Below, piece after piece: positions 1-64,000 of a stretch of DNA of 64,000 nt. A program made the position numbers and the translations under genes. A model generated the notes under the pieces. That model was given only the letters and a program-made list of their open reading frames with translations. It ran no database searches and had not been told where the DNA came from. The stretch is from Porphyridium purpureum (Eukaryota; Rhodophyta; Bangiophyceae; Porphyridiales; Porphyridiaceae): positions 2,046,001 through 2,110,000 of the forward strand of contig VRMN01000002.1 of assembly GCA_008690995.1 (NCBI GenBank), read 5' to 3'. Position 1 is the first letter of the stretch. Every line of letters begins with the position of its first letter.

Positions 1-3000
1 GCTCGTGCGTTGTCCCTGGGGTGAATCATTTGTTGCACCTCCCATTTGAGAACCGCGAAGGAGAGCAGCGTATTCCAGTCTTCACAGGGTTCAGAAATCC
101 TGTGCGGTCTCGAATAACACTGATTTGCTCGGATGAGCGGGCGTTGCGGATTAATATGGCGCGCCTCATGCCGCACACAGATGCCATCCGTGACCTCGTG
201 CATACGCTCGGCCTTTGTTTACCGACGGACGCCATGACGCAGTTGTGGGGCGACTTTCTTACCCGCCGGCTAAAATATGGGCTCGATGACAGCGCTGACG
301 TGGAGAGTCGCTTCTCTGAATGGAAAATTCTCTCGTTATGTGTTCTATTCTTCCTTCCTGCTGAGACTCGAAACTTGCCGCGATTTGCGCATGCTTTGCA
401 AGCCGTCAGGAGCGCTCCTGGGATTGAAGCGCGACGCATTGCTGTTGAACCAGGAAGTGTTCCTGACCACGTCCCTGCGTATACCGTCGACGTATGTCGC
501 GCGGATGCATTCACCGTGCTATATGCTTTGCATCTGCACTATGAGCAGAGTCGGATCTCGCGCCTGCGGTCTCACGAGCGCTCGCAGTGGCACGCAGTAT
601 GCTCGTGGTACGCTTACGTACTCGATGAAAATGTGTTTCTCATACACTACGAGACACACGCTCCCATACCCTGTCCGTGGAATCCAGAGAAGCAAGATAG
701 ACGTCCAGGTGCCGCTGCGGCCACTGTGAATGTACCAGACAGTACTGCACACCTTCTTGCGTGCTTTACAGGGCGGGCGAGGCGGGATTATGTGTTTCCG
801 AACGTGTGTGCGACGCAAAACACATCCTTTCGTTCCGACCCAGAGTATATCCCCGACGGGATGCGGTATTCTACCACTCACCTGACATACCGCCTGTGCC
901 GCGTGGCCGACGCATACGCACGGGAGGGTCCACGCAGCATGCTTCTCGCACTATACGAGCACGGCTTTAGTCTGGAAGCGATTCACGCGCTTGATCTGTC
1001 CATTATGCTTCCCATCAAGGATGCTCTGTGGCAATTCCGGGAACAAGACAACGCGAATGGGAATGCCTCTGTCGAAATGAGAAACTCCTGTTCCGGTTTC
1101 GCCAAATCGGAAAGTCATCGACCCCTGCCAGAGCAAGCGTACGTTTTGATTCAACGCGAGGATTTTCTGCAGAGCTCAGCTTCGGGGAGCGCACACCATG
1201 CTGCCGTCGGAACGGGAGCTAGAACGGCAACTCCAATGCTTCCTGGCCATGGCATGCTGAAACTTCACACACTTTACAGTTCTAGTACCGTTCAACCCGG
1301 CTTGCACAACGGCGCGGCACGGTTTGCAGCAGATCATCGATTGGCAGAGGTCGCGAGCATGCTCGACAGCAGCCGACCGGTGGTGTTTCATAAGCCAGTA
1401 GCGTCGGCGGCTGCCGTTGCGGACGACGAAGTGACATTTGAGAACCAAAATCGCCTCTTGCTCCTTCTACGACGCCATCTGGCATATCCTGTAGGTCGCG
1501 GTGCAATGTTGCTCGGTTCGAGCGTTTCTCGCACACTGGAACTAGTCGAACCGCTTCATGTGCCAGAGCTATGTCTTTCCGGGCTTGTGCCGGGAGGCAG
1601 CAGAAGCAGTGGTGGCTGGACTGGAATCGCTGGGGATGGGACTGGAGGGGGCGCGCTGATAGCACTCGATCAGAGTCCACTGCCTCCAAATTTCCTTGAG
1701 TGGGTTGAGTTTCATAATGGTGCAGCTGCGGGACTGTGTCTCGGCTCTGCGGATCCGAGAAAGGACGCCATGGTATCTCGGTCGTGGATTATGACCAATC
1801 GCCCGAACCCACGATCCGATCGGCGTCGCGCGGCTGCGCACGCAGGCGTCCTGCTGGCTCTTGGCCTGACGGGGCACCTACCAGCGCTCAAGCGCACTGA
1901 CTGGTATCAATATCTCACACAACAACACGAGCTGACGACGATTGCGTTGATGCTCGGCGTGGCTTCGCACAAGCGCGGCAGCATGGACGCAGTCACTTCG
2001 AAAATGATGTGCTTGCACCTATTCTCATTTAATGCTGGTGGGTTTGCGCAGCCGGATTGGGCAGTGTCAAGCTTGATGCAGGCCGCCGCTTGTGTAGCCG
2101 CCGGAATGCTCTTCCAGGAGACTTGCAACCGCCTCATGGTTGAAGGCTTGCTAGCCGAACTCTGTGCTCGCCTTGACACACAGCGCGTTGCCAATCGCGA
2201 GTGTGTGGCGCTGTGTGCCGCGATCGGTATTGGACTCATTTGCTTGGGTGCCGGGGCGGAGCCAGAAGCACTAAAGCAGTGTCAGCTCAAAAAACGATTT
2301 CGCCTTCTTATTGAAGGTGGCAATTACGCCGCACTCGCCAGACTGGAGCAGCAGTCCTCCAGTACTTTTTCAGAAGAAGGATCGCGTTCGGCTCCAACTT
2401 ATGCAGGCGAGCGGGACCCCTTCGCGCCATCAAAGTATCAAAGTGCTTACGACCCAGCCGAGTCGCAACCAGTTTATGATAGCGGCTCGATCTTTATCGA
2501 TGCGACAAGCCCCGCAGCTTTGATGGCGCTGGCCTTAATGACGATGCAGTGTGAGGACCCCACGATCTCCGAGCTCGTACCCCTACCTCGTTCGGAGTGG
2601 GAGCTCGACCGCATGCGGCCAGACCACGTGTTGCTCCGCGCTCTTGTACGTCGCTTGAATCATTGGGCTGCGATAGAGCCAACTGGACAATGGCTGATCG
2701 GGGACCTTCCGGCGTTTTTGCTTCCGGCGGAACCTGAACAGCAGCCGAAAGCTGACGCGTATGACATGGACCGCTTTTTGGATCTTGATACGCCACCGTC
2801 TAGCTTGACTCAACCAGGAGCGCAAGGAAAGGATTCTAGTTGCGCTTTACGAGCACGTGCATTTGCGTACACAGGAGCGGCGATTGCCTTGGGACTCAAG
2901 TATGCTGGCAGTGCCAATGTGCATGTGTACACTTTTTTGCGCGCCATGGCTGAGCGTTTTATTGCGGCGCTGCAGAGGCGGCAGCAAACGCCGCGCAGCA

Positions 3001-4319
3001 GTGAGCCAGCAGCCTATCAGATGTGTCTAGATTCTCTAGTTTTGACGCTTGGTATTGTGATGTCTGGCACAGGCAACTTGGAATGCTTGAGGCTCTTGCG
3101 CGCGCTGCGCGTCCATGGTGGTGGCTCGAAGACATATGGTAGTCACCAAGCTACTCATACAGCAATGGGATTTCTGTTTCTTGGCAATGGCGAGTACGCC
3201 TTCCAGAACTCTAAGCAAGCAGCCGCGTACCTTTTGTGCAGCATTTACTACCGCTTTCCGCTGAGTTCTACAGATAATCAGTTCCACCTGCAGGCTTTAC
3301 GACACTTATACGTGCTCGCAGCTGAACCCCGTGGCCTTGAGGTGTACGATGTCGATTCGCGGCTACCCTGCCATGTTCCCGTGCAGATTGAGCTTGACGA
3401 CACATCCAACGAATTCCTCCCAGGTTCCAGTTTGCGCCTGGTGACTCCCGGCTTGTTGCCTGATCCGCGCCTTATCCGACGAATCAGTGTGGCCTCACCC
3501 AGGTATTGGTGGCTCGACGCAACAATTTACTCGAATGAGAAATGGAAGAAGGGGAATTCTGCTGCAGTCGTTGTGCATTTGAATGCCTGGACCAGAAAGT
3601 ATGAACTTTTCTTAAAACGCCGAGCGGCATACCTTTCTTACCAGGAAGACGCCGCGGGCACCAAGAGCATTTCTTCGCGCTTTCTGGGCCACGCGGATCA
3701 CGATCAGGACCCCAACCGTCAGCAACGATTTGTCGGGCTTACCGCGTTGTACTCGTCGAGTCCCTTCGTAGCCAGCTTTGCTCGCTTTCTTGGCCACGAT
3801 GGTGAATTACGAGCTGTTCTGCTCCAGGCTCTTCTCGAGGACAGACCACTGGCTGCCGTGATTGCACTTGAAGTGCGGGCTCTGCGCAACATGCTTGGTT
3901 CACTTTCGGGTCAGCCAAATACCTTAGTGGGAAGCGAGCTGACGGACATCCTCTTGCTGCTTTCAAACATTGTGCGATATGCCGACCTTTGCTCTCAGAG
4001 CCTCACGGATGACGGACGAAGCGCGAAACATCCTGGAAGTAGTACCGTCAGCGCGTCCGAGTCTATAGTGCCTAGTGTGTTCAGGAACTCAAGCACGCTC
4101 TTGGACCAGCTCTTCGCAGATACACGTGCACTGCTTCGCCACGCGCGAAGCCTGCAGGAGCGTCGCAGAAAGCGCACTGATGCCCTTGTTGCCTGGTCCG
4201 GTGGTCCTGGCCTCAACGTGGATGCGATTTACGAACTAGCCTCAAAGGCCAGGTCCACTCCAATGAGTGAAATGATCGATCTGATTGCAGACGCGATAGG
4301 CAGAGAGGCGCCAATTTAA
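1..4319 (+). CDS. APC1: Anaphase-promoting complex subunit 1 (5' end outside window)
   Basis: This is the scaffold subunit of the APC/C ubiquitin ligase, which triggers anaphase and mitotic exit by marking cyclins and securin for destruction. The frame is open to the left edge of the window, and the first in-window candidate start is only a GTG at 21, so the N-terminal part lies outside. About 1,430 residues are visible; whole APC1 proteins are often near 1,900. The proteasome/cyclosome-type repeats are recognisable: AGVLLALGLTGHL followed by YLTQQHE and SKMMCLHLF. The C-terminal third carries classic APC1 blocks: DRMRPDHVLLRALVRRLNHW, LTLGIVMSGTGNLECLRLLR, MGFLFLGNGEYAF and TDNQFHLQALRHLYVLAAEPR. 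No intron is needed in the visible part. Family assignment is firm; the true start and total length cannot be judged. Confidence 0.93.
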   Translation, partial: SCVVPGVNHLLHLPFENREGEQRIPVFTGFRNPVRSRITLICSDERALRINMARLMPHTDAIRDLVHTLGLCLPTDAMTQLWGDFLTRRLKYGLDDSADVESRFSEWKILSLCVLFFLPAETRNLPRFAHALQAVRSAPGIEARRIAVEPGSVPDHVPAYTVDVCRADAFTVLYALHLHYEQSRISRLRSHERSQWHAVCSWYAYVLDENVFLIHYETHAPIPCPWNPEKQDRRPGAAAATVNVPDSTAHLLACFTGRARRDYVFPNVCATQNTSFRSDPEYIPDGMRYSTTHLTYRLCRVADAYAREGPRSMLLALYEHGFSLEAIHALDLSIMLPIKDALWQFREQDNANGNASVEMRNSCSGFAKSESHRPLPEQAYVLIQREDFLQSSASGSAHHAAVGTGARTATPMLPGHGMLKLHTLYSSSTVQPGLHNGAARFAADHRLAEVASMLDSSRPVVFHKPVASAAAVADDEVTFENQNRLLLLLRRHLAYPVGRGAMLLGSSVSRTLELVEPLHVPELCLSGLVPGGSRSSGGWTGIAGDGTGGGALIALDQSPLPPNFLEWVEFHNGAAAGLCLGSADPRKDAMVSRSWIMTNRPNPRSDRRRAAAHAGVLLALGLTGHLPALKRTDWYQYLTQQHELTTIALMLGVASHKRGSMDAVTSKMMCLHLFSFNAGGFAQPDWAVSSLMQAAACVAAGMLFQETCNRLMVEGLLAELCARLDTQRVANRECVALCAAIGIGLICLGAGAEPEALKQCQLKKRFRLLIEGGNYAALARLEQQSSSTFSEEGSRSAPTYAGERDPFAPSKYQSAYDPAESQPVYDSGSIFIDATSPAALMALALMTMQCEDPTISELVPLPRSEWELDRMRPDHVLLRALVRRLNHWAAIEPTGQWLIGDLPAFLLPAEPEQQPKADAYDMDRFLDLDTPPSSLTQPGAQGKDSSCALRARAFAYTGAAIALGLKYAGSANVHVYTFLRAMAERFIAALQRRQQTPRSSEPAAYQMCLDSLVLTLGIVMSGTGNLECLRLLRALRVHGGGSKTYGSHQATHTAMGFLFLGNGEYAFQNSKQAAAYLLCSIYYRFPLSSTDNQFHLQALRHLYVLAAEPRGLEVYDVDSRLPCHVPVQIELDDTSNEFLPGSSLRLVTPGLLPDPRLIRRISVASPRYWWLDATIYSNEKWKKGNSAAVVVHLNAWTRKYELFLKRRAAYLSYQEDAAGTKSISSRFLGHADHDQDPNRQQRFVGLTALYSSSPFVASFARFLGHDGELRAVLLQALLEDRPLAAVIALEVRALRNMLGSLSGQPNTLVGSELTDILLLLSNIVRYADLCSQSLTDDGRSAKHPGSSTVSASESIVPSVFRNSSTLLDQLFADTRALLRHARSLQERRRKRTDALVAWSGGPGLNVDAIYELASKARSTPMSEMIDLIADAIGREAPI

Positions 4320-5877
4320 TCGCGCGTTTGTGCGGACTTCAAATTCGTTCAAACAGCATCTGATGTCAGTTTTACATCCAGCGTCTAACTTTCGTATCCT
4401 CGAACTGAGTGTACACAGCACTCTCGTTCGGTGCAATCGTCGTTGCGGTTCCTGGAATCCATTCACGGTTTCCCAGCCTATCTGTTTCGACTCTAGCTCC
4501 GACTTGGATGGGAGATTCGCTATCGGCTCGCACTTTGCCCAGAGCTTCTCTGAAAGCCGCCACGCTACCATGTTCCGATTTCGCCCCCTTTATTTCCTCG
4601 AATTTTTCTCACTCACCAAATTCCGAGTTCGAAGAGGACGGAGCCGTAAATTCTTGTCACGGCAGGCTTACTCACTCCAGGCCTCCCGTAAAACAATGCA
4701 TTGAATTACCTGTGTCCTAGACTACGGCCGCGCTCCCTGGCCAACGTGGCTAGGTTCTTCAGTTCAGAAAGCTAGCGCTTGACCTTTCGGCACCCAACCA
4801 GTTCCACTGCCGTCTTCAATGCAGAATATTGCCCGGCACGGCGCTTGAACTCCTCAGCCTCACGTTTCCTGCACTTTGCCTGGTTCTTGCAGCATCTGTA
4901 TTCGATTCCACTTCTGCGTGATTGAGTATCCTATCGCTGAGACACTCGGGAGGCAGATGCACGACTCCATGCTTGCGAGCGATTCCCGAAAACGCGAATC
5001 CGTACGCTTGCAGGACGTGGTCTCTGTGCTTCTGAGACAAAGCGCGAACTGTTCAAGGTACGCGCTTTTCGTAAGAGCACACGATCCGCCTCCGGACCTC
5101 TGGCTGGCAAGTCTCCCGACAAGAGCGCCAGCTCATGGGAACCGTGAGATTGCGTCTGTTCACTCCCGAGCAACAGGGTTCTCACTGTGCACACTTTCCT
5201 CACGTAAAACATCTACTCTGCTGTTTTCATTGGTCTTCTGAAGAGCCAAGCCCTTCGCTTCTCGCGGCCTACTTTGATACCCGACACGACGAGCGTGCGG
5301 CTACCAGTGCAGGTGAGAAACTTGCCGTGACCACGTTGGACATGCGCCCCGCACAGATGTGCGTGAGCGTGCTCTTTTTCCACAAAGAGCACTTCGTTTC
5401 ATGCACGCGTCTGGCGTCCAGTCCGAGCGCAAGGAGCACAACATGTTGCGCTGGGAATGATTCGCGCCACAGCCGTGCTGAAGGAGTAACGTGATAGATG
5501 ATGCAGACACACACGGGGAATAAGCTACAGAAGACTTTCCTTCATACATGTGTTACTTAAAGTCAGTAACAAGGCGGTTGAAATAACCGTGTAGCTTTGG
5601 CCACCCAAAGAGCGGATGGATCCATGTGCCATTTGCCGGACAAAGCTGCATCTAGCGTACAACAGAAAAGAAAGACACACACACACACACACACACTCAC
5701 ACACACAAAGAAAGTTAAGTCAAGGCAAACATGCATACATGTGCGCCAAACATAGCATGAAAGTTATTAACTGCATCCACGCAAACCGCATCCCGGCTTC
5801 AAACCACAAAAAGAGAATCCCATCTCTCTCCTTTTTGGCTCTCCTTCCCCATTCCCTGTCAGAGGCTTCTTGCGCGT
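4320..5877. other. 1.56 kb convergent intergenic stretch, coding status unresolved
   Basis: This lies between the stops of APC1 (+) and the helicase (-), unusually long for this compact genome. No single long frame is convincing. On the minus strand two patches look protein-like. One, about 4372-4570, reads VGARVETDRL, then WIPGT and YTQFED, which resembles a Tudor-type VGxRVE...WxPG pattern. The other, about 4772-4917, is lysine- and cysteine-rich (CCKNQAKC, then REAEEFKRR). They are in different frames and no clean exon pair could be drawn. It could be a spliced minus-strand gene, a decayed one, or chance. The right end holds an AC repeat. No tRNA-like A/B box pair was seen. Confidence 0.3.
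5675..5708. repeat. (AC)n microsatellite
   Basis: This is a run of AC dinucleotides, interrupted once by a TC step, about 170 bases beyond the stop of the helicase gene and so probably in or near its 3' UTR. It explains the artificial Thr-His-rich reading frames here. Confidence 0.85.
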
Positions 5878-7821
5878 TCAGTTTCGCCCACCATGTTGGC
5901 TCCTGCCACGCCCTCCGCCACCACCACCACCGCCACGTCCGCCCTGCCCACTGTTGTTGCCTCTGCCACGAGCACTCCCGCCACCAAAGCTCTCGTTCCT
6001 ACCTGCAATGCGCAGACCCGGAACACCTTTGAGCCCCATCATGCCGACGGTCTTGGCCATGAGAGCAGGCGGTTCATCAAGACCAAGCTGCAGGCTCGCC
6101 ATTTCGGCCGCCTTTAAGACGAGATCCTCTTTATCCCATCGAAGTGATTTCAAGGACGAATTGTAGAAGCCCAACCATGCCTGATAGGTCTGTTCCTTGG
6201 TTTGCTGCTCCACGCGGTCCAAGGCGTCTGGGACGGTAGCCAAAGCCTCTGGAAAGCGCGCTAGAGCCTGTGGGACTTCATCCCCCACAGTCTTGTCCAT
6301 AGGTAAGGACTTGACGTTATCGAAAAAGAAGCGTTCAAAGTCATGCAGCATGAGCAATCCACGGCCTGCCTTACCCGCACGGCCTGTGCGGCCCAGGCGA
6401 TGCACATACTGCTCGCGGCTAGACGGCGCACCGACCTGCAGCACGAATGACACATCTGGATAGTCCACGCCGCGCGCCGACACGTCAGAGGACACCAGTA
6501 CAGCACGTTTCGCACTGCGGAACTGGTCGGACGTCTTGGTGCGGTTCGACATACTCTTCCGGCTGTGGATCTCCAGTACCTCGGGATGGTTTCTTCCGAC
6601 GGGCGACGTCGGCGCCGACAACCATGCATTCAGCAGCTCGGCAAAAAATTGAGCTTGGCGAGCAGTCGGCAGGAATACAATAATCTTATACTCTTCAGGG
6701 TTGTTCATCATCTCAGCTGCAATCACAGTGCACACGGAAACATTGACGTTCTCAAGATCAACTGTTGCCACGCCCTGACGCACTTTGGTTGCGTCGTGCG
6801 TATCGCCCAAGCCGTCGCCCTCCGTGCAGTCAACCGTGACATGGTCGTACCTCAGAGCGGAACCAAGAACCTCGGATAGCCCCTGGGGCACGGTGGCGCT
6901 GAAGCACAAGGAACGCCGGACTTTCGGGAGACACAAAATAATACGATCAATCGCAGGCTTGAAGCCCTGGTCCATAAGATGGTCGCCTTCATCCAGAACA
7001 AGATAATGGACACCACCCAGGCGATTTTTGAAGCCATCTGTGTTTTTGATGTGGTCCTCCATTCTTCCTGGAGTTGCCACCAAGATATCCACACGTGACT
7101 TGAGCCGAGCGATGTCCTTGTTAATGCCCACACCGCCGACAAAGCAAGCGGTGGTGAGATTATGGAAAGTCAGCAATTTCTTCGCCTCGGCCTCGATCTG
7201 ATACGCCAACTCTCGAGTAGGGGACAGGATAAGCGCGCGGATGCTCACCCTGTCCGGTCCGATACGCGGGTGCTCTACGAGCGTCTCAATCACCGGCAAC
7301 ATGAAGGCAATTGTCTTTCCTGTCCCGGTCCTTGCCTTGGCCAGCACATCCTTGCCCTTCAGAATGATGGGGAGCGTGCGCTCCTGTACGGGCGAACACG
7401 TCTCGTACTTGAACACCTCTTTAATCGCACGCATCGTGAGCGGGTGAATAGGGAGCGACTCGAACTTGATTCCGTCACCTTCCGGGATATGGAGTTCTTT
7501 GGACGGCAAAGACTTCATGCTGGCTGAAATAGAAGCTTCCAACGTTTCGTCCGTCCGCACGCGTCGTCGCGGCGGCGTGTCGTCACCAAACGAGGAGCTC
7601 GAGGGTGGGCGGCGCACACCTCGATGCGGAAGGGAGCCGCTTGGCGCTCCATTTCGCGCGTCCCCACTGGTCTGTCGCTTCTGCGACGGCCCTCGGCCGG
7701 TCCGAGCCTGGCGGCCTCGTGCACTAGATTCCATACTCGTCACGTAGATCGGAGCAATCCGCGATGTGCTCAAAGTCCCCAAGCGCCACGCAGCCAAGCC
7801 CGAAACAAAGGCGTACTGCAT
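5878..7821 (-). CDS. DEAD-box RNA helicase (Mss116/organellar-like) with a DEGD motif II
   Basis: This is an ATP-dependent RNA helicase of 647 residues. In order it shows a Q motif (CSPVQERTLP), motif I (ARTGTGKT), Ia (PTRELAYQ), Ib (ATPGR), motif II at residues 277-280, III (SAT), IV (IVFLPTARQ), V (SARGVDYPDV) and VI (HRLGRTGRAG). It ends in an RGG-rich RNA-binding tail (about residues 620-647). The overall pattern is nearest the Mss116/RH25/RH31 group, whose members often act in organelles. The first 30 residues before a second Met are hydrophobic and basic, compatible with a targeting peptide. Start ATG is at 7821; the Met of MESSARG (codon 30) is an alternative. Motif II reads D-E-G-D instead of D-E-A-D. 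All other motifs are intact, so I expect activity. The tail overlaps nothing. Confidence 0.92.
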   Translation of the reverse strand: MQYAFVSGLAAWRLGTLSTSRIAPIYVTSMESSARGRQARTGRGPSQKRQTSGDARNGAPSGSLPHRGVRRPPSSSSFGDDTPPRRRVRTDETLEASISASMKSLPSKELHIPEGDGIKFESLPIHPLTMRAIKEVFKYETCSPVQERTLPIILKGKDVLAKARTGTGKTIAFMLPVIETLVEHPRIGPDRVSIRALILSPTRELAYQIEAEAKKLLTFHNLTTACFVGGVGINKDIARLKSRVDILVATPGRMEDHIKNTDGFKNRLGGVHYLVLDEGDHLMDQGFKPAIDRIILCLPKVRRSLCFSATVPQGLSEVLGSALRYDHVTVDCTEGDGLGDTHDATKVRQGVATVDLENVNVSVCTVIAAEMMNNPEEYKIIVFLPTARQAQFFAELLNAWLSAPTSPVGRNHPEVLEIHSRKSMSNRTKTSDQFRSAKRAVLVSSDVSARGVDYPDVSFVLQVGAPSSREQYVHRLGRTGRAGKAGRGLLMLHDFERFFFDNVKSLPMDKTVGDEVPQALARFPEALATVPDALDRVEQQTKEQTYQAWLGFYNSSLKSLRWDKEDLVLKAAEMASLQLGLDEPPALMAKTVGMMGLKGVPGLRIAGRNESFGGGSARGRGNNSGQGGRGGGGGGGGRGRSQHGGRN

Positions 7822-8757
7822 CGGTGCACGGCCAGCCTTGACCTATGCCTATCGATACACACGCACACACACACTCTCTCTGTCTGTCTACGTGTCTGTA
7901 CGTCTGCGTGTGCCTGCGTCTTGTATCGTCCCTCCCCAAACCCAACTCGTTTGCTTCCCAACCGCTTCACCGCCGGTGACGGGACGGCAAAATTCGTTGC
8001 GGCCGTTGAGCGTCTGTGCGGGCTGAGCGAGAGAAGAGCAACTTTGGCGGCCATGTGGGAGGCACTGCAGAGGAGAGACTAGGTGAGGAAGGATGCGCAC
8101 GGTGTATAAAGATGCTGGGCGGCCGCCGTGATGCGCAATTGTGGAAAGCGCGCGGTCGCGCAAGGTGAGAGCCAGCGGTATCTGATAGCTTGTCGCACCA
8201 ACCTCACGCGAGGAGGAACAACAGGCCGGGACTGGTGTGAGTCAGGAAAGGGCACGGCGGTGGCTGCAGCCGAGCCAGCTCCTAGCATTCCCGAGAAGGA
8301 AGGGTCTGATTGCAGAAAGTATGATTTGCCTGCACAGGACAGCACGAGGCGCCTGCACACAGCAGCGCGTCCGCAGCTGGTACGGTTTTGTTGGCCTGAT
8401 GTCGATAGGAGGTCAAAGAGGTACACGGAATCGCCACAAAGGGCGCCCAAAGTACCTCAATTCGCACGGACTTGCGTAGAATGCGCCGCGGGTTGCGCGT
8501 ATCGTGTTGGCGGTGCGGAAAACACTGTGCAAGAGCTGCATTCGATATCGGTGTCATCCCTTGTAGTTGATGCGCGGGCGCTGAAGAACGCGGCTTTGGA
8601 TCAGTTCGTTGGACGGACGCGGCGCACGGGCAGTGCCTTGTGGCCTTGTTCGATAAGAGAGAGTAAGATAAAGATGACCGCAGTGAACAGAGGCGCGATG
8701 CTAGAGCTAAGTTTTCGTCATGGAACAAGCGAGTCAATGGATGCAGAGAAGGAAGAG
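7822..8757. other. 936 bp between helicase start and EF-hand gene stop
   Basis: This should hold the helicase promoter and the 3' UTR of the EF-hand gene. A short CA/CT-rich run lies near 7858-7880. A TATAAA occurs at 8105-8110 on the plus strand, and an open frame runs from ATG 8131 to 8874. Its composition is unremarkable and its last third overlaps the EF-hand gene antisense, so I do not call it a gene. Nothing else recognisable. Confidence 0.5.
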
Positions 8758-9516
8758 TTACTGTGGCTCTTGGTGGAACTTCAACAGACTCTCCAGGATA
8801 GTTTGTACGGAAACAGCGACGTCCTCGCAGGCAATGTCTATGAGCAGCTCGGAAAAGGTATGCTCATCTACTGACTCGCCGGCGTTCCGAATTGTTTTGA
8901 TTGAGGCGCGCAGAGCGGCGTCATGCTTCTTGAGCTCTGGAATGCGGTTCAGGTAGTCTACTATCAGCGAGAGCGGGATCTTTCCCTCCTCGCTGCCCAG
9001 CGTTTTCATGACCCGGTCTATGAGTGGCATACATTGCAGCATGTCTGCGACTGCCTTGCCCCTCCTCGCACCCTGCGTGTGCGAGCGCTGCAGCGAGGTG
9101 TTTCCCTTGGCCATTGCGATCTCGACGCCGAGCACGTCGTACACCAGGGTGAGAAAGTTACGGAAGGCGAAACCGTCGTCTCCTGCGATCCCTTCCATCA
9201 TAGACGCCACTGTCTTCTCGGAGAACCCGAAATCCATATCCTGCAGCAACACCCTGACCTGGTCGGCGGTGACCTTTCCGTCGTTGTCTGTATCATGCTC
9301 ATCGAAGGCGGCCCTGATCTCCTTCTCGAATTGCGCGCGTTCGACGCCCAGAAACTCCTCGAGCTCCTCCGCTGTGAAGCGGTTTGCTTCCGACGCCGCC
9401 GCGTACACCGACATCCTGCCACTGCGCGCTGTCCTTGCGCAACCAGAAACCCCACCCTCGCCACTCGCCCCCGCACAGCGCAACACGTCCGTTCGCTCCG
9501 TTCTTCCTTGTCTCAT
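8758..9516 (-). CDS. EF-hand domain protein, function unknown
   Basis: The protein has 252 residues if it starts at the ATG at 9516, or 218 if it starts at the ATG at 9414 (MSVYAAAS); the longer frame begins with GTG at 9543 and is unlikely. One EF-hand is clear: a helix, then the loop DTDNDGKVTADQ, then VRVLLQDM. The loop has Asp at positions 1, 3 and 5 and Gly at 6, but Gln instead of Glu at position 12, so calcium affinity may be low. A second, weaker helix-loop-helix may follow (MEGIAGDDGFAFRNFLTLV), which gives a calmodulin-like pair. The C-terminal half is helical with no family I recognise. The gene is divergent from the NDUFB4-like gene, sharing a promoter with five GTACAGTG boxes. 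I infer a calcium-sensing or structural role only. Confidence 0.75.
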   Translation of the reverse strand: MRQGRTERTDVLRCAGASGEGGVSGCARTARSGRMSVYAAASEANRFTAEELEEFLGVERAQFEKEIRAAFDEHDTDNDGKVTADQVRVLLQDMDFGFSEKTVASMMEGIAGDDGFAFRNFLTLVYDVLGVEIAMAKGNTSLQRSHTQGARRGKAVADMLQCMPLIDRVMKTLGSEEGKIPLSLIVDYLNRIPELKKHDAALRASIKTIRNAGESVDEHTFSELLIDIACEDVAVSVQTILESLLKFHQEPQ

Positions 9517-9649
9517 CAGTAGCCGCGCTCCTACTGAAATCACCGCTCTTTACTAGCAGCCAGCCGCTGTCTCGTCAGCACCACTCGACTCGCAAAGGGT
9601 ACAGTCCGTCGGTCCGTTCGTCACTACTGTACTTCCTCGGGTGTTCTGC

Positions 9650-9724
9650 CACTGTACGTTCCGTGCTCGGTTCAGACCAAGTACAGTGCGTACAGTGAGT
9701 AGACTGGGTACAGTGTGTACAGTG
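9650..9724. promoter_or_regulatory. Cluster of five GTACAGTG/CACTGTAC boxes in a divergent promoter
   Basis: CACTGTAC lies at 9650-9657 and GTACAGTG at 9681-9688, 9690-9697, 9708-9715 and 9717-9724. Near matches occur at 9597 and 9634. The cluster sits between the EF-hand gene (-) and the NDUFB4-like gene (+). The same octamer is found upstream of other genes in this window, so I infer a general promoter element or factor site. Confidence 0.6.
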
Positions 9725-9975
9725 AATGAGGAAGCGGAAACGCGCTGGGGGGAACCGGGGAGGTGGGTGTGGAGGAGCTAGGCTGGTGGGTGGTGTTGGG
9801 GGTGTTGGTGCTGGGTTGTGCCGAGGTAGAGAGGGTGAAGTGGGGTGGGGATTGAAGGGGGTCGGAGCTCGAGCCGGCTTGCACGCGTGTGTCTGCGCGA
9901 GGAGAGGCTTTGGCGTGGAACGGCAGTGCTGTGGAGTTGCGCGCGCAGTCGCAAGGACGCGGATTCGGACTCGCC

Positions 9976-10254
9976 ATGGGCAAGTTCCGCGTCAAGACGA
10001 ATCCGTACATCGAGGACTGGATGGACAGGAGGCTCAACTTTGGCCGGCACTATTTCAAGTGGAATTTGCAGTCGATCGCGGGCATCACGGTCGCGTTGGT
10101 CGTCTTTCCGTACATTCTGTTTCGCGGCATCACCGCGGAAATGGAGTACAAGTTGAAGAACGACAATGGCTTTGCGCGCATGCCGCAGCACCGCTACTTG
10201 GGCGATGGCAGGGGCATCGGCCCAGACTCGTGGGAAAGGAAAGAGAAGTATTAA
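9976..10254 (+). CDS. NDUFB4: Mitochondrial complex I subunit, NDUFB4/B15-like
   Basis: This is a 92-residue accessory subunit of respiratory NADH dehydrogenase. The sequence NPYIEDWMDRRLNFGRHYFK, a single membrane helix (ITVALVVFPYILFRGI) and a short basic tail with a proline-rich end match the plant and green-algal B15/NDUFB4 layout of IEDW, then HNFRW-like, then one helix, then a short tail. The frame extends upstream to an ATG at 9889, but that part looks like leader sequence, and the family begins with M-G-x-x; I chose ATG 9976. It is followed after 146 bases by the ADCK kinase gene on the same strand, which may also act in mitochondria. Confidence 0.82.
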   Translation: MGKFRVKTNPYIEDWMDRRLNFGRHYFKWNLQSIAGITVALVVFPYILFRGITAEMEYKLKNDNGFARMPQHRYLGDGRGIGPDSWERKEKY

Positions 10255-10400
10255 GTGTACGCTAAGGCAAAATAACAGCAGCTCGTTGGTGAATGGGGTT
10301 CCAGGAACGGCAAGAGCACGGGATGCGATAAATAAACTTCTTGCAGGGAAAAATTGAGTGGCCTTTCCTCGCGCGCGCGGCGCTGGATACGCGCCCAACG

Positions 10401-12203
10401 ATGGGCTCCGCAACACAGCAGCGGATACGTGTTTGGGTGACGGGCGCTGCGGCGGTCTCGCTCGCGTCAACGGCCGCAGTGCTGTACCGCGATCGCGACC
10501 CGGCATCGGTGCGGATGGACTGGCCGGTGCCGTTGGAGCTCGCCTACCGGCGCGTGTTTGTGCTGCGCACTGCAGCACAACTATCATGGCGCTTGCTCCG
10601 GTTCCGCCGGGTAGAAGCGGATCTCGACGAACCGCGCGTGGCGCAGTGGCACGCTGAGACGGCCGCGCACTGTGCGCGCGCGTGCTCGCGGCTTGGTGGG
10701 CTGTACGTGAAGCTCGCCCAGGCGATCAGCTCGATGCCGGGCTCGCTGCGCGGTGAGTACATGGACGCGCTGCTACCTTTGACAGATTCGGCGGCATGCT
10801 CGAGCTGGCAGCACGCCAAAATGGCCATCGAGCGTGAGCTGCAGCGCCCACTCGGCGAGCTGTTCAGCCGCGTCGATACCACACCATTGGCCTGCGCGTC
10901 CATTGCACAGACGCATCGCGCGGTGCTTCGATCGGACGAGGGACATCAAGACACAGAGTCGGTAGGGGCGACTGATGCCGCGGACGTGGTCGTCAAGGTG
11001 CAGCACTTCCGCATCAAGGAGCAAATGGTTTCGGACTTGCGCATGTTGCACGCGGTGTTGTGGTGCGCTGGGTTCTGGCGAGACGTGGATAGAAAAGTGC
11101 TACGATTTCTGATCAAGACGCTTGATGGACTTGAACGCGACCTGCTCACCGAACTCGACTTTGTGGCAGAACGCAGCAACGCCGACGCTGTTCGACCCTT
11201 TTTCGAAAAATACGCGGCCAATCAGGTCACCGTCCCGCGAATGTACCCGGCGTACAGCACGGATCGCGTGCTGACGATGGAGCGCATCCCCGGCCGCCGT
11301 ATCGACGATGCTGTGGCCGACATGAGCCCCGAGGAACGTAGGCAAGTCTCTGACGCACTGGCAGAGTGCCTGTCTGTGATGCTGTTCCGGGCTGGCTTAT
11401 TCCACGCTGATCTGCATGCAGCCAATGTTTTTGCCGTACAGGACAGCGCACATGAGCGCGAAGCGCCCACAAGCGACGCGGCGGGGGCCCCGAAGGCACG
11501 CCACTTTCGCATTGCCCTTCTCGATCACGCGCAATATTGTCGCATCGACCGCGACGCACGGCTGCGGATGTGCGAGATGATTGCGAGCACTTCATACTCT
11601 TTTAACGACCACCTGCTCGCGCTGGTTCAAGACAACGATGCCGCTTCGAATGGCTCGCCTGCCGAAAGCAAGCAAGCGCGTCAACCTGGATTTGACGAAC
11701 TTGTTCTAGGAATGATGCTGCGCCCGGAATTTCTACTCCGAGCTGTGCAACTTAGCGCCGAAGAGAGGAGAGCTGTGCGCGAGCACTTGCAGGGGTCGTT
11801 TGCGGTGTTTCTGGATGGCGACCCCAGCGACGTTGCGCTGCGGTCGAGCCGAGCGCGACGGAACGGCGGCGCGGCAGACGATGAGGAGGATGTGCTGCAA
11901 GGCGCGGACACGGACCAGCAGCACCGTGCGCTGGTCCTCATTCGTTCCGTAGCTCTGGGGCACGAGCTGCACAAGCGTGTGGTCGGGGACCGCAAGCAGG
12001 CTCGATTCCAGCGGTCGCTCATCTACGTGTGGGACGCGCTGGACGAGTACCACGCCGGGTACACGTTTCCGCTGGACGCGATTGTGCACCCCGTGGTGTT
12101 CAATCTTCTGTACATCTTCCACTGGTCCAGTCTGCAGCTGCTGGGCCTGAGCCTCGACCGCATGACGCGCGCCGCACCGGCCACGCCATCCGGCTCCTCG
12201 TAG
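10401..12203 (+). CDS. ABC1/UbiB (ADCK1/5-type) atypical kinase
   Basis: This 600-residue protein belongs to the ABC1/ADCK/UbiB atypical kinase family, which supports ubiquinone and lipid metabolism in mitochondria or plastids. The open frame begins at TTG 10341, but the first ATG, 10401, opens a hydrophobic N-terminus (VWVTGAAAVSLASTAAVLY) suitable as an anchor or signal. Visible family parts are YVKLAQAISSMPG (the KxGQ position), TPLACASIAQTHRA (the Ala-rich loop), VVVKVQH (the catalytic Lys), ELDFVAERSNAD, LFHADLHAANVF (the catalytic loop) and IALLDHAQ (the metal-binding Asp). Two signatures deviate: KxGQ reads K-L-A-Q, and the DFG-equivalent is D-H-A where ADCK1/5 usually has D-H-G. Overall it looks nearest ADCK1/5. 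Whether it phosphorylates anything is unknown. Confidence 0.9.
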   Translation: MGSATQQRIRVWVTGAAAVSLASTAAVLYRDRDPASVRMDWPVPLELAYRRVFVLRTAAQLSWRLLRFRRVEADLDEPRVAQWHAETAAHCARACSRLGGLYVKLAQAISSMPGSLRGEYMDALLPLTDSAACSSWQHAKMAIERELQRPLGELFSRVDTTPLACASIAQTHRAVLRSDEGHQDTESVGATDAADVVVKVQHFRIKEQMVSDLRMLHAVLWCAGFWRDVDRKVLRFLIKTLDGLERDLLTELDFVAERSNADAVRPFFEKYAANQVTVPRMYPAYSTDRVLTMERIPGRRIDDAVADMSPEERRQVSDALAECLSVMLFRAGLFHADLHAANVFAVQDSAHEREAPTSDAAGAPKARHFRIALLDHAQYCRIDRDARLRMCEMIASTSYSFNDHLLALVQDNDAASNGSPAESKQARQPGFDELVLGMMLRPEFLLRAVQLSAEERRAVREHLQGSFAVFLDGDPSDVALRSSRARRNGGAADDEEDVLQGADTDQQHRALVLIRSVALGHELHKRVVGDRKQARFQRSLIYVWDALDEYHAGYTFPLDAIVHPVVFNLLYIFHWSSLQLLGLSLDRMTRAAPATPSGSS

Positions 12204-12638
12204 CGCATCGTCCCCACCAACCCGTGCTCCGCCCCCTCGTTTCATTGCGCCACGCGAACGTCCCGCTGTACCTCGCTCGCAAGCATCCTGTACCCACCGT
12301 ACCCACCGTACCCACCGTACCTGCACTGTCCTTTTCTCTGATTTTGCAGCGCAATTCGAACAGAACGAACGAGGGAGGCGCGCGCGCATAGGACGTTGTG
12401 TGTGTGTGCCATCAGGTGGTGTGCACTTTGTAGCAAAACAGGCGTGATTAATGCGAAGTTGACGTTTGGACGCGTTGACCGGCAGAAGCAAAGAAAGAAA
12501 GGAAAGAACGGAGAATGCGAGCGTCAGGAATAGCTGTGGTTGTGAGAGTAAGCGGTGAGGGGGGGGGGGAGAGAAAAAGTGGGGGTGGATGGGAGGATGT
12601 GGAGGTCGGGTGGGGTGGAAAAGGAAGGGGGGGATGGG
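12204..12638. other. Intergenic 435 bp with a 9-bp tandem repeat
   Basis: This separates the ADCK gene from the FRAY kinase on the same strand. It contains three and a half copies of GTACCCACC at 12291-12322 and a purine-rich stretch with a long G run near 12560. The G-rich part is probably the kinase 5' UTR. Nothing coding is supported. Confidence 0.6.
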
Positions 12639-15089
12639 ATGGCGTCGCCGTCGCCGAACCAGCGGAAGATGTACCCGTCTGACGCGCTGCATTACGAGCT
12701 GCGCGAGCAGATTGGACAGGGCAGTACCGCCACGGTGTACCGCGCGTGGTGCGATGCCACCAAGGAGGAGGTCGCCATCAAGGTGTATGATCTCGAGGTG
12801 TTCCAGGCATCGCTCGAGGAAATCGGAAAGGAAATACAGGTCATGTCCCTCTCGTCTCACCCAAACGTGCTCCCGTACTCGGTCTCGTTTGTGCACGGCC
12901 ATGACTTGTGGGTCGTCATGCCGTTGCTCACAGGAGGCTCCGTGCTCTCCCTCGTCAAGAATATGTTCCACAAGGGCCTGGACGAGAACCTCGCGCAATA
13001 CATTTTGCACGAGGCCTTGCGCGGCCTGGAGTACTTTCACAGCCAGGGCCAAATGCACCGCGACATCAAGGCGGGCAATATCTTGCTAGATAGCAAGGGC
13101 AACGTGATGCTCAGCGATTATGGTGTGATGGGATGGATGGTGGAAGGCGGCTTGGAGCGCAAAGTGCGGCAAACGTTTGTGGGCACGCCGTGCTGGATGG
13201 CGCCCGAAGTCATGGAGCAGGTGCACGGCTACGACTACAAGGCAGACATTTGGTCATTCGGGATCACGGCCATTGAAATTGCGCAGGGCAGTGCGCCGTA
13301 CATGAATTACCCACCCATGAAAGTGTTGCTGCTGACTCTGCAGAACCCGCCGCCGTCCCTGGAGCCCCATGCGGCGCAGAAGTACTCCAAGGGTTTCAGA
13401 GAAATGTTGGAGTTCTGCCTGCAAAAGGATCCGAAGAAGCGACCGACTGCAGCACAGATGCTGAGACACAAATATTTCAAGAACGTGCGCAAGCCAGCAA
13501 ATCTGCCGGAGCTTATCAAGCAAATGCCCCCGTTAGGCTCACGAGCCGGTACGCAACGTGGGTTGTACCAGCAACTGCAAAAAGTCGCACAGGGCCAAAA
13601 AAGCGGGATTTGGGATCTGCAGATGAAAGGCCAGGGCTGGGACTTTGACGACGAGAATGATGCGAACGAGGCAGACGAAGACGGCCAGGCCAGCGGTGAG
13701 CAGTCAGCTTCAGAGGGAAGGACACCCAATGACGCGGACAGCAGTTTTGGCTCGTCTGTAACCGCAACGGCGACGGCCACAGCTGGGTTGAGGCAGGTTC
13801 AACGGATAAACTCACAAGATGCGGGAGGTGGCGGCGCGGTACCGACGGACAGGAGTGGCTCTGATGTGCGCGCTTCTGCACCTGGCAACCTGAACATCGC
13901 TGGCGGAACCGCAGCGACAGCACCATCTGCGGCACCAGGTCCAGAACCTGCACCTGCTCACGCTTTAGCTTCGATTCATCCTGTTGTGGTCGTGACTCCT
14001 TCGCTGCCGCCACTGGGACCAGGAGGGACGCCCGCGGCGATTCCTCCGCATGTGCCAGAGCAACTTTCATTCAACGTGAATAATGTCAATGCGAAGGATT
14101 CCGCGGTGACGGATGGAGAAGACAGTTCAAGGAGTGGAGCTGCGTCGAGATCAATTCGAAAAGGCCGCTTTTTCGTGTCGGAAATGAACCTGAATAATCT
14201 GAGTCATTCCGAAAGCGGCACATCGCTGCACAACGCTGCAGCAGAAGGCCGAGAGGTGTTTGCCAATTCAGACGGCAATTTGCGCGCTTTGGAAACGAAA
14301 GCATCTGCGCCCGTGTCGAAACCATCGCCCTTGGTGACTGCGTCAATCACACCATCACATTCAAAATCTGGCGGGCCCTCAGATCCATTGAACCCAAATC
14401 TTGTGGTCGCAGGGAGAACAAAGCCGCAATCGATGGAACGTAAACAAGCAATTTATGCGAATGTGGGTAGCGCTGTGTCGGGTCCGAAGGAAGAGACATA
14501 TTTGCATGGCATACCGATGCACATGGTAGCGGAAAGCAAAAGCGTAGCCGTGGAGCCTGCTCGTAAAAGTCGCTTTGCAGTGAAGACCGTGGTGGATCAA
14601 GAGTACTTCTCGTCGCAGCCGAACACGCCCGATATCTCGGTGCATGGTCGAAAGCGCTTTGTCGTGAAGGATGTACCGGTCGGAGGTGATTCAGAATTGA
14701 CCACCGCGACCTCAACAACGACCACCACGCTTCAAAAGGCCGTGTCGGAACTGACAGGGGCGAGCAAGGACGCGAGCCGTCCGTCGAGTGGTGAGCGTCG
14801 ATCCCGCTTTGAAGTGAAGGATGCTGACACGAACTTGCAGGATACACATGCGTCACATTCGGTCTCGCGACCAGACTTGACTGCGGGCATAGTTGGCGCG
14901 AGCCCCACCGGGAAAATGGACGTGCTCGGCCTGCTCAGCATGTTGAACGATCAGGTTGCGGAGCTCGTTCGCGAGAACCAGCAGTTGCGACACGAGGTGT
15001 ACGTGCTCAGGCAGGAACAGCAGTACTCACACCTTGTGCAAATGGGTGGTAACGCTCCCGCGGGGGCCGGCAGCGGCGGGACACAATAA
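12639..15089 (+). CDS. STE20-family protein kinase, OSR1/SPAK/FRAY type
   Basis: This is an 816-residue serine/threonine kinase. The kinase domain (about residues 18-300) has a Gly loop (IGQGSTATVYRAW), VAIKV, HRDIKAGNILL, the magnesium motif as S-D-Y-G rather than D-F-G, and the T-loop block FVGTPCWMAPEVMEQ, identical to the WNK-activated loop of OSR1/SPAK. The frame opens at GTG 12555; ATG 12639 (MASPSPNQRKMYP) fits best, and ATG 12597 is possible. The long tail is disordered and holds four basic RFxV motifs: RFFV at 14166, RFAV at 14571, RFVV at 14655 and RFEV at 14805. It ends in a coiled coil (LNDQVAELVRENQQLRHEV). I see no clear CCT domain. The family controls ion balance, cell volume and cytoskeleton in animals, and related kinases occur in plants. 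Confidence 0.9.
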   Translation: MASPSPNQRKMYPSDALHYELREQIGQGSTATVYRAWCDATKEEVAIKVYDLEVFQASLEEIGKEIQVMSLSSHPNVLPYSVSFVHGHDLWVVMPLLTGGSVLSLVKNMFHKGLDENLAQYILHEALRGLEYFHSQGQMHRDIKAGNILLDSKGNVMLSDYGVMGWMVEGGLERKVRQTFVGTPCWMAPEVMEQVHGYDYKADIWSFGITAIEIAQGSAPYMNYPPMKVLLLTLQNPPPSLEPHAAQKYSKGFREMLEFCLQKDPKKRPTAAQMLRHKYFKNVRKPANLPELIKQMPPLGSRAGTQRGLYQQLQKVAQGQKSGIWDLQMKGQGWDFDDENDANEADEDGQASGEQSASEGRTPNDADSSFGSSVTATATATAGLRQVQRINSQDAGGGGAVPTDRSGSDVRASAPGNLNIAGGTAATAPSAAPGPEPAPAHALASIHPVVVVTPSLPPLGPGGTPAAIPPHVPEQLSFNVNNVNAKDSAVTDGEDSSRSGAASRSIRKGRFFVSEMNLNNLSHSESGTSLHNAAAEGREVFANSDGNLRALETKASAPVSKPSPLVTASITPSHSKSGGPSDPLNPNLVVAGRTKPQSMERKQAIYANVGSAVSGPKEETYLHGIPMHMVAESKSVAVEPARKSRFAVKTVVDQEYFSSQPNTPDISVHGRKRFVVKDVPVGGDSELTTATSTTTTTLQKAVSELTGASKDASRPSSGERRSRFEVKDADTNLQDTHASHSVSRPDLTAGIVGASPTGKMDVLGLLSMLNDQVAELVRENQQLRHEVYVLRQEQQYSHLVQMGGNAPAGAGSGGTQ

Positions 15090-15186
15090 AACTTTGATAA
15101 CTCGTGCCGTCATTCTAAATGTATCTTGTCCAAGAGAAATAGATTTCTCAGCAAGCGACCATCACATTAAGGCTTCGCTCTTGTAC

Positions 15187-16545
15187 ATGGCGCCCTCCCG
15201 AGATTCGCTGGCTGCTTCGCCAGCCGCAACGCCGTGTGACAGCGCGTCGCTGTCGTCGTCCATTGTGTTTCTGGACAATGGCGCCGGTGACATCAAGTGT
15301 GCGCGAGTTCCCAGCGATCATTTCTCGGCGGAGGACATCCGCGAAGCTGTGGGCGCGGCGGTACGGATCCCAAACGCAGCATGCCGGCCGCGCGTCGAGG
15401 TACCGGGCGTGCCGCGGCGTGCAGGCAACGTGATGTATGGCTCGGAACTACGCTCGTGCCGTGACTTCTCCGAGATGTCGTTTTCTCGTCCCCACCAGCG
15501 CGGATACGTGTGCAGTTGGGGACTCGAGCTCGACATCTGGTCACATTTGTTGAACAATGAGCAGGCAGTGGACGCACAAGGCACGCACAGAAACGCCATC
15601 ATCACCACGGCGCCGTGCTTCAACCCGGGGCATATGATTCATGCCGAGAGCGAACTTGTGTTTGAGTATTTGGGCTTTCAAAGGTACGTGCAACTCACGT
15701 CGCAGGCTATGCCGGCCTTTGCAGCGTCGACGAGCAGCCACGCATGTGTGGTGCTGGACACTGGGTTTTCTTTCAGTCATGCAGTGCCTGTCATCGATGG
15801 GCGCGTCATATGGCGAGCGGTGCGACGGCTGGATTTAGGAGGCAAGGCGCTCACAAATCAACTCAAGGAAATCATCAGCTTTCGTGCGTACAATATGATG
15901 CGCGATACCGCGGTTGTAAATGCCATCAAAGAGCGCGTTTGTCGTGTGAGCCCGCATTATCTTGCCGAGATTGCGCTCGAAAACAAGAAGCCGAGGTCCA
16001 GAAGGTATACGCCCACCCCAGACTACATGCTCCCAGATGCGACCACTGGCTACAAGGACCCTTTAGGCTTCGTGATCGACCCGGCGAATGTCCCTACACT
16101 CGACCCGACTGCACAGACCCTCGCTCTGACGAATGAGAAGATTTTTATTCCAGAGCTGTTGTTCAGCCCAAGCGACATTGGACTCGGCCAAGCAGGCGTC
16201 GCAGAACTGGTGTGCCAGGCGGTCGAGGCGTGCAGCGCGCACCTGCCGCCAGACGAGGCGATGAGATTGCGCGCACTACTATACGGAAATGTCCAAGTTG
16301 TTGGGGGAAACTCGCTTTTCCCTGGATTCGTCAAGCGATTGCTCGCTGACATGCGACCTCTTGTTCCTGCAGAGATCAAGCTGCAGGTCCTCCGAGCCCC
16401 AGATCCGCAATTAGCCGCACTGGAGGGCAGCATGTTCTTTACGCAGCAATGGATGGAGAGCGGACGCCCGCTGTTTGTGTCCAAGGCAGAGTACGACGAG
16501 TTTGGGCCAAACGTGTGCTACTCACGCTTTCAGAGCTTGGCCTAA
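15187..16545 (+). CDS. ARP6: Actin-related protein 6 (SWR1/SRCAP chromatin remodeller)
   Basis: This 452-residue actin fold protein is assigned to ARP6, the subunit of SWR1-type complexes that helps deposit H2A.Z. Supporting blocks are FLDNGAGDIKC (phosphate-1 loop), RGYVCSWGLELDIW, TTAPCFNPGHMIHAESELVFEYLGF (a family hallmark; TAP...FNP), VVLDTGFSFSHAVPVIDGR (phosphate-2), RRLDLGGKALTNQLKEIISFR, and the C-terminal NVQVVGGNSLFPGFVKRL (adenosine loop). The frame is open from 14956, overlapping the kinase gene, but the first sensible start is ATG 15187, 97 bases after the kinase stop. The close same-strand spacing suggests short UTRs rather than an operon. Confidence 0.9.
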   Translation: MAPSRDSLAASPAATPCDSASLSSSIVFLDNGAGDIKCARVPSDHFSAEDIREAVGAAVRIPNAACRPRVEVPGVPRRAGNVMYGSELRSCRDFSEMSFSRPHQRGYVCSWGLELDIWSHLLNNEQAVDAQGTHRNAIITTAPCFNPGHMIHAESELVFEYLGFQRYVQLTSQAMPAFAASTSSHACVVLDTGFSFSHAVPVIDGRVIWRAVRRLDLGGKALTNQLKEIISFRAYNMMRDTAVVNAIKERVCRVSPHYLAEIALENKKPRSRRYTPTPDYMLPDATTGYKDPLGFVIDPANVPTLDPTAQTLALTNEKIFIPELLFSPSDIGLGQAGVAELVCQAVEACSAHLPPDEAMRLRALLYGNVQVVGGNSLFPGFVKRLLADMRPLVPAEIKLQVLRAPDPQLAALEGSMFFTQQWMESGRPLFVSKAEYDEFGPNVCYSRFQSLA

Positions 16546-16719
16546 ATGTCTGCTTGTTGCTCGCGTCCTTCAATTGAAAAGCGTCACGCAGTTCATAAGC
16601 AAACGTATGTATTTTAGTATGTACAGGCGCTGGCATTGGGGGTTCGGGTGTTTGGTGTGAAGGTTGAGCAGAAGGCGCGCCAGAAGCAACTGCATGTCTG
16701 ACGGAGCGCCTAATCAATC

Positions 16720-19700
16720 ATGTACAAACCGGTCGGCGGCGGCGGCCGCAGCGATGGTCATGGTGGCGCCGAGGACCGTCCGCCATTGTTGCAGGCCGGG
16801 GATTCAGGGAGTGATGAGGACGCGGCGTGGGGCGGGCTGGTGAGCAGTACAACGGCCGCGGCGTTGGATGAGAAGGCCGCAACGCATGGGCACACAGTCT
16901 CTTACGCACCTTCGTCGTCCACTTTCATTGCCGAAGGAGGGGCTTCTGGGGGGAGCAGAAATGGTGGCCGTGAATCTGACGGATACACACGTCGCGAGGC
17001 AGGGATGCAGAAGTTTCCTGACGCGGCGCCGTCGTTCCCTGATCAGGCCGCCGTGCATAGCACGGCTATGCCCGTGGGCGAGTACTCATCCCGTGCGGGA
17101 AGTAGCAGTCGTGTCATCGATCTGTTTGTCCGGGTTCGCAACTGGCTTTCGCGCTGGATTCGGCAGCCAATCTTTTGGGTCGCTTTGGTGCTAGCAATAG
17201 GACTGATTGTGGTTGTCACGCATGCGAGTGGGAAGCGGCCTGCTTATTCGACCCCGGGGCCAGGCATTGCGAGTGGTCCAGGAGGTGTTGGCGATGAGGG
17301 TAACGAGTATGACATCGCAGGGATAGGTGGTCTCGGCGGCGGCGCGTCTCCTCGAGGTATCCCGCTGTCTGGATTTACGGTAACGGAGGGGATGATCTAT
17401 GTACTGAAACCAAAGCCCGGTGCACTAGGAATGGGAACAAGTGTTAAACTTGGAGTGCCGCGTTCGTTTTTGAATGTGCCCTTCATCGTCACTGTTATAT
17501 TCACGCGTGCAGATGCACAGTCTACGCTCCTACATATGCCCGGCTCCGAGTACGAGAACAATTGGTTTGCATTTCGCTTGAGCGAGGATGAAACGGCGTT
17601 AGAATTGTACCAGCCATCGTTCAATGTGCGCGTGGCTTCGCAAGGCTCGGAGCTTGAGGAGGCGTACAAAGAGGGCGTTGCGCGAGGGGCGCTCGTCAAA
17701 TTTGGCACGGCACAGGCCGAAGGATTTGATGGCTACATCATTGATTCCGACGAGTACATGGCGTACGGCTTTCTTGTCTTCCCGCACCTGCGGATGATGT
17801 CGCCAGATTTTGTGGATGTGCTCGTGTTTGAGCGCAATCTGAACATGCAGTATGACGTCACGGTGTCCGACCAGTCTGGCTCTGGTTCTCAAGCGTACGC
17901 GCGCCTGCAATTCTCGCTTATTCAGTTGCCCGATAGTGGAAAGCTAATGAAAGCACGCCCAGCCGACTCACGCATCGGGTATTTCACACAGAGCTACTTC
18001 ATGCTTGATACACCGACGGTCAGGCATCGGAGAAAGGATATTATCCACCGCTGGAATCTCCGATCGGCAAACGGTAGATCAGAAATTGTGTATTACATAG
18101 ACCCAACGGTCCCGGAGGCGTATCGTGCGACGGTAAAGGCCGGTATTGAGGCGTGGAACAAGGCTCTTGAGGCCGCTGGATTGTCGGACCACGAGGAAGT
18201 GGAGAAAATCATTCGCGCGGTTTCTCCGGGTGACGCAGATTGGCCGCAAGACTATCATCCGGGAGATGTCAAATACAGTTCCATTTCGTGGGCTCCGTCC
18301 CTCTATGAGACATTTGCACTCGGTCCGTCTGACAGCGATCCGCGTACTGGCGAAATTTTGCAGGCCGATATTGTCTTTACTCACAGTTGGATTCGCGCGT
18401 GGTATTCCGAGTTCGAGACATTCCTTGGCATGGACGATTGGATTGCGGATGTTGATGATACGGATCGCGCGGCAGCGTCCGATGGCCACTCTACCTTCGA
18501 CTTCATTTCATCACGGATTCGGCATGCGTTTGGAGGCGCAAGTTCTGTACCCAATGCGCGCAGAAACTCTGGTGACGGATCAGAATGGCCACAGGATTAT
18601 GGATTTGCATCACTCTCGGAAATGAATGGCAAAGCTCAAGCGCAGACTTTACCACTGTCAGGAATGAAACCAGAGCGAGCGCGGCAAGTGCAGACTTTTC
18701 GTGCCGTTGATGATTCAGAACTGGATATTCATTTTGTGCGGCACTTGGGATCTCTCGCCAGGCATCATGCACACCAAGAGATGGTGCGGTCGCTACTAGA
18801 ATCCAACGGCTCAGTCTTTCTCTCTGAATACAGGATGCGAGCTGTCGAAAAGTTTGATGAGTTCATGCATGCCGCGCTGAAGGCGGTGGTAATGCACGAA
18901 GTTGGCCACACGTTAGGCCTACGTCACAACTTTCGGGCTTCAGCAAACACACCATGGGCCCAGCTGTCGAACGCCTCGTACGTGGCCGAGCATGGCATTT
19001 GTACGAGTGTGATGGACTACATTGCGTTGCATGTGCAAGCCGACCCTGCACGCCAAACTGAGTATTTCATGACAGTCATTGGCGACTATGATATTGCGGC
19101 CATCAAGTACGGCTATGCGCACCCGGATACTGGCACCCGGCAAGAGCTGGAGGATTTCGCGCGTCACACCGTTGAAAGCGGCTTACTTTTCATGACCGAT
19201 GAAGACGATCCTTCGGTGATGGGTGAGGATCCCTTCTCGAGCACATTTGATCTCAGCGATGACCTTGTTGCGTTTGCAGAAAACCAGTTAGAGTTGGCCG
19301 AGAAGCTTCTCGCGCATCTTCTAGAACGCGCCAGTGTCATGAATGAGCGGTATACGGATGTCACAACAGACTTCATGACAATACACAAGAGTGTGTTGCG
19401 GAGCCTCGATTACGTGGTGAAGCTCATTGGTGGAGTCGAATCTGTGCGGTTTCGCGCACAATCTGGCAAGGAGCCAAAGGCTGCAGTTGACGCGGTGACT
19501 GAGCGCGCCGCTGTGGAGCTCTTGCTTCGCGTGCTGAACCCAGTCGACGGCTTCTTGGGGGTGAAGAGCATGTCTCGATTCGCACCTTTCCTGGTGCAAG
19601 AGTTTGGGAGCTGTGACGCCGGCGCCAGTGCATGCTTTGGCTTCCAGTCGGTCAGTGCGTTGGACATCGCGCGGTCGTTCCGATTTGGCCTCTTTCAAAA

Positions 19701-20211
19701 GCTTCTGCATCCCCTTCGCATCGAGCGTATGCAGCGAAACCTGCTGCTACGCATGTCGGCGTCGCGGCCAGACGCGGGTAGCAGCCAGACGCTTGTCAAG
19801 CCGTTACATGCGCTCGAGATCTTCCACCGCGTCGGCGATGTCTTTTTCAAATCTCTTCTGGAAGCCCGGCAGTATGAGCGAGACGACGCACAGACCGCTC
19901 GTACACAGGATATCAACGAGACCGAGCTTGAGGCGCTGGCATACGCGCACGCGCGGATGGACTGGGTCGATTGGCTTTACCTAATGCTGGAGACTGGGTT
20001 GAACATACAGCCTGGATACATCAAGTCGCCTCTATCAGCGGAGCTCACGCGCCTCAGCGACATAGTGGCGGAGGCAGGCACGCACTATCGAACATCCGCG
20101 TGCTCGGGCCTTGCTTACTTTGAGTACCCGCTGAGCTCGGCTTGTGCATTGCGTAGTGAACTGTCAGCGCTTTCCTTGAAGCTTGGCGACTTCTTATCTC
20201 CGCATAAGTGA
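16720..20211 (+). CDS. Membrane-anchored metzincin zinc protease (DUF5117/DUF5118-like)
   Basis: This is a 1,163-residue type II membrane protease. About 145 polar, Gly/Ser-rich residues precede a single helix (FWVALVLAIGLIVVVTH, about residues 150-167), so the large C-terminal part should face the lumen or outside. The zinc site is HEVGHTLGLRH (His726, Glu727, His730, His736), and the Met-turn SVMDY has Met765; this is the metzincin arrangement. The HNFRAS extension after the third His and the upstream YYIDPTVPEAYRATVKAGIEAWN block match the large zinc-dependent metalloproteases with DUF5117/DUF5118 that are common in bacteria. The start ATG 16720 is clear. The substrate is unknown; surface or cell-matrix processing is a guess. 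Confidence 0.85.
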   Translation: MYKPVGGGGRSDGHGGAEDRPPLLQAGDSGSDEDAAWGGLVSSTTAAALDEKAATHGHTVSYAPSSSTFIAEGGASGGSRNGGRESDGYTRREAGMQKFPDAAPSFPDQAAVHSTAMPVGEYSSRAGSSSRVIDLFVRVRNWLSRWIRQPIFWVALVLAIGLIVVVTHASGKRPAYSTPGPGIASGPGGVGDEGNEYDIAGIGGLGGGASPRGIPLSGFTVTEGMIYVLKPKPGALGMGTSVKLGVPRSFLNVPFIVTVIFTRADAQSTLLHMPGSEYENNWFAFRLSEDETALELYQPSFNVRVASQGSELEEAYKEGVARGALVKFGTAQAEGFDGYIIDSDEYMAYGFLVFPHLRMMSPDFVDVLVFERNLNMQYDVTVSDQSGSGSQAYARLQFSLIQLPDSGKLMKARPADSRIGYFTQSYFMLDTPTVRHRRKDIIHRWNLRSANGRSEIVYYIDPTVPEAYRATVKAGIEAWNKALEAAGLSDHEEVEKIIRAVSPGDADWPQDYHPGDVKYSSISWAPSLYETFALGPSDSDPRTGEILQADIVFTHSWIRAWYSEFETFLGMDDWIADVDDTDRAAASDGHSTFDFISSRIRHAFGGASSVPNARRNSGDGSEWPQDYGFASLSEMNGKAQAQTLPLSGMKPERARQVQTFRAVDDSELDIHFVRHLGSLARHHAHQEMVRSLLESNGSVFLSEYRMRAVEKFDEFMHAALKAVVMHEVGHTLGLRHNFRASANTPWAQLSNASYVAEHGICTSVMDYIALHVQADPARQTEYFMTVIGDYDIAAIKYGYAHPDTGTRQELEDFARHTVESGLLFMTDEDDPSVMGEDPFSSTFDLSDDLVAFAENQLELAEKLLAHLLERASVMNERYTDVTTDFMTIHKSVLRSLDYVVKLIGGVESVRFRAQSGKEPKAAVDAVTERAAVELLLRVLNPVDGFLGVKSMSRFAPFLVQEFGSCDAGASACFGFQSVSALDIARSFRFGLFQKLLHPLRIERMQRNLLLRMSASRPDAGSSQTLVKPLHALEIFHRVGDVFFKSLLEARQYERDDAQTARTQDINETELEALAYAHARMDWVDWLYLMLETGLNIQPGYIKSPLSAELTRLSDIVAEAGTHYRTSACSGLAYFEYPLSSACALRSELSALSLKLGDFLSPHK

Positions 20212-20304
20212 TCAAAAGCGATGGTGGATGAGTTTGCTGGCATTTCAAAGTGGTTCGGCTACATATACCGACTCGAAGCCAGCTGAAATAAAAGAATGCA
20301 TTTT

Positions 20305-21102
20305 TCAAACTAATAACCTTGCATTGACACAGCCGTCGTTTTCCACGTTGTTCATGACCTGAGCGTATTTGCTCCAAACGACTTTGCCAGAATTCGTGAC
20401 GAGACCGAGATCGCTGACATTGACCTCAATTACCGTGCCCTTGGTAATGACGCCCAGTTGAGTGTACGTTTGTCCTTGTGGGTTCTTCTTGACGCCCAAG
20501 ATATCCAGGCAGAATGTTGTTTGCAGCTCTGGGTGCGTCACATTTGCCTTTTTAACCCTCAGTCCCATGGGCCGAATGAAACGCTCGTACTTTGGTGGCT
20601 TGCGTGTAAAGTTGTCACCCACGAAAGTGGCCTTGGTGACCACGCGTTTCCATTCCTTGTTCTTGCGCTTGCCCGACTTCATGACCTTGAACATCTCATC
20701 CTCTGCGACCGCACGCACCTTGGGCAGCGGCACGTCCCACTTCCCGGCCTTCTCTTTCCGCTTCTGCTTGACCGTGTTGGACAGCACCTTGGAGCGCGTC
20801 ACCTCCTCTCGGTCGAGCAAATAGCCTGGCACTGCGCCCTTCTTGACATCCTTGTCCGCTGACGCGTCGGCATCCTTGTTCTTCTTGTTGCGCTGCTGAT
20901 GCATGTTGATCTTCTTCTTCATAATTGCCTTCTCCTTGAACCTTTGCTTGTTGTACAACTTGGCCTTGATTCCCGTCAGCGAGTGCGCCTTGCTCGCCAC
21001 GACGCGCACCGAGCGCGCCTCTTTCTTCCGCTCCTTCTCCTCATAGTCAAACCGCCGCCCATACTTCTTGCGGTGCTCATCAATGTAGTCGCCCTGCGGC
21101 AT
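20305..21102 (-). CDS. NSA2: Ribosome biogenesis protein NSA2
   Basis: The protein has 265 residues, close to the roughly 260 usual for NSA2/TINP1, a nucleolar GTPase-less factor of the pre-60S particle needed for 27S rRNA processing. The start [17 protein letters not shown] is the family start (MPQNEYIE...HxKxxGxRxD), so ATG 21102 is chosen over the upstream extension. Other signatures are [20 protein letters not shown], [39 protein letters not shown] and a C-terminal [21 protein letters not shown]-like end. Very basic and nuclear by composition. It converges on the metzincin gene, with under 100 bases between stops. Confidence 0.96.
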
Positions 21103-21257
21103 CTTGCTTCCCCTCTCCACACAACTACTCCTCTCCTCCTTCTCCTCTTCCTCTTCCTTCAACTTTGCCACACGCGGCCGCACCGCACACAATTTTCACG
21201 GCGACACAACACAAGTTTATAGCAAACGCGGCCTGTTTTGATAGGACTGTCAAGCCG

Positions 21258-22370
21258 CTAGTCGAAGAACTGCGAGAAGTAGCGCGCGGTCAGTTGCGGC
21301 TTCTCAAGGTGCGGGACATGGCCACATTCCGGCAGAATGTGGACGCGCAGCGACTCGGCCTGCGTGAGAGCCTGCTTGAATTGGTCCACGTACTTGAGCT
21401 CCAAAATCTGGTCGTCCTCGCCCCACAGAATCAGCACGGGCTGTTTGACCTGTCCAATCAGCGAGCTGACCCTGTATCCTCCACTGCGCAGGAATTCCAC
21501 GCTTGCCAGCTCCCAGTTGCGCGCAAAGCAGTGCAGTCGACCGATACGCAGCGCGTCCTCGGTCGCAAATCGTGTCTTGTCTGTGTAGGACATTTGGTTC
21601 GCCATGTTGCGCAGCGGCTTGGTCTTGAGAACCGCAATCCCGAGCTGGTCAAGCGGCCAGAATAACTTGGGCGCGCCTTCAATGAAGCCCTGGGCGTCAA
21701 TCAGCACCATGGCTCGCACCCACTCGGCACAATTCACTGCAAAGTCGATCGCCGCCGCGCCGCCGAGACTCGCCCCGCATGCAATGACTGGCTGCTTGAC
21801 ATACTGTTTCACAAATGCCTCGAGGTGCTCCCTCCGCCCGAGCGGCCCAAAGTCTAGCCCAGGCTCTCGGCTCGTGAAGCCGAGACCCACCAGATCGACC
21901 GCAAGCACGCGAAAGCCTGCTTCGACCAAAAGCGGGACCAATCTGCGGTACTCCAGGATGGATGAATCGAATCCGGGAATCAGTAGCACTGGTGGTAGCG
22001 GCTGAACGAGCTCAGCACCTTGATCGATGAACGTCGTTTCCACCTGCTGCGCTGTTCGTGGCAGCGTGAGCGTAACCTGCTTCAGAGAGGCAAGCATCTC
22101 CCTAGCTGCGGGCTCCTCAATCTCCCGAACTGCATCAGCAGGTACCAATTTTTCAATCAGCGACAAGGAGGACGTGGACGATGAAGGCGCCGCCGAGGAA
22201 GCTGTAACGACGCGCCCATTCATCACACAGAGACCCCACTTTCTCGACCGAGCGCGGTTCGGTGCCCACGTCGACTGCACCCGACATACCTGGATTTTGT
22301 TTGTCCTAAACGTATGCAAATGCGATCCGTGCGCGCTTTGCGCTACCTGGAATGCCGCGGAGCCGACCAT
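21258..22370 (-). CDS. Alpha/beta hydrolase, probably organelle-targeted
   Basis: This is a 370-residue alpha/beta-fold hydrolase. The frame opens at TTG 22421; ATG 22370 is the first credible start. About 70 Ser/Arg/Ala-rich residues then look like a transit peptide. The fold is plain: oxyanion strand VLLIPGFDSS, nucleophile elbow G-A-S-L-G (Ser201), acid loop LILWGEDDQIL (Asp319 or Asp320) and catalytic His351 in ECGHVPHLE. The cap region is short and helical. This resembles plant plastid hydrolases of unknown substrate in the epoxide-hydrolase/haloperoxidase-like group. I cannot name a reaction. It is divergent from folD with 245 bases between starts. Confidence 0.85.
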   Translation of the reverse strand: MVGSAAFQVAQSAHGSHLHTFRTNKIQVCRVQSTWAPNRARSRKWGLCVMNGRVVTASSAAPSSSTSSLSLIEKLVPADAVREIEEPAAREMLASLKQVTLTLPRTAQQVETTFIDQGAELVQPLPPVLLIPGFDSSILEYRRLVPLLVEAGFRVLAVDLVGLGFTSREPGLDFGPLGRREHLEAFVKQYVKQPVIACGASLGGAAAIDFAVNCAEWVRAMVLIDAQGFIEGAPKLFWPLDQLGIAVLKTKPLRNMANQMSYTDKTRFATEDALRIGRLHCFARNWELASVEFLRSGGYRVSSLIGQVKQPVLILWGEDDQILELKYVDQFKQALTQAESLRVHILPECGHVPHLEKPQLTARYFSQFFD

Positions 22371-22615
22371 GCTCTCGCAAACTACCGAACATCTCACGGC
22401 GATCACCACCAGTGTAGCCAAACAAGGTGGAGCGGCTTATCGGCTCCTCGTGGGATTGGACGTCAAGCCTAAATGGTTTATTGACTTATTGGATTAACGG
22501 GTTAATGGTTTAGTGGTTCATTGGCGTAAAGTTCGGCGCAAGCGCGTGCGGTTGCGCGGGTTGCGGCGGCGGAGCAGCATGGCCAAGGAGGAAGAGAAGT
22601 TCAGAGGTACTTCAC

Positions 22616-23731
22616 ATGATGTTTGTCGGGGCGCATTCTGCGAGATGGCGACCGCGCGCGCTAGGCGTGCCTGGAGCGTCGCCGGCGTCGCCCGCGTCGG
22701 CGCGGTGTGACCAGCAACGGAATGTGAGGAATGCCGGAGTGCGTGCGATGATGCCGACCTCGCAGAAACGCAGCATGCGTCTGAACAGTCTGCCCGTAGG
22801 CGTGCTGTGGGCGTCGGCGTCGGCGTCGGCTGTAGAGACCGACGTGGATCCTAAAATTATCGATGGCAAGGCGATGGCAAGGCAAGTAGAAGACGAGCTC
22901 GCCGCCGAGGTGACGCACATGAAGGAGACCAATGGGTTGGTGCCCGGTCTGGCAGTGATCATCGTTGGTGAGCGCAAGGATTCGCAAACATACGTTCGTG
23001 CAAAGCGGAAAGCTTGCGAGAGGGTCGGTATTGCCTCATTTGGGTACGATTTGCCCGAGGCCACCACGCAGCACGATCTCGAGGTACTGATCGAGCAGCT
23101 GAACGTGCGAGCAGACGTTCACGGAATTTTGGTGCAGCTTCCGCTTCCAAGCCATATTGACAGTGAGGTGGTACTGGACAAGATCTCTTACGAAAAGGAC
23201 GTGGATGGCTTTCACCCGCTGAATATGGGACGTCTTTGCATGGCTGGCGGGGGCCGCGAAGAGCCACGCTTCGTGCCTTGCACTCCAAAAGGATGCATTG
23301 AGATGCTCAAGCGCAAAAATGTTGCTGTGGCGGGAAAGAACGCAGTTGTTCTGGGGCGAAGTAACATCGTCGGTCTCCCCGCGGCGATGCTCCTCAACCA
23401 AATGGATGCAACGGTGACTATTTGCCATTCAAAGACGCAAGACCTCGCCGCGAAAGTACGAGATGCGGACATTTTGGTCGCCGCCGTTGGCCGTGCACAG
23501 TTTGTTCCTGGAGATTGGATTAAACCGGGAGCAGTGGTGATTGATGTTGGTATAAACGCTGTGGAAGACGCGTCAAAGAAGAGCGGATACCGTCTTGTGG
23601 GCGACGTGGACTACGCCTCGTGCTACGAAAAGGCAAGCCTGATCACGCCGGTCCCTGGTGGTGTGGGACCCATGACGATTGCCATGCTGCTGCGTAACAC
23701 TGTAGATGGTGCTGCGCGGAGCCTTGAGTGA
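22616..23731 (+). CDS. folD: Methylenetetrahydrofolate dehydrogenase/cyclohydrolase (FolD)
   Basis: This bifunctional enzyme interconverts 5,10-methylene-, methenyl- and 10-formyl-tetrahydrofolate for one-carbon supply. The protein has 371 residues, with about 80 N-terminal residues before IIDGKAMARQVEDEL, longer than bacterial FolD and rich in Arg/Ser/Ala, so an organellar targeting peptide is likely. Catalytic and binding signatures are all present: YVRAKRKACE (the Tyr and Lys of YxxxK), VQLPLPSHID, KDVDGFHPLNMGRL, PCTPKGCIEML, GRSNIVGLPAAMLL (Rossmann loop) and PVPGGVGPMTIAML. Two adjacent ATGs (22616, 22619) begin it. An upstream ATG at 22579 in another frame opens a 43-codon frame that overlaps the start and might act as a regulatory uORF. 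Confidence 0.95.
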   Translation: MMFVGAHSARWRPRALGVPGASPASPASARCDQQRNVRNAGVRAMMPTSQKRSMRLNSLPVGVLWASASASAVETDVDPKIIDGKAMARQVEDELAAEVTHMKETNGLVPGLAVIIVGERKDSQTYVRAKRKACERVGIASFGYDLPEATTQHDLEVLIEQLNVRADVHGILVQLPLPSHIDSEVVLDKISYEKDVDGFHPLNMGRLCMAGGGREEPRFVPCTPKGCIEMLKRKNVAVAGKNAVVLGRSNIVGLPAAMLLNQMDATVTICHSKTQDLAAKVRDADILVAAVGRAQFVPGDWIKPGAVVIDVGINAVEDASKKSGYRLVGDVDYASCYEKASLITPVPGGVGPMTIAMLLRNTVDGAARSLE

Positions 23732-24046
23732 GACAATGCATGCAGCGCTCTGCGTGCGTGTTGCGTAAATTCGAAATGCATACTGTTCGTTTCATTTTGA
23801 GGCAAAGCAAAAATTCCAGCCCCGATAAGGCACTGGCCACGGCGTCTAAACGATGCGCAAACGTTGCTTTCTCAAGCCGAAGATTTCTTGCAACCCTCCT
23901 CTTTATTCTCGTGAAGTCATCGAGACGAACGCGTTCAAGCCATCTTTTTGTTTGCTTCTCTTAAAGTCATGCGATAAACGGACAGAGCCATACGTGGTCA
24001 TGGCCTCCGGTGCTCCTTCGGTGCAACCTGATCAAGCCTCTAGCAG
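23732..24046. other. Convergent 3' intergenic region
   Basis: These 315 bases between the folD and ankyrin stops show no recognisable gene or repeat. They are AT-richer than the flanks, as expected of 3' UTRs. Confidence 0.6.
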
Positions 24047-25573
24047 TCACTGAGAGCCTTCGCTCGAATTGACACCGAGCAAGAGCGATTGCTGCTCATT
24101 AGGCAAGCGGCTTGCGAAAAGCACCAAGAACTCTTCGGCATCATCTGTGTGGACGTGCACGAAAATCTGCAACGCAGTAAGCTCTTCACCTGACCCGGAC
24201 TTACTGTTTGGATCAGCACCCAAAAGCACCAGAAACTCAAACAAGGGTTTCGACACGCATGATACTGATCGAGACGCGGCGTCACATACGTCGTCTTCTT
24301 CGCCCGAGTCATCGTCACCATCGCAAAAGAAATATTTGCGGCTCTTCAGTTTCGCCACTCGATGCAATGCAGTCTCGCCGGCGGAGTCTACGCAGTCGAT
24401 GGGGAGCCCGTGACCAATGACCAACTGCGCGATGCATTTCCTTCGCTCGCAATCAATCGAGAGCTCTGAACTGACCAGCAGGTGCAGCGCGCTAAAGCCC
24501 TCATCCATGCGCGCATTCACATTGGCGCCGTTTTTGAGCAGAAAGCCCACACAATCGTCCTCACCAGCCCATACGGCCTCGAGCAGCGCTGTGCTGCCTT
24601 GGTCTGCACACGCATTTATGTCTGCGCCGTGCTCCAGAAGAATCCGCAAGTGCTTTGTCTTCCCGTACTCTGCTGCGCACATGAGCGCAGAAAACCTTGT
24701 GTGGTCTGCGTCCTTGGCGTCCGCGCCGCATTCAAGCAGGAGGCGCAAAGTCGACTCGGACGCGTACGCTGCGGCCGCCATGAGCACCGAGGAGCCTTCT
24801 GCATCCCTTGTCTCAAAAGCCGCACCATGCTCGAGCAAAACCGCCGCACAATCCTCAAGACCTTCCTGCACTGCGCAGTGCAGCGCACTGCATCCGTCAT
24901 TCCGTTGTTCGTCCAGAAGGTGACCAGACGCCAACAGCATACGCAAACAGGCGAGATGTCCGCGCTCAGCGGCCGTGTGGAGTGGCGTGGAGCCGTCAAA
25001 CTGCGTGACGTGTGGTGATGCTCCGTAGGCCAATAACACGCGCACACACTCGAGGTGCCCGTGGTATACGGCGCTCGCCAGCGGTGTGTACCCATCATTC
25101 GTGCACACGTCTGGATCCGCACCGTTCTGCAAGAGCGCGGCTACGCAGCCGGGGTGTCCGCTCCTTGCCGCTCGCGCAAGCGCCGAGACACCGCGCGCAT
25201 CCAGTGCATCAATGCGCGCGCCATGCGCCATGAGCACGTGCAGCGTCCGCTCATGCCCGCGCTCTGCCGCTTCCATCAACGCGGTGCTGCCGCTGTTCAT
25301 CGTATTCCCCCACGCATCTACCTCTGCACCATGGCGCAGAAGCACATCCACCATCTGCGCGTGCCCATTTCTCAACGCCTCGTACATCGCGTACGGTGTG
25401 CTGCGACATTGCGCAAACGCAGACACCGCATCCAGCCCGCGCTGCCGATACTCGTCGGACAGCGCTCCTATACACGCAAGCACAGACTCTACATCGCCAC
25501 GCCGCGCGTATTCCACCAGCCACGCGTGCACGTCGTCAAGCATCCCGTCGCCACCATCCAGTCGTCTGCGCAT
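24047..25573 (-). CDS. Ankyrin-repeat protein
   Basis: This 508-residue protein is built almost entirely of ankyrin repeats. I count about eleven units, for example GSTALMEAAERGHERTLHVL, GYTPLASAVYHGHLECVRVL and GSTPLHTAAERGHLACLRML, each followed by the usual L-x-x-G-A-x-x-D turn. The last units (GETALHRVAKL) are separated by an acidic loop (DGDDDSGEEDD). ATG 25573 starts it, and no other domain, signal peptide or membrane helix is visible. The function is a protein-binding scaffold; the partner cannot be guessed. Its promoter holds one exact GTACAGTG and one CACTGTAC. Confidence 0.9.
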   Translation of the reverse strand: MRRRLDGGDGMLDDVHAWLVEYARRGDVESVLACIGALSDEYRQRGLDAVSAFAQCRSTPYAMYEALRNGHAQMVDVLLRHGAEVDAWGNTMNSGSTALMEAAERGHERTLHVLMAHGARIDALDARGVSALARAARSGHPGCVAALLQNGADPDVCTNDGYTPLASAVYHGHLECVRVLLAYGASPHVTQFDGSTPLHTAAERGHLACLRMLLASGHLLDEQRNDGCSALHCAVQEGLEDCAAVLLEHGAAFETRDAEGSSVLMAAAAYASESTLRLLLECGADAKDADHTRFSALMCAAEYGKTKHLRILLEHGADINACADQGSTALLEAVWAGEDDCVGFLLKNGANVNARMDEGFSALHLLVSSELSIDCERRKCIAQLVIGHGLPIDCVDSAGETALHRVAKLKSRKYFFCDGDDDSGEEDDVCDAASRSVSCVSKPLFEFLVLLGADPNSKSGSGEELTALQIFVHVHTDDAEEFLVLFASRLPNEQQSLLLGVNSSEGSQ

Positions 25574-25646
25574 ATCACTCGCTCGCCGCGTTCTCTGTCG
25601 CCCTGCTGCCGCCTGCTCCCCTCAAACCACAAAGCTTCGCCGCATT

Positions 25647-25722
25647 CACTGTACCTACCACGCACCGAACTGTACATAGAACAGTACCCCTTAGTACAGT
25701 ATAAGCGAGCTGCGGTACAGTG
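25647..25722. promoter_or_regulatory. GTACAGTG box pair upstream of the ankyrin gene
   Basis: CACTGTAC is at 25647-25654 and GTACAGTG at 25715-25722, with one-mismatch copies near 25669 and 25693. They lie in the 161 bases between the ankyrin start and the stop of the dUTPase gene. Confidence 0.55.
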
Positions 25723-25734
25723 GCGGTCGGTCCA

Positions 25735-27276
25735 CTAGTCGTGGCCCGTGCTGCCAAAGCCGCCGTGTCCGCGCGCGGTGTCGTCAAACATGTGCGGCAC
25801 CTCGCAGATCTGCGCGTGCACCTGGTATCTGAAAATGAGCTGGCAGCAGCGGAAGGGCAGCGGCAGCTCGGGCGCGTCCGGGTCGACCTTGACGAGCGCG
25901 ACGAACAGGTTGCCGTTGTACGACGCGTCGATGATGCCCACGCTGTTCGCCAGCATGTACCCGCTTTTGGACAGCGAGCTGCGCGGCGCCACCTCGCAGT
26001 AGATCCCGTGCTTCATGCGGATGCGGATGCCCGTGTCGTACAGCGTCACGTTGCTGCGCAGCTGCTTGGCCACTTTGATCACCGTCAAGTCGTAGCCCAC
26101 GTCGGACACTTTGGACTTGCTTGGGATGATCGCAGCCGGGTCCGACCGGAATACCTGGCACTCGGGTAAACGTGCCGCCGAGCGAGACAACAGCATCGAC
26201 GCCCATGTGATCCAGCGCAAAAAGTGCTGGTGCTTGCTCTTGAGCACGCGCTCCCCACAGTGCAAATACATGCGTCCCAGCAGATCAATGCAATTGGAAA
26301 AGTGGAACCACACCTCACCGTCGGCCATCACATTATAAGGCACGCCCAGACGGTCTGCGTACGCTCTAGCAAGCGGAGCCAGCCCTGGCTGGAACGCACA
26401 CGCGGGCGTCTCACTGCTTGCTTGGTCTGAAATCTTCCCACACGCGTCGAAGACGCCTCGCATGAAATCATCCACGTGAGCGCGTGCAGGGCAAGCGTCC
26501 AGGGCTTTGAAGAGCTCTGTCATCCAGGCGTCCTTGCCTTGGGCCAAGCCGTCTAGAAGGGCCTTTGAGTCCGAAATGGATTGCAAAAAGGTCGCAAATT
26601 CACCGCGCGAGGGCGCCACGAACTCGTACGCTCCTCCAGCTTGCTGCTGATCGGCGCGCTTCTCTGCGGTGTCTGTGACGCCCGCCTCGGTCACGTGGCT
26701 TGGAAACAACTTGCGAAAGTAGGCCGCGTCTTCGGAAAGCAGAGGAAATGAGCAAGCTTTTGTAGTCTGTACGGGACTGATCGCTGCCGAAACTGCGGCC
26801 CAGCCCATCAGGTAAAACTGATCTGCGGAAGGTAGCTCGCTGAGCGGCAGCTGTCGTGTCTTTCGGCATGGCACGCAGACTGGCTTCAGCCCGTTGTCGA
26901 GCATTTCAAGAGCTTCAACGTACATCATCTGGAAGTTTCCGTCACACTCTTTGGGCTGCGGCGGAGCTGCACCGTTCGCCCCATCTGCGTCTGCGGCCGC
27001 TGCCGTCGCGCAGCGCAGCGTCACATACGCTCTGGACTCCCTATCCAGCGCGGTCACGTTTGTGACAAAACCAGTGTACGCCGTCTGGATCATGTCGACG
27101 AAGCGCGTCTTTGCTGTTTTCGCAGCACTCTGCTGTGTTGTCAATGCCCTCGCACTGCGCTTGGCAAGCACACAGCTTGCACGTGGACCGGTCGCCGTTC
27201 CCTGCCCGCGTCGTGTGACCAAGGAAGACAACCCAGCGACAAACGCTCCACTTGTGCGCTTCATATGCTCACGCAT
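25735..27276 (-). CDS. DUT: dUTPase with N-terminal degenerate LAGLIDADG-like region
   Basis: The C-terminal ~140 residues are a trimeric dUTPase, converting dUTP to dUMP and pyrophosphate. All five motifs are visible: SDVGYDL, APRSSLSKSG, GIIDASYNGNL, RCCQLIF and RGHGGFGSTG. About 340 residues precede it. Two blocks there resemble the paired helices of LAGLIDADG endonucleases (FYLMGWAAVSAAIS; DDFMRGVFDACGKIS), followed by SNCIDLLGRMY and a linker PSKSKVSDVG. I know this order from dUTPase proteins of giant viruses. The first block lacks the acidic residue, so nuclease activity is unlikely. ATG 27417 is possible, but ATG 27276 (MREHMKRTSGAF) gives an Arg/Ser-rich organelle leader and leaves the GTACAGTG box 160 bases upstream; I prefer it. 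The stop is at the Asp after STGH. Confidence 0.88.
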   Translation of the reverse strand: MREHMKRTSGAFVAGLSSLVTRRGQGTATGPRASCVLAKRSARALTTQQSAAKTAKTRFVDMIQTAYTGFVTNVTALDRESRAYVTLRCATAAAADADGANGAAPPQPKECDGNFQMMYVEALEMLDNGLKPVCVPCRKTRQLPLSELPSADQFYLMGWAAVSAAISPVQTTKACSFPLLSEDAAYFRKLFPSHVTEAGVTDTAEKRADQQQAGGAYEFVAPSRGEFATFLQSISDSKALLDGLAQGKDAWMTELFKALDACPARAHVDDFMRGVFDACGKISDQASSETPACAFQPGLAPLARAYADRLGVPYNVMADGEVWFHFSNCIDLLGRMYLHCGERVLKSKHQHFLRWITWASMLLSRSAARLPECQVFRSDPAAIIPSKSKVSDVGYDLTVIKVAKQLRSNVTLYDTGIRIRMKHGIYCEVAPRSSLSKSGYMLANSVGIIDASYNGNLFVALVKVDPDAPELPLPFRCCQLIFRYQVHAQICEVPHMFDDTARGHGGFGSTGHD

Positions 27277-27434
27277 GTCCACGCAGTACGGATAACTCTT
27301 GTGCGCGCGCTTGTGTGTGTGTGTTCGCGTGTTGAGCGCGAACGCTTCGGAACCGGAATCCGCACGCGCGCGCCCAGCCCCTTCCGTCCGCGAGCTGTGC
27401 GCCGCGTTTCGCGCCATGACAAAGTACAGCGCGT

Positions 27435-27445
27435 GTACAGTGTAC
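27435..27445. promoter_or_regulatory. GTACAGTG box upstream of the dUTPase gene
   Basis: GTACAGTGTAC, with an additional GTACAGC just before it. It lies about 160 bases upstream of the preferred dUTPase start, and supports that start over the ATG at 27417. Confidence 0.55.
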
Positions 27446-28516
27446 CTCCACGCTCAAACCGAACACACGCGCCGCAGCGATGGCGCGATCGACGCCGTCC
27501 GGGTTCTCTCCTGTCTGAGCGGTTAAAATGCGTCCCACAGCTTAACGGGCCAGCCGCTAACCGGTGGCCGGAAACCGATAGCCGATAAGCATTCTAACTG
27601 AGTGGTGTGACAGTTGGCGGCGCGTGTCTATTTTAGTCGGCGCCAATCTTGCGCGAGGCTGCAGCAAGGTGTGAGCCGCGCATGGCGCTCGACGCCGAGC
27701 GTGATCCATCCCGCTCGTCGGCGGCAGGGACACTGCGCCGCTGGGGAAGACGCCTCGGCGACATGTCTCGCCCTGACGCGAACGACGCGCGGCGTGGGCT
27801 GCACACTGGCGGAGCGCGCCGAGCAAGCGAGCACGGTGATTGACGCGGCGCGTGCGCAGACCGCGCGCTGTACATGCGCGTGGCCAACAAGGCGGTTTTG
27901 CAATGCAGCGCGATGACGCGGCGCGCTTGTGTTTTTGTCTGATGCCTTTGTCCCGGATCGCAGCTTGTGCGTGCACTGTACGCGAACGACACACGCGGGG
28001 TTTGTGTGTATGTGTGTGTGTGTGTGTGAGAGTTGATGGCGCACGCCGCACCGCAGAACATGACACGCGGTTGATAGAAGGACTGAAGCGGTTTATTCGG
28101 GTTGGTGGGTGTGTATGGTGAGCGTGCGTGGGATAAGGAGGAACTGTAGAAACAACATGAAGAACGTGAGGGCGAGACGGAATGAAGAGGGAGAGAGAGA
28201 GCAGGAGAAGGATTGGGGGGAGAACAGAGAGGGGGGGAACGACGGGTTTGCGGTGGGGTGGGGTGGTTCGAGAAGCGCGTCGATATTGGGGTCTGAGGTA
28301 AGCACGGCGCTTCGTGGCCACGAAGACTGGCCACCGCGTGCGGTCGCGGGTACACGCGACTGCCGGTGCATCCCGCTGCAGAGCATCTGTGGTTCTGGCG
28401 GATTCAGGCAGGCGAAAGGAGAAGTGTCGAGCTCCAGTGCCCCGGTTCTGTCGAGCTACTCGCGGGCTTCGGCAGCCGTGACCCGCGGGTGTCCGGCGGG
28501 TTGCGGCAGGGGAAAT
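27446..28516. other. Divergent upstream region with GT microsatellite
   Basis: This runs between the dUTPase and sulfotransferase starts. It contains CACTGTAC at 27974-27981 and a GT repeat at 28003-28029. Long frames cross it on both strands, but they begin at GTG or TTG and follow the repeat, so I treat it as promoter and 5' UTR. The stretch 28180-28270 is purine-rich. Confidence 0.5.
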
Positions 28517-31500
28517 ATGGACGTCGAGAAACAAGAGACGGACACGGGGCTTCCGTGTTTGAAGAGTATGGCGCCGGAGCGCCAACGGTATATCGTGGTC
28601 ATGTTCGTGCTTCTGTCAATCGTCGCGGGTGTTGCCACGTTTGTGTCCACATTTCCACCCACCACCGACCCGGCCGCGTACATGGTAATCACGTCCACGG
28701 TCGGGTCTGCGCAGGACAGAGACATGCGTGCGGAGACGCACAAACAGGTCGCCATGTCAGTCCAAGCAACCACTTCACAGACCGAGGCAGATGGTTTAGT
28801 CGAAAAGAGCACGCCAGGGGAAGTGATCGAAAGCGGAAGAGCAGAACGGGAAGAGCCGGACGTCCAAGATCACCACGCCAAGCCAACTGACGTCACGGTC
28901 GAAGAAGTTGAGCACGCGGAGTCGCCCTCAGAGCCAACAGTGCAGCCGGACGCTAGGTCGCCCCGTGCAGAGCTTGATGTGAAAGACAGTCGAACAGAAG
29001 ACGACGGACCGGAACTGCGGGCTTCTCTGGAATCATCGCCTGATGATGACAGCAAAGACACCATGAGTACGAGCCCGATAGACAGCGGCTCCCCCGCGCC
29101 TGCGAAAGATGCGTCTGTTCAAGACTCTGCGGCAGATGCATCGTCTTTGGCGTCCGAATCACGAGAAGCATCGCCATCCGACGGTCAAACGCCGGACGCA
29201 AAAAATGACATGAAGGATACTTTAGAGCATGCGGAGAAAGAGACTCCAGGAGAGCACCCCAAAACCATGGATGGGGCCAGCACGGCTGAGCCGGCGCCGG
29301 CGAATGATGGTGCACGGCCGGAGCAGGACGGCGTTCGAGAACAAGAAACCATGCCCGCGAGCGAAACAAGCAAGGAAGGAGAAGGGCAAGAAGCAACGCG
29401 GTCATTGGTTGCACACCCTTCCATCATAGCTGCTGAAACAGCGCGGCGCAGTCCACGTGACTCTTGCAAGCTCCGTGCTTGCGAGGAGAGTGGCAACGTG
29501 CGGCCGCTGCTCTGCCGCTTTCTCTATGGCGCCGGGCCGAACCCGATTTTGAATAATGAAACGGTGGTAATTTACAACAAGCCCCTCAAGCAGAGCAGCA
29601 CGACAATCTACGGACTGATGATGGCCTGGTACGAAGCGTACGGATACGAAGCGGGAAATCGGCCACCTTTGGACGCCAAACTGGACAAGGATGTGACGCG
29701 CGCCATCAGTAGTCCCAGCGCGCAACGCCTGGCCGTCGAGCTGGCCCGAAAAGTCAAATTCTGGGGTTGGCATATTGAGCTAAGCAACACGGATTTGTCC
29801 ATTCTGTACCGCTTGCGTGGTAATGACGATAACTTCATCATCAGCAGCCTACGGGATCCGCCATCGCAGGTCGTGTCCTACTTTTTTGAGACCAAGAAGA
29901 ACGTACCGGCCGAGCAAATCAGCGTTGAGGACTTGATCGGCTTCATCATGAGGCAAGGCAGGAACAACAACTATGCGTACCATTATGGTAGTCCAGGGTC
30001 GTGGGCGTATACAGCCGACTGCCAGCAGCTGGACTTGACGGCAAAGCGCGCTGAGGTTGCCCAGTACGTGAAGCGGTACGACTTTTTGTTCTCCACAAAC
30101 GAGCTGTCGGATGACTTTGACCTGTTCAATCGCGCGTTTGCCGTCGACCCGCCCATTGAAGGATCCGAAAATCTGCGCCCGGGACAATATAAGCTCTCAG
30201 ACGAGCTCATTCACTCGGCGCGCGTCCGCGCGGTGATTGATGCCAACATGTGCCTGGATAAAATCATGTACGAGGAGCTCTCGCGCCGGCGCAAATTCTT
30301 GGAGCACCTGTATCGCGGGAACATTGATTGGGGATGCGATGCACAAAGCGATGGCGCCTTGGCCAGCGCCAGTGGGATTGCAAATGATAGTGCTCGTGCG
30401 AGCACGAGTCTGGATCTGGCCACCGTGGGCAGCAGTGTGGAGCAAACATCTACTCCAAGAGCGCCCGTTTCTGTGCCGCAGAATTCACCCATTGTAACAC
30501 CTACGCCACTGAATTCAGTCGAATTGGCGCCTGGGACGCCGACGTCGGCGCCAATGCCACTTTTACCGCCAACATCCGCCGAAAAACGCTCGCCGTCCCC
30601 ACCGGAACAGCAAAACAAGGTTGCAGGTGCCGTGGGACATCCATCGACCTTCCGGAATACGAGGAAGCAGGATCCATGTCGCTTGAGTGCGTGTTTAAAG
30701 AGCGGCAGCGTGAGGCCGCTTCTGTGTCAGTATCTGTTTGGTGGTGGGACGAATCCGATGCTTAATAATAACACCGCGGTGGTGTACAACAAGCCCATGA
30801 AGCAGGGCAGCACGACAATCTATCATCGGCTTAAGGACTATTACGAATTGCAAGGCTACCGAGTAGGCGACAAACTGGATAAGAACGTCACGGAGTTTCC
30901 GCACACGAGCATACCTTCAGCCGAACGGCTGCAACTAGCTCGGGAGGTGAAGTACTGGGGCTGGCACATGCAATTGAGCGCCGAGCATGTTGAATACTTT
31001 ACCAAGCTGCGCGGGAACGATGACATATTTCTCATCACTAGCCTCCGCGACCCGTTTTCGCAGGTAGTGTCCTATTTCTTTGAGGCTCACAAGCACGAGT
31101 CTGCGACCGAGTTAAGTGTTCAGGACCTGGTCGACTTTATCGGCTTACAGGGGAAGAATAACAACTACGCTTATCACTATGGCTTGTCAGGGGCCTGGGC
31201 ATATAAGGCCAACTGTTCTGAAATTCACAAAGAGAGAATCCGGTGGCGAAGCGAGATTGGTGCATACGTTGGGCGCTACGACTATGTCTTCCACTCGGAC
31301 AAGCTCGAAAACGATTTTCGGCAACTCAACCGTGTATTCATGATTCATCCGCCTATTCCGGGTGAAGGTAATCTGCGAAAGGGCCAGTATAAGCTCCCGG
31401 ATGACATCATCGAATCGGAGCCCGTGCGGCGGGCGTTCAATGAGCACATGTGTCTGGATCGTCTCTTTCATGAAGAGTTGTTCAACCGGCGCACATACCT

Positions 31501-31552
31501 TCAGCGCTTATACAGGGACGGTGACATGGGATGGCGCTGCCCAGTCTCGTAG
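28517..31552 (+). CDS. Type II membrane sulfotransferase with two tandem catalytic domains
   Basis: The protein has 1,011 residues from ATG 28517; the open frame starts earlier at GTG, but only this ATG leaves a short cytosolic tail before the anchor (YIVVMFVLLSIVAGVATFV, about residues 30-50), the Golgi type II layout. An acidic, Pro/Ser-rich stem of about 260 residues follows. Two homologous domains come next, about 29455-30342 and 30661-31552. Each opens with RPLLC..LxGxGxNPxLNN, then a PAPS 5'-phosphate motif (NKPxKQxSTTIY), then the 3'-phosphate motif (SLRDPxSQVVSYFF), YAYHYG and RxGQYKL. This is a carbohydrate sulfotransferase probably making sulfated wall polysaccharide. Which sugar and position is unknown; the Gal3ST-like families are nearest to my eye. 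Both copies keep both PAPS motifs. Confidence 0.82.
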   Translation: MDVEKQETDTGLPCLKSMAPERQRYIVVMFVLLSIVAGVATFVSTFPPTTDPAAYMVITSTVGSAQDRDMRAETHKQVAMSVQATTSQTEADGLVEKSTPGEVIESGRAEREEPDVQDHHAKPTDVTVEEVEHAESPSEPTVQPDARSPRAELDVKDSRTEDDGPELRASLESSPDDDSKDTMSTSPIDSGSPAPAKDASVQDSAADASSLASESREASPSDGQTPDAKNDMKDTLEHAEKETPGEHPKTMDGASTAEPAPANDGARPEQDGVREQETMPASETSKEGEGQEATRSLVAHPSIIAAETARRSPRDSCKLRACEESGNVRPLLCRFLYGAGPNPILNNETVVIYNKPLKQSSTTIYGLMMAWYEAYGYEAGNRPPLDAKLDKDVTRAISSPSAQRLAVELARKVKFWGWHIELSNTDLSILYRLRGNDDNFIISSLRDPPSQVVSYFFETKKNVPAEQISVEDLIGFIMRQGRNNNYAYHYGSPGSWAYTADCQQLDLTAKRAEVAQYVKRYDFLFSTNELSDDFDLFNRAFAVDPPIEGSENLRPGQYKLSDELIHSARVRAVIDANMCLDKIMYEELSRRRKFLEHLYRGNIDWGCDAQSDGALASASGIANDSARASTSLDLATVGSSVEQTSTPRAPVSVPQNSPIVTPTPLNSVELAPGTPTSAPMPLLPPTSAEKRSPSPPEQQNKVAGAVGHPSTFRNTRKQDPCRLSACLKSGSVRPLLCQYLFGGGTNPMLNNNTAVVYNKPMKQGSTTIYHRLKDYYELQGYRVGDKLDKNVTEFPHTSIPSAERLQLAREVKYWGWHMQLSAEHVEYFTKLRGNDDIFLITSLRDPFSQVVSYFFEAHKHESATELSVQDLVDFIGLQGKNNNYAYHYGLSGAWAYKANCSEIHKERIRWRSEIGAYVGRYDYVFHSDKLENDFRQLNRVFMIHPPIPGEGNLRKGQYKLPDDIIESEPVRRAFNEHMCLDRLFHEELFNRRTYLQRLYRDGDMGWRCPVS

Positions 31553-31886
31553 CGTACGTGACAGACATGCCCAAGAAGAGCTTTATAATATAGATAGAAG
31601 GAAACGAAACTAGTTGTGGACGCGCTGATTCATGCGCGCCCGCGTTTTGATCCAAAGCGTTGTCTCGCGGCTGGGGCGATTTTTGTCTGAGCTTGGTAAA
31701 CGCGCAGCGATACGAGCTCATCTACTATTGGCATCCGAGGTTCCAGGAGAGCAACTTCTGGCTGGAGCCAAGGCTCAGCGTCCGACTAGGGAAGAGAAGG
31801 ACAGTGAGAGAAAACGGCATCGACGAATGCGAAACGCGGCGACCGTCATCGGAGCCAACAGCCATTCCGGACTACGCACGGGCCCC
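31553..31886. other. Convergent 3' intergenic region
   Basis: These 334 bases lie between the stops of the sulfotransferase and ABC-F genes. I see no gene, repeat or RNA signature. Confidence 0.6.
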
Positions 31887-34661
31887 CTACAAGTTGGACC
31901 AGCGCTTGGCGTTCATAATTTTTGTCTTCCCGCTCTTGACGGCGGAGCCGCCGAAATTCTTCTTGCGCTTCTTCTCGTCCGGTGGTGCGACGGCCTGAAT
32001 GTCTACTTCTGGCGCCTTCGTGATATCGGTAACGCCCCGGATGACGCGCGCTTCCAGCATGGCGCGTACTTTTTCATTTTGCTCGATATAGTGCTTATAG
32101 TCGCCGTCGTAAAGAACGAGCTCTTCGTCCTCGACGGCGACAATTTGACGAGCCACCTGCGAGACAAAGTAGCGGTCGTGACTAACCACCACTAAAGTGC
32201 CGTCAAAGTGCTGCACGGCCTCTTCGAGCATCTCCTTCGCCGGGATGTCCAAATGATTCGTCGGCTCGTCCAGTATAAGCACATTGGCCGGCTGCAGCAT
32301 CAGTTTGCACAGGGCGAGCCGCGCCTTTTCGCCACCAGACAGCGACGCAACCTTGTTGTTCACTTCGTCACCTTTAAATAGAAACTTGCCCAGCAAAGCA
32401 CGCAGTTCCTCGTACCGCGTGTCGGCAGGGGCAGCTGCTTGCACGGTCTCAATCACCGTCTTGTCCAAGTCAAGAGCATCAGCCTGATTTTGCTCAAAAT
32501 ATGCCACCACTGCGTTCACGAGCTTTGTGCAGTCCACCTCGCCACGCTCTGGCTCCTCGATGCCCATGATCAGTCGCAACAGGGTCGACTTGCCTGCACC
32601 ATTGGGTCCCACAATTGCGACTTTATCGCCGCGCTCCAGTGCCAGGTTTGCATCTCTGAACAGGGTGCGGCCGTTGTAGCCGTGCGTCACATCGTGCAGC
32701 ACTACCGGCTCGCGCGCGGAGCGCGGAGCTGGTGGGAATCGGAACACCAGCGGTTTCGTCTGCTTGGGCGGTTGTCGCACCAGCTCTTCGTTGCGCTCCA
32801 TGCGCTCCAAAACCTTCTCGCGGGCACGCACCTGTGCAGAGCGCGCCGGGTTGCGTCGGTTCGTCTTGATGAAGCGAGTCTGCTCCTTAATAAACTCTTG
32901 CTGGCGCTCGTATGCGCGCTCCCACGCTGAACGCAGTTCCTTCTTGAGCGCTAGGAAGCGGGAGTAGTTGCCCTTGTAGCTAAACGCCTCGCCGGCTTCA
33001 ATCTCCACAATCTTGTTGCACAGACGATCCATGAACTCGCGATCGTGACTCACAATCACCATGGGCAGCTCTGATTGCATCAGATAATTTTCAATCCACT
33101 CGACCGACTCGAGGTCCAGATGATTGGTCGGCTCGTCCAGAAGCAAAATGTCCGGATTCTTGAGCAGGACTTTGCCCAGTCCGATGCGCACCTTCCAGCC
33201 GCCAGAAAACGCACCCACCAACTTGTGCAGGTCGTCTGGGTTAAAGCCGAGCCCAGGGAGCAGCCGGTCGATACGCGGCTGCAGATTCCAAGCATCGAGC
33301 TCGTCGCAGCGCACGCGCGCGTCCTCCAATGCGTTAAGCAAGGTCTCCATTTTCTCCAGGTCGTCGCCCGCCATCTCGACCGCCTGCTCTGCCTCCTCAT
33401 ATGCACGCACCGCCGCCTGCTCCTCCGAGCAACCTACGAGAAGCTCCTCGCCCAGCGTTCGACAGTTATCGAGCTCCTCGACAAACTCCTGTCGCAACAC
33501 AGCCATGCGCGTGCGATCTGAGCTTCGCACCACCGCTCCAGAACTCGGTTCCAGCTCGCCAGCGATCATCTTGAGCTGCGTCGACTTGCCGCACCCATTC
33601 TTGCCCACCAGCCCCACGCGCTCTCCCGTCTTCACGTCCCAGGTTACCGACTTGAGCACGTCATTTCCGTTAAAGCTCATTCCCACATCCACAAACTGTA
33701 TCTGGGTGAACTTTTCTCCGCCAGAGCCAAACGAAGCCTTTTGGTTCGCTGCCGTGACCGTCGCCTTGGCCTTTTTCCGCCGCCCAGCAAACGTAAAGTC
33801 TTCTACCTCCTCAACAAAAGAGGAGAACTCCTGCTCGGCATCCTCGTCCAGGTCCGCCACGGGCTCGTCGTCGTCCACGAAATTTCCGTCGCTGTCGTCG
33901 TCACGCTCGGTTTCGCTTTCACTATCCACGGCGCTTACACTGAATGTTCCAGCCTTCTGTGCATTCTCTGCCTCTGTCTGCTGCCCGCGTACAGAGCGCT
34001 TCGTCTGGACGTGCGTGGTCTCCCCGCCGCCTAAAATATCGTCTACATTTGATATCATATCCACGGCATTCGAATTATCCTCAATCACGCTGCCGCCCTT
34101 CTTGTTCTTGAGCTTTTTCGCCTTATTCTTCTGCTGTTTTGCTTGTGTCTGTACAGCGTCCGCCGAGCTGTGCCCTTCGTCCTTTTCTTCGCCGTGGCCA
34201 CCGAGCGCGTCTCTCAACAGGTCCTTTCCTTCCTCCGCGCTCTGAATCCCAGCAAACACGTCCACTGCGTTTGCGTCGTCGTCCAGAATGCCAGCCTTCT
34301 TTGACTTTTTCTTCTTCGCGGCTTTCTTTGCCGCCTTGGCATCGTCTGCCCCGGCCGAGGCCGTCGGCTCTGCCGAGCCTTCAGTGTGCTCCTGGTCCAC
34401 GTGTCCCAGCGCGGCGGCGAGCAAGTCCTGCCCACTCGCGGCGGCCGCAATGCCGGCCATGACATCGAATGCATTCGACTCGTCCTCCTGAATCATGCCC
34501 TTCTTCTTCTTCGCGGCGACGCACACGCCCATGCGGCGCGCGCGCGTCCCGCGCACCACCGCAGCGCCGGGCACGCGTCGCACTTCACAACTCCGTCCTG
34601 CTCCCCTTCCAGACACCGGCGTTGGCGCCGGCGCCGCGCTCCATCCCACAAAGCCAGCCAT
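31887..34661 (-). CDS. ABC-F ATPase with plastid-type leader and repeated N-terminal motif
   Basis: This is a soluble twin-cassette ABC-F protein of 924 residues, related to plant ABCF5-like and bacterial translation ABC-F factors that act on stalled ribosomes. Cassette 1 has Walker A GKNGCGKST (about 353-361), signature FSGGWKVR and Walker B LLLDEPTNHLD. The linker (ARSAQVRAREKVLERMERNEE) is characteristic of the family. Cassette 2 has GPNGAGKST, LSGGEKARL and LILDEPTNHLD. The frame opens at GTG; ATG 34661 begins MAGFVGWSAAPAP and a basic stretch, a likely plastid transit peptide. About 300 extra N-terminal residues carry three copies of a Lys-run plus an acidic 'D-x-NAxDV' block (about 57-86, 124-154, 192-212), then an acidic segment. 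Confidence 0.92.
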   Translation of the reverse strand: MAGFVGWSAAPAPTPVSGRGAGRSCEVRRVPGAAVVRGTRARRMGVCVAAKKKKGMIQEDESNAFDVMAGIAAAASGQDLLAAALGHVDQEHTEGSAEPTASAGADDAKAAKKAAKKKKSKKAGILDDDANAVDVFAGIQSAEEGKDLLRDALGGHGEEKDEGHSSADAVQTQAKQQKNKAKKLKNKKGGSVIEDNSNAVDMISNVDDILGGGETTHVQTKRSVRGQQTEAENAQKAGTFSVSAVDSESETERDDDSDGNFVDDDEPVADLDEDAEQEFSSFVEEVEDFTFAGRRKKAKATVTAANQKASFGSGGEKFTQIQFVDVGMSFNGNDVLKSVTWDVKTGERVGLVGKNGCGKSTQLKMIAGELEPSSGAVVRSSDRTRMAVLRQEFVEELDNCRTLGEELLVGCSEEQAAVRAYEEAEQAVEMAGDDLEKMETLLNALEDARVRCDELDAWNLQPRIDRLLPGLGFNPDDLHKLVGAFSGGWKVRIGLGKVLLKNPDILLLDEPTNHLDLESVEWIENYLMQSELPMVIVSHDREFMDRLCNKIVEIEAGEAFSYKGNYSRFLALKKELRSAWERAYERQQEFIKEQTRFIKTNRRNPARSAQVRAREKVLERMERNEELVRQPPKQTKPLVFRFPPAPRSAREPVVLHDVTHGYNGRTLFRDANLALERGDKVAIVGPNGAGKSTLLRLIMGIEEPERGEVDCTKLVNAVVAYFEQNQADALDLDKTVIETVQAAAPADTRYEELRALLGKFLFKGDEVNNKVASLSGGEKARLALCKLMLQPANVLILDEPTNHLDIPAKEMLEEAVQHFDGTLVVVSHDRYFVSQVARQIVAVEDEELVLYDGDYKHYIEQNEKVRAMLEARVIRGVTDITKAPEVDIQAVAPPDEKKRKKNFGGSAVKSGKTKIMNAKRWSNL

Positions 34662-34817
34662 TGCTCCACTCGACTCCGACCCCACCCAACCCACCACTAC
34701 CCATTCCTTCCCACCCCTTCTCTCTCTCTCTCTGTTCTTTACCTCCACACACGAAAAAAAAAAAACCCACGAAGCGCGTGCGCGGCCGCCAGATTACTTG
34801 CGCTCCAACAAAAAAAT

Positions 34818-34938
34818 GAACACCCACTGAACACCCACTGAACACCCACTGAACACCCACTGAACACCCACTGAACACCCACTGAACACCCACTGAACAC
34901 CCACTGAACACCCACTGAACACTCACGGAACACTTGCC
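34818..34938. repeat. 11-bp tandem repeat (GAACACCCACT)n
   Basis: Nine perfect copies of GAACACCCACT (34818-34916) are followed by two degenerate ones. The array lies upstream of the ABC-F gene and 27 bases from a GTACAGTG box. The period is near one helical turn. Confidence 0.95.
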
Positions 34939-34964
34939 TCATGGCGTGGCGGTTCAGCGAGTAG

Positions 34965-34972
34965 GTACAGTG
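34965..34972. promoter_or_regulatory. GTACAGTG box
   Basis: A single exact copy lies between the 11-bp repeat array and a possible small plus-strand gene at 35038. It could serve that gene, the ABC-F gene, or both. Confidence 0.45.
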
Positions 34973-35037
34973 GTTGGAGCCTGGAGGTTTTGCGCGGGTT
35001 CAAGCGGTTCTGTGCGTGGCAAAGGGCGAAAACGTTC

Positions 35038-35352
35038 ATGGCGTCGCCGCCGGCGCTGCTGCGATGTGTGTATGGAGCTGCCGGCCTGCTGTCACGCCGC
35101 GGAGGCTTCGTATGCCTCGTGCGCTTGGATCAGGCAGTACCTTTGTGCCCACGAGACTATGAAGAGTCTGGCGCTCTGCGCTCGGCTCCGTCTCCTCGCC
35201 TAGCCGACAAAGGTCTACATGCTCGCAAAATCGCTAGGAACACGCGTAGTTCTCCCGAACAGGCTTTCACAGAATTCATCGCCCCCGAGAAACGCTGCTC
35301 ATCGTCCACGCAGCAGTTTACAAGGACTGACCTTCTCGCTGATAGTTTGTGA
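35038..35352 (+). CDS. Possible small protein with mitochondrial-type leader
   Basis: This 104-codon frame begins at ATG 35038, 65 bases after a GTACAGTG box. The first residues (MASPPALLRCVYGAAGLLSR) form an Ala/Leu/Arg helix of the kind used as mitochondrial presequences. The rest is basic and unrecognised. A possible splice donor (GTATGC) follows at about 35108, so only the first part may be exon. No family is recognised, and coding is not certain. Confidence 0.3.
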   Translation: MASPPALLRCVYGAAGLLSRRGGFVCLVRLDQAVPLCPRDYEESGALRSAPSPRLADKGLHARKIARNTRSSPEQAFTEFIAPEKRCSSSTQQFTRTDLLADSL

Positions 35353-35773
35353 ATGCGACCGTTGCGCAGCGCGCGAGCGGTCAACCGGTATATGTGCACC
35401 CGGGCGGGTGTGCTAATTGTCACTGCACATGACAGTATCGCATTGGCTTGCTCGTACACAACTCTGGCCGCTGCAGTCAAGAACTCTGACGTGTGGGGGA
35501 CGATCAGTGCAGACCGGACATCGTGAATTCTGCTTGCTGCGCACGACTCTCGCGTAGAGCCAACTGCGGCGGTCTACATTCACCTTTCTGGAGTCTTCCC
35601 ATTTTTATTTTCTACTGTCGTACTTGTACATTGCGCTGCAAAATTACGCATCACACACGTTCCTCGCAAACGTACCGTGAGACCGCGCAGTCTCACGCCG
35701 TCATTGCAGCCATCGCCGATCCTCGCTCCTCCGCGTAAACTCGCCTCGTTCCGTGTCGAAGAAGGACGACAGA
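35353..35773. other. Intergenic 421 bp upstream of the TOM7 stop
   Basis: No supported gene is present. Short frames occur on both strands without family features. It is likely 3' UTR of TOM7 and of any gene at 35038. Confidence 0.5.
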
Positions 35774-35971
35774 TCACATCGCTCCTGGTGGCGGTGCCAT
35801 CGGTGGAAGAAGCAGGTTGAGCACAGAGCCGTCCGGCGTCGACTTGAGGCCATAGTAGATGATCAGCGGCACGTACCCGTACTGGAAAAGCACGCGCAGC
35901 GTCTTGAGCGAGCCATCCACGCACATGCTGATCTGCTTGCGAACGCGCCGCCCGCGCCCAGTTCCCGCCAT
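35774..35971 (-). CDS. TOM7: TOM7, small subunit of the mitochondrial outer-membrane translocase
   Basis: The protein has 65 residues. TOM7 is a tail-anchored subunit that adjusts assembly of the TOM complex. After a basic stretch (RGRRVRKQ) the conserved core reads LRVLFQYGYVPLIIYYGLKS and then a short PDGSVLNLLLPP end. This matches the family's (W/Y)G(F/Y)xPLVI(Y/F)xG pattern with one membrane helix and a proline-ended tail. The frame extends to GTG 36022, but ATG 35971 is the first true start and gives normal length. The gene is divergent from ZIP4. Confidence 0.85.
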   Translation of the reverse strand: MAGTGRGRRVRKQISMCVDGSLKTLRVLFQYGYVPLIIYYGLKSTPDGSVLNLLLPPMAPPPGAM

Positions 35972-36088
35972 GCTCTCCTTGCTTTGAATCCTCGCACAAT
36001 CTAAATCGCCAAGCACCACCACGTGTTTCCCTCTTGCCCGATCGTTTGCCGTCGCGCTCGTCCCCCTGTGGTGAATCGAACGACTTCT

Positions 36089-36095
36089 TATAAAA
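36089..36095 (+). promoter_or_regulatory. Possible TATA box for ZIP4
   Basis: TATAAAA lies 29 bases before the ZIP4 ATG at 36124, implying a very short leader if used. The 152-base TOM7/ZIP4 spacer has no GTACAGTG box. Confidence 0.35.
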
Positions 36096-36123
36096 ACGCA
36101 GTCGTTTTGTCAGACAAACGAAA

Positions 36124-39100
36124 ATGGGATACGCGCGTGCTCAAGTGACCGTGTGCACGTCGAGCGACATTGGTCGCCGCGTCGCCCGGCATCAAAGCGG
36201 CAGCTCATGCTCAATGGCGGCAAGCGTGGGCGATTCGGAAGCCGCTCTGGGCGAGCTCGAGCTCGTGGTGAAGGAGATTGAGGCCCTGGATCGCCTGGAG
36301 ACGCTCGACGAAAATACAAGCCGCCGCGCCGTGCGGCTGGTGCACCATATTCGTACTCTCAGCTCCCGCACACTGGCTGAACGACTGCTGCAGGCAGGTA
36401 TGGTTGACAGCTGAGCTTTGAAGTGTCATGCATCGGCGTTTCGGTGCTCCGTGCGTGTGTGTCTGACCGGTGTCCCTGACCAGCGCAGTCTTTGCTTGAA
36501 TTGTTCATTTTGTCTTTGTGCTTTGCAATCTTAAACGCTCACTGTGCAGGTGTGGGACTATGGAACGCTGTGCTCGACCTGCATTTCGTGGGGCCAAAGT
36601 TGAAGCTGGTGGTTTCCTTTGCATCTGAACACTCAAACGAGCGCGCCGTGCAGACATGGGCGCCCAAGGTCCGTGTCTTGGAGTTGTGTCAGCTGAAGCA
36701 CGTCGCCGCCGACTGCATCTTCATGGCCATGTCGTTGTTGGGTTGGGTCAGCGCCAACTTTGACTTGGACGCAGCGAGTGTGGCGTCCTTCTACGCGCAG
36801 GCAGGAACATGTTATTTTGCGTGGTTGAACAAGGCGGACATGACGCAAGCATGTCTTAAGCGTTGCGAAGAGCTCCTGGACGATATTTATGGCATGCTGG
36901 CGCAGAACAGCGGAGACACAGATACGGGCACGCAAGCCGCAGCGCAGGCCGTCTTTGACTTTTTCGTGCTGAGCGCGCAGTGCTCCATATCCATGGATAA
37001 CGTTCCCGACGCTCTGCAGGCTTTTGATCGTGCGAAGCAAGTGCTTGTGCATTTAAGCGATGAGCGCGAACTCGTGGCCAGCTCCGAGTTCAACATTGGG
37101 CTTTACTTTCACCAGCAGCAACGTCACCGTGAGGCGCTAGTGTGGCTGCAGCGATCGGTGGACTCGCGCGGCCACGTTGCAAACCCTCGCATGGACCATG
37201 CGCGGCAGTTGCGCACGCTGACGGTGATGGCAGTGTGCTGTATCGAGCTCGCGCGACTCGATGACGCCCGGGAGTACCTACGCGCAGCTGAGCAGCTGGA
37301 GCCGGCTCGCCCTTCGCCAGTGGTTATGTACCTCAAACTCAAAGTCAGCATTTTGCAGCAGGAAGACACAGATGCATTGAGTGCGCGCGCACTTTCACTC
37401 GTGGAATGTGAAGCTTGTCCATTTGAGCTAGCGTGTACCGTGCTGCACCTGCTCAGCGAGCACTCGTTGCACACGCTCACCGTCATGTGCGCGCAGCGCC
37501 TGCTCGATTCAGACGCATGTGTGCGCGGCAACTGGGAGAGGAGGCACAAAATCGCCATGCGTATGACTGAAGCGCTTTTTGCATCCGCGGGTGCAGTCGA
37601 GCCGGCCATTGCATGCTTTGAACAGTACGAGGACGACCTCGTCGGACGCGTGGCTTCTGTCGACAATGAAAGCAACGCAGCAGCTCTGTCCCTCGCGCGC
37701 GAATGGATCGGCGTGATGCTGCAGGCGAGCCGCGCTTTGCATGAGAAGCAGGACCATCTCGGCATCGCACTTACACTGCACAGTGCCTTTCGCTTCATCG
37801 CATTTCTCGCGCCCACTGTCGCAGCGTCCAAAGGGTCTGACGGGACGCTCATCTCCCTTGGCGTCGAGGAACATTGTTTTCTCGTGCACCATTGCATTCT
37901 TGCGCTTCACAACTTGATGAATCTTGCTCCTGTGCGAACGGGTTCGGACAGTGCGTCTCCCGCAGATGCTGATGTAGAGCCGCAGACGCCTGCAGTCCGT
38001 GCGGGACATGCAAGTCCGATGGACCTCACGGACAGAGTAAGCATGGCCACACTACGCAGTGACTTCGGCGGTGGGCTGATTCAACTGGCGCTAGCGCATG
38101 CTCGTCGCGCTAAAGCCCTAAGTCCGCGCAGCTTTCTGGCGGTCGCGTGTGTGTTTCGCACGCTCTTGTTCGCCGGTGCGCTCGCGACTGCGTCCGCTGA
38201 TGAGGACCATGCGCGCGAAAGGGGCTTGGACTCACGCAGGCTTAGCATTCAAAGCATCCACACCACTGAAGCACTGCAGGAGCTCAAGTGCCTAAGTATG
38301 TGCGATGGCTTTAGCGTGAGTGTTTTGTGCGACGCCGCGCGCGACGCCAAGCTGCTTGGCCTTGATCGCGTCGCCATCGACTGTTTTATCGCACTTCTTA
38401 CGCGCTTTGAATTTGACCATGATGAGCCTGCGCTAGCAGCATTGACGAGCCTTCCTGCCGGTCATGAGAACGGTGACCTTTCAGTACTGCAGCGCGCCCA
38501 GCTACTCGGTATTGTGCTGCTCGCTGGTGTGTTGTCGATCGACGAACAGCTTGGCATCTCGCCACATGAAGAGAAGGAGGATGCGTCGCAACTTGAGCAC
38601 GAGCCCGGCTCGTCGTCGCCTGCGCCTCGCTGTACCGGGCGTGACCCGCAAAGCGAAGCACAGATCATCGATGACCCACCTCGCGCGCGCGCGCTGTTAC
38701 TGCAGTTGAAGGCCATGCTGGATGCCGGACTTAAAGTGCTCGCCACGTATCCTCCTGAGCAGTGCTTTGCGGTCCCAGACCAAGAAATGCAGCAAAGTCG
38801 CGAAGCACAGGCACCCGCAAGTGGAAGTGCACGTACTTCATTGGTACTGTTGACGAATATTGCATGGAATGCAGCTATCTTTTGTGATGCACCGCGCGTA
38901 GCCGGTGAAGATGATGGCGATGCGTGTGAAGGCTTTCAGCCCCGGACGGACCTGAGCCGATCCTCGTTGCGTTCAGCTTTTTTCGACCTGTCCTATGCTT
39001 ACGGCGCTTACCAGACAGGATCAGATCCGAGCCTGGAGGCTCAAATGCTCGCGCGAATCCTGTCAGTTTGTGCGACTTTGGAAAATAATGCAGCGCGTGC

Positions 39101-39866
39101 CGAGCAGCTCGTCGAGGCGCTTAACAAGCTGCGCGATGCACGCCGTCTTCTTGGAACCTTGCAACGCCTCCGCGAGGGCACATGTGCAACCGCAAGAACT
39201 TCCGACCAGGATCCAGCTGAGAAGCACATCATGTTTCTGGAATGTGCGTGCCACCTGCGCCTTTTTGACGCGGACGAGCTGAAAGTGCGCGTTGAAAACA
39301 TGGTGGAAAAGGCGCAGGGCAATTTCTCTCACGAGGGGGAGCAGCACCAGCACGTGGCCATGATGGAGAACTTGGGCGCACGATGCCTAGACATTGCACG
39401 AACTCCAAGCACGCCGCCCGGTTTTCGTGTCTTTTGCGAGGAAATATGCATTGTGCTCTTACGATGTGCGATCCAAGTTCGGCTGCAGCGCGCGAAGCTC
39501 GCTGCCGAGAACTCGCAGAGTGGCGAAGGGATCAACGTCGAAGCCGAAGCGGCGGCGCTTACGGCCGCGCTCCGGGAGGGAAGCAGCGCTGCTTGCGGAA
39601 GACAAGTTTCTTCTGCGGCGGAATTTGTAGAACTAGCCTTTGAGCTGGCCACCAGCGCCACATTCGTATACCCAAAGCGAGAACTGCAGTGGTTAGTGGC
39701 GTTTTGCTGGAGCAACGCAAGCACCATGCACAAGAGCGGGCGCATAGCTGATGCTCACATGTGGGCCGACTTTGCCAAGCGTGTATGCGAGGCGCAGCGC
39801 AAGTGCCCGAGTCTGTCTGGTGCGCTACCACTGATTGACGAGCTGCTTGCAAAGTGTGCCGAGTGA
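36124..39866 (+). CDS. ZIP4: ZIP4/SPO22/TEX11-like meiotic TPR protein (two exons)
   Basis: The protein has 1,196 residues from exons 36124-36397 and 36550-39866. Joining at GTATGG and GTGCAG keeps the frame, turning QAG|VGLWNAVLDL into a continuous helix; the second exon alone has no good start. ZIP4 is a synaptonemal-complex/ZMM scaffold that promotes meiotic crossovers. The LWN motif, then the TPR blocks (SSEFNIGLYFHQQQRHREALVWL, shown here only as its start SSEFNIGLYF, and QLRTLTVMAVCCIELARLDD), and a very long helical repeat tail without other domains fit the SPO22/ZIP4 family. ATG 36214 is an alternative start. The later half is poorly conserved by eye. A general TPR protein is the alternative. 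Confidence 0.75.
36398..36549 (+). other. Spliceosomal intron in ZIP4 (152 nt, phase 1)
   Basis: The donor is GTATGG after GGCAG, and the acceptor is CTGTGCAG preceded by a T-rich tract. Without removal the first frame ends at an in-frame TGA shortly after the donor. Confidence 0.75.
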
Positions 39867-40193
39867 GCACCGCAGCAATATGAACACTCGCGGGTGCTAA
39901 ATTGAAACTGGATGAAAAGGCGTGGCCAAATGGCAGCCATGTGGGGATAGCTTCACTCATGCTTTTGAGTACTGTGCATAGGCTTGACAACATACAGGTC
40001 AGCGTCTCGGTTTGAAGACCGAGATTGTGGACGCTTGATGGCTGCCAGTTGCCGTAATCGAATGAATTATCAGGGAAAATATTGTCTCGCCAAGAATATA
40101 GGTGTCTTTAAATTCGCTTCCGACTGTGACATGCCCCAGTTGCCAACTTGAACCACGACTCGATCACGGCGTTCAGAGTCGCATCTCATAAGC
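39867..40193. other. Convergent region with a 7-bp hairpin
   Basis: These 327 bases lie between the ZIP4 and V-ATPase S1-like stops. A perfect inverted repeat TCTCGGT-TTGAAG-ACCGAGA sits at 40005-40024. It could be a 3'-UTR stem. No gene was recognised. Confidence 0.45.
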
Positions 40194-41273
40194 CTACTGA
40201 TTCTTCTTGGCTGCGGCATCGCCATCCGGTGATGCAAACGCGTACGGTGTCTGAATGGCGAAAAGACACGAGAAGCCAAAGTAGAAGATCGTCACGAGAA
40301 GAAGCATGACAAGCAGGCCCATAAAGCCGGCCGGGGAAATGGGCGGTGGCGGCAAGTCACCCTTCTGAGTGAATGAAAATTGCTGTGAGTTATTTTTCTT
40401 CGTGCCGACCTGCTCACCGTCATCGCTATTGTCTGCGAGTAGCTCCGGTTCATTTGCGCGCGGCGGCGCAAAGGCGTCATCATCACCTTCTTCCGGCTGA
40501 TCCTCACGGCGCACCTGTTCAAGCAGCGCGCGCGAACCCAGCTGTGGCACATTTTCGGTCCACACCAGCACGACCTTATTGTCCACGAGCCGTGCAAGCC
40601 GATACGCCGCGTCGGCAACCGCCTCGAAACCGTTCAAGCCGCGGACCGGATCGCGGGGAGCGTACAATTCTTCAGCGAGATTCTCGTCTCCCAGAAAGAC
40701 CACCACAAGTTCTGTGCTATGAGCATTGTCCGTGCGCCCGGCCGTGCGCTCCATTGTGTCTAGCGTCCTTTCCAACGAGGCTAGCACGCACGCCGTCACC
40801 GAGGTCGCGCCGGTGGCGCGCTCCAGCTCCTGGATAATCTTCTGGTCCGAGGAGCCGCTGCTAGTAAACGAGGCGCGAAGCCACGCTGGCTCTTGGTCCA
40901 GCTTGTGCGACGCGATTTTGAGAGCGCGCTCGACCTGCTTGACATCGAGCGGCGCGTCTTGCACGACGACGACCGTGATTGCGGGGCGCCCTCGCGAAGG
41001 CCCCGGCTCGTGCTGGGTCGCATCACTTGCGAGAAGATCTCCGCGCGCGACGCGCAAAAGCACGGTCTCATCCAAACGAGATCCGTCCGAATACTCGCAC
41101 GTGGGATCGGACGGGCGTTGGTCGTGCCCGACGCACGCCGCGGACGGCAGCAGCGGCGCCGCGCGTCCATCGGCGCTCCACGCGATCATCTCATGCGCGC
41201 CGCACATACCCGCCACCACCGCGCACGCGGCCAGCGCCAGCACCGCTGCGCCCACCATCTTCCTCGCCGCCAT
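40194..41273 (-). CDS. V-ATPase accessory subunit S1 / Voa1 / Big1-like membrane protein
   Basis: This 359-residue type I membrane protein begins with a signal peptide (VGAAVLALAACAVVAGMCGA) and then HEMIAWSAD, like the 'xxPxLxWSS' start of mature Ac45/Big1/Voa1 proteins. A globular luminal part follows, with a Rossmann-like strand (ELVVVFLGDENL), then one helix (FMGLLVMLLLVTIFYFGFSCL), then IQTPYAF and a short lysine tail (KKNQ). The helix followed by IQTP and a KKxx-like end resembles the family's C-terminus. Such subunits help assemble the V-ATPase Vo ring in the ER. Similarity is short-range, so a family-level call only. ATG 41273 starts it. Confidence 0.62.
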   Translation of the reverse strand: MAARKMVGAAVLALAACAVVAGMCGAHEMIAWSADGRAAPLLPSAACVGHDQRPSDPTCEYSDGSRLDETVLLRVARGDLLASDATQHEPGPSRGRPAITVVVVQDAPLDVKQVERALKIASHKLDQEPAWLRASFTSSGSSDQKIIQELERATGATSVTACVLASLERTLDTMERTAGRTDNAHSTELVVVFLGDENLAEELYAPRDPVRGLNGFEAVADAAYRLARLVDNKVVLVWTENVPQLGSRALLEQVRREDQPEEGDDDAFAPPRANEPELLADNSDDGEQVGTKKNNSQQFSFTQKGDLPPPPISPAGFMGLLVMLLLVTIFYFGFSCLFAIQTPYAFASPDGDAAAKKNQ

Positions 41274-41357
41274 CGCACGTCCTCACCTCTCACCACATGC
41301 CCTCCTCCTTCCTGTCCGCTCCTGCCTGCCGCGTGACGAGCGTTGAAACATCAGTCG

Positions 41358-41365
41358 CACTGTAC
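41358..41365. promoter_or_regulatory. CACTGTAC box upstream of the V-ATPase S1-like gene
   Basis: An exact copy lies 85 bases upstream of the ATG at 41273, in the divergent spacer shared with the COX16-like gene. Confidence 0.5.
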
Positions 41366-42869
41366 ACCCCAAAAGGTAAGAACGTCACGAAAACGCCCAA
41401 CGGCCATCGCTCATAGCAAAAAGAGCCTGTTTTACTAAGAAGCGACAACTTTTGTCCCGCAGGTTCAGTGCCATTTTTTATGTTAAACACACACTTAATT
41501 AATATCAGAAAATTAATGATTGGCACGTGGGATGGACGGACTGACGGACAGACGGGTAGATGCGTGTGTCTGACAATGCGGCGAGGCAAGGAGGCGTGTT
41601 GATGAGGCAAGTGTCTACGCCGCGCTGAGCAAGCGCAATGAGCGTGCGACACTGGGCACTTGGACCTCGCACTCGGAGCGAGTCGAAAGATTCAACGTGA
41701 GCAAGCTCTGGACAGTGCCTCTTGGTCACCCGTTGCTGAGCACGTTCGTGTTTGTGCCTGCCGGTTCCCGAGCTCGGTTGCGAGTTGAGCACCGCATCAG
41801 CTTGAAAGCACCCGCGTCAAAGTAGATACGGCGTTCAGGATGATTTCGAGCTGCGTCAAACGGAAGAGAGCCATCGTGCGAACAAGGTCGCACGGCAGGT
41901 GTGGAAGCGAGTTGCTTCAGTAGTCCGTGGCTCACGTATCCGTGGACCGTAGCGTCGGAGAAAATAAGAGATGCACAAAGATTGTGCAATCAATGCGACA
42001 GTTGTCGTTAGTATGTGATGCCTTACTGTAACGAAATTTCAAGTACACCATGTGTGTGCTCAGCTATGCGTGCCAACCAGCGGATTGCCGCTGCACGGAA
42101 GAACCGGAACCGCGGCTGCGAAAGGTTCTATTCTTGACGTCCTTCTGTACCGCTGGCCAATACTCTTTCTATGCACGCACTGCGTGTTCTCAGCTTGGAG
42201 CACACTCGGGTTATGTTGTCCACCTTGCATGGTTTCATTTCAAGCCAACACATTTTGTGTCCTGAAATAGGAGTGCGCGCTCCTCGTCGGAGCTTGGTAT
42301 TTCAGATGATATCACGCCCCGCCGCCCCGCGCGGTTGAACTCATCTCGAACGCGCGCATTATCATCATCATCATCACAAACCTGCAGCTACCACGTAGAG
42401 CCACGTTCAACCAAGCAGTGGCGCAACATCTAACCACAGCACTTGTTTGCGAATTGTTCCACCTTCCTCTTTCTAAGGGCCATTGTCGAATATCAGGTCG
42501 GTGCAAGATTACCTACGTACGCGCTTTACGCCGCACATCGGAGCCGCAGCCTACCCGTCTGGGTAAGCGTTCCAGCGAATGGCTCCGCCCTCCGAGAGCT
42601 GAATTGAGTTTGTTGTGGGACGGATCCTTCCACTCGGCGCATTTGCGCGGGCTGCAAACAGAGACAGACATCGAGCTGCTCCGCTTTGGGTCTGATTCTA
42701 CACGCGACGCGCACGGCTGGGAGAGAGGGAGAAGTAGATAGTATACGGCGCAGCGCAAGCAGAACCAGGAACGTCGGATCAACGTCCTGTGTCACTGGCC
42801 TTCACGCCGGGCAGGGCAGTTGTGCCGGGCTGTGAAAGGCCAAGTTGGGCAAGTGGAAGGCAAGTCAGG
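41366..42869. other. 1.5 kb spacer before the COX16-like gene
   Basis: No convincing coding frame is present; the longest are about 100 residues and unrecognised. An ATC trinucleotide run occurs near 42360-42376. No tRNA or other RNA was identified. It is long for a divergent promoter in this window. Confidence 0.45.
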
Positions 42870-43277
42870 ATGTTGGACGATGGGGCTCAGCGTGACGTGC
42901 GGCTGAGAAAGCTCGCCGTGCGCGCACGACAGAACCCAGGCTTCTACTTTGGGGCACCATTTGTTCTTCTGGTGGTTCTGGGGCACTACGGGCTAACGCA
43001 CATGAAAGGCGGGTACTTTGATGTCCGCCGCGAGCGCGGCGAGATGGAAAAGGCAATCGGTGATGAAATGGACGAGCGACGGCGGCGCTCATTCGTGCCA
43101 GGCGCTGCGGCGGCCGCGGGCCATAGCACCAATGTTCCGAAACACGTTCCGATGCGACGCGGAGTTGCCGACGAAGCGCAAGCGTGGAAATACGACGAGC
43201 AGGTCACTGAAGATTACGCCATGGTACCTGTGCCCTCCAAGCAAGCACAAGAAAAGCGCCCGGCTCGAGCTGAGTAG
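42870..43277 (+). CDS. COX16: COX16-like cytochrome c oxidase assembly factor
   Basis: The protein has 135 residues from ATG 42870; the frame's GTG start is rejected. COX16 is a small inner-membrane mitochondrial protein needed for copper delivery and COX2 assembly. The core reads RARQNPGFYFGAPFVLLVVL, then GHYGLTHMKGGYFDVRRE: a basic start, one membrane helix and the 'GxxGLxxxxxxxYD' region typical of COX16. A charged C-terminal part (KAIGDEMDERRRR ... KYDEQ) follows. Family tails are short and end 'RGPRPWE'; here the tail differs, hence moderate certainty. Confidence 0.6.
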   Translation: MLDDGAQRDVRLRKLAVRARQNPGFYFGAPFVLLVVLGHYGLTHMKGGYFDVRRERGEMEKAIGDEMDERRRRSFVPGAAAAAGHSTNVPKHVPMRRGVADEAQAWKYDEQVTEDYAMVPVPSKQAQEKRPARAE

Positions 43278-43405
43278 CGCGCACCGCGGCATGTTGCGTA
43301 TTCAGTGACTTTGCCCCCTCGGGGAGCCGAGCCCGTGTTTTCTTTCTGAGCGACGAGCGAGCAGCGATGCTTGACTTTGAGCCAAGGGGGAAAGATCGTT
43401 GAAGC

Positions 43406-44542
43406 ATGGAAAAAGGCGCACCGTCAGGACCAAATGTACCGCACCATGCGTCGAGTACGGCATCAGGAAGCGTGCGCATGCAGCCAGCGATGCATGATAC
43501 GCTCACGAATGCGTTGGCGTCGCGCAGTGCGCAGTCGCACGGGCGTTACGAGCTGGCAATGTGGGAGATTCAGCAAGCAACGCTGGCGCACCGTTCGGGG
43601 ACAGGAAAGAACGAGACGGGACCAGAACGGAAAGCCCCGCAAAGTGCACTTGTCCGGTCACTGCGACGTGCCCGGCGACGCGCGCGTGGCGAGCATGGCG
43701 AGCACGGCGATATGGATCATGATGGAGAACTGCAACGGACACGTGCGCATCTCGAACGGGAACAACAAGGTCACGAGCTAGGAGTAGCCGATCGTGGAGG
43801 AGACGGGCCTGGGGTTGTGGGGGAACCGGCGCATCCTACGCCAACGTACCGCACTTCTCACAGGCAAGAGCAATCGCGGGACCGACTGGGCATTTTCGCT
43901 GCCGGCAAACGCAGCAAGGGCGTCAAGTGCATTGAAGAAGAGGAGGATAAGCAAGCTCTTGAAAAATCGCAAGTATTGAAACAGATACCAGAGGCACATG
44001 CCGCTGCAGGGGCGCCCAGAACTTGTAATTCTGACCCTCGAAACGCACTCAATGCGGACTTGGCAAGATTGCGCACGTCTGGTGATGCATCGGCTGCTCA
44101 AGCTGAAAAGGTGAGAAATCCGCCGATTGCATCCGTACCTGATATAATGTCTGCGCCCATCCGTGTGGCGCAGAAAGACTGTAACCGGGCTGGTCCTGAC
44201 TCGGACCATGGCGGAAGGCGCCGCGCCAATACGATAGAAGGTACAACGAGAGTGACAACCCTTGATGTGCACCACCCGACGGAGACGCCGGGGGTATTCT
44301 TGCCTTTACGGAGCACCGTTCGGCGGGCCGCAACGCAGAATGTACGCCTGGAAGCTTTTCTGCTGGAGCCTGACTATGGACCCCAAGAAAAAAAGCACCC
44401 TGAAAGCCCGGCACGCGAGCGGCCAAAGCACCGGGAAGGTCTATCGCAAGGAATACGCGGAGCAGAGAAGCATGTATCGAAACCGGCCGTCGCAGATCGG
44501 GAAGCTTTCTTGCTCGGTTTAACGTGGGACGACGGAGAATGA
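43406..44542 (+). CDS. Hypothetical disordered, charged protein
   Basis: This 378-codon frame begins at ATG 43406, 129 bases after the COX16-like stop, and ends 93 bases before the DUF1995 stop on the other strand. It does not lie opposite a known gene, so it is unlikely to be a shadow. Composition is polar: Arg/His/Gly-rich early (RRARRRARGEHGEHG), a coil-like acidic-basic patch (IEEEEDKQALEKSQVLKQI), and two similar short blocks near the end (RLEAFLLEPD, DREAFLLGLT). No domain was recognised. Coding is probable but not proven; an intron cannot be excluded. Confidence 0.5.
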   Translation: MEKGAPSGPNVPHHASSTASGSVRMQPAMHDTLTNALASRSAQSHGRYELAMWEIQQATLAHRSGTGKNETGPERKAPQSALVRSLRRARRRARGEHGEHGDMDHDGELQRTRAHLEREQQGHELGVADRGGDGPGVVGEPAHPTPTYRTSHRQEQSRDRLGIFAAGKRSKGVKCIEEEEDKQALEKSQVLKQIPEAHAAAGAPRTCNSDPRNALNADLARLRTSGDASAAQAEKVRNPPIASVPDIMSAPIRVAQKDCNRAGPDSDHGGRRRANTIEGTTRVTTLDVHHPTETPGVFLPLRSTVRRAATQNVRLEAFLLEPDYGPQEKKHPESPARERPKHREGLSQGIRGAEKHVSKPAVADREAFLLGLTWDDGE

Positions 44543-44635
44543 ATATTTCGGGAAAAAAATGGAAGAAGCGGAAAAAGAAAGTAAGGAGAAATGAGGAGTC
44601 GGTGCTTTGCTCCACAACGACTCTCCAGCTTTAAT

Positions 44636-45772
44636 CTATCCTTTCATGTACATTTGTAAAAACTTGCCCAGCTTTGAAAACAAGCCACCGCCGCCCTTCT
44701 CGGCGAGCTCGGGATTGGCCGCGTCCAGAAATTCTTCGAGCTCGTCGCTTGACGGACGCGTCTGTTGAGCCGCGATGAGGCGGAATTGCGACTCGACGGT
44801 CGGGTCGTCCTGGTAGACCGCCCATAGCCTTGGGTACGCTCGAATGAGGATCCCCCAAGGCAATGACTTGAGATAAAATGCAGACTCCAGTGTGGAAAGA
44901 AACCGCGAGCGCAGCTGGCGCGCAGCGAGCCCGAGGCCAGTCACGCCCATGTCCACGAAGTCTGGGTTGATGATAATCGTGGGCCGCGCCTTGCTTGAAA
45001 ACATTGGCGCGGCCTCATTGACGAAGCGCTCAAGCTGTTCTACTTCGGAGGCTCGCGGTACGGCAATGATAAACGCCTCGTCGTCCTCGGCCGGAAGCAT
45101 GTTCTCGAACCCAACGATGCGCAAGCTCGACATGTCCTGCCCTTCCTTTTCCCAGTCTCTCAGCAAAAGCGCCGCAGCGCCTGAGTCTGGTAGCACCACG
45201 CGAACGATGCGCGCACGCACGGCTGGTTCGGATTCTCCTTCGGCCCCCGACGCCACCTCAAACAGGTTTCCGCCCTTCTGCGAGACGGAGCGTTCGCGAT
45301 TCGCAGACGAGGCAGAAGAGCTCGCGGCCGATCCCGGTTGCGCCTCTGCTGTATTTCCAAAGTCGACCTGGCCTTCTGACAAGAGCTGCGCGGCGGCCTT
45401 GACGAGCGGGATTGAGTTCTTGAGCGCGGTGTATGTCTCATCGCCCACGGTGGTATCCACCTCGACGAGCAGTCGCGTGTAGCCTTGGTCCAGCGCGCGC
45501 TGCACCGCGTCGCGCATCTGCTCCACGGCGGCTTCAAACGACAGGGGCACGGGCGCACAGTCCTGCGCCCGCTGCGGGCTCACCAGCTCTTCCTTTTCCT
45601 GCTGCTCCAGCCCGCTCACCTCCATGCTGACGCGCACACACCTCGCGTGCGCGCGCGCTCGACGCGCGTACACCGCCACTGCCGCATCCTTCCATCCCCC
45701 ACGTACAGCCGCGGCACGAGATCCACAGCGTGCCTCGCCACTGACGTGTCCTGAACCCACCACAAACGCCAT
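44636..45772 (-). CDS. DUF1995 plastid protein (LPA3-like)
   Basis: The protein has 378 residues from ATG 45772 (the frame's TTG start is rejected). The N-terminus is Arg/Ala/Val-rich, as in a plastid transit peptide. The body matches DUF1995: PLSFEAAVEQMRDAVQRAL, RLLVEVDTT, a glycine-poor strand (ARIVRVVLPDSGAAALLLRD), then RPTIIINPDF and a C-terminal SLPWGILIRAYPRLWAVYQDD. The plant family includes LOW PSII ACCUMULATION 3, which helps photosystem II assembly; other members are uncharacterised. I infer a thylakoid or stromal role only from the family. It is divergent from the small spliced gene. Confidence 0.85.
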   Translation of the reverse strand: MAFVVGSGHVSGEARCGSRAAAVRGGWKDAAVAVYARRARAHARCVRVSMEVSGLEQQEKEELVSPQRAQDCAPVPLSFEAAVEQMRDAVQRALDQGYTRLLVEVDTTVGDETYTALKNSIPLVKAAAQLLSEGQVDFGNTAEAQPGSAASSSASSANRERSVSQKGGNLFEVASGAEGESEPAVRARIVRVVLPDSGAAALLLRDWEKEGQDMSSLRIVGFENMLPAEDDEAFIIAVPRASEVEQLERFVNEAAPMFSSKARPTIIINPDFVDMGVTGLGLAARQLRSRFLSTLESAFYLKSLPWGILIRAYPRLWAVYQDDPTVESQFRLIAAQQTRPSSDELEEFLDAANPELAEKGGGGLFSKLGKFLQMYMKG

Positions 45773-45873
45773 CACCACAACCACCACCTCAACCCAAACC
45801 TCCCTCCCTCCCTCCCTCCGTCTCAATCAACCCTCCTTGCTCGTTCTCGGCTCGACGCTAACTCAAAACGCCA

Positions 45874-45930
45874 AAACCCTAAATAACCCTAATATGTACA
45901 GTGACCAAGTACACTTAATATTCACTGTAC
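45874..45930. promoter_or_regulatory. Divergent promoter: telo-box plus inverted GTACAGTGA pair
   Basis: AAACCCTAA is at 45874-45882 and a second CCCTAA near 45887-45892. They are followed by GTACAGTGA (45896-45904) and its exact inverse TCACTGTAC (45922-45930), separated by 17 bases. It lies between the DUF1995 start and the small spliced gene. Confidence 0.6.
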
Positions 45931-46035
45931 CTTGTTCGTGCTAGGGTTGAAAAGTTGGGGGCGGGGGGGAGAGGCTAGTGGTGCGGTTGGATTCGGTGGT
46001 GTGCGACGGGAAAGCGCAAGGTTGCTCGCGGGGGA

Positions 46036-46700
46036 ATGGCAGGTCGGATGTGGTATGCGGTGCGCTCCCGCGCGCACGCGGGAATGTTGCGCGGAGTAAC
46101 ATCCGCATCGGGGTTGGCGGGGAACGCGGCGCCGGGCTTGTATGTGGCTGATGTGCTGCGCGCCAGTCCGTCTCGCACGCTGTGTGGCTCGAGTGTTGCA
46201 GCGTGCAAGCACGCGCGTCTTCCATTCGAAAAGCCGCTGTACGAGTTCCGCGGTCTCGACAGAATGAAGGCTAAGAAGCGCACGGAGAAAACGTAAGTTC
46301 GAAGCTCGCTGAAAATGGCGCGCACACCCATACATTTGCGAAACGGCGTGCGTCCGATATTTTCTCAGTGGGGGGGACCTGCCTCGTCGTTGAGTTTTTT
46401 CCTTCTTCCTGTTGCTCGATTCAGGCGTCGTTGTTGCGGCAGACACGCTGACTGTACGGTTCCTGTGAACGTTTCTATCTGGATTTGTATTCTGACGTCG
46501 GTTTACAACTCTGGTTTCTTCAAACATACTCATGCGATGACGCGCGTTGGCCCCGTCTCGGCCGATTCTGTCCCTTGTGTCTAATCTTTCGACGTGCCAG
46601 GCTTACGTTTTTTGGAGACTGCGTCATGCTGAGTGGCACAGGGATTCTCGCGCTCAAGTGCTACTATGCCATCATAGATGAAGAAGACGGGAGCATTTGA
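46036..46700 (+). CDS. Small single-pass membrane protein, probably mitochondrial (two exons)
   Basis: The protein has 118 residues from exons 46036-46292 and 46601-46700. The donor is the consensus GTAAGT and the acceptor is CGTGCCAG, with CTAAT upstream as a branch point. The joint reads RTEKT|LTFFGDCV. The first 40 residues (MAGRMWYAVRSRAHAGMLRG start) are Arg/Ala-rich without acids, a mitochondrial presequence by type. Then come EKPLYEFRGLDRMKAKKR, one membrane helix (FGDCVMLSGTGILALKCYY) and an acidic end (AIIDEEDGSI). The layout suggests a small respiratory-chain or ATP-synthase accessory subunit, but I recognise no family. Confidence 0.65.
46293..46600 (+). other. Spliceosomal intron (308 nt, phase 2)
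   Basis: GTAAGT donor and CCAG acceptor. Reading through would add a stop three bases into the intron. The intron carries T-rich tracts and a CTAAT branch-like site. Confidence 0.72.
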
Positions 46701-46977
46701 TCGACTTGGCTCTGGCTCTGGCTCATGTGGTCTCGTTGAGCGATTCAAGCATCTGCGGCAGGACATCAAATTCGTGGAAATCACAAGAGTGTCGATGCGC
46801 ATGGCTTTTGAAATTGTCTCACTGTCGCAACAGAAGAGGGGGGCGAATTGCCCTGCATTTCTGACAACTATCATTTTTATAACTCGTTTGGTTTCGTTAT
46901 ACTGTGATTTCCTTCTCCGATCGCCATCAACCGCAACGAAAGCCGTCCGAGCGGTATCGCTGGGGCGCGCTGCTCCG

Positions 46978-47232
46978 TTACTTTGCTGCGGCGGCTGCCT
47001 CACCATTTGCGCTCTTCTCGACAGCAGCCGCAGCTGTCTGCGAGTCCTCCGGATCCACGTAGTTCGGGTCGTTCTGATCTATCGCGGCAGGGCCATCCTG
47101 CTGCATGGCGTTCCCCCATGTGCCGCGCCCACCGTCGCCGTCCTTCTTGGCGTCGCCGCGCACGCCCGTGCGCGACACATGCCCTTCCTTGGTCACGGCC
47201 GCCGCCGAGTGCGCCGTGTGCGTCCCCGTCAT
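46978..47232 (-). CDS. Small protein with PDCD4-like KKxGxGGxGxWG and DPNY motifs
   Basis: This 84-residue protein begins at ATG 47232 (an upstream ATG at 47346 adds a basic leader of unclear value). Its centre, AKKDGDGGRGTWG followed by IDQNDPNYVDPED, resembles the N-terminal linker of PDCD4, which reads KKGGAGGKGxWG and KDPNYDDDQ. PDCD4 itself then has two MA3 domains, absent here, so this would be a stand-alone motif protein. It has no membrane helix and is predicted disordered. In PDCD4 that region contacts the ribosome/initiation machinery, so a translation link is possible but inferred. Confidence 0.6.
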   Translation of the reverse strand: MTGTHTAHSAAAVTKEGHVSRTGVRGDAKKDGDGGRGTWGNAMQQDGPAAIDQNDPNYVDPEDSQTAAAAVEKSANGEAAAAAK

Positions 47233-47519
47233 GCCTAACCTTTTTCTCGCGCCTGCTCTCCACACCAGCACAACGTTCCCGATCAAACCTCTGCGTATGT
47301 CTCTCCTGCGCTTGAACCTGTCACGTCCCCAATTACTTTTTCCCATTAAATGAGCGCGCTTTTACAGGAGTCGGCAGATTTTTTCCGCGCTGTCCTGTGC
47401 CGAATAAGGTGCGAGACTGCGACACGGCGCTTGTGCAGCGAGTGCAAGTGACCGACTCCACGCAGTTGCGCGCTTGCAAGCGGTCTCGCGCCGTACCGCG
47501 CGTGCATCTCGCACATCCA

Positions 47520-48815
47520 ATGTCGAATCAGTACAACAGCCAGCGCTGGCGTGGGGGCAGGGGGTCTGGACGTCATGCCAGTCACCATTATGGCAACGGC
47601 GGAGGTGGTGAGGATGGGTACAGAAATGGAGGTGCTGCAATGCACGGCCGCCCCCAGCATGGCGCCGCAAATTCTCATCGAGGGCGCGCACTGGACTCGC
47701 AGGAAATGGTGTATGAGCAAGCGGGAGGAGCCAAGTACGTGTACTATCAGGACCGCACCAAAAAGTGGGCCTTTCAGACGTCCAAGGAAGGCGCGGATCT
47801 TCTGTTGGAACTCGTCAAGGCAAATGAGCCGCTCCTGGCTTGGAACCTGTCCGAAATCGACAAGGTGGAATCATCGTCGCGGCACTCGCGCGAATCGGTG
47901 CTCGAGGAGGGGCGACGGATGTACGCCGATAAAAACTCCATGAAGAACGAAGGCGTGACGTGGTCGATTGATGAATACGGTCATCTCGGTTTGCAGGCGC
48001 AGTACCTGCGCCTCAAATCGTTTCAGCGCTTCACAGAGACATGGACCATGCTGGAGCGCGCACAGGTCGCTGGCGTCTTTGCCGAGCTGGAGCAAAGTGA
48101 CGAAGAAGCAGTGGATCTGTCTGTGCGGCAGCCAGTTCGTGTTGCGAGCATTGGCGGCGGTCCAGCGTTCGAGCTGCTTGCTTTCCAAAAGTTCTTTGCG
48201 CGACACTTTCCTCACATTCAGATCGAGTACCGCAACTTGGATTTGCAACCTGGATGGAAGACTTATTCCGAGATGCTCGGGTTTCCGTTCCGCACTTGGG
48301 ACATCAACGACGCCAATTTGCACGAGGCGTGCGGTTGGCAAGACTGCAGGATCGATTACGTCCTCATCTCGTATGTGCTCATTCACGTCGCCAAGACCCC
48401 GGGCGTGCCACAGCATGAGGCGGTGTGCGAGTCGCTGTGCAATTATATGAAACAGGACGGTGTGCGCGCCATGCTTGTGTGCGAGCGCTCGCCTCGGAAT
48501 CGCTCAATGGACATGATCGAAGCGCGCGGCATTCAGGTGTTGCGGCTCATGAGTCAGCGGGCGGGCGCCGATGAGCGGCAGACTGTATGGCGCCTCCCGC
48601 CGGCAAAACGTGATCCAGAACCTCTGCGCGAGGCAGAAGCGTTCAGAAGCACCTTATTCCCGAATGTGCCGTACGAAGAATACAAGGACAAGGACATGCA
48701 CGGCCAAGGGAAAAGGGGCGGTAACGGTGGCAGTTTTGGCGACGCTTCGCACGGAGGCGGAGGGGTATACGGTACCCATGGTGGGCAGCGAGGGAAATCA
48801 TCGCGCAATTCGTGA
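47520..48815 (+). CDS. Methyltransferase-like protein with Gly-rich ends
   Basis: This 431-residue protein starts at ATG 47520 (the frame's GTG start is rejected). N- and C-terminal thirds are Gly/Arg/Asn-rich (GRGSGRHASHHYGNGGGG; GGNGGSFGDASHGGGG) like RNA-binding tails. The middle has a Rossmann-like pattern: RVASIGGGPAFELLAF (SAM-binding glycine loop), IEYRNLDLQPGW, DYVLISYVLIHV and AMLVCERSP. This fits a class I SAM-dependent methyltransferase fold. I cannot name the substrate; RNA is suggested only by the glycine-rich ends. Confidence 0.7.
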   Translation: MSNQYNSQRWRGGRGSGRHASHHYGNGGGGEDGYRNGGAAMHGRPQHGAANSHRGRALDSQEMVYEQAGGAKYVYYQDRTKKWAFQTSKEGADLLLELVKANEPLLAWNLSEIDKVESSSRHSRESVLEEGRRMYADKNSMKNEGVTWSIDEYGHLGLQAQYLRLKSFQRFTETWTMLERAQVAGVFAELEQSDEEAVDLSVRQPVRVASIGGGPAFELLAFQKFFARHFPHIQIEYRNLDLQPGWKTYSEMLGFPFRTWDINDANLHEACGWQDCRIDYVLISYVLIHVAKTPGVPQHEAVCESLCNYMKQDGVRAMLVCERSPRNRSMDMIEARGIQVLRLMSQRAGADERQTVWRLPPAKRDPEPLREAEAFRSTLFPNVPYEEYKDKDMHGQGKRGGNGGSFGDASHGGGGVYGTHGGQRGKSSRNS

Positions 48816-49175
48816 TGCTTTAACTATATCAGTACACTAATCACCATTCAAGCAAAGGTTGTGTGTCTCAAATCAGCGCGAAGGTCCTTCCAGACTTCAC
48901 AGGGCGCACATAGCCCGTGTGCTTGTGGACCAAGCACGCGCTGACCCGGGGCATAACAAAAATAGCGGAACGTGAAGGATTTTTCAGCTTTGCGCCTGCT
49001 GCCACAAACCACTCGCATTGACGCCCAATCTTCTCTCGGCCAAGGTGATAGTCTCTATCTTGTTCTAGTATAGCATTGGAAGACCGACTGCGTTGCAAGT
49101 CTGCCACGAATCGATGTACGACATTTTCTCAAACTTGCGCATCTGATGGCCAGCTCCATGATCACGCGGATGATC
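48816..49175. other. Convergent 3' intergenic region
   Basis: These 360 bases between two stops show no gene, repeat or RNA motif. Confidence 0.6.
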
Positions 49176-50282
49176 TCAAATTCCCGCGTCGGTGGTCATG
49201 GTTGGAGGCACCTCTCGAATACTGTGCTGCAAGCGCACAGCAGAGCTCCACATTTGCGTTATTAGATCGTGAGCACCACTTGCAAGCTCGTCCGAGTCGC
49301 GCCACATCTCGCGCCAAATGCACAGAACAGAGCTTAGATCTGCTTGTACAATACGTCGACTGAAGCTCTCAAACACCAATGGCCCAGAGTACCCGACAGC
49401 CGCCAATGCAGCAAAAAGAACGTTCAGATCCATAGCGGCACCCACGCCTGTTCCGAGCTTTCCTCTATGTGAGGCACCCAGATGAATATATCCGAGACGC
49501 CCCGCGTTACTGGCCTGCTGGATTGCCGCGCCAATGTCCATCTCTTCAATGCGCATGTGGTAGATGTCTCCATGCACAAAGACGTTGCTTTGTGCGTCTT
49601 TGCTTGCAGGATCTACCTTGTCGATGAGCTCCAACGCATCGTGGACCGTGTTGACCACATTGGTCTCGTACCGATTGCACGGCTCGATTCCGAGGCGCAT
49701 GCCATTGGCGCGGCACTTTTCGGCAACGCGCTGCAGGACGCAAATGCAGTTCTCCATTCCCTTCTGTGAGCGAGGCTGGGTGTATCGCCCCAGTTTTGAA
49801 TAGACGCATCCAGTTAATGTGTCTGCTCCCAGCTGGGCAGCACGATCGACGGCATTCAGCAGGCGCACTTGTCCGCGATGCACTGTGTCAGCGTCCGATG
49901 ACGAAATATCGTCTTGATCACTCAACCCAAGCGAGCATGACACCTGGAGCCCGGCGCGTTGTGTCATGCTCGCGAGCATGTCAAACTGCATGTTGGCATT
50001 GTCCATGAGAGGCACCTCCAGAAGATCGTACCCAGTGCGCTGCGCGCCGCTTACGGCTGCGTCGCAGCCCGCGCGGCCGGAGAAGTCGCCCGCGAAAACG
50101 AGCGCGTGCACGCCGATCGGATTCCTAGGGACATCCACCGCGCGAGACACAACCAGCTCCTGCTCGTGCGCGGGACGCGAGACTAGACAGTGACGTCGCC
50201 TTGACGCATGCGACCGCTGCACGGGCCTCGGCTCGTGCGCGCGAGCTGGCGGACTGGCCAGTGCAAAACCTACGGCACCCAT
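49176..50282 (-). CDS. Sugar isomerase/epimerase-like TIM barrel (tagatose-3-epimerase type)
   Basis: This 368-residue protein starts at ATG 50282. The first 55 residues are Arg/Ser/His-rich and look like a targeting leader; the barrel begins near NPIGVHALVFAGDF. Barrel features match the D-tagatose/psicose 3-epimerase branch of the AP_endonuc_2 fold: GYDLLEVPL, LGLSDQDDIS, LGADTLTGCVY, then the metal Glu in LGIEPCNRYETNVVNT, the Asp/His pair in HGDIYHMRIEE, His in HLGASHR and the second Glu in LVFESFS. So a divalent-metal ketose epimerase or isomerase is likely; which sugar is unknown. Confidence 0.82.
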   Translation of the reverse strand: MGAVGFALASPPARAHEPRPVQRSHASRRRHCLVSRPAHEQELVVSRAVDVPRNPIGVHALVFAGDFSGRAGCDAAVSGAQRTGYDLLEVPLMDNANMQFDMLASMTQRAGLQVSCSLGLSDQDDISSSDADTVHRGQVRLLNAVDRAAQLGADTLTGCVYSKLGRYTQPRSQKGMENCICVLQRVAEKCRANGMRLGIEPCNRYETNVVNTVHDALELIDKVDPASKDAQSNVFVHGDIYHMRIEEMDIGAAIQQASNAGRLGYIHLGASHRGKLGTGVGAAMDLNVLFAALAAVGYSGPLVFESFSRRIVQADLSSVLCIWREMWRDSDELASGAHDLITQMWSSAVRLQHSIREVPPTMTTDAGI

Positions 50283-51929
50283 TTGATCTGAAACCCGTCA
50301 TCCGTCGCCTTCAGGCTTCAGCAGATAGTTTCATCCAAGTGTCATCAAAGTGACCTCCAGGTCGGAAGCAAGTCAAAGGTAAGTGTGCGACACAACATTA
50401 TATATATATTCAGACACGAAAGTATTCAGCACGGACATTCCCGCGTCAAATGCAACTTTCAAACGATCCCGCGCTTCTAGACCCCGCAGCAAAACGGTAC
50501 GACACGCTCGAGAGCTTGCAGGTAGGTCTGTATGTGCGTGCACCACAGAATCCTGCCGTCTAAAGAAGAGATATAGAGAGTTTTCATCTCGCTTGCGCAT
50601 AAAAACTCGACCGCAGCCTTGACGCAAGCAGGCGCGGTCTTGCTTTCAAGCGAGGTCGCTAGGTCTAAGCGGATGAGTAGAGCACTGATGTCTTGTTCCG
50701 TGAGCTACACCCAATGCACGTTTTGTTCACCAAGATCCAAGTGTGCACCGACGTCTAGATTAATCACCACAAAACCAGCATTACGATCGATCGGTCTAGG
50801 GAAATGCGGATGCGCTCCGAATCTCCCGAAATCAATGCGCCTTCGCGGATGTCCTTGTTAGTGCATTTGCTCTGCTCAAACGCCGCCACGGAGACCTGCG
50901 GATTTGGAAGACCGTAGACCAGCGAAAATTCCTGCTCGCCTGAAACCTTCGCTGGGACAAGTTTGAAAATGAGTAGATTAGCCTTTGCTTCCCCCAAATC
51001 ACTGTATCAGGCCGAGTAGAACTGGCGAATCCCGGCATCATACGCTAGCGTGGTGGGTGTCAATGGGATTCAAGCGGCGCGTCGGACCGTGGTGACCGAC
51101 TCAGCCTAGTTACAACAGCTAAATGTAAACTTGGGCACGGTCGCGTAAGCTTTCATGCTAGCCACGAGTGCGATCCTCGTAAAGTCGGTGCCGGCAGCAA
51201 CAGACCGAAACGATTTGTCGTCTACGGAATCTGCTTTGGCACAATTAGAGCCAATGTTGCCTGCCTACTGCGCACACGAGCGCGTTTCCACTCCTGTGAC
51301 ATCTTAAACGAGAGCCAACACCGATATGACAGTTGTCGTTTTTGCACCGCTTTGCGGCTCCCTTCGCTTCGTCCGATCGATGACACGCGCGACACGAAAT
51401 CTGCGTCACTGTCGCCGCCCTTGCTGTGCGATTTTTCGCGCTTGGGCAAAGTGCTCGCGACCACTGCTCGGGTCCAATGGGCGCTTTGCCGTCTCAAAAC
51501 ACTTTGAAGCCTGCTGTGTTGGTCACATTGGATGACACAGGCAGCGTTCATCTGCCGTCAGGTTTTAGCCGCATGACGCCCTACCGGCTCCGAAAAGTGC
51601 TCTTTGGTCTTGTCTAGCTCGCCAAGCGCAAAACGGGCCTCGTGAAGCCCGCTGTGGGACCGCAGAGCGCCCCCGCTGCGAACTTGGGGTATATTGCTTC
51701 GCATGCCGTAGGTCCATTGCAGAACGAGACCTTTCCCGGTTGGTCGAGATCCTTAAGGGGAGAAGGAGAATTCGAAGAGAACGAAGAGAGACTGCGTGCG
51801 CAATTGAAACACCAAAAAATACGAGCGGTCTCACGGAATATCACGAGACACAATCTTTACTAGACAGACCGTGGACCGGCGGCAGCCTCGCGGCGAACGC
51901 TGCAGCCGCACGGAGACGCATACCTCATA
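50283..51929. other. 1.65 kb stretch without a clear gene
   Basis: This lies between the epimerase start and the processing peptidase stop. Several protein-like patches occur, such as minus 50764-50997 (LIFKLVPAKVSGEQEFSLV) and plus 51381-51863 (VLVTLDDTGSVHLPSGF), but each frame is short and none is recognisable. It may be a decayed or heavily spliced locus, or non-coding. A TA run occurs near 50398-50410. Confidence 0.4.
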
Positions 51930-53486
51930 TTAATACCAGAGCGAGTACGTTCTCCTGCGCAAATAGTTATAGTCACACATTGCGTTGACGGCCCCCATCG
52001 ACGCGACGCCCATTTCGCGGTCGTAAAAGTACTTGTGGCCAATGCGGCTCACGGCCGCCGCGTCCACGGCGTCGATGCGCGCAAACATCTCGGCAAGCGG
52101 GATGCGTCGGCCGTACACAAGCATTTGGCGGCCGATATCCTCCGCAATGCTGCTCGTATTCTCAAGCTGCAACACCAAGTTGGTTTTGAGCATGCGCTTA
52201 GCCGCATCAAGGGCTGCCTCGTCGCACTTGAAGCACAGGTTCGTCACAGTTGTCACGATCTCATGCGCCACGTCATCTAGATCTTCTGGCTTGGCCACAG
52301 CGTACACACCCCAAAGGCCTGTGTCTGTGTACGTCGTGTTGAAAGCCATGTAGCGCATGCAGCCCGATGTCGCTGCCATACCCTGTGCCAGCTTGTTAGA
52401 TGTCACATCCCCCGTGCCCGCTGTGCGGTCCCAAGTGCCGAGCAGTGCCTGCAGCACCATGAACGCTGGTGCGTCCGGGTGCGCCCAGCCGCACGTCTCA
52501 TACGCGATCGCCACATGGGCCTCATCCATAAAGTCGTTCTGGATCTTGACATCTGAACCCGTGAGAAACGCCGGTTTCTCTGCGCACAGCTCAGCCGCGC
52601 TCCGCGCACCCGGATCAGCCTTCAATGAGCCAAAATGCTTCTCCGCAAGCTTGACGAGCTCGGCGTGCTCAATGTCGCCCGCGCCGACCAGCACCATGCG
52701 GTGAGGTTTGTAGTGCTCGCTCACGTATGCCGCGAGACTCTCGCGCGTGAGCGACTTGATATTGGCCTCAGGACCCAAGATCGTCTGACCAAGCGGTGTC
52801 CCTTGGTAAGCTGAACTGTGCAAGTAATCAAAAAGCACCTCGTCTGGCAGGGTGTCGATCTCCTGCATTTCGCGCAAGATGACGGAGCGCTCGCGCTCGA
52901 TCGCATCGGGTGCAATCAAGGAGTTTTGCAGAATATCCGACAGGAGCTCGGTGACCTGTGGCACGTCCTCCTTGAGCGCGCGCGCGTAGTACACTGTCTG
53001 TTCGCGCGACGTGTACGCGTTCAGATGCGCGCCGAGGTTCTCGACCTCCTGCTCCAGCGCGCGCTGTGTGCGCTTCGAGGTTCCCTTGAAGATGAGATGC
53101 TCGAGGAAATGTGCCGCTCCGTTGAGCTCGGGCTTTTCGAATCGCGTGCCCGCGTCAATCCACACGCCCACCGTGGCGGTGCCCACCTTGGATGTCTCGG
53201 TGGCGACGCGCAACCCGTTTGGCAGCGAGGTGACGAGCGTCGGCACCTGGGCCTGCAGGAGCGACGGGTCGACTTTGTAGTCTGGCGGCAGCGGCGAGCG
53301 CAGCTTATCGCTCACCACGCCCTTGAAGAAACTGAGCAGGCCGCCCGCCGACAACGACGACACCGGGATCACCTTCTCCGGCATGGCGTTGTCTGCGAAT
53401 CCGCGACGCAGCACGGATCCAAGCACCGATCGCGCATGCTCTCCCCGAAGCGGGAGCCTCCCGGCCCTCCCCATCGCCACCGCCAT
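51930..53486 (-). CDS. MPPB: Mitochondrial processing peptidase beta subunit
   Basis: This 518-residue protein is the catalytic M16 subunit that removes presequences from imported proteins. The zinc site is HFLEH with the third ligand Glu in ALEQEVENLG, about 75 residues on. The flanking TRFEKPELNGAAHFLEH, AYTSREQTVYYA and ILREMQEIDTLPDEVLFDYLH are MPP/complex III core hallmarks. The open frame begins far upstream, but ATG 53486 (MAVAMGRAGRLPLRG) starts a good mitochondrial presequence; a pyrimidine run at 53534-53550 lies in the leader. M16 C-terminal domain blocks (KAMKRMLKTN-like AAKRMLKTNLV) are intact. Divergent from the 4CL-like gene. Confidence 0.95.
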   Translation of the reverse strand: MAVAMGRAGRLPLRGEHARSVLGSVLRRGFADNAMPEKVIPVSSLSAGGLLSFFKGVVSDKLRSPLPPDYKVDPSLLQAQVPTLVTSLPNGLRVATETSKVGTATVGVWIDAGTRFEKPELNGAAHFLEHLIFKGTSKRTQRALEQEVENLGAHLNAYTSREQTVYYARALKEDVPQVTELLSDILQNSLIAPDAIERERSVILREMQEIDTLPDEVLFDYLHSSAYQGTPLGQTILGPEANIKSLTRESLAAYVSEHYKPHRMVLVGAGDIEHAELVKLAEKHFGSLKADPGARSAAELCAEKPAFLTGSDVKIQNDFMDEAHVAIAYETCGWAHPDAPAFMVLQALLGTWDRTAGTGDVTSNKLAQGMAATSGCMRYMAFNTTYTDTGLWGVYAVAKPEDLDDVAHEIVTTVTNLCFKCDEAALDAAKRMLKTNLVLQLENTSSIAEDIGRQMLVYGRRIPLAEMFARIDAVDAAAVSRIGHKYFYDREMGVASMGAVNAMCDYNYLRRRTYSLWY

Positions 53487-53533
53487 CTCGCCCTGATGAC
53501 GACACACCTTTCCCCCCCCCTTCCTCTCCTTCC

Positions 53534-53550
53534 TCTCTCTCTCTCTCTCT
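53534..53550. repeat. (TC)n microsatellite in the MPPB leader
   Basis: A run of TC steps, read as GA on the mRNA strand, in the 5' UTR of the peptidase gene. It makes the ERERERKERK reading of the over-long frame. Confidence 0.8.
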
Positions 53551-53735
53551 ATCCTCTTCATCCCCTCCTCCCCAACGCCGCCAACCGCGTGCCAAAACCG
53601 CACGAAATCATAAAACACACCCATTCTCATAGACATCGAAGAACCGCACGCGTGTCGGAGAAAACGGTCTACGCAAAACGCCCCGTTTTCACAGCACATG
53701 AAGTACAGCGGTGGGTTCTGTTGCTGAACGAGCGT

Positions 53736-53772
53736 GTACAGTTAGTAATAGGTACAGTGATAATTAGGGTTT
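53736..53772. promoter_or_regulatory. Divergent promoter: GTACAGTG and telo-box
   Basis: GTACAGTT at 53736-53743, exact GTACAGTG at 53752-53759, then TTAGGGTTT (AAACCCTAA on the other strand) at 53764-53772. The same two motifs occur together near 45.9 kb. It lies between the processing peptidase and the 4CL-like ligase. Confidence 0.58.
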
Positions 53773-54017
53773 CATTCTTGCGAGCGCGAGCTCCGTTGCT
53801 GCGCGATCCAGCTGAGCCCGCGATACGCTGCGTGAGCAGCAAGTGGTCTGTGTGTGTGTGCTCGAGAGTGTGTGTGCGTGTCCTGAAGAGGAAGAAGAGG
53901 AGTGGAACTCGCTCTGCGGAAAACGGCCTGCAGCGGCGCCAATTTACAGAGAGGTCTCCGAGTGAAGAGATGATTCGCAGTGCGCTCGCGAATTGAAAAT
54001 AGACACGAAACGCACAG

Positions 54018-55649
54018 ATGCTGTTCCGGTCACCGTTGCCAGATGTGGACATTCCGCAGAATGTTTCACTGACCGAGTATGTGCTGTTCGCCCCGTGCGC
54101 TGCTGCGCGGGACGACGCGAGCTGCATGCTGGACGGGATCACGGGGCGCGAGTGGAGCCATGCGGAGCTGGTGCATGACGTGAAACGGCTTGCGGGCGGG
54201 CTGCAGCAAGTCTTCGCCGGCTGCCCAGACTCTGGGGTCCGCTTTGATTCCAAGCCTCGCCCTACGCTGGCGCTGGTCGCGCCCAATAGCCCATGGTACG
54301 CCCTCGTTTTCCACGCGGCTGCGTGGGCAGGTGGCGTGGTGACGACCATCAGTCCAGCGCATACCGCCTCCGAAATGCGGACGCAGCTGCTGGACTCTGG
54401 AGCGACGGTACTGGTCGTGTCGAGCGCGGTGCGGCATGTTGTGCTGGACGCCATCGAGGGCACGCATGTCCGCCCTGACAATGTCCTGACCATAGAAATG
54501 AGTGACCATGGTCGGTCCGTCGAGCAGCTGATCCAAGACAGCGCGCCGCTGGAAGCGCAGGCCCCCGTTTCTTGTGACGATATCGTGGTGCTGCCCTTCT
54601 CGTCTGGCACGACGGGTATGAACAAGGGCGTAATGCTTTCGCATGGTAATTGCATAGCAAACCTCGTGCAGGTTGCCCAAGTGGTGCCGCACGAGCCTGG
54701 CGATGTGGCCCTCGCTGTGCTCCCCTTTTTCCACATCTACGGACTGCAGGTGGTCATGAACGCTCTCCTCGCCCGAAGCGTGTCAATTGTGACACTTCCA
54801 CGCTTTGAACTGGAGCAGGTACTCACAGTGATCCAGGAGCGCAAAGTGAGCTGGTTCTATGCTGTGCCACCCATCATTCTTGCGCTGGCAAAGCATCCGC
54901 TCGTTGAAAAGTACGATCTGTCATCGCTCAAGGTGATATTCTCCGGCGCGGCGCCGCTTTCGGCGCAGCTGACGCAGGACTGTGCCTCACGCCTGGGTTG
55001 CTTGGTCCTCCAGGGCTACGGAATGACGGAAATGTCTCCCGTCTCGCACTCGGCCATTGGCTTCCGGAACAAGCCAGGCTCGTCCGGCGTCACGATTCCA
55101 AGCACTGAATGTATGATCGTAGACCCAACCACAGGAGCGCCCTGTGGCTCGGACACCGACGGCGAGCTCTGGGTACGCGGTCCACAGGTCATGAAAGGCT
55201 ACCTCAATGCGCCCGAGGCGACGGCTGCCACCATTGATGGGCAAGGCTGGTTGCATACGGGCGACGTGGCTCACTTTGATGCAGACGGCTTCATCTATAT
55301 CGTGGACAGGATCAAGGAGCTGATCAAGTACAAAGGGTTTCAGGTGGTGCCAGCCGAACTCGAAGGGATTCTTTTGACACATCCAGCTATTGCCGACGCC
55401 GCGGTCATTGGGGTGCCGGATAGGGATGGTGCAGCCGGCGAGCTGCCCAAGGCATATGTTGTACTCAAGCCGGGTACCGAAGCATCTGTGTCAGAACGAG
55501 ACATCCAGCACTTTGTGGTTGGTAAAGTGGCAACGTACAAACAGATCCACTTTGTAGAGTTCACAGACAAGATCCCGCGCGCCGCGTCTGGCAAAATATT
55601 GCGCCGTGAGCTGCGGGACCGGCGCGACGCGCATGAAAAAGCGACATGA
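54018..55649 (+). CDS. 4-coumarate:CoA ligase-like AMP-forming acyl-CoA synthetase
   Basis: This 543-residue ANL-superfamily enzyme activates an acid with ATP and joins it to CoA. Visible motifs are the P-loop (PFSSGTTGMNKGVMLSH), FFHIYGLQV, the aromatic-site loop (IFSGAAPL), the adenine loop (QGYGMTEMSP), GWLHTGD, the hinge (DRIKELIKYKGFQVVPAELE) and the catalytic lysine in PRAASGKILRREL. The pattern is that of 4CL and 4CL-like peroxisomal ligases. The tail HEKAT is not a standard peroxisomal signal. Red algae make no lignin, so a fatty or aromatic acid substrate other than coumarate is likely. ATG 54018 starts it. Confidence 0.92.
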   Translation: MLFRSPLPDVDIPQNVSLTEYVLFAPCAAARDDASCMLDGITGREWSHAELVHDVKRLAGGLQQVFAGCPDSGVRFDSKPRPTLALVAPNSPWYALVFHAAAWAGGVVTTISPAHTASEMRTQLLDSGATVLVVSSAVRHVVLDAIEGTHVRPDNVLTIEMSDHGRSVEQLIQDSAPLEAQAPVSCDDIVVLPFSSGTTGMNKGVMLSHGNCIANLVQVAQVVPHEPGDVALAVLPFFHIYGLQVVMNALLARSVSIVTLPRFELEQVLTVIQERKVSWFYAVPPIILALAKHPLVEKYDLSSLKVIFSGAAPLSAQLTQDCASRLGCLVLQGYGMTEMSPVSHSAIGFRNKPGSSGVTIPSTECMIVDPTTGAPCGSDTDGELWVRGPQVMKGYLNAPEATAATIDGQGWLHTGDVAHFDADGFIYIVDRIKELIKYKGFQVVPAELEGILLTHPAIADAAVIGVPDRDGAAGELPKAYVVLKPGTEASVSERDIQHFVVGKVATYKQIHFVEFTDKIPRAASGKILRRELRDRRDAHEKAT

Positions 55650-56356
55650 CTGCATGCAGGTATGTAGTGAGGCATGCTGGCCAGTGAAGCAGAACACGCC
55701 ACAGTGAAGGAAATGCACAGGTGCATGCGTGCAGGTGGCCAACTGGGATAATCTTTTCTCGGACGCGCGATTTGCACGACAATCCAAGTGTCCCTTTCGC
55801 GCGTCGGACGCGGTCGCAAAAGCAACGGAAAAAGGAGACTTCCGGAGCGTTCCTGGTACATTGACTGTTCGGGATGATTGCATCGGAACCTGCTGGGAGC
55901 GGGAGGGAGAAGTGCCGAGACACTCAGACGCTAGCATTGAGTGGATTACGTCCGGCCTGAGATCATGACATTCCGTGCATCCTTGTTGTGGGAAGATTAG
56001 TTCTTAAATTTGGTACTGTCTTTGCTCTTGAAGCAAAGATCTTGTACGTCGGAGTAGCGCACGCATGGCGCGCATTGGCACGCAGAAGATACCTTATCGG
56101 GACAGCTGCGCTTCGGCAGATATGCGTTTCCGAACGAATGTGTCGTTTCTTAGTGACAACTGCTCTCACAATGCATGGCTTCCATAAGAACAGAAAAGTT
56201 TTTAAAATAAAAAAGAGAGATGATTCTTGTATACGAGTCATACACGCTTCGTTGACTAGGCGGTTCTGGCGCCCGCAAGCCCTCCCGCAAAGTCTTGGTC
56301 GCGCTTTCCTGGTGGTGTTATTCTGCAGACTAAATACGCATGCCATGTACCCGGCT
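55650..56356. other. Convergent 707 bp spacer
   Basis: It lies between the ligase and hybrid-cluster protein stops. Frames here start at GTG or run into the antisense of the next gene, so none is called. The 56010-56240 part is AT-rich. Nothing recognisable. Confidence 0.5.
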
Positions 56357-58297
56357 TCACTTGCCCTCCAGCATGGCGGCAAGATCCTGCTTCACGTCGC
56401 CGACAGGCATGAGATTGTACTTTTCAACAAGGAGGTTAAGCACATTGGGGGTCAAGAAGGCCGGCAAGCGCGGCCCGAGCCTGATGTTTTGAACACCCAG
56501 GTGCAACAGGGACAGCAGAATAATCGTGGCCTTTTGCTCCAGGTAGCTGAGTGCAAATGACAGGGGCAGACCGTTCACGTCCGTCTTGAAAGCACCGGCA
56601 AGCGCCGCCGCAATTTGAATTGCCGAGTGCGCATCGTTGCACTGGCCGACGTCAAGAAGCCGCGGGATTGCCGTGCCGGGCACGACGCCAAACTCTCTCT
56701 TGTTAAAGCGATACTTTCCGCACGCGAGCGTGAGAATGACACAATCCTCCGGTACTGCTCCGGCAAGTTCAGCGTAATAGTTGCGCTCGCCTTCGGAGCC
56801 GTCACAGCCGCCAATCAAGAAGAAGTGACGAATTTTGCCCTCCTTGACAGCTGAAATCACCTTATCCGCAATGCCCAAAACAGCGTTGTGGCCGAACCCA
56901 GTCGTTGTGTACTGCTCCTTCTCGTCCGCTACAAAACCGTCCATTTCAAGCGCCTGCTGCACGAGAGGTGCAAAGTTGCGGTCTTCCAAGTGGCGGACGC
57001 CGTTGTATCCTACAGCATTGACAGAGTAGATACGGTCGCGGTAGCTCTTGCGCGGCTCCAAGATGCAGTTTGTGGTTACAAGAATCGGTCCTGGAAACGC
57101 CGCAAACTCAATCTTCTGCAGCATCCATGCGCCGCCATAGTTGCCCACCAGATGGGGATACTTTTTCAAGCCCGGATAGCCGTGCGCCGGAAGCAGCTCG
57201 CCGTGTGTGTACACGTTGATGCCCTTGTCCTTTGTTGCTTCCAAGACGGCCTCGAGGTCGCGGAGGTCATGACCAGACACCAACACGCATTTGCCCTTCA
57301 CCGCGGTTGTACGCAGCTTTGTAGGAACTGGCGCGCCGTACCGAGCCGACGCACCGTCACTCAGCAACTCCATGACGCGCAAATTGACCTCACCTGCTTT
57401 CAGACAATAATTCAGCAGTGTGCCCATATCAAATTGTTCGGCGCCCAAGTAACCGAGCATTTCGTACATCTTGTCGAAAACGCTTGGATCTGTCTTTTCC
57501 AGCACCGCGGCGTGCTCTGCGTATGCAATCAGTCCCTTGAGTCCGTACGTGAGCAGCTCCACCAAACTGAAGACATCTGGGTCTGCCGTTTTCAGACCAC
57601 GCTGGAAAAGACCCACCTCGTTGGCCGCCTGTTCAAAGTCGGCACCTGGCGTCCACACAGCCGCGCCTCCGAGCTGCGGAACGGGCTTCTTTGCTGCCTC
57701 AGCCTGTGCCTGGAGTCGCTTTGCCAGCTGTGTGCGCATTTCCAAGGCGCGCTCGATGTATTCGTTCCACCGCGCTGGGTCGAAGTTGACATTGGTGAGT
57801 GTCGCAAAGGTTGCCTCGAGGACGAAGCGCGTTTCCTCGGCGGTAAGCGGCTGATCAGCGCCCAGCTCCTTGAGAGCGACGGCGTACTGTGCAAGCGCCT
57901 TGACCAAATGCAGCGCGACGTCCTGTTGCTTTGCGACTTCGGCGGTCTTTCCGCACACGCCTTCGACCACGCAGCCCGTGCCGTGGAAAGTCTGCTCGCA
58001 CTGGAAGCACGCCATCTGCGGCGTGTGCCGGCCTGTTCCCGCCATTGTCTCAAAAATCGGCAGCGCGTCGGCAAACTTTTCCTGCACGTCGAGTTGCTGG
58101 CCACGCGGCGGCGTGGACGTGATATATCTGTTGCTGCCGCTGGAGCTACTGCGCGCACGGATCGTGTGGCTGCTGGTCGCGGCCGCGGCACGGAGCGCGG
58201 ACGTGCGGATCCTCCCAGAGACTGTGGTTGACGAGGCCACACCACGCGTCGCGCGAAGCAGCGCGGAGGCGCGCAGGACCGAATACGACGACGCCAT
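56357..58297 (-). CDS. HCP: Hybrid-cluster protein (hydroxylamine reductase), mitochondrial leader
   Basis: This 646-residue protein carries an iron-sulfur-oxygen hybrid cluster; family members reduce nitric oxide or hydroxylamine. The frame opens at GTG in a CACCAG repeat that reads as Leu-Val; ATG 58297 (MASSYSVLRASALLRATRGV start) gives an Arg/Ser/Ala leader of about 75 residues, a mitochondrial or plastid presequence. The N-terminal cluster motif is C-x2-C-x8-C-x5-C (CFQCEQTFHGTGCVVEGVC), the class I type. Later ligand regions are EHAAVLEK, TNCILEP, IGGCDGSEGERNY, LTLACGKYRFN and DVGQCNDAHSA. Length and order are complete, so I expect an active enzyme. Confidence 0.95.
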   Translation of the reverse strand: MASSYSVLRASALLRATRGVASSTTVSGRIRTSALRAAAATSSHTIRARSSSSGSNRYITSTPPRGQQLDVQEKFADALPIFETMAGTGRHTPQMACFQCEQTFHGTGCVVEGVCGKTAEVAKQQDVALHLVKALAQYAVALKELGADQPLTAEETRFVLEATFATLTNVNFDPARWNEYIERALEMRTQLAKRLQAQAEAAKKPVPQLGGAAVWTPGADFEQAANEVGLFQRGLKTADPDVFSLVELLTYGLKGLIAYAEHAAVLEKTDPSVFDKMYEMLGYLGAEQFDMGTLLNYCLKAGEVNLRVMELLSDGASARYGAPVPTKLRTTAVKGKCVLVSGHDLRDLEAVLEATKDKGINVYTHGELLPAHGYPGLKKYPHLVGNYGGAWMLQKIEFAAFPGPILVTTNCILEPRKSYRDRIYSVNAVGYNGVRHLEDRNFAPLVQQALEMDGFVADEKEQYTTTGFGHNAVLGIADKVISAVKEGKIRHFFLIGGCDGSEGERNYYAELAGAVPEDCVILTLACGKYRFNKREFGVVPGTAIPRLLDVGQCNDAHSAIQIAAALAGAFKTDVNGLPLSFALSYLEQKATIILLSLLHLGVQNIRLGPRLPAFLTPNVLNLLVEKYNLMPVGDVKQDLAAMLEGK

Positions 58298-58310
58298 TGC
58301 GTGGAAACCG

Positions 58311-58348
58311 ACCAGCACCAGCACCAGCACCAGCACCAGCACCAGCAG
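58311..58348. repeat. (CACCAG)n hexamer repeat upstream of HCP
   Basis: Six copies of a CACCAG unit just 5' of the HCP ATG on its coding strand. Translated it gives the hydrophobic Leu-Val run of the over-long frame. Confidence 0.9.
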
Positions 58349-59467
58349 CAACAGGCGCGGCACTCAGCTTGCTACTTTCAAACCTCCACGCCGTTCCACC
58401 TGGCCCAGCTTGCCGTGCGTTGGGCCGGACGAAGGTCTGCTTAAATAGCTCGAGCCGCGTCCAAGAACACTGTCACGTCGCACAGGCCACGCGGCGCGCC
58501 ACGTCGGCGACTGTGTGCAACCGCGTCGCGCGAGTCACGTCACACATGGCGCGATCGCGGTGCGGGTGCATCCGCGCGCGTATCGGATTGCTCGCTCCAC
58601 GCGCAGTTGCACATCGTTCACACAGATTCACGCCCCACCCGCACACGCAGCGAATCGCGGGCGCGCTCAGCAGCGTATCTCGCGATTCCGATTTTTCGTG
58701 CAAGCGCAAGAATCCACAGTGAGCGCTGTACCGCAGCGGTACCGCGGCGTGTCGCACAAGTCTGCGGGCGGCACGCGTCGACGACGCGATGACGTCGCGG
58801 CGTGGCTCCTTACTGGCGGCGGCCGCGGCGACGACGGCGACGGCGCATGGTGACGTGCCTACATCTTCACTACGTTTATGACCGTACTGATATTCAGAAT
58901 CATAATGATGATGATGCGCCACGTGTTGTAGGTGGCGGGCGATGTAGGTCGCTGCCTCGTTTCGTTCTCGGCGTTGTGCGTGGACATGGTGCGGACACTG
59001 CCCGCCTGCGTCGAGCGCGCCATGCGAACATCCCGCGTGAATGTGTGCGACATGCCACACATACTGGCTGCGCAAGTGCAGGCCTGGCGTGATCTGCGCT
59101 GTGCGCTGCACATTGTAGTAGTGTCGACCCACATACGCGCAACTTGTTCTGCATGCATAGACATGAACGCGCCGACCCAATGCGAAGTGTGTGTGGATAT
59201 GTGGGAAAGATTAATACCGCTGACACGGCGCGTCGCTTCAGAAGACGAACTCACGGCCTCGCTGGCGACGTAGACACGACACTGCCGCCCAACCGCCCGT
59301 CAAATAACGCGGTGTTCAGTTTGGCTGTTCTTCTCAAATGGCAGCGTTTGAACATGAAGCGCGGATTCCGTATGCGCGCCGCGTTACGTGTGCGGCGCGC
59401 GGCCGCACGGCGTGCTTCCACGCGCGCACGTGGCGCATAAACCACACGATTTACTGTACCGCACGCG
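58349..59467. other. 1.1 kb of a divergent spacer, no clear gene
   Basis: Part of the divergent spacer between HCP and the aspartic protease. Long frames cross it (for example minus 58473-59180) but are His/Arg/Cys-rich, unrecognised and GC-driven. An ATG-like TGATGATG run occurs near 58906-58917. No RNA gene was identified. Confidence 0.5.
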
Positions 59468-59502
59468 CCGCCTCACGATAGTGTACAGTGCGCGTGAGGC
59501 GG
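59468..59502. promoter_or_regulatory. GTACAGTG box inside a 10-bp inverted repeat
   Basis: CCGCCTCACG (59468-59477) and CGTGAGGCGG (59493-59502) flank a 15-base spacer that holds GTACAGTG at 59483-59490. A near copy (TACTGTAC) lies at 59452-59459. It is about 330 bases upstream of the aspartic protease start. Confidence 0.6.
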
Positions 59503-59832
59503 ACCATCGCGGTTTTTGGCGATGCGTCGTGCGGGCCGGGTTCTGTGGGGTGTTGACCGCCGTGCATTGACGTACACGTTACTCTGCACACGCGCCGGCG
59601 GCTCGGTTGAAGGCGGGTTTGAGGGGTTCCGACGTGTGCGTCGCGTCCTCTCTCTCCCTCTCTCAGTCTTTCTGTTTCCCAATCGCGTGGTCACGGCACG
59701 GGTCGGCCACGTGAGAGCAAAGACACACATACACACGTACACGCACGCGCAGCATCGCCGTGCAAGAGCAAGTGGAGGAAAAAGCTGCAGGAGGGACGAG
59801 CACGAGGCGGTTGCTGTCCGATCTGAGTCGCG

Positions 59833-61659
59833 ATGGCGCTGGAAAGGCTGGGCCGCGCGGGCGCGGCGATCGGCGCCCTGTTTGTTTGTGTTGTGCTTGC
59901 AGTCGCGGCGGTGGCCGCGAATTCTTTCATCGGCACCGACACGCAGCGCGTGGGCGGTGGTGGCCGCGTGGCGGGTGCAAGGGTGGTATCGCACGCCATC
60001 CAATACCGTGAGCATAATGGGCACCGCGCCGCGGCGCTCAAGTCCATGTTCCGTACTGAGCAGCCGCACTTGCTTGCACCCGACGTCGATCTGGACAACC
60101 ACGTGTCGTTGATGCATCATTGGACGTCGCTCAGGATGCAGGCCAAGGCTCACGAGGTGCAGGCTCGTCTCTATGGGAGCATCATGCCACTGGGTGCATA
60201 CTTCATCACGCTCATGCTGGGCACACCATCGCAGCCCATTAACACCAATGTGGACACGGGCTCTTCGGTGCTGGCGGTGCCGGGTGCAGAATGCGTCAAC
60301 AAGATCTGTGGCGATGCGCGCACGCGCAAGTACTCTTTGAACATGTCGAAAACTGGTCGCGTTGTGCCGTGCACTGATAAGCGTTGCAACCGCTGCAACA
60401 TGGACGCCGAAAATAACGGCACGTGCAGCTTCAGCCTATCGTACGGCGACGGTAGCTTCTTTCGAGGTTTCCTGGTCGACGACGTGATCGAGGCCGCTCC
60501 AGACCTGCGCACGACGTCGCGCTTTGGCGTCGCGACTGCCTTGTCTCCGGCACCAGTAGTGCCGATTGACGGGCTGGTTGGGCTTGCCTTCAAAGACATG
60601 TCATGCCAGCCCACATGCACACACCCATTCTTTGACGATCTGCTTGATCAGGGGGTGATCAAGGACGACGTGTTCAGCATGTGCTTGGAACATCGCGGCG
60701 GAGGGACACTGACGCTGGGTGGGCTGGACCCGACCATCACGCAACACCATCTGAGCATCGACTGGGTGCCGCTCAACCTCAGCACCCCACGCACCTTTTA
60801 CACGGTCAAGCTGACGAACACCATGCACATTGGCTGGAAGAAGCACGTCTTTCCGCACGATCTCCAGTATGGTATTGTGGACAGCGGCACGACGCTGCTC
60901 CTTATGACGCAGCGCGTTTTTGACACAATCAAGCACGAAATTGTTTCGGATCCGCGCTTGTGCAAAGCTGTGCGCGGGCTATGCAAAGAGCGGCTCGCCT
61001 CATCGCCTGGGCACTCGCCCGCGTCCGGGACGGGCTCTGGCGGCTCAACCTCTGGATCAGGGTCCGGATCGAGTTCTGGCTCGACCCAGACCGAGTCCTG
61101 GTTTTGCCCCTTCTGTTGCGTGTTTGGGCTGACATACGAGGAAGTTATCGAGCTGCCACCCATTTCCTTCGACTTGGCGAAAGGAAAGCACTCCTCATAC
61201 TCACTCAAGGTGCCGCCGGAGGTGTACATGATGGGCACGCCGCTCGTCAACATGAACGGCGCGTTCCTCGAGCCAAAGGACAGCCTGAAGCCAGACTCGC
61301 AAGGGAATGTGGGCTACTGCGTCGGCCTTTTCGCGATGCCTGACATCCAGCCATTTGGCAGCATAGGTGTGATTTTCGGAAACACCATCATGGCCGACAA
61401 GTACATCACGGTGTACGACCGCGCAAACACGCGCATTGGCTTTGCCGATATGAAAGGTAATCGCTGCGCCGTTGAGCAGGCCAAGGGCAGCGGCAGCGAT
61501 TCGTTTCAGGGTGAGTATCAGTCCGGAAGCAAGGGCTCGCATACATTCATGATTCGCACGCTTATCACGGTGGCCATTGTGCTAGCTGCTGCGGGCGTGT
61601 TGTTGCTGGCATGGAAGGCGTTCTACCACAATCCGGACGGCTATGCACCGATCCCTTAG
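59833..61659 (+). CDS. Membrane-anchored pepsin-family aspartic protease (nepenthesin-like)
   Basis: This 608-residue protease has an N-terminal signal anchor (AIGALFVCVVLAVAAVAAN) and a C-terminal helix (LITVAIVLAAAGVLLLAWKAF), so its body should be luminal or extracellular. Catalytic motifs are DTGSS (Asp141) and DSGTT (Asp350). A Cys-rich block before YGDGS (C..KIC, CTDKRCNRC, CSFSLSYGDGS) matches the plant nepenthesin and plasmepsin V style. After Asp350 there is an unusual Ser/Gly-rich insert (about 395-420) ending in WFCPFCC. The final IGFAD closes the fold. ATG 59833. The role is likely secretory or wall protein processing; the substrate is unknown. Confidence 0.9.
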   Translation: MALERLGRAGAAIGALFVCVVLAVAAVAANSFIGTDTQRVGGGGRVAGARVVSHAIQYREHNGHRAAALKSMFRTEQPHLLAPDVDLDNHVSLMHHWTSLRMQAKAHEVQARLYGSIMPLGAYFITLMLGTPSQPINTNVDTGSSVLAVPGAECVNKICGDARTRKYSLNMSKTGRVVPCTDKRCNRCNMDAENNGTCSFSLSYGDGSFFRGFLVDDVIEAAPDLRTTSRFGVATALSPAPVVPIDGLVGLAFKDMSCQPTCTHPFFDDLLDQGVIKDDVFSMCLEHRGGGTLTLGGLDPTITQHHLSIDWVPLNLSTPRTFYTVKLTNTMHIGWKKHVFPHDLQYGIVDSGTTLLLMTQRVFDTIKHEIVSDPRLCKAVRGLCKERLASSPGHSPASGTGSGGSTSGSGSGSSSGSTQTESWFCPFCCVFGLTYEEVIELPPISFDLAKGKHSSYSLKVPPEVYMMGTPLVNMNGAFLEPKDSLKPDSQGNVGYCVGLFAMPDIQPFGSIGVIFGNTIMADKYITVYDRANTRIGFADMKGNRCAVEQAKGSGSDSFQGEYQSGSKGSHTFMIRTLITVAIVLAAAGVLLLAWKAFYHNPDGYAPIP

Positions 61660-61807
61660 AGTCCGCGCGTCTTTGGATTTCAGCTGCGGCAAATTTTGCG
61701 TATTCTGGCGTTCCGGCCCTTTTTTCTTTTTAGTTGACCTCTTAGTAGTGTTTTGGGTTCCGCTCTGACGGATCCTCGTCCGCATCGATAGTGAATAGTA
61801 CATGCTT

Positions 61808-63022
61808 TTAACTGGTGGCAGTGCTGTCCGTTTCGCAATTGAACGCCGGCTGCCGTGCGTTCCTTTCCCCCTGCTCCTCGGAAGCGCTTCCAAAGCCATG
61901 CCGACCGGCTTGCAAAAGTACCGCATCTGTGGACGCTGGCTGCGCCTTGATCTCAAGGTACATTTGAAACAGCGGCGGTTCAAAGCTTGAACCGGCGTGA
62001 TAATTTTCGTTGCACGACGACTGCTCAAGCCACACTATCTGGTCTGCGCAGTCCATCAGAATAGACAAGGTCTCATCGCGGGCCGCGTTGCCCAGGCTTT
62101 GGGCAGCATCCCAGCGCGCGGTGCGTGCATGCTTGGAGCACGGGGCAATAACTAGAGCATGCATCCACACACCCGGTATGTCCAGAATGTCGCAGATCTT
62201 CTGCTGTGTTAACGCCACGATCTGACGCAACAGCTGTCTGGATGCGGCGCTGCCGCGAAACTCGCCGAGTAAATGCGGGCCTAGCGCGTCAATCACAAGA
62301 ATGTGAGGCACTAGACCTGCATTGTTTCCGCTACTGCCTGTTGCCAAGAGAGACTCTGCGTTTGTTCGCAGTCTGCTTTGCAGCGCGTCCAGCTGCGCGA
62401 GAAGTGTGCCCACATCCAGAATACTTGTCAGCGTCCAGTCGGGTGTTCCCTGATTCCCGCAAAGCTCCGAAAATCGCGCTCGGATGTCGAATAGCGGTTC
62501 GCTGGCGGCTGAAAACCAATGCAGCTGCGCCGTGCTTCCGGACGCGGCGCACACAGAACGGGCGACTTGCATGCTGAATAGCGTCTTGCCACTCGAAGAC
62601 GGCCCCAGGACAGCGGTCATGGCGCCTTTCCGCGCGTGCAGGACCAATCCGTTGGCGTCCTGTTCACCACAAGCATGCTCACACCTGTTCGACTGTCTTT
62701 GACCATGGATCGGTATCGGATAGCTTGATTGTTCGTCCCAGAGTATTTCCCAAGCGCCCTCACACCGCTGCGTCGACGCATACAGCTGCTGCAGCACGCC
62801 TCGCAGCTCGTCGCGTGAAAGGTGTAGAGAACCGGCGAGCTCCGCAATGCAACTTTTGTCCCCGCCATCGCGCAACGCGCTGCAAAGTTCGACCGGATGC
62901 GCATACCCCGCAGAGCACAGCCGTTGCCGGACGGATTGTGGTGCAACGGGCGCGTACGCCTTCCAGACATCCGAATCAGACGCGTGCGCGGGCGGGTCCT
63001 TCTCCATTCTCTGTCTCGGCAT
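61808..63022 (-). CDS. RAD51-paralog recombinase-like ATPase (RAD51D/XRCC2 group?)
   Basis: This 404-residue protein starts at ATG 63022 (the ORF's GTG at 63025 precedes it; ATG for MEKDPPAHAS is also possible). A small helical domain is followed by Walker A GPSSSGKT (about 140-147) and Walker B HILVIDALGP (about 240-249), with the RecA-core hydrophobic strand spacing. The sequence lacks many RAD51 core residues and fits the divergent paralogs, which aid RAD51 filament formation in homologous recombination repair. Assignment to RAD51D versus XRCC2 is uncertain; a different RecA-like ATPase cannot be fully excluded. Confidence 0.75.
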   Translation of the reverse strand: MPRQRMEKDPPAHASDSDVWKAYAPVAPQSVRQRLCSAGYAHPVELCSALRDGGDKSCIAELAGSLHLSRDELRGVLQQLYASTQRCEGAWEILWDEQSSYPIPIHGQRQSNRCEHACGEQDANGLVLHARKGAMTAVLGPSSSGKTLFSMQVARSVCAASGSTAQLHWFSAASEPLFDIRARFSELCGNQGTPDWTLTSILDVGTLLAQLDALQSRLRTNAESLLATGSSGNNAGLVPHILVIDALGPHLLGEFRGSAASRQLLRQIVALTQQKICDILDIPGVWMHALVIAPCSKHARTARWDAAQSLGNAARDETLSILMDCADQIVWLEQSSCNENYHAGSSFEPPLFQMYLEIKAQPASTDAVLLQAGRHGFGSASEEQGERNARQPAFNCETDSTATS

Positions 63023-63079
63023 CACTTTTCTTTACTGGAAGTTTGGGCTAGTCAGTCGGACGTCGCATTGACGGCAAGC

Positions 63080-64000
63080 TTACGTATGCTCCGTGGTGTC
63101 GTCAGTCCGGCCCATTTTCAGGTCGTTGATGCGCTCGAGCACAACCGTAGGATCATCGTACGCGGCGCGACGGGGGTTGAACAAAACGCGCAGAAGGAAT
63201 AGGACCGCAAGTACTACACACAAAGCGCCCACCGTCACGTAAGCGATGCCGAGGAACGAGTTGGCACTGCCATACCACGCGACCTGAAAGATAATAATTG
63301 ACTTGGTGCCGTCAAACGAGCTGACCGGATAATTGTTCGTGATCTGCACATAGTACGTGCCCCTGGTGAGGGTCTGGTTTTGCACAATTAAGTTGAGCTT
63401 GTTGAATTCCGAGAACGCGGCCAGTCGCATCCACACCATGAAAGGCGTCGATGTGATCAAATCATTGTCGGCATCTGTCCACGGCCCGGGCGGGTCACTA
63501 TCTGCTGTCGGACCTGCCTTGAATTTGGTGGAGCTATCTGTCGGCCACTCAATACCTTCCTGCGTGGTCGGAACCGGATTGTTACATTCGCGATCCTCGC
63601 ACAGCACGAACGTGTCGTTGAACACACTCCACGCGGTAAGGCCGCACGGAATCGGCGTACCTGTGGTGCTATTATCCAGAATCGGTTCGCACGTATCGAG
63701 CTGCCCGGTAGTCAGCGGCCACTGGCCTGCGAGCTGCGGCGACGACCGTGAGCGCGTGTAGGTGCGTACGTTCTGGAAGTAATTGGACATGCGATAGTAA
63801 AAGTACGCCGGAGGCTCGATGTCCTCCTCGATTGTGATTTCGACGGTGCATGTTTTTGTCTGGGAGAAGACGTCGCCGACGTCGCACTCTGGGATATTGT
63901 CGTACCGCACCTGTGCTGTCGAAGCGAGCGTCCCATTGCGCGCGAGAATGACGGCGCCAATGGGAATGCAGACGCACGCCATCACGAGATACATTGCGAT
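63080..64000 (-). CDS. CDC50: CDC50/LEM3 (TMEM30) flippase beta subunit, N-terminus outside window
   Basis: This is the partner subunit of P4-ATPase lipid flippases, needed for their exit from the ER. About 307 residues are visible. The frame is open at the right edge (IAMYLV precedes the in-window Met), and the usual cytosolic tail before the first helix is missing, so the start lies beyond 64000. Visible parts are the first helix (VMACVCIPIGAVIL), a Cys/Asn-rich luminal domain with N-x-T glycosylation sites (DNSTTGTPIPCGLTAWSVFND is the hallmark region, here cited as IPCGLTAWSVFND), PFMVWMRLAAF, an internal YYVQITNNYPV, and the last helix (FLGIAYVTVGALCVVLAVLFLL) with a short tail. Confidence 0.93.
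   Translation of the reverse strand: MAMYLVMACVCIPIGAVILARNGTLASTAQVRYDNIPECDVGDVFSQTKTCTVEITIEEDIEPPAYFYYRMSNYFQNVRTYTRSRSSPQLAGQWPLTTGQLDTCEPILDNSTTGTPIPCGLTAWSVFNDTFVLCEDRECNNPVPTTQEGIEWPTDSSTKFKAGPTADSDPPGPWTDADNDLITSTPFMVWMRLAAFSEFNKLNLIVQNQTLTRGTYYVQITNNYPVSSFDGTKSIIIFQVAWYGSANSFLGIAYVTVGALCVVLAVLFLLRVLFNPRRAAYDDPTVVLERINDLKMGRTDDTTEHT

Follow-up and report, generated by a model that had tools for sequence, protein, structure and literature searches.

GTACAGT as the core of a putative binding site for a widely used promoter protein in the red alga Porphyridium purpureum

The sites of SBP-box factors and CRR1 in green plants and green algae have a GTAC core, lie in promoters, and usually carry a C before the GTAC. 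Homotypic clusters of factor sites generally hold several copies within tens of bases, in mixed orientation. In yeast, the sites of Reb1, Abf1, and Rap1 are short and specific, and they stand in either orientation before many unrelated genes. Such general regulatory factors (GRFs) are described in PMC11069190 as helping to set up nucleosome-depleted regions. Here we describe a word, GTACAGT, that is probably used in a comparable way in the red alga Porphyridium purpureum. It shares with the yeast sites its shortness, its specificity, its indifference to orientation, and its place before many unrelated genes, but its sequence differs, its homotypic clusters are strong, and a role in chromatin is here only putative. 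With SBP-box sites it has in common the GTAC core and the promoter location; unlike them, it disfavors C before GTAC (4 of 58 noncoding sites) and needs the AGT that follows. What sets it apart from homotypic clusters in general is that one word dominates the promoters, ranking first among 7-mers.

The window, meaning the whole 64-kb stretch analyzed, was the subject of a preliminary description that listed 15 copies of an octamer, GTACAGTG. All 15 positions are exact, and neither strand of the window holds a further copy. The chance expectation given there, about two copies, stands as an equal-base figure and falls to a mean of 0.99 (maximum, 4) under dinucleotide shuffling. By our codon-usage gene calls, each of the 15 octamers lies upstream of, and faces, a start codon at most 500 bp away; 11 are in divergent gaps and 4 in tandem gaps, with none in convergent gaps or in called coding sequence, which makes up 47.6 of the 64 kb. 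Six divergent gene pairs carry the octamer, as had been claimed, out of a total that the present calls put at eight rather than nine, and it is indeed found upstream of both the ankyrin and the ABC-F genes. Because the copies at 9681-9724, four in number, mostly represent a single 27-bp tandem duplication of a pair spaced 9 bp apart, the window holds about 13 independent octamer sites. The octamer is denser here than in the genome (15 in 64 kb versus about 8.6 from the genome rate). The window holds 22 copies of the shorter word GTACAGT, all of them in gaps between called genes (Table 1). One open reading frame in such a gap (45922-46533, minus strand) contains the site at 46451 and the edge of that at 45923; its coding score is below acceptance, and it has no Pfam match. 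No tRNA genes were found in the window.

Table 1. GTACAGT and octamer sites in the 64-kb window and the genes that they adjoin
Feature	Position	Strand or members	Adjoining gene	Remark
Cluster of seven GTACAGT sites, five of them full octamers	9599..9724	9599+, 9626-, 9651-, 9681+, 9690+, 9708+, 9717+	Divergent promoter of EF-hand gene (-, start 9516) and ABC1-kinase gene (+, start 10401)	9/27-bp tandem structure
Four GTACAGT sites	25647..25722	25648-, 25669-, 25694+, 25715+	73 to 141 bp upstream of ankyrin-repeat gene (-, start 25573)	
Octamer	27435..27442	+	17 bp upstream of gene with C-terminal dUTPase domain (-, start 27417)	
Octamer	27974..27981	-	133 bp upstream of 1145-aa gene without Pfam match (+, start 28115)	
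Octamer	34965..34972	+	303 bp upstream of called start of ABC-F-like ATPase gene (-, start 34661)	Adjoins 11-bp minisatellite
Octamer	41358..41365	-	84 bp upstream of gene with Ac45/VOA1 transmembrane domain (-, start 41273)	
Face-to-face pair	45896..45930	45896+, 45923-	123 and 150 bp upstream of DUF1995 gene (-, start 45772)	Flanked by AACCCTA words
Single GTACAGT	46451..46457	-		Same divergent gap as the pair at 45896..45930
Direct pair	53736..53759	+; members 53736, 53752	52 bp upstream of M16 peptidase gene (-, start 53699); 258 bp upstream of AMP-binding enzyme gene (+, start 54018)	
Back-to-back pair	59453..59490	59453-, 59483+	342 bp upstream of aspartyl protease gene (+, start 59833)	

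Position relative to genes was evaluated in a 204-kb sample made up of the window and 14 stretches of 10 kb, taken at round coordinates on contigs that were long enough. In this sample our own codon-usage script called 96 genes without introns, and the called start codons may be misplaced. The noncoding DNA (64.4 kb) holds 58 copies of GTACAGT versus 7 in 139.6 kb of coding sequence, and the word is present in 12 of 24 divergent gaps, 8 of 26 tandem gaps, and 1 of 28 convergent gaps. Of 82 genes, 26 carry GTACAGT in the 400 bp upstream versus 2 for the reversed word, and 16 carry the octamer versus 1 for its reversed control, these gene counts being partly dependent in that one site may serve both divergent partners. 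The density of GTACAGT ranges from 1.5 to 3.4 per kb between positions -50 and -400 and from 0.0 to 0.07 per kb in coding sequence beyond +50; most sites lie between -100 and -300 relative to the start codon. Thus, enrichment upstream of genes and a far lower density in coding sequence, the two points on which the preliminary description had staked its proposal, are both seen in the sample. The other 56 of the 82 genes have no GTACAGT within 400 bp, so the motif is not universal. On contig C1, 20 octamer sites (every fifth of the 100 listed there) were checked individually: 14 precede a called start by 600 bp or less, 1 is in coding sequence, and 5 are in neither class, one of the latter (L019) being in an LTR-like repeat and another 603 bp from a start. 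The concentration of the motif upstream of genes, seen in the window, in the 140 kb elsewhere, and at those 14 C1 sites, supports the earlier suggestion of a site for a factor that this lineage uses widely.

Across the whole genome (22,164,627 bases in 46 contigs), GTACAGTG occurs 2991 times versus 777 for the reversed word, and GTACAGT occurs 6320 times versus 3088. In the 400 bp preceding called starts in the 204 kb, the top 7-mer is GTACAGT, with 43 occurrences versus 1.58 expected, and it ranks first also in the 140 kb that remain when the window is set aside (13 segments versus 0.93 expected). The best upstream 8-mer is GGTACAGT. By segments, GTACAGTG ranks fifth among 8-mers in the whole set. 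With the window set aside it falls outside the top eight, being counted 6 times in divergent gaps and twice each in tandem gaps, convergent gaps, and coding sequence; on its own the octamer is weak there, and the signal is carried by the 7-mer and GGTACAGT. Base counts at the 58 noncoding sites are A21 C9 G25 T3 at position -2, A10 C4 G23 T21 at -1, and A11 C4 G29 T14 at +7. The octamer therefore forms part of a longer site, approximately R-D-GTACAGT-G, or [A/G][not C]GTACAGT[G>A,T]. With C at -1, the word CGTACAGTG is found 251 times genome-wide versus 225 times for its control; C at this position removes the enrichment. Substitutions within the core are also costly: noncoding and coding counts in the 204 kb are 17 and 7 for GTTCAGT, 16 and 9 for GTACACT, and 33 and 24 for GTACAGC, versus 58 and 7 for GTACAGT, and the best noncoding-to-coding ratio of any one-base variant, 4.9, is far below that of GTACAGT itself. 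Adding the three best variants raises the number of genes with an upstream site from 26 to 30 of 82, but raises the control from 2 to 13 of 82.

A word of this kind could arise as a by-product of repeats or composition, through a mobile element, a microsatellite, or a mutational bias. One LTR-like repeat family does carry the motif, accounting for a minority of the sites, and some arrays repeat with a 9-bp period. Nevertheless, we regard such an origin as very improbable, given that the flanks common to the copies at the 58 noncoding sites reach only about two bases from the core, that the reversed word has no such excess, that one-base variants are far weaker, and that GTACAGT retains its first rank when each upstream segment is counted once. 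Two other candidate words were rejected. The octamer as half of a palindrome, CACTGTACAGTG, is found in only 2 places genome-wide versus 4 for the control, and a second upstream word, GTGGGTGTTC, ranked high initially and proved to be mostly an 11-bp minisatellite.

The motif is orientation-neutral. Among sites in the 204 kb that face one gene only, 15 point in the direction of the gene and 13 in the opposite direction; 18 further single-gene sites from the C1 stretches divide into 7 with the gene and 11 against it. A promoter often has several copies and may have up to seven. Orientation neutrality, broad positions, and multiple copies argue against two readings, a core promoter element and an RNA element. 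A core element (an initiator, a TATA-like element, or a downstream element) would place the start of transcription, and its presence before many genes of mixed function, mostly at distances from the start codon where transcription starts could fall, would suit it. The sites of single-gene promoters have no strand preference, however, their positions spread from about -50 to -400, close pairs are preferred, and about two-thirds of genes lack the motif. We consider this reading, which the preliminary description had also put forward, improbable. An element of 5' leaders that acts in translation or RNA stability would likewise be near enough to start codons, but a strand-neutral word that is frequent in gaps common to divergent genes is hardly to be expected of it, and we give this explanation next to no weight.

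Pairs of sites within 30 bp of each other are found genome-wide at 890 places in direct, 245 in face-to-face, and 303 in back-to-back arrangement, versus 10, 4, and 1 for the respective reversed-word controls. Direct pairs are in excess, because random orientation would give 2:1:1; part of this excess perhaps comes from tandem duplication. Gaps were tabulated for the first 100 of the 890 direct, 50 of the 245 face-to-face, and 50 of the 303 back-to-back pairs, with some repeat copies included. Gaps of 0 or 1 are absent from the first 100 direct pairs, in which a gap of 2 is commonest (17 pairs). Face-to-face gaps peak at 3 to 5 (22 of the first 50), with a minimum of 1. Back-to-back gaps of 0 to 4 occur at 4 places, every one with a gap of 4, while an even spread of the 303 pairs over 31 gaps would put about 39 at gaps of 0 to 3. 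A chi-square test of the gap distributions gave a P value of 2e-19, with pairs treated as independent and some repeat copies among them. On the simplest reading, this spacing exclusion resembles a protein footprint that extends about two bases beyond the core on the GTAC side and about one base on the other side, in agreement with the independently derived flank preferences.

The genes behind the motif look mixed in function, with no single pathway evident. A Pfam scan covered 38 proteins, the genes of L001 to L014 lying outside it. Products of the genes that adjoin sites on C1 include ribosomal protein L44, pyruvate kinase, a NOP9-like protein, a RING protein, and a kinase. Ten phycobilisome linker genes were found in the genome. 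The two that were examined, both picked on C1 where listed sites already adjoined, have two upstream sites each, at 193 to 221 bp and at 236 to 376 bp. One linker product (L036) is identical over 252/252 residues to chain 7ezx_MC of entry 7EZX, which is the phycobilisome of P. purpureum; this bears out the red-algal origin assumed in the preliminary description.

These genes bear on a further possibility, that the motif serves a condition-specific regulator with a large regulon, responding to light, nutrients, or copper, for example an SBP-like factor that binds GTAC. The GTAC core is present, a regulon comprising one-third of genes would be large but compatible, and the paired sites upstream of both linker genes (2 of 10, chosen near listed sites) fit as well. 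The mixed functions speak against such a regulator, and we judge it unlikely, if less so than the preceding alternatives. The SBP variant in particular is a poor fit: C at -1, usual in SBP sites, is here the sole base that abolishes enrichment. A search of the genome with the SBP profile PF03110 gave no match, as it did in the control genomes. A table in PMC4827209 gives a count of 0 SBP proteins for P. purpureum.

Upstream enrichment, orientation neutrality, clustering, flank preference, and spacing exclusion, all directly observed, point to GTACAGT as the core of a putative binding site for an abundant, sequence-specific promoter protein, used in the manner of a GRF, and we hold this to be probable. 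We infer that a protein binds these sites, that its effect is to activate transcription or open chromatin, and that all of the sites are served by a single factor family. The putative protein would occupy promoters in either orientation, between some 50 and 400 bp ahead of the start codon, often with several molecules side by side at one promoter. It would probably open promoter chromatin or recruit the transcription machinery, as yeast GRFs do, at a target set that would be large and functionally mixed. More tentatively, it may be a lineage-specific GRF of mesophilic red algae, perhaps a C2H2 zinc finger protein, that acts through clustered, cooperating monomeric RDGTACAGTG sites at one-third or more of genes, a promoter code without known counterpart in plants, animals, or fungi; we put this fuller version forward as possible and somewhat speculative. 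C2H2 zinc fingers, which a section of PMC4827209 puts at 30.2% of predicted factors in P. purpureum, are a candidate class only.

A pervasive factor site is a familiar kind of element; its sequence and its use in this lineage were found undescribed in open-licence full texts, where our searches returned no nuclear promoter motif for P. purpureum, no occurrence of GTACAGTG as a whole word, and no mention of GTACAGT together with "promoter." A word so dominant offers a direct handle on nuclear gene control in red algae, a route to the factor by DNA pulldown, and a building block for improved transgene promoters in P. purpureum. A passage of PMC6110788 reports that a CaMV 35S cassette yielded no resistant colonies in this alga and that tubulin signals worked.

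A second promoter word may accompany the motif. The plant telo-box, AAACCCTA, is also a short promoter word, but it differs in sequence from GTACAGT and would be at most a partner of it; in five of nine cases, AACCCTA and GTACAGT are no more than 60 bp apart.

In the 204 kb comprising the window and 14 stretches of 10 kb from elsewhere in the genome, the telomere-like word AACCCTA lay within 60 bp of GTACAGT, the 7-mer core of the promoter word, in five of nine cases, distributed over three promoters. The reversed control of AACCCTA was found within 60 bp of GTACAGT in none of 13. These counts are small (5/9 versus 0/13), and AACCCTA, which we liken to the plant telo-box, may be a partner element of GTACAGT.

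The promoter word also occurs within a repeat. One sampled octamer site, L019 (G000 C1:365925-367924), contains an ∼230-bp repeat with 20 other copies at 98 to 99% identity, eight pairs of which are spaced ∼6.4 kb apart. This near identity and paired spacing suggest young LTR retrotransposons. Among the matches listed, five copies (one on contig C1 and four on contig C2) carry a back-to-back GTACAGT pair, as if the putative element employed the promoter word of its host.

Tandem arrays observed in the window include a minisatellite, TGAACACCCAC × 10.6 (34817-34933), upstream of the ABC-F-like gene, with runs of identical 11-bp spacing on contigs C20, C38, and C43, and a perfect short 9-bp array, GTACCCACC × 3.6 (12290-12321), just 3' of the ABC1-kinase ORF.

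Features in the window and at locus L003 of the 204 kb
Feature	Position	Strand	Basis
AACCCTA near GTACAGT	45875-45948		
AACCCTA near GTACAGT	53765-53771		
AACCCTA near GTACAGT	L003 5791		
Prismane/hybrid-cluster family protein, nuclear gene	56357-58297	-	PF03063, E 7e-147
560-aa protein with dUTPase domain	25735-27417	-	Pfam
Large Met-zincin protein, DUF4953 + DUF5117	16720-20211	+	Domain matches

The dUTPase domain is confined to C-terminal residues 429 to 558 of the 560-aa protein, outside which the protein has no Pfam match. The Met-zincin gene lies next to an actin-family gene.
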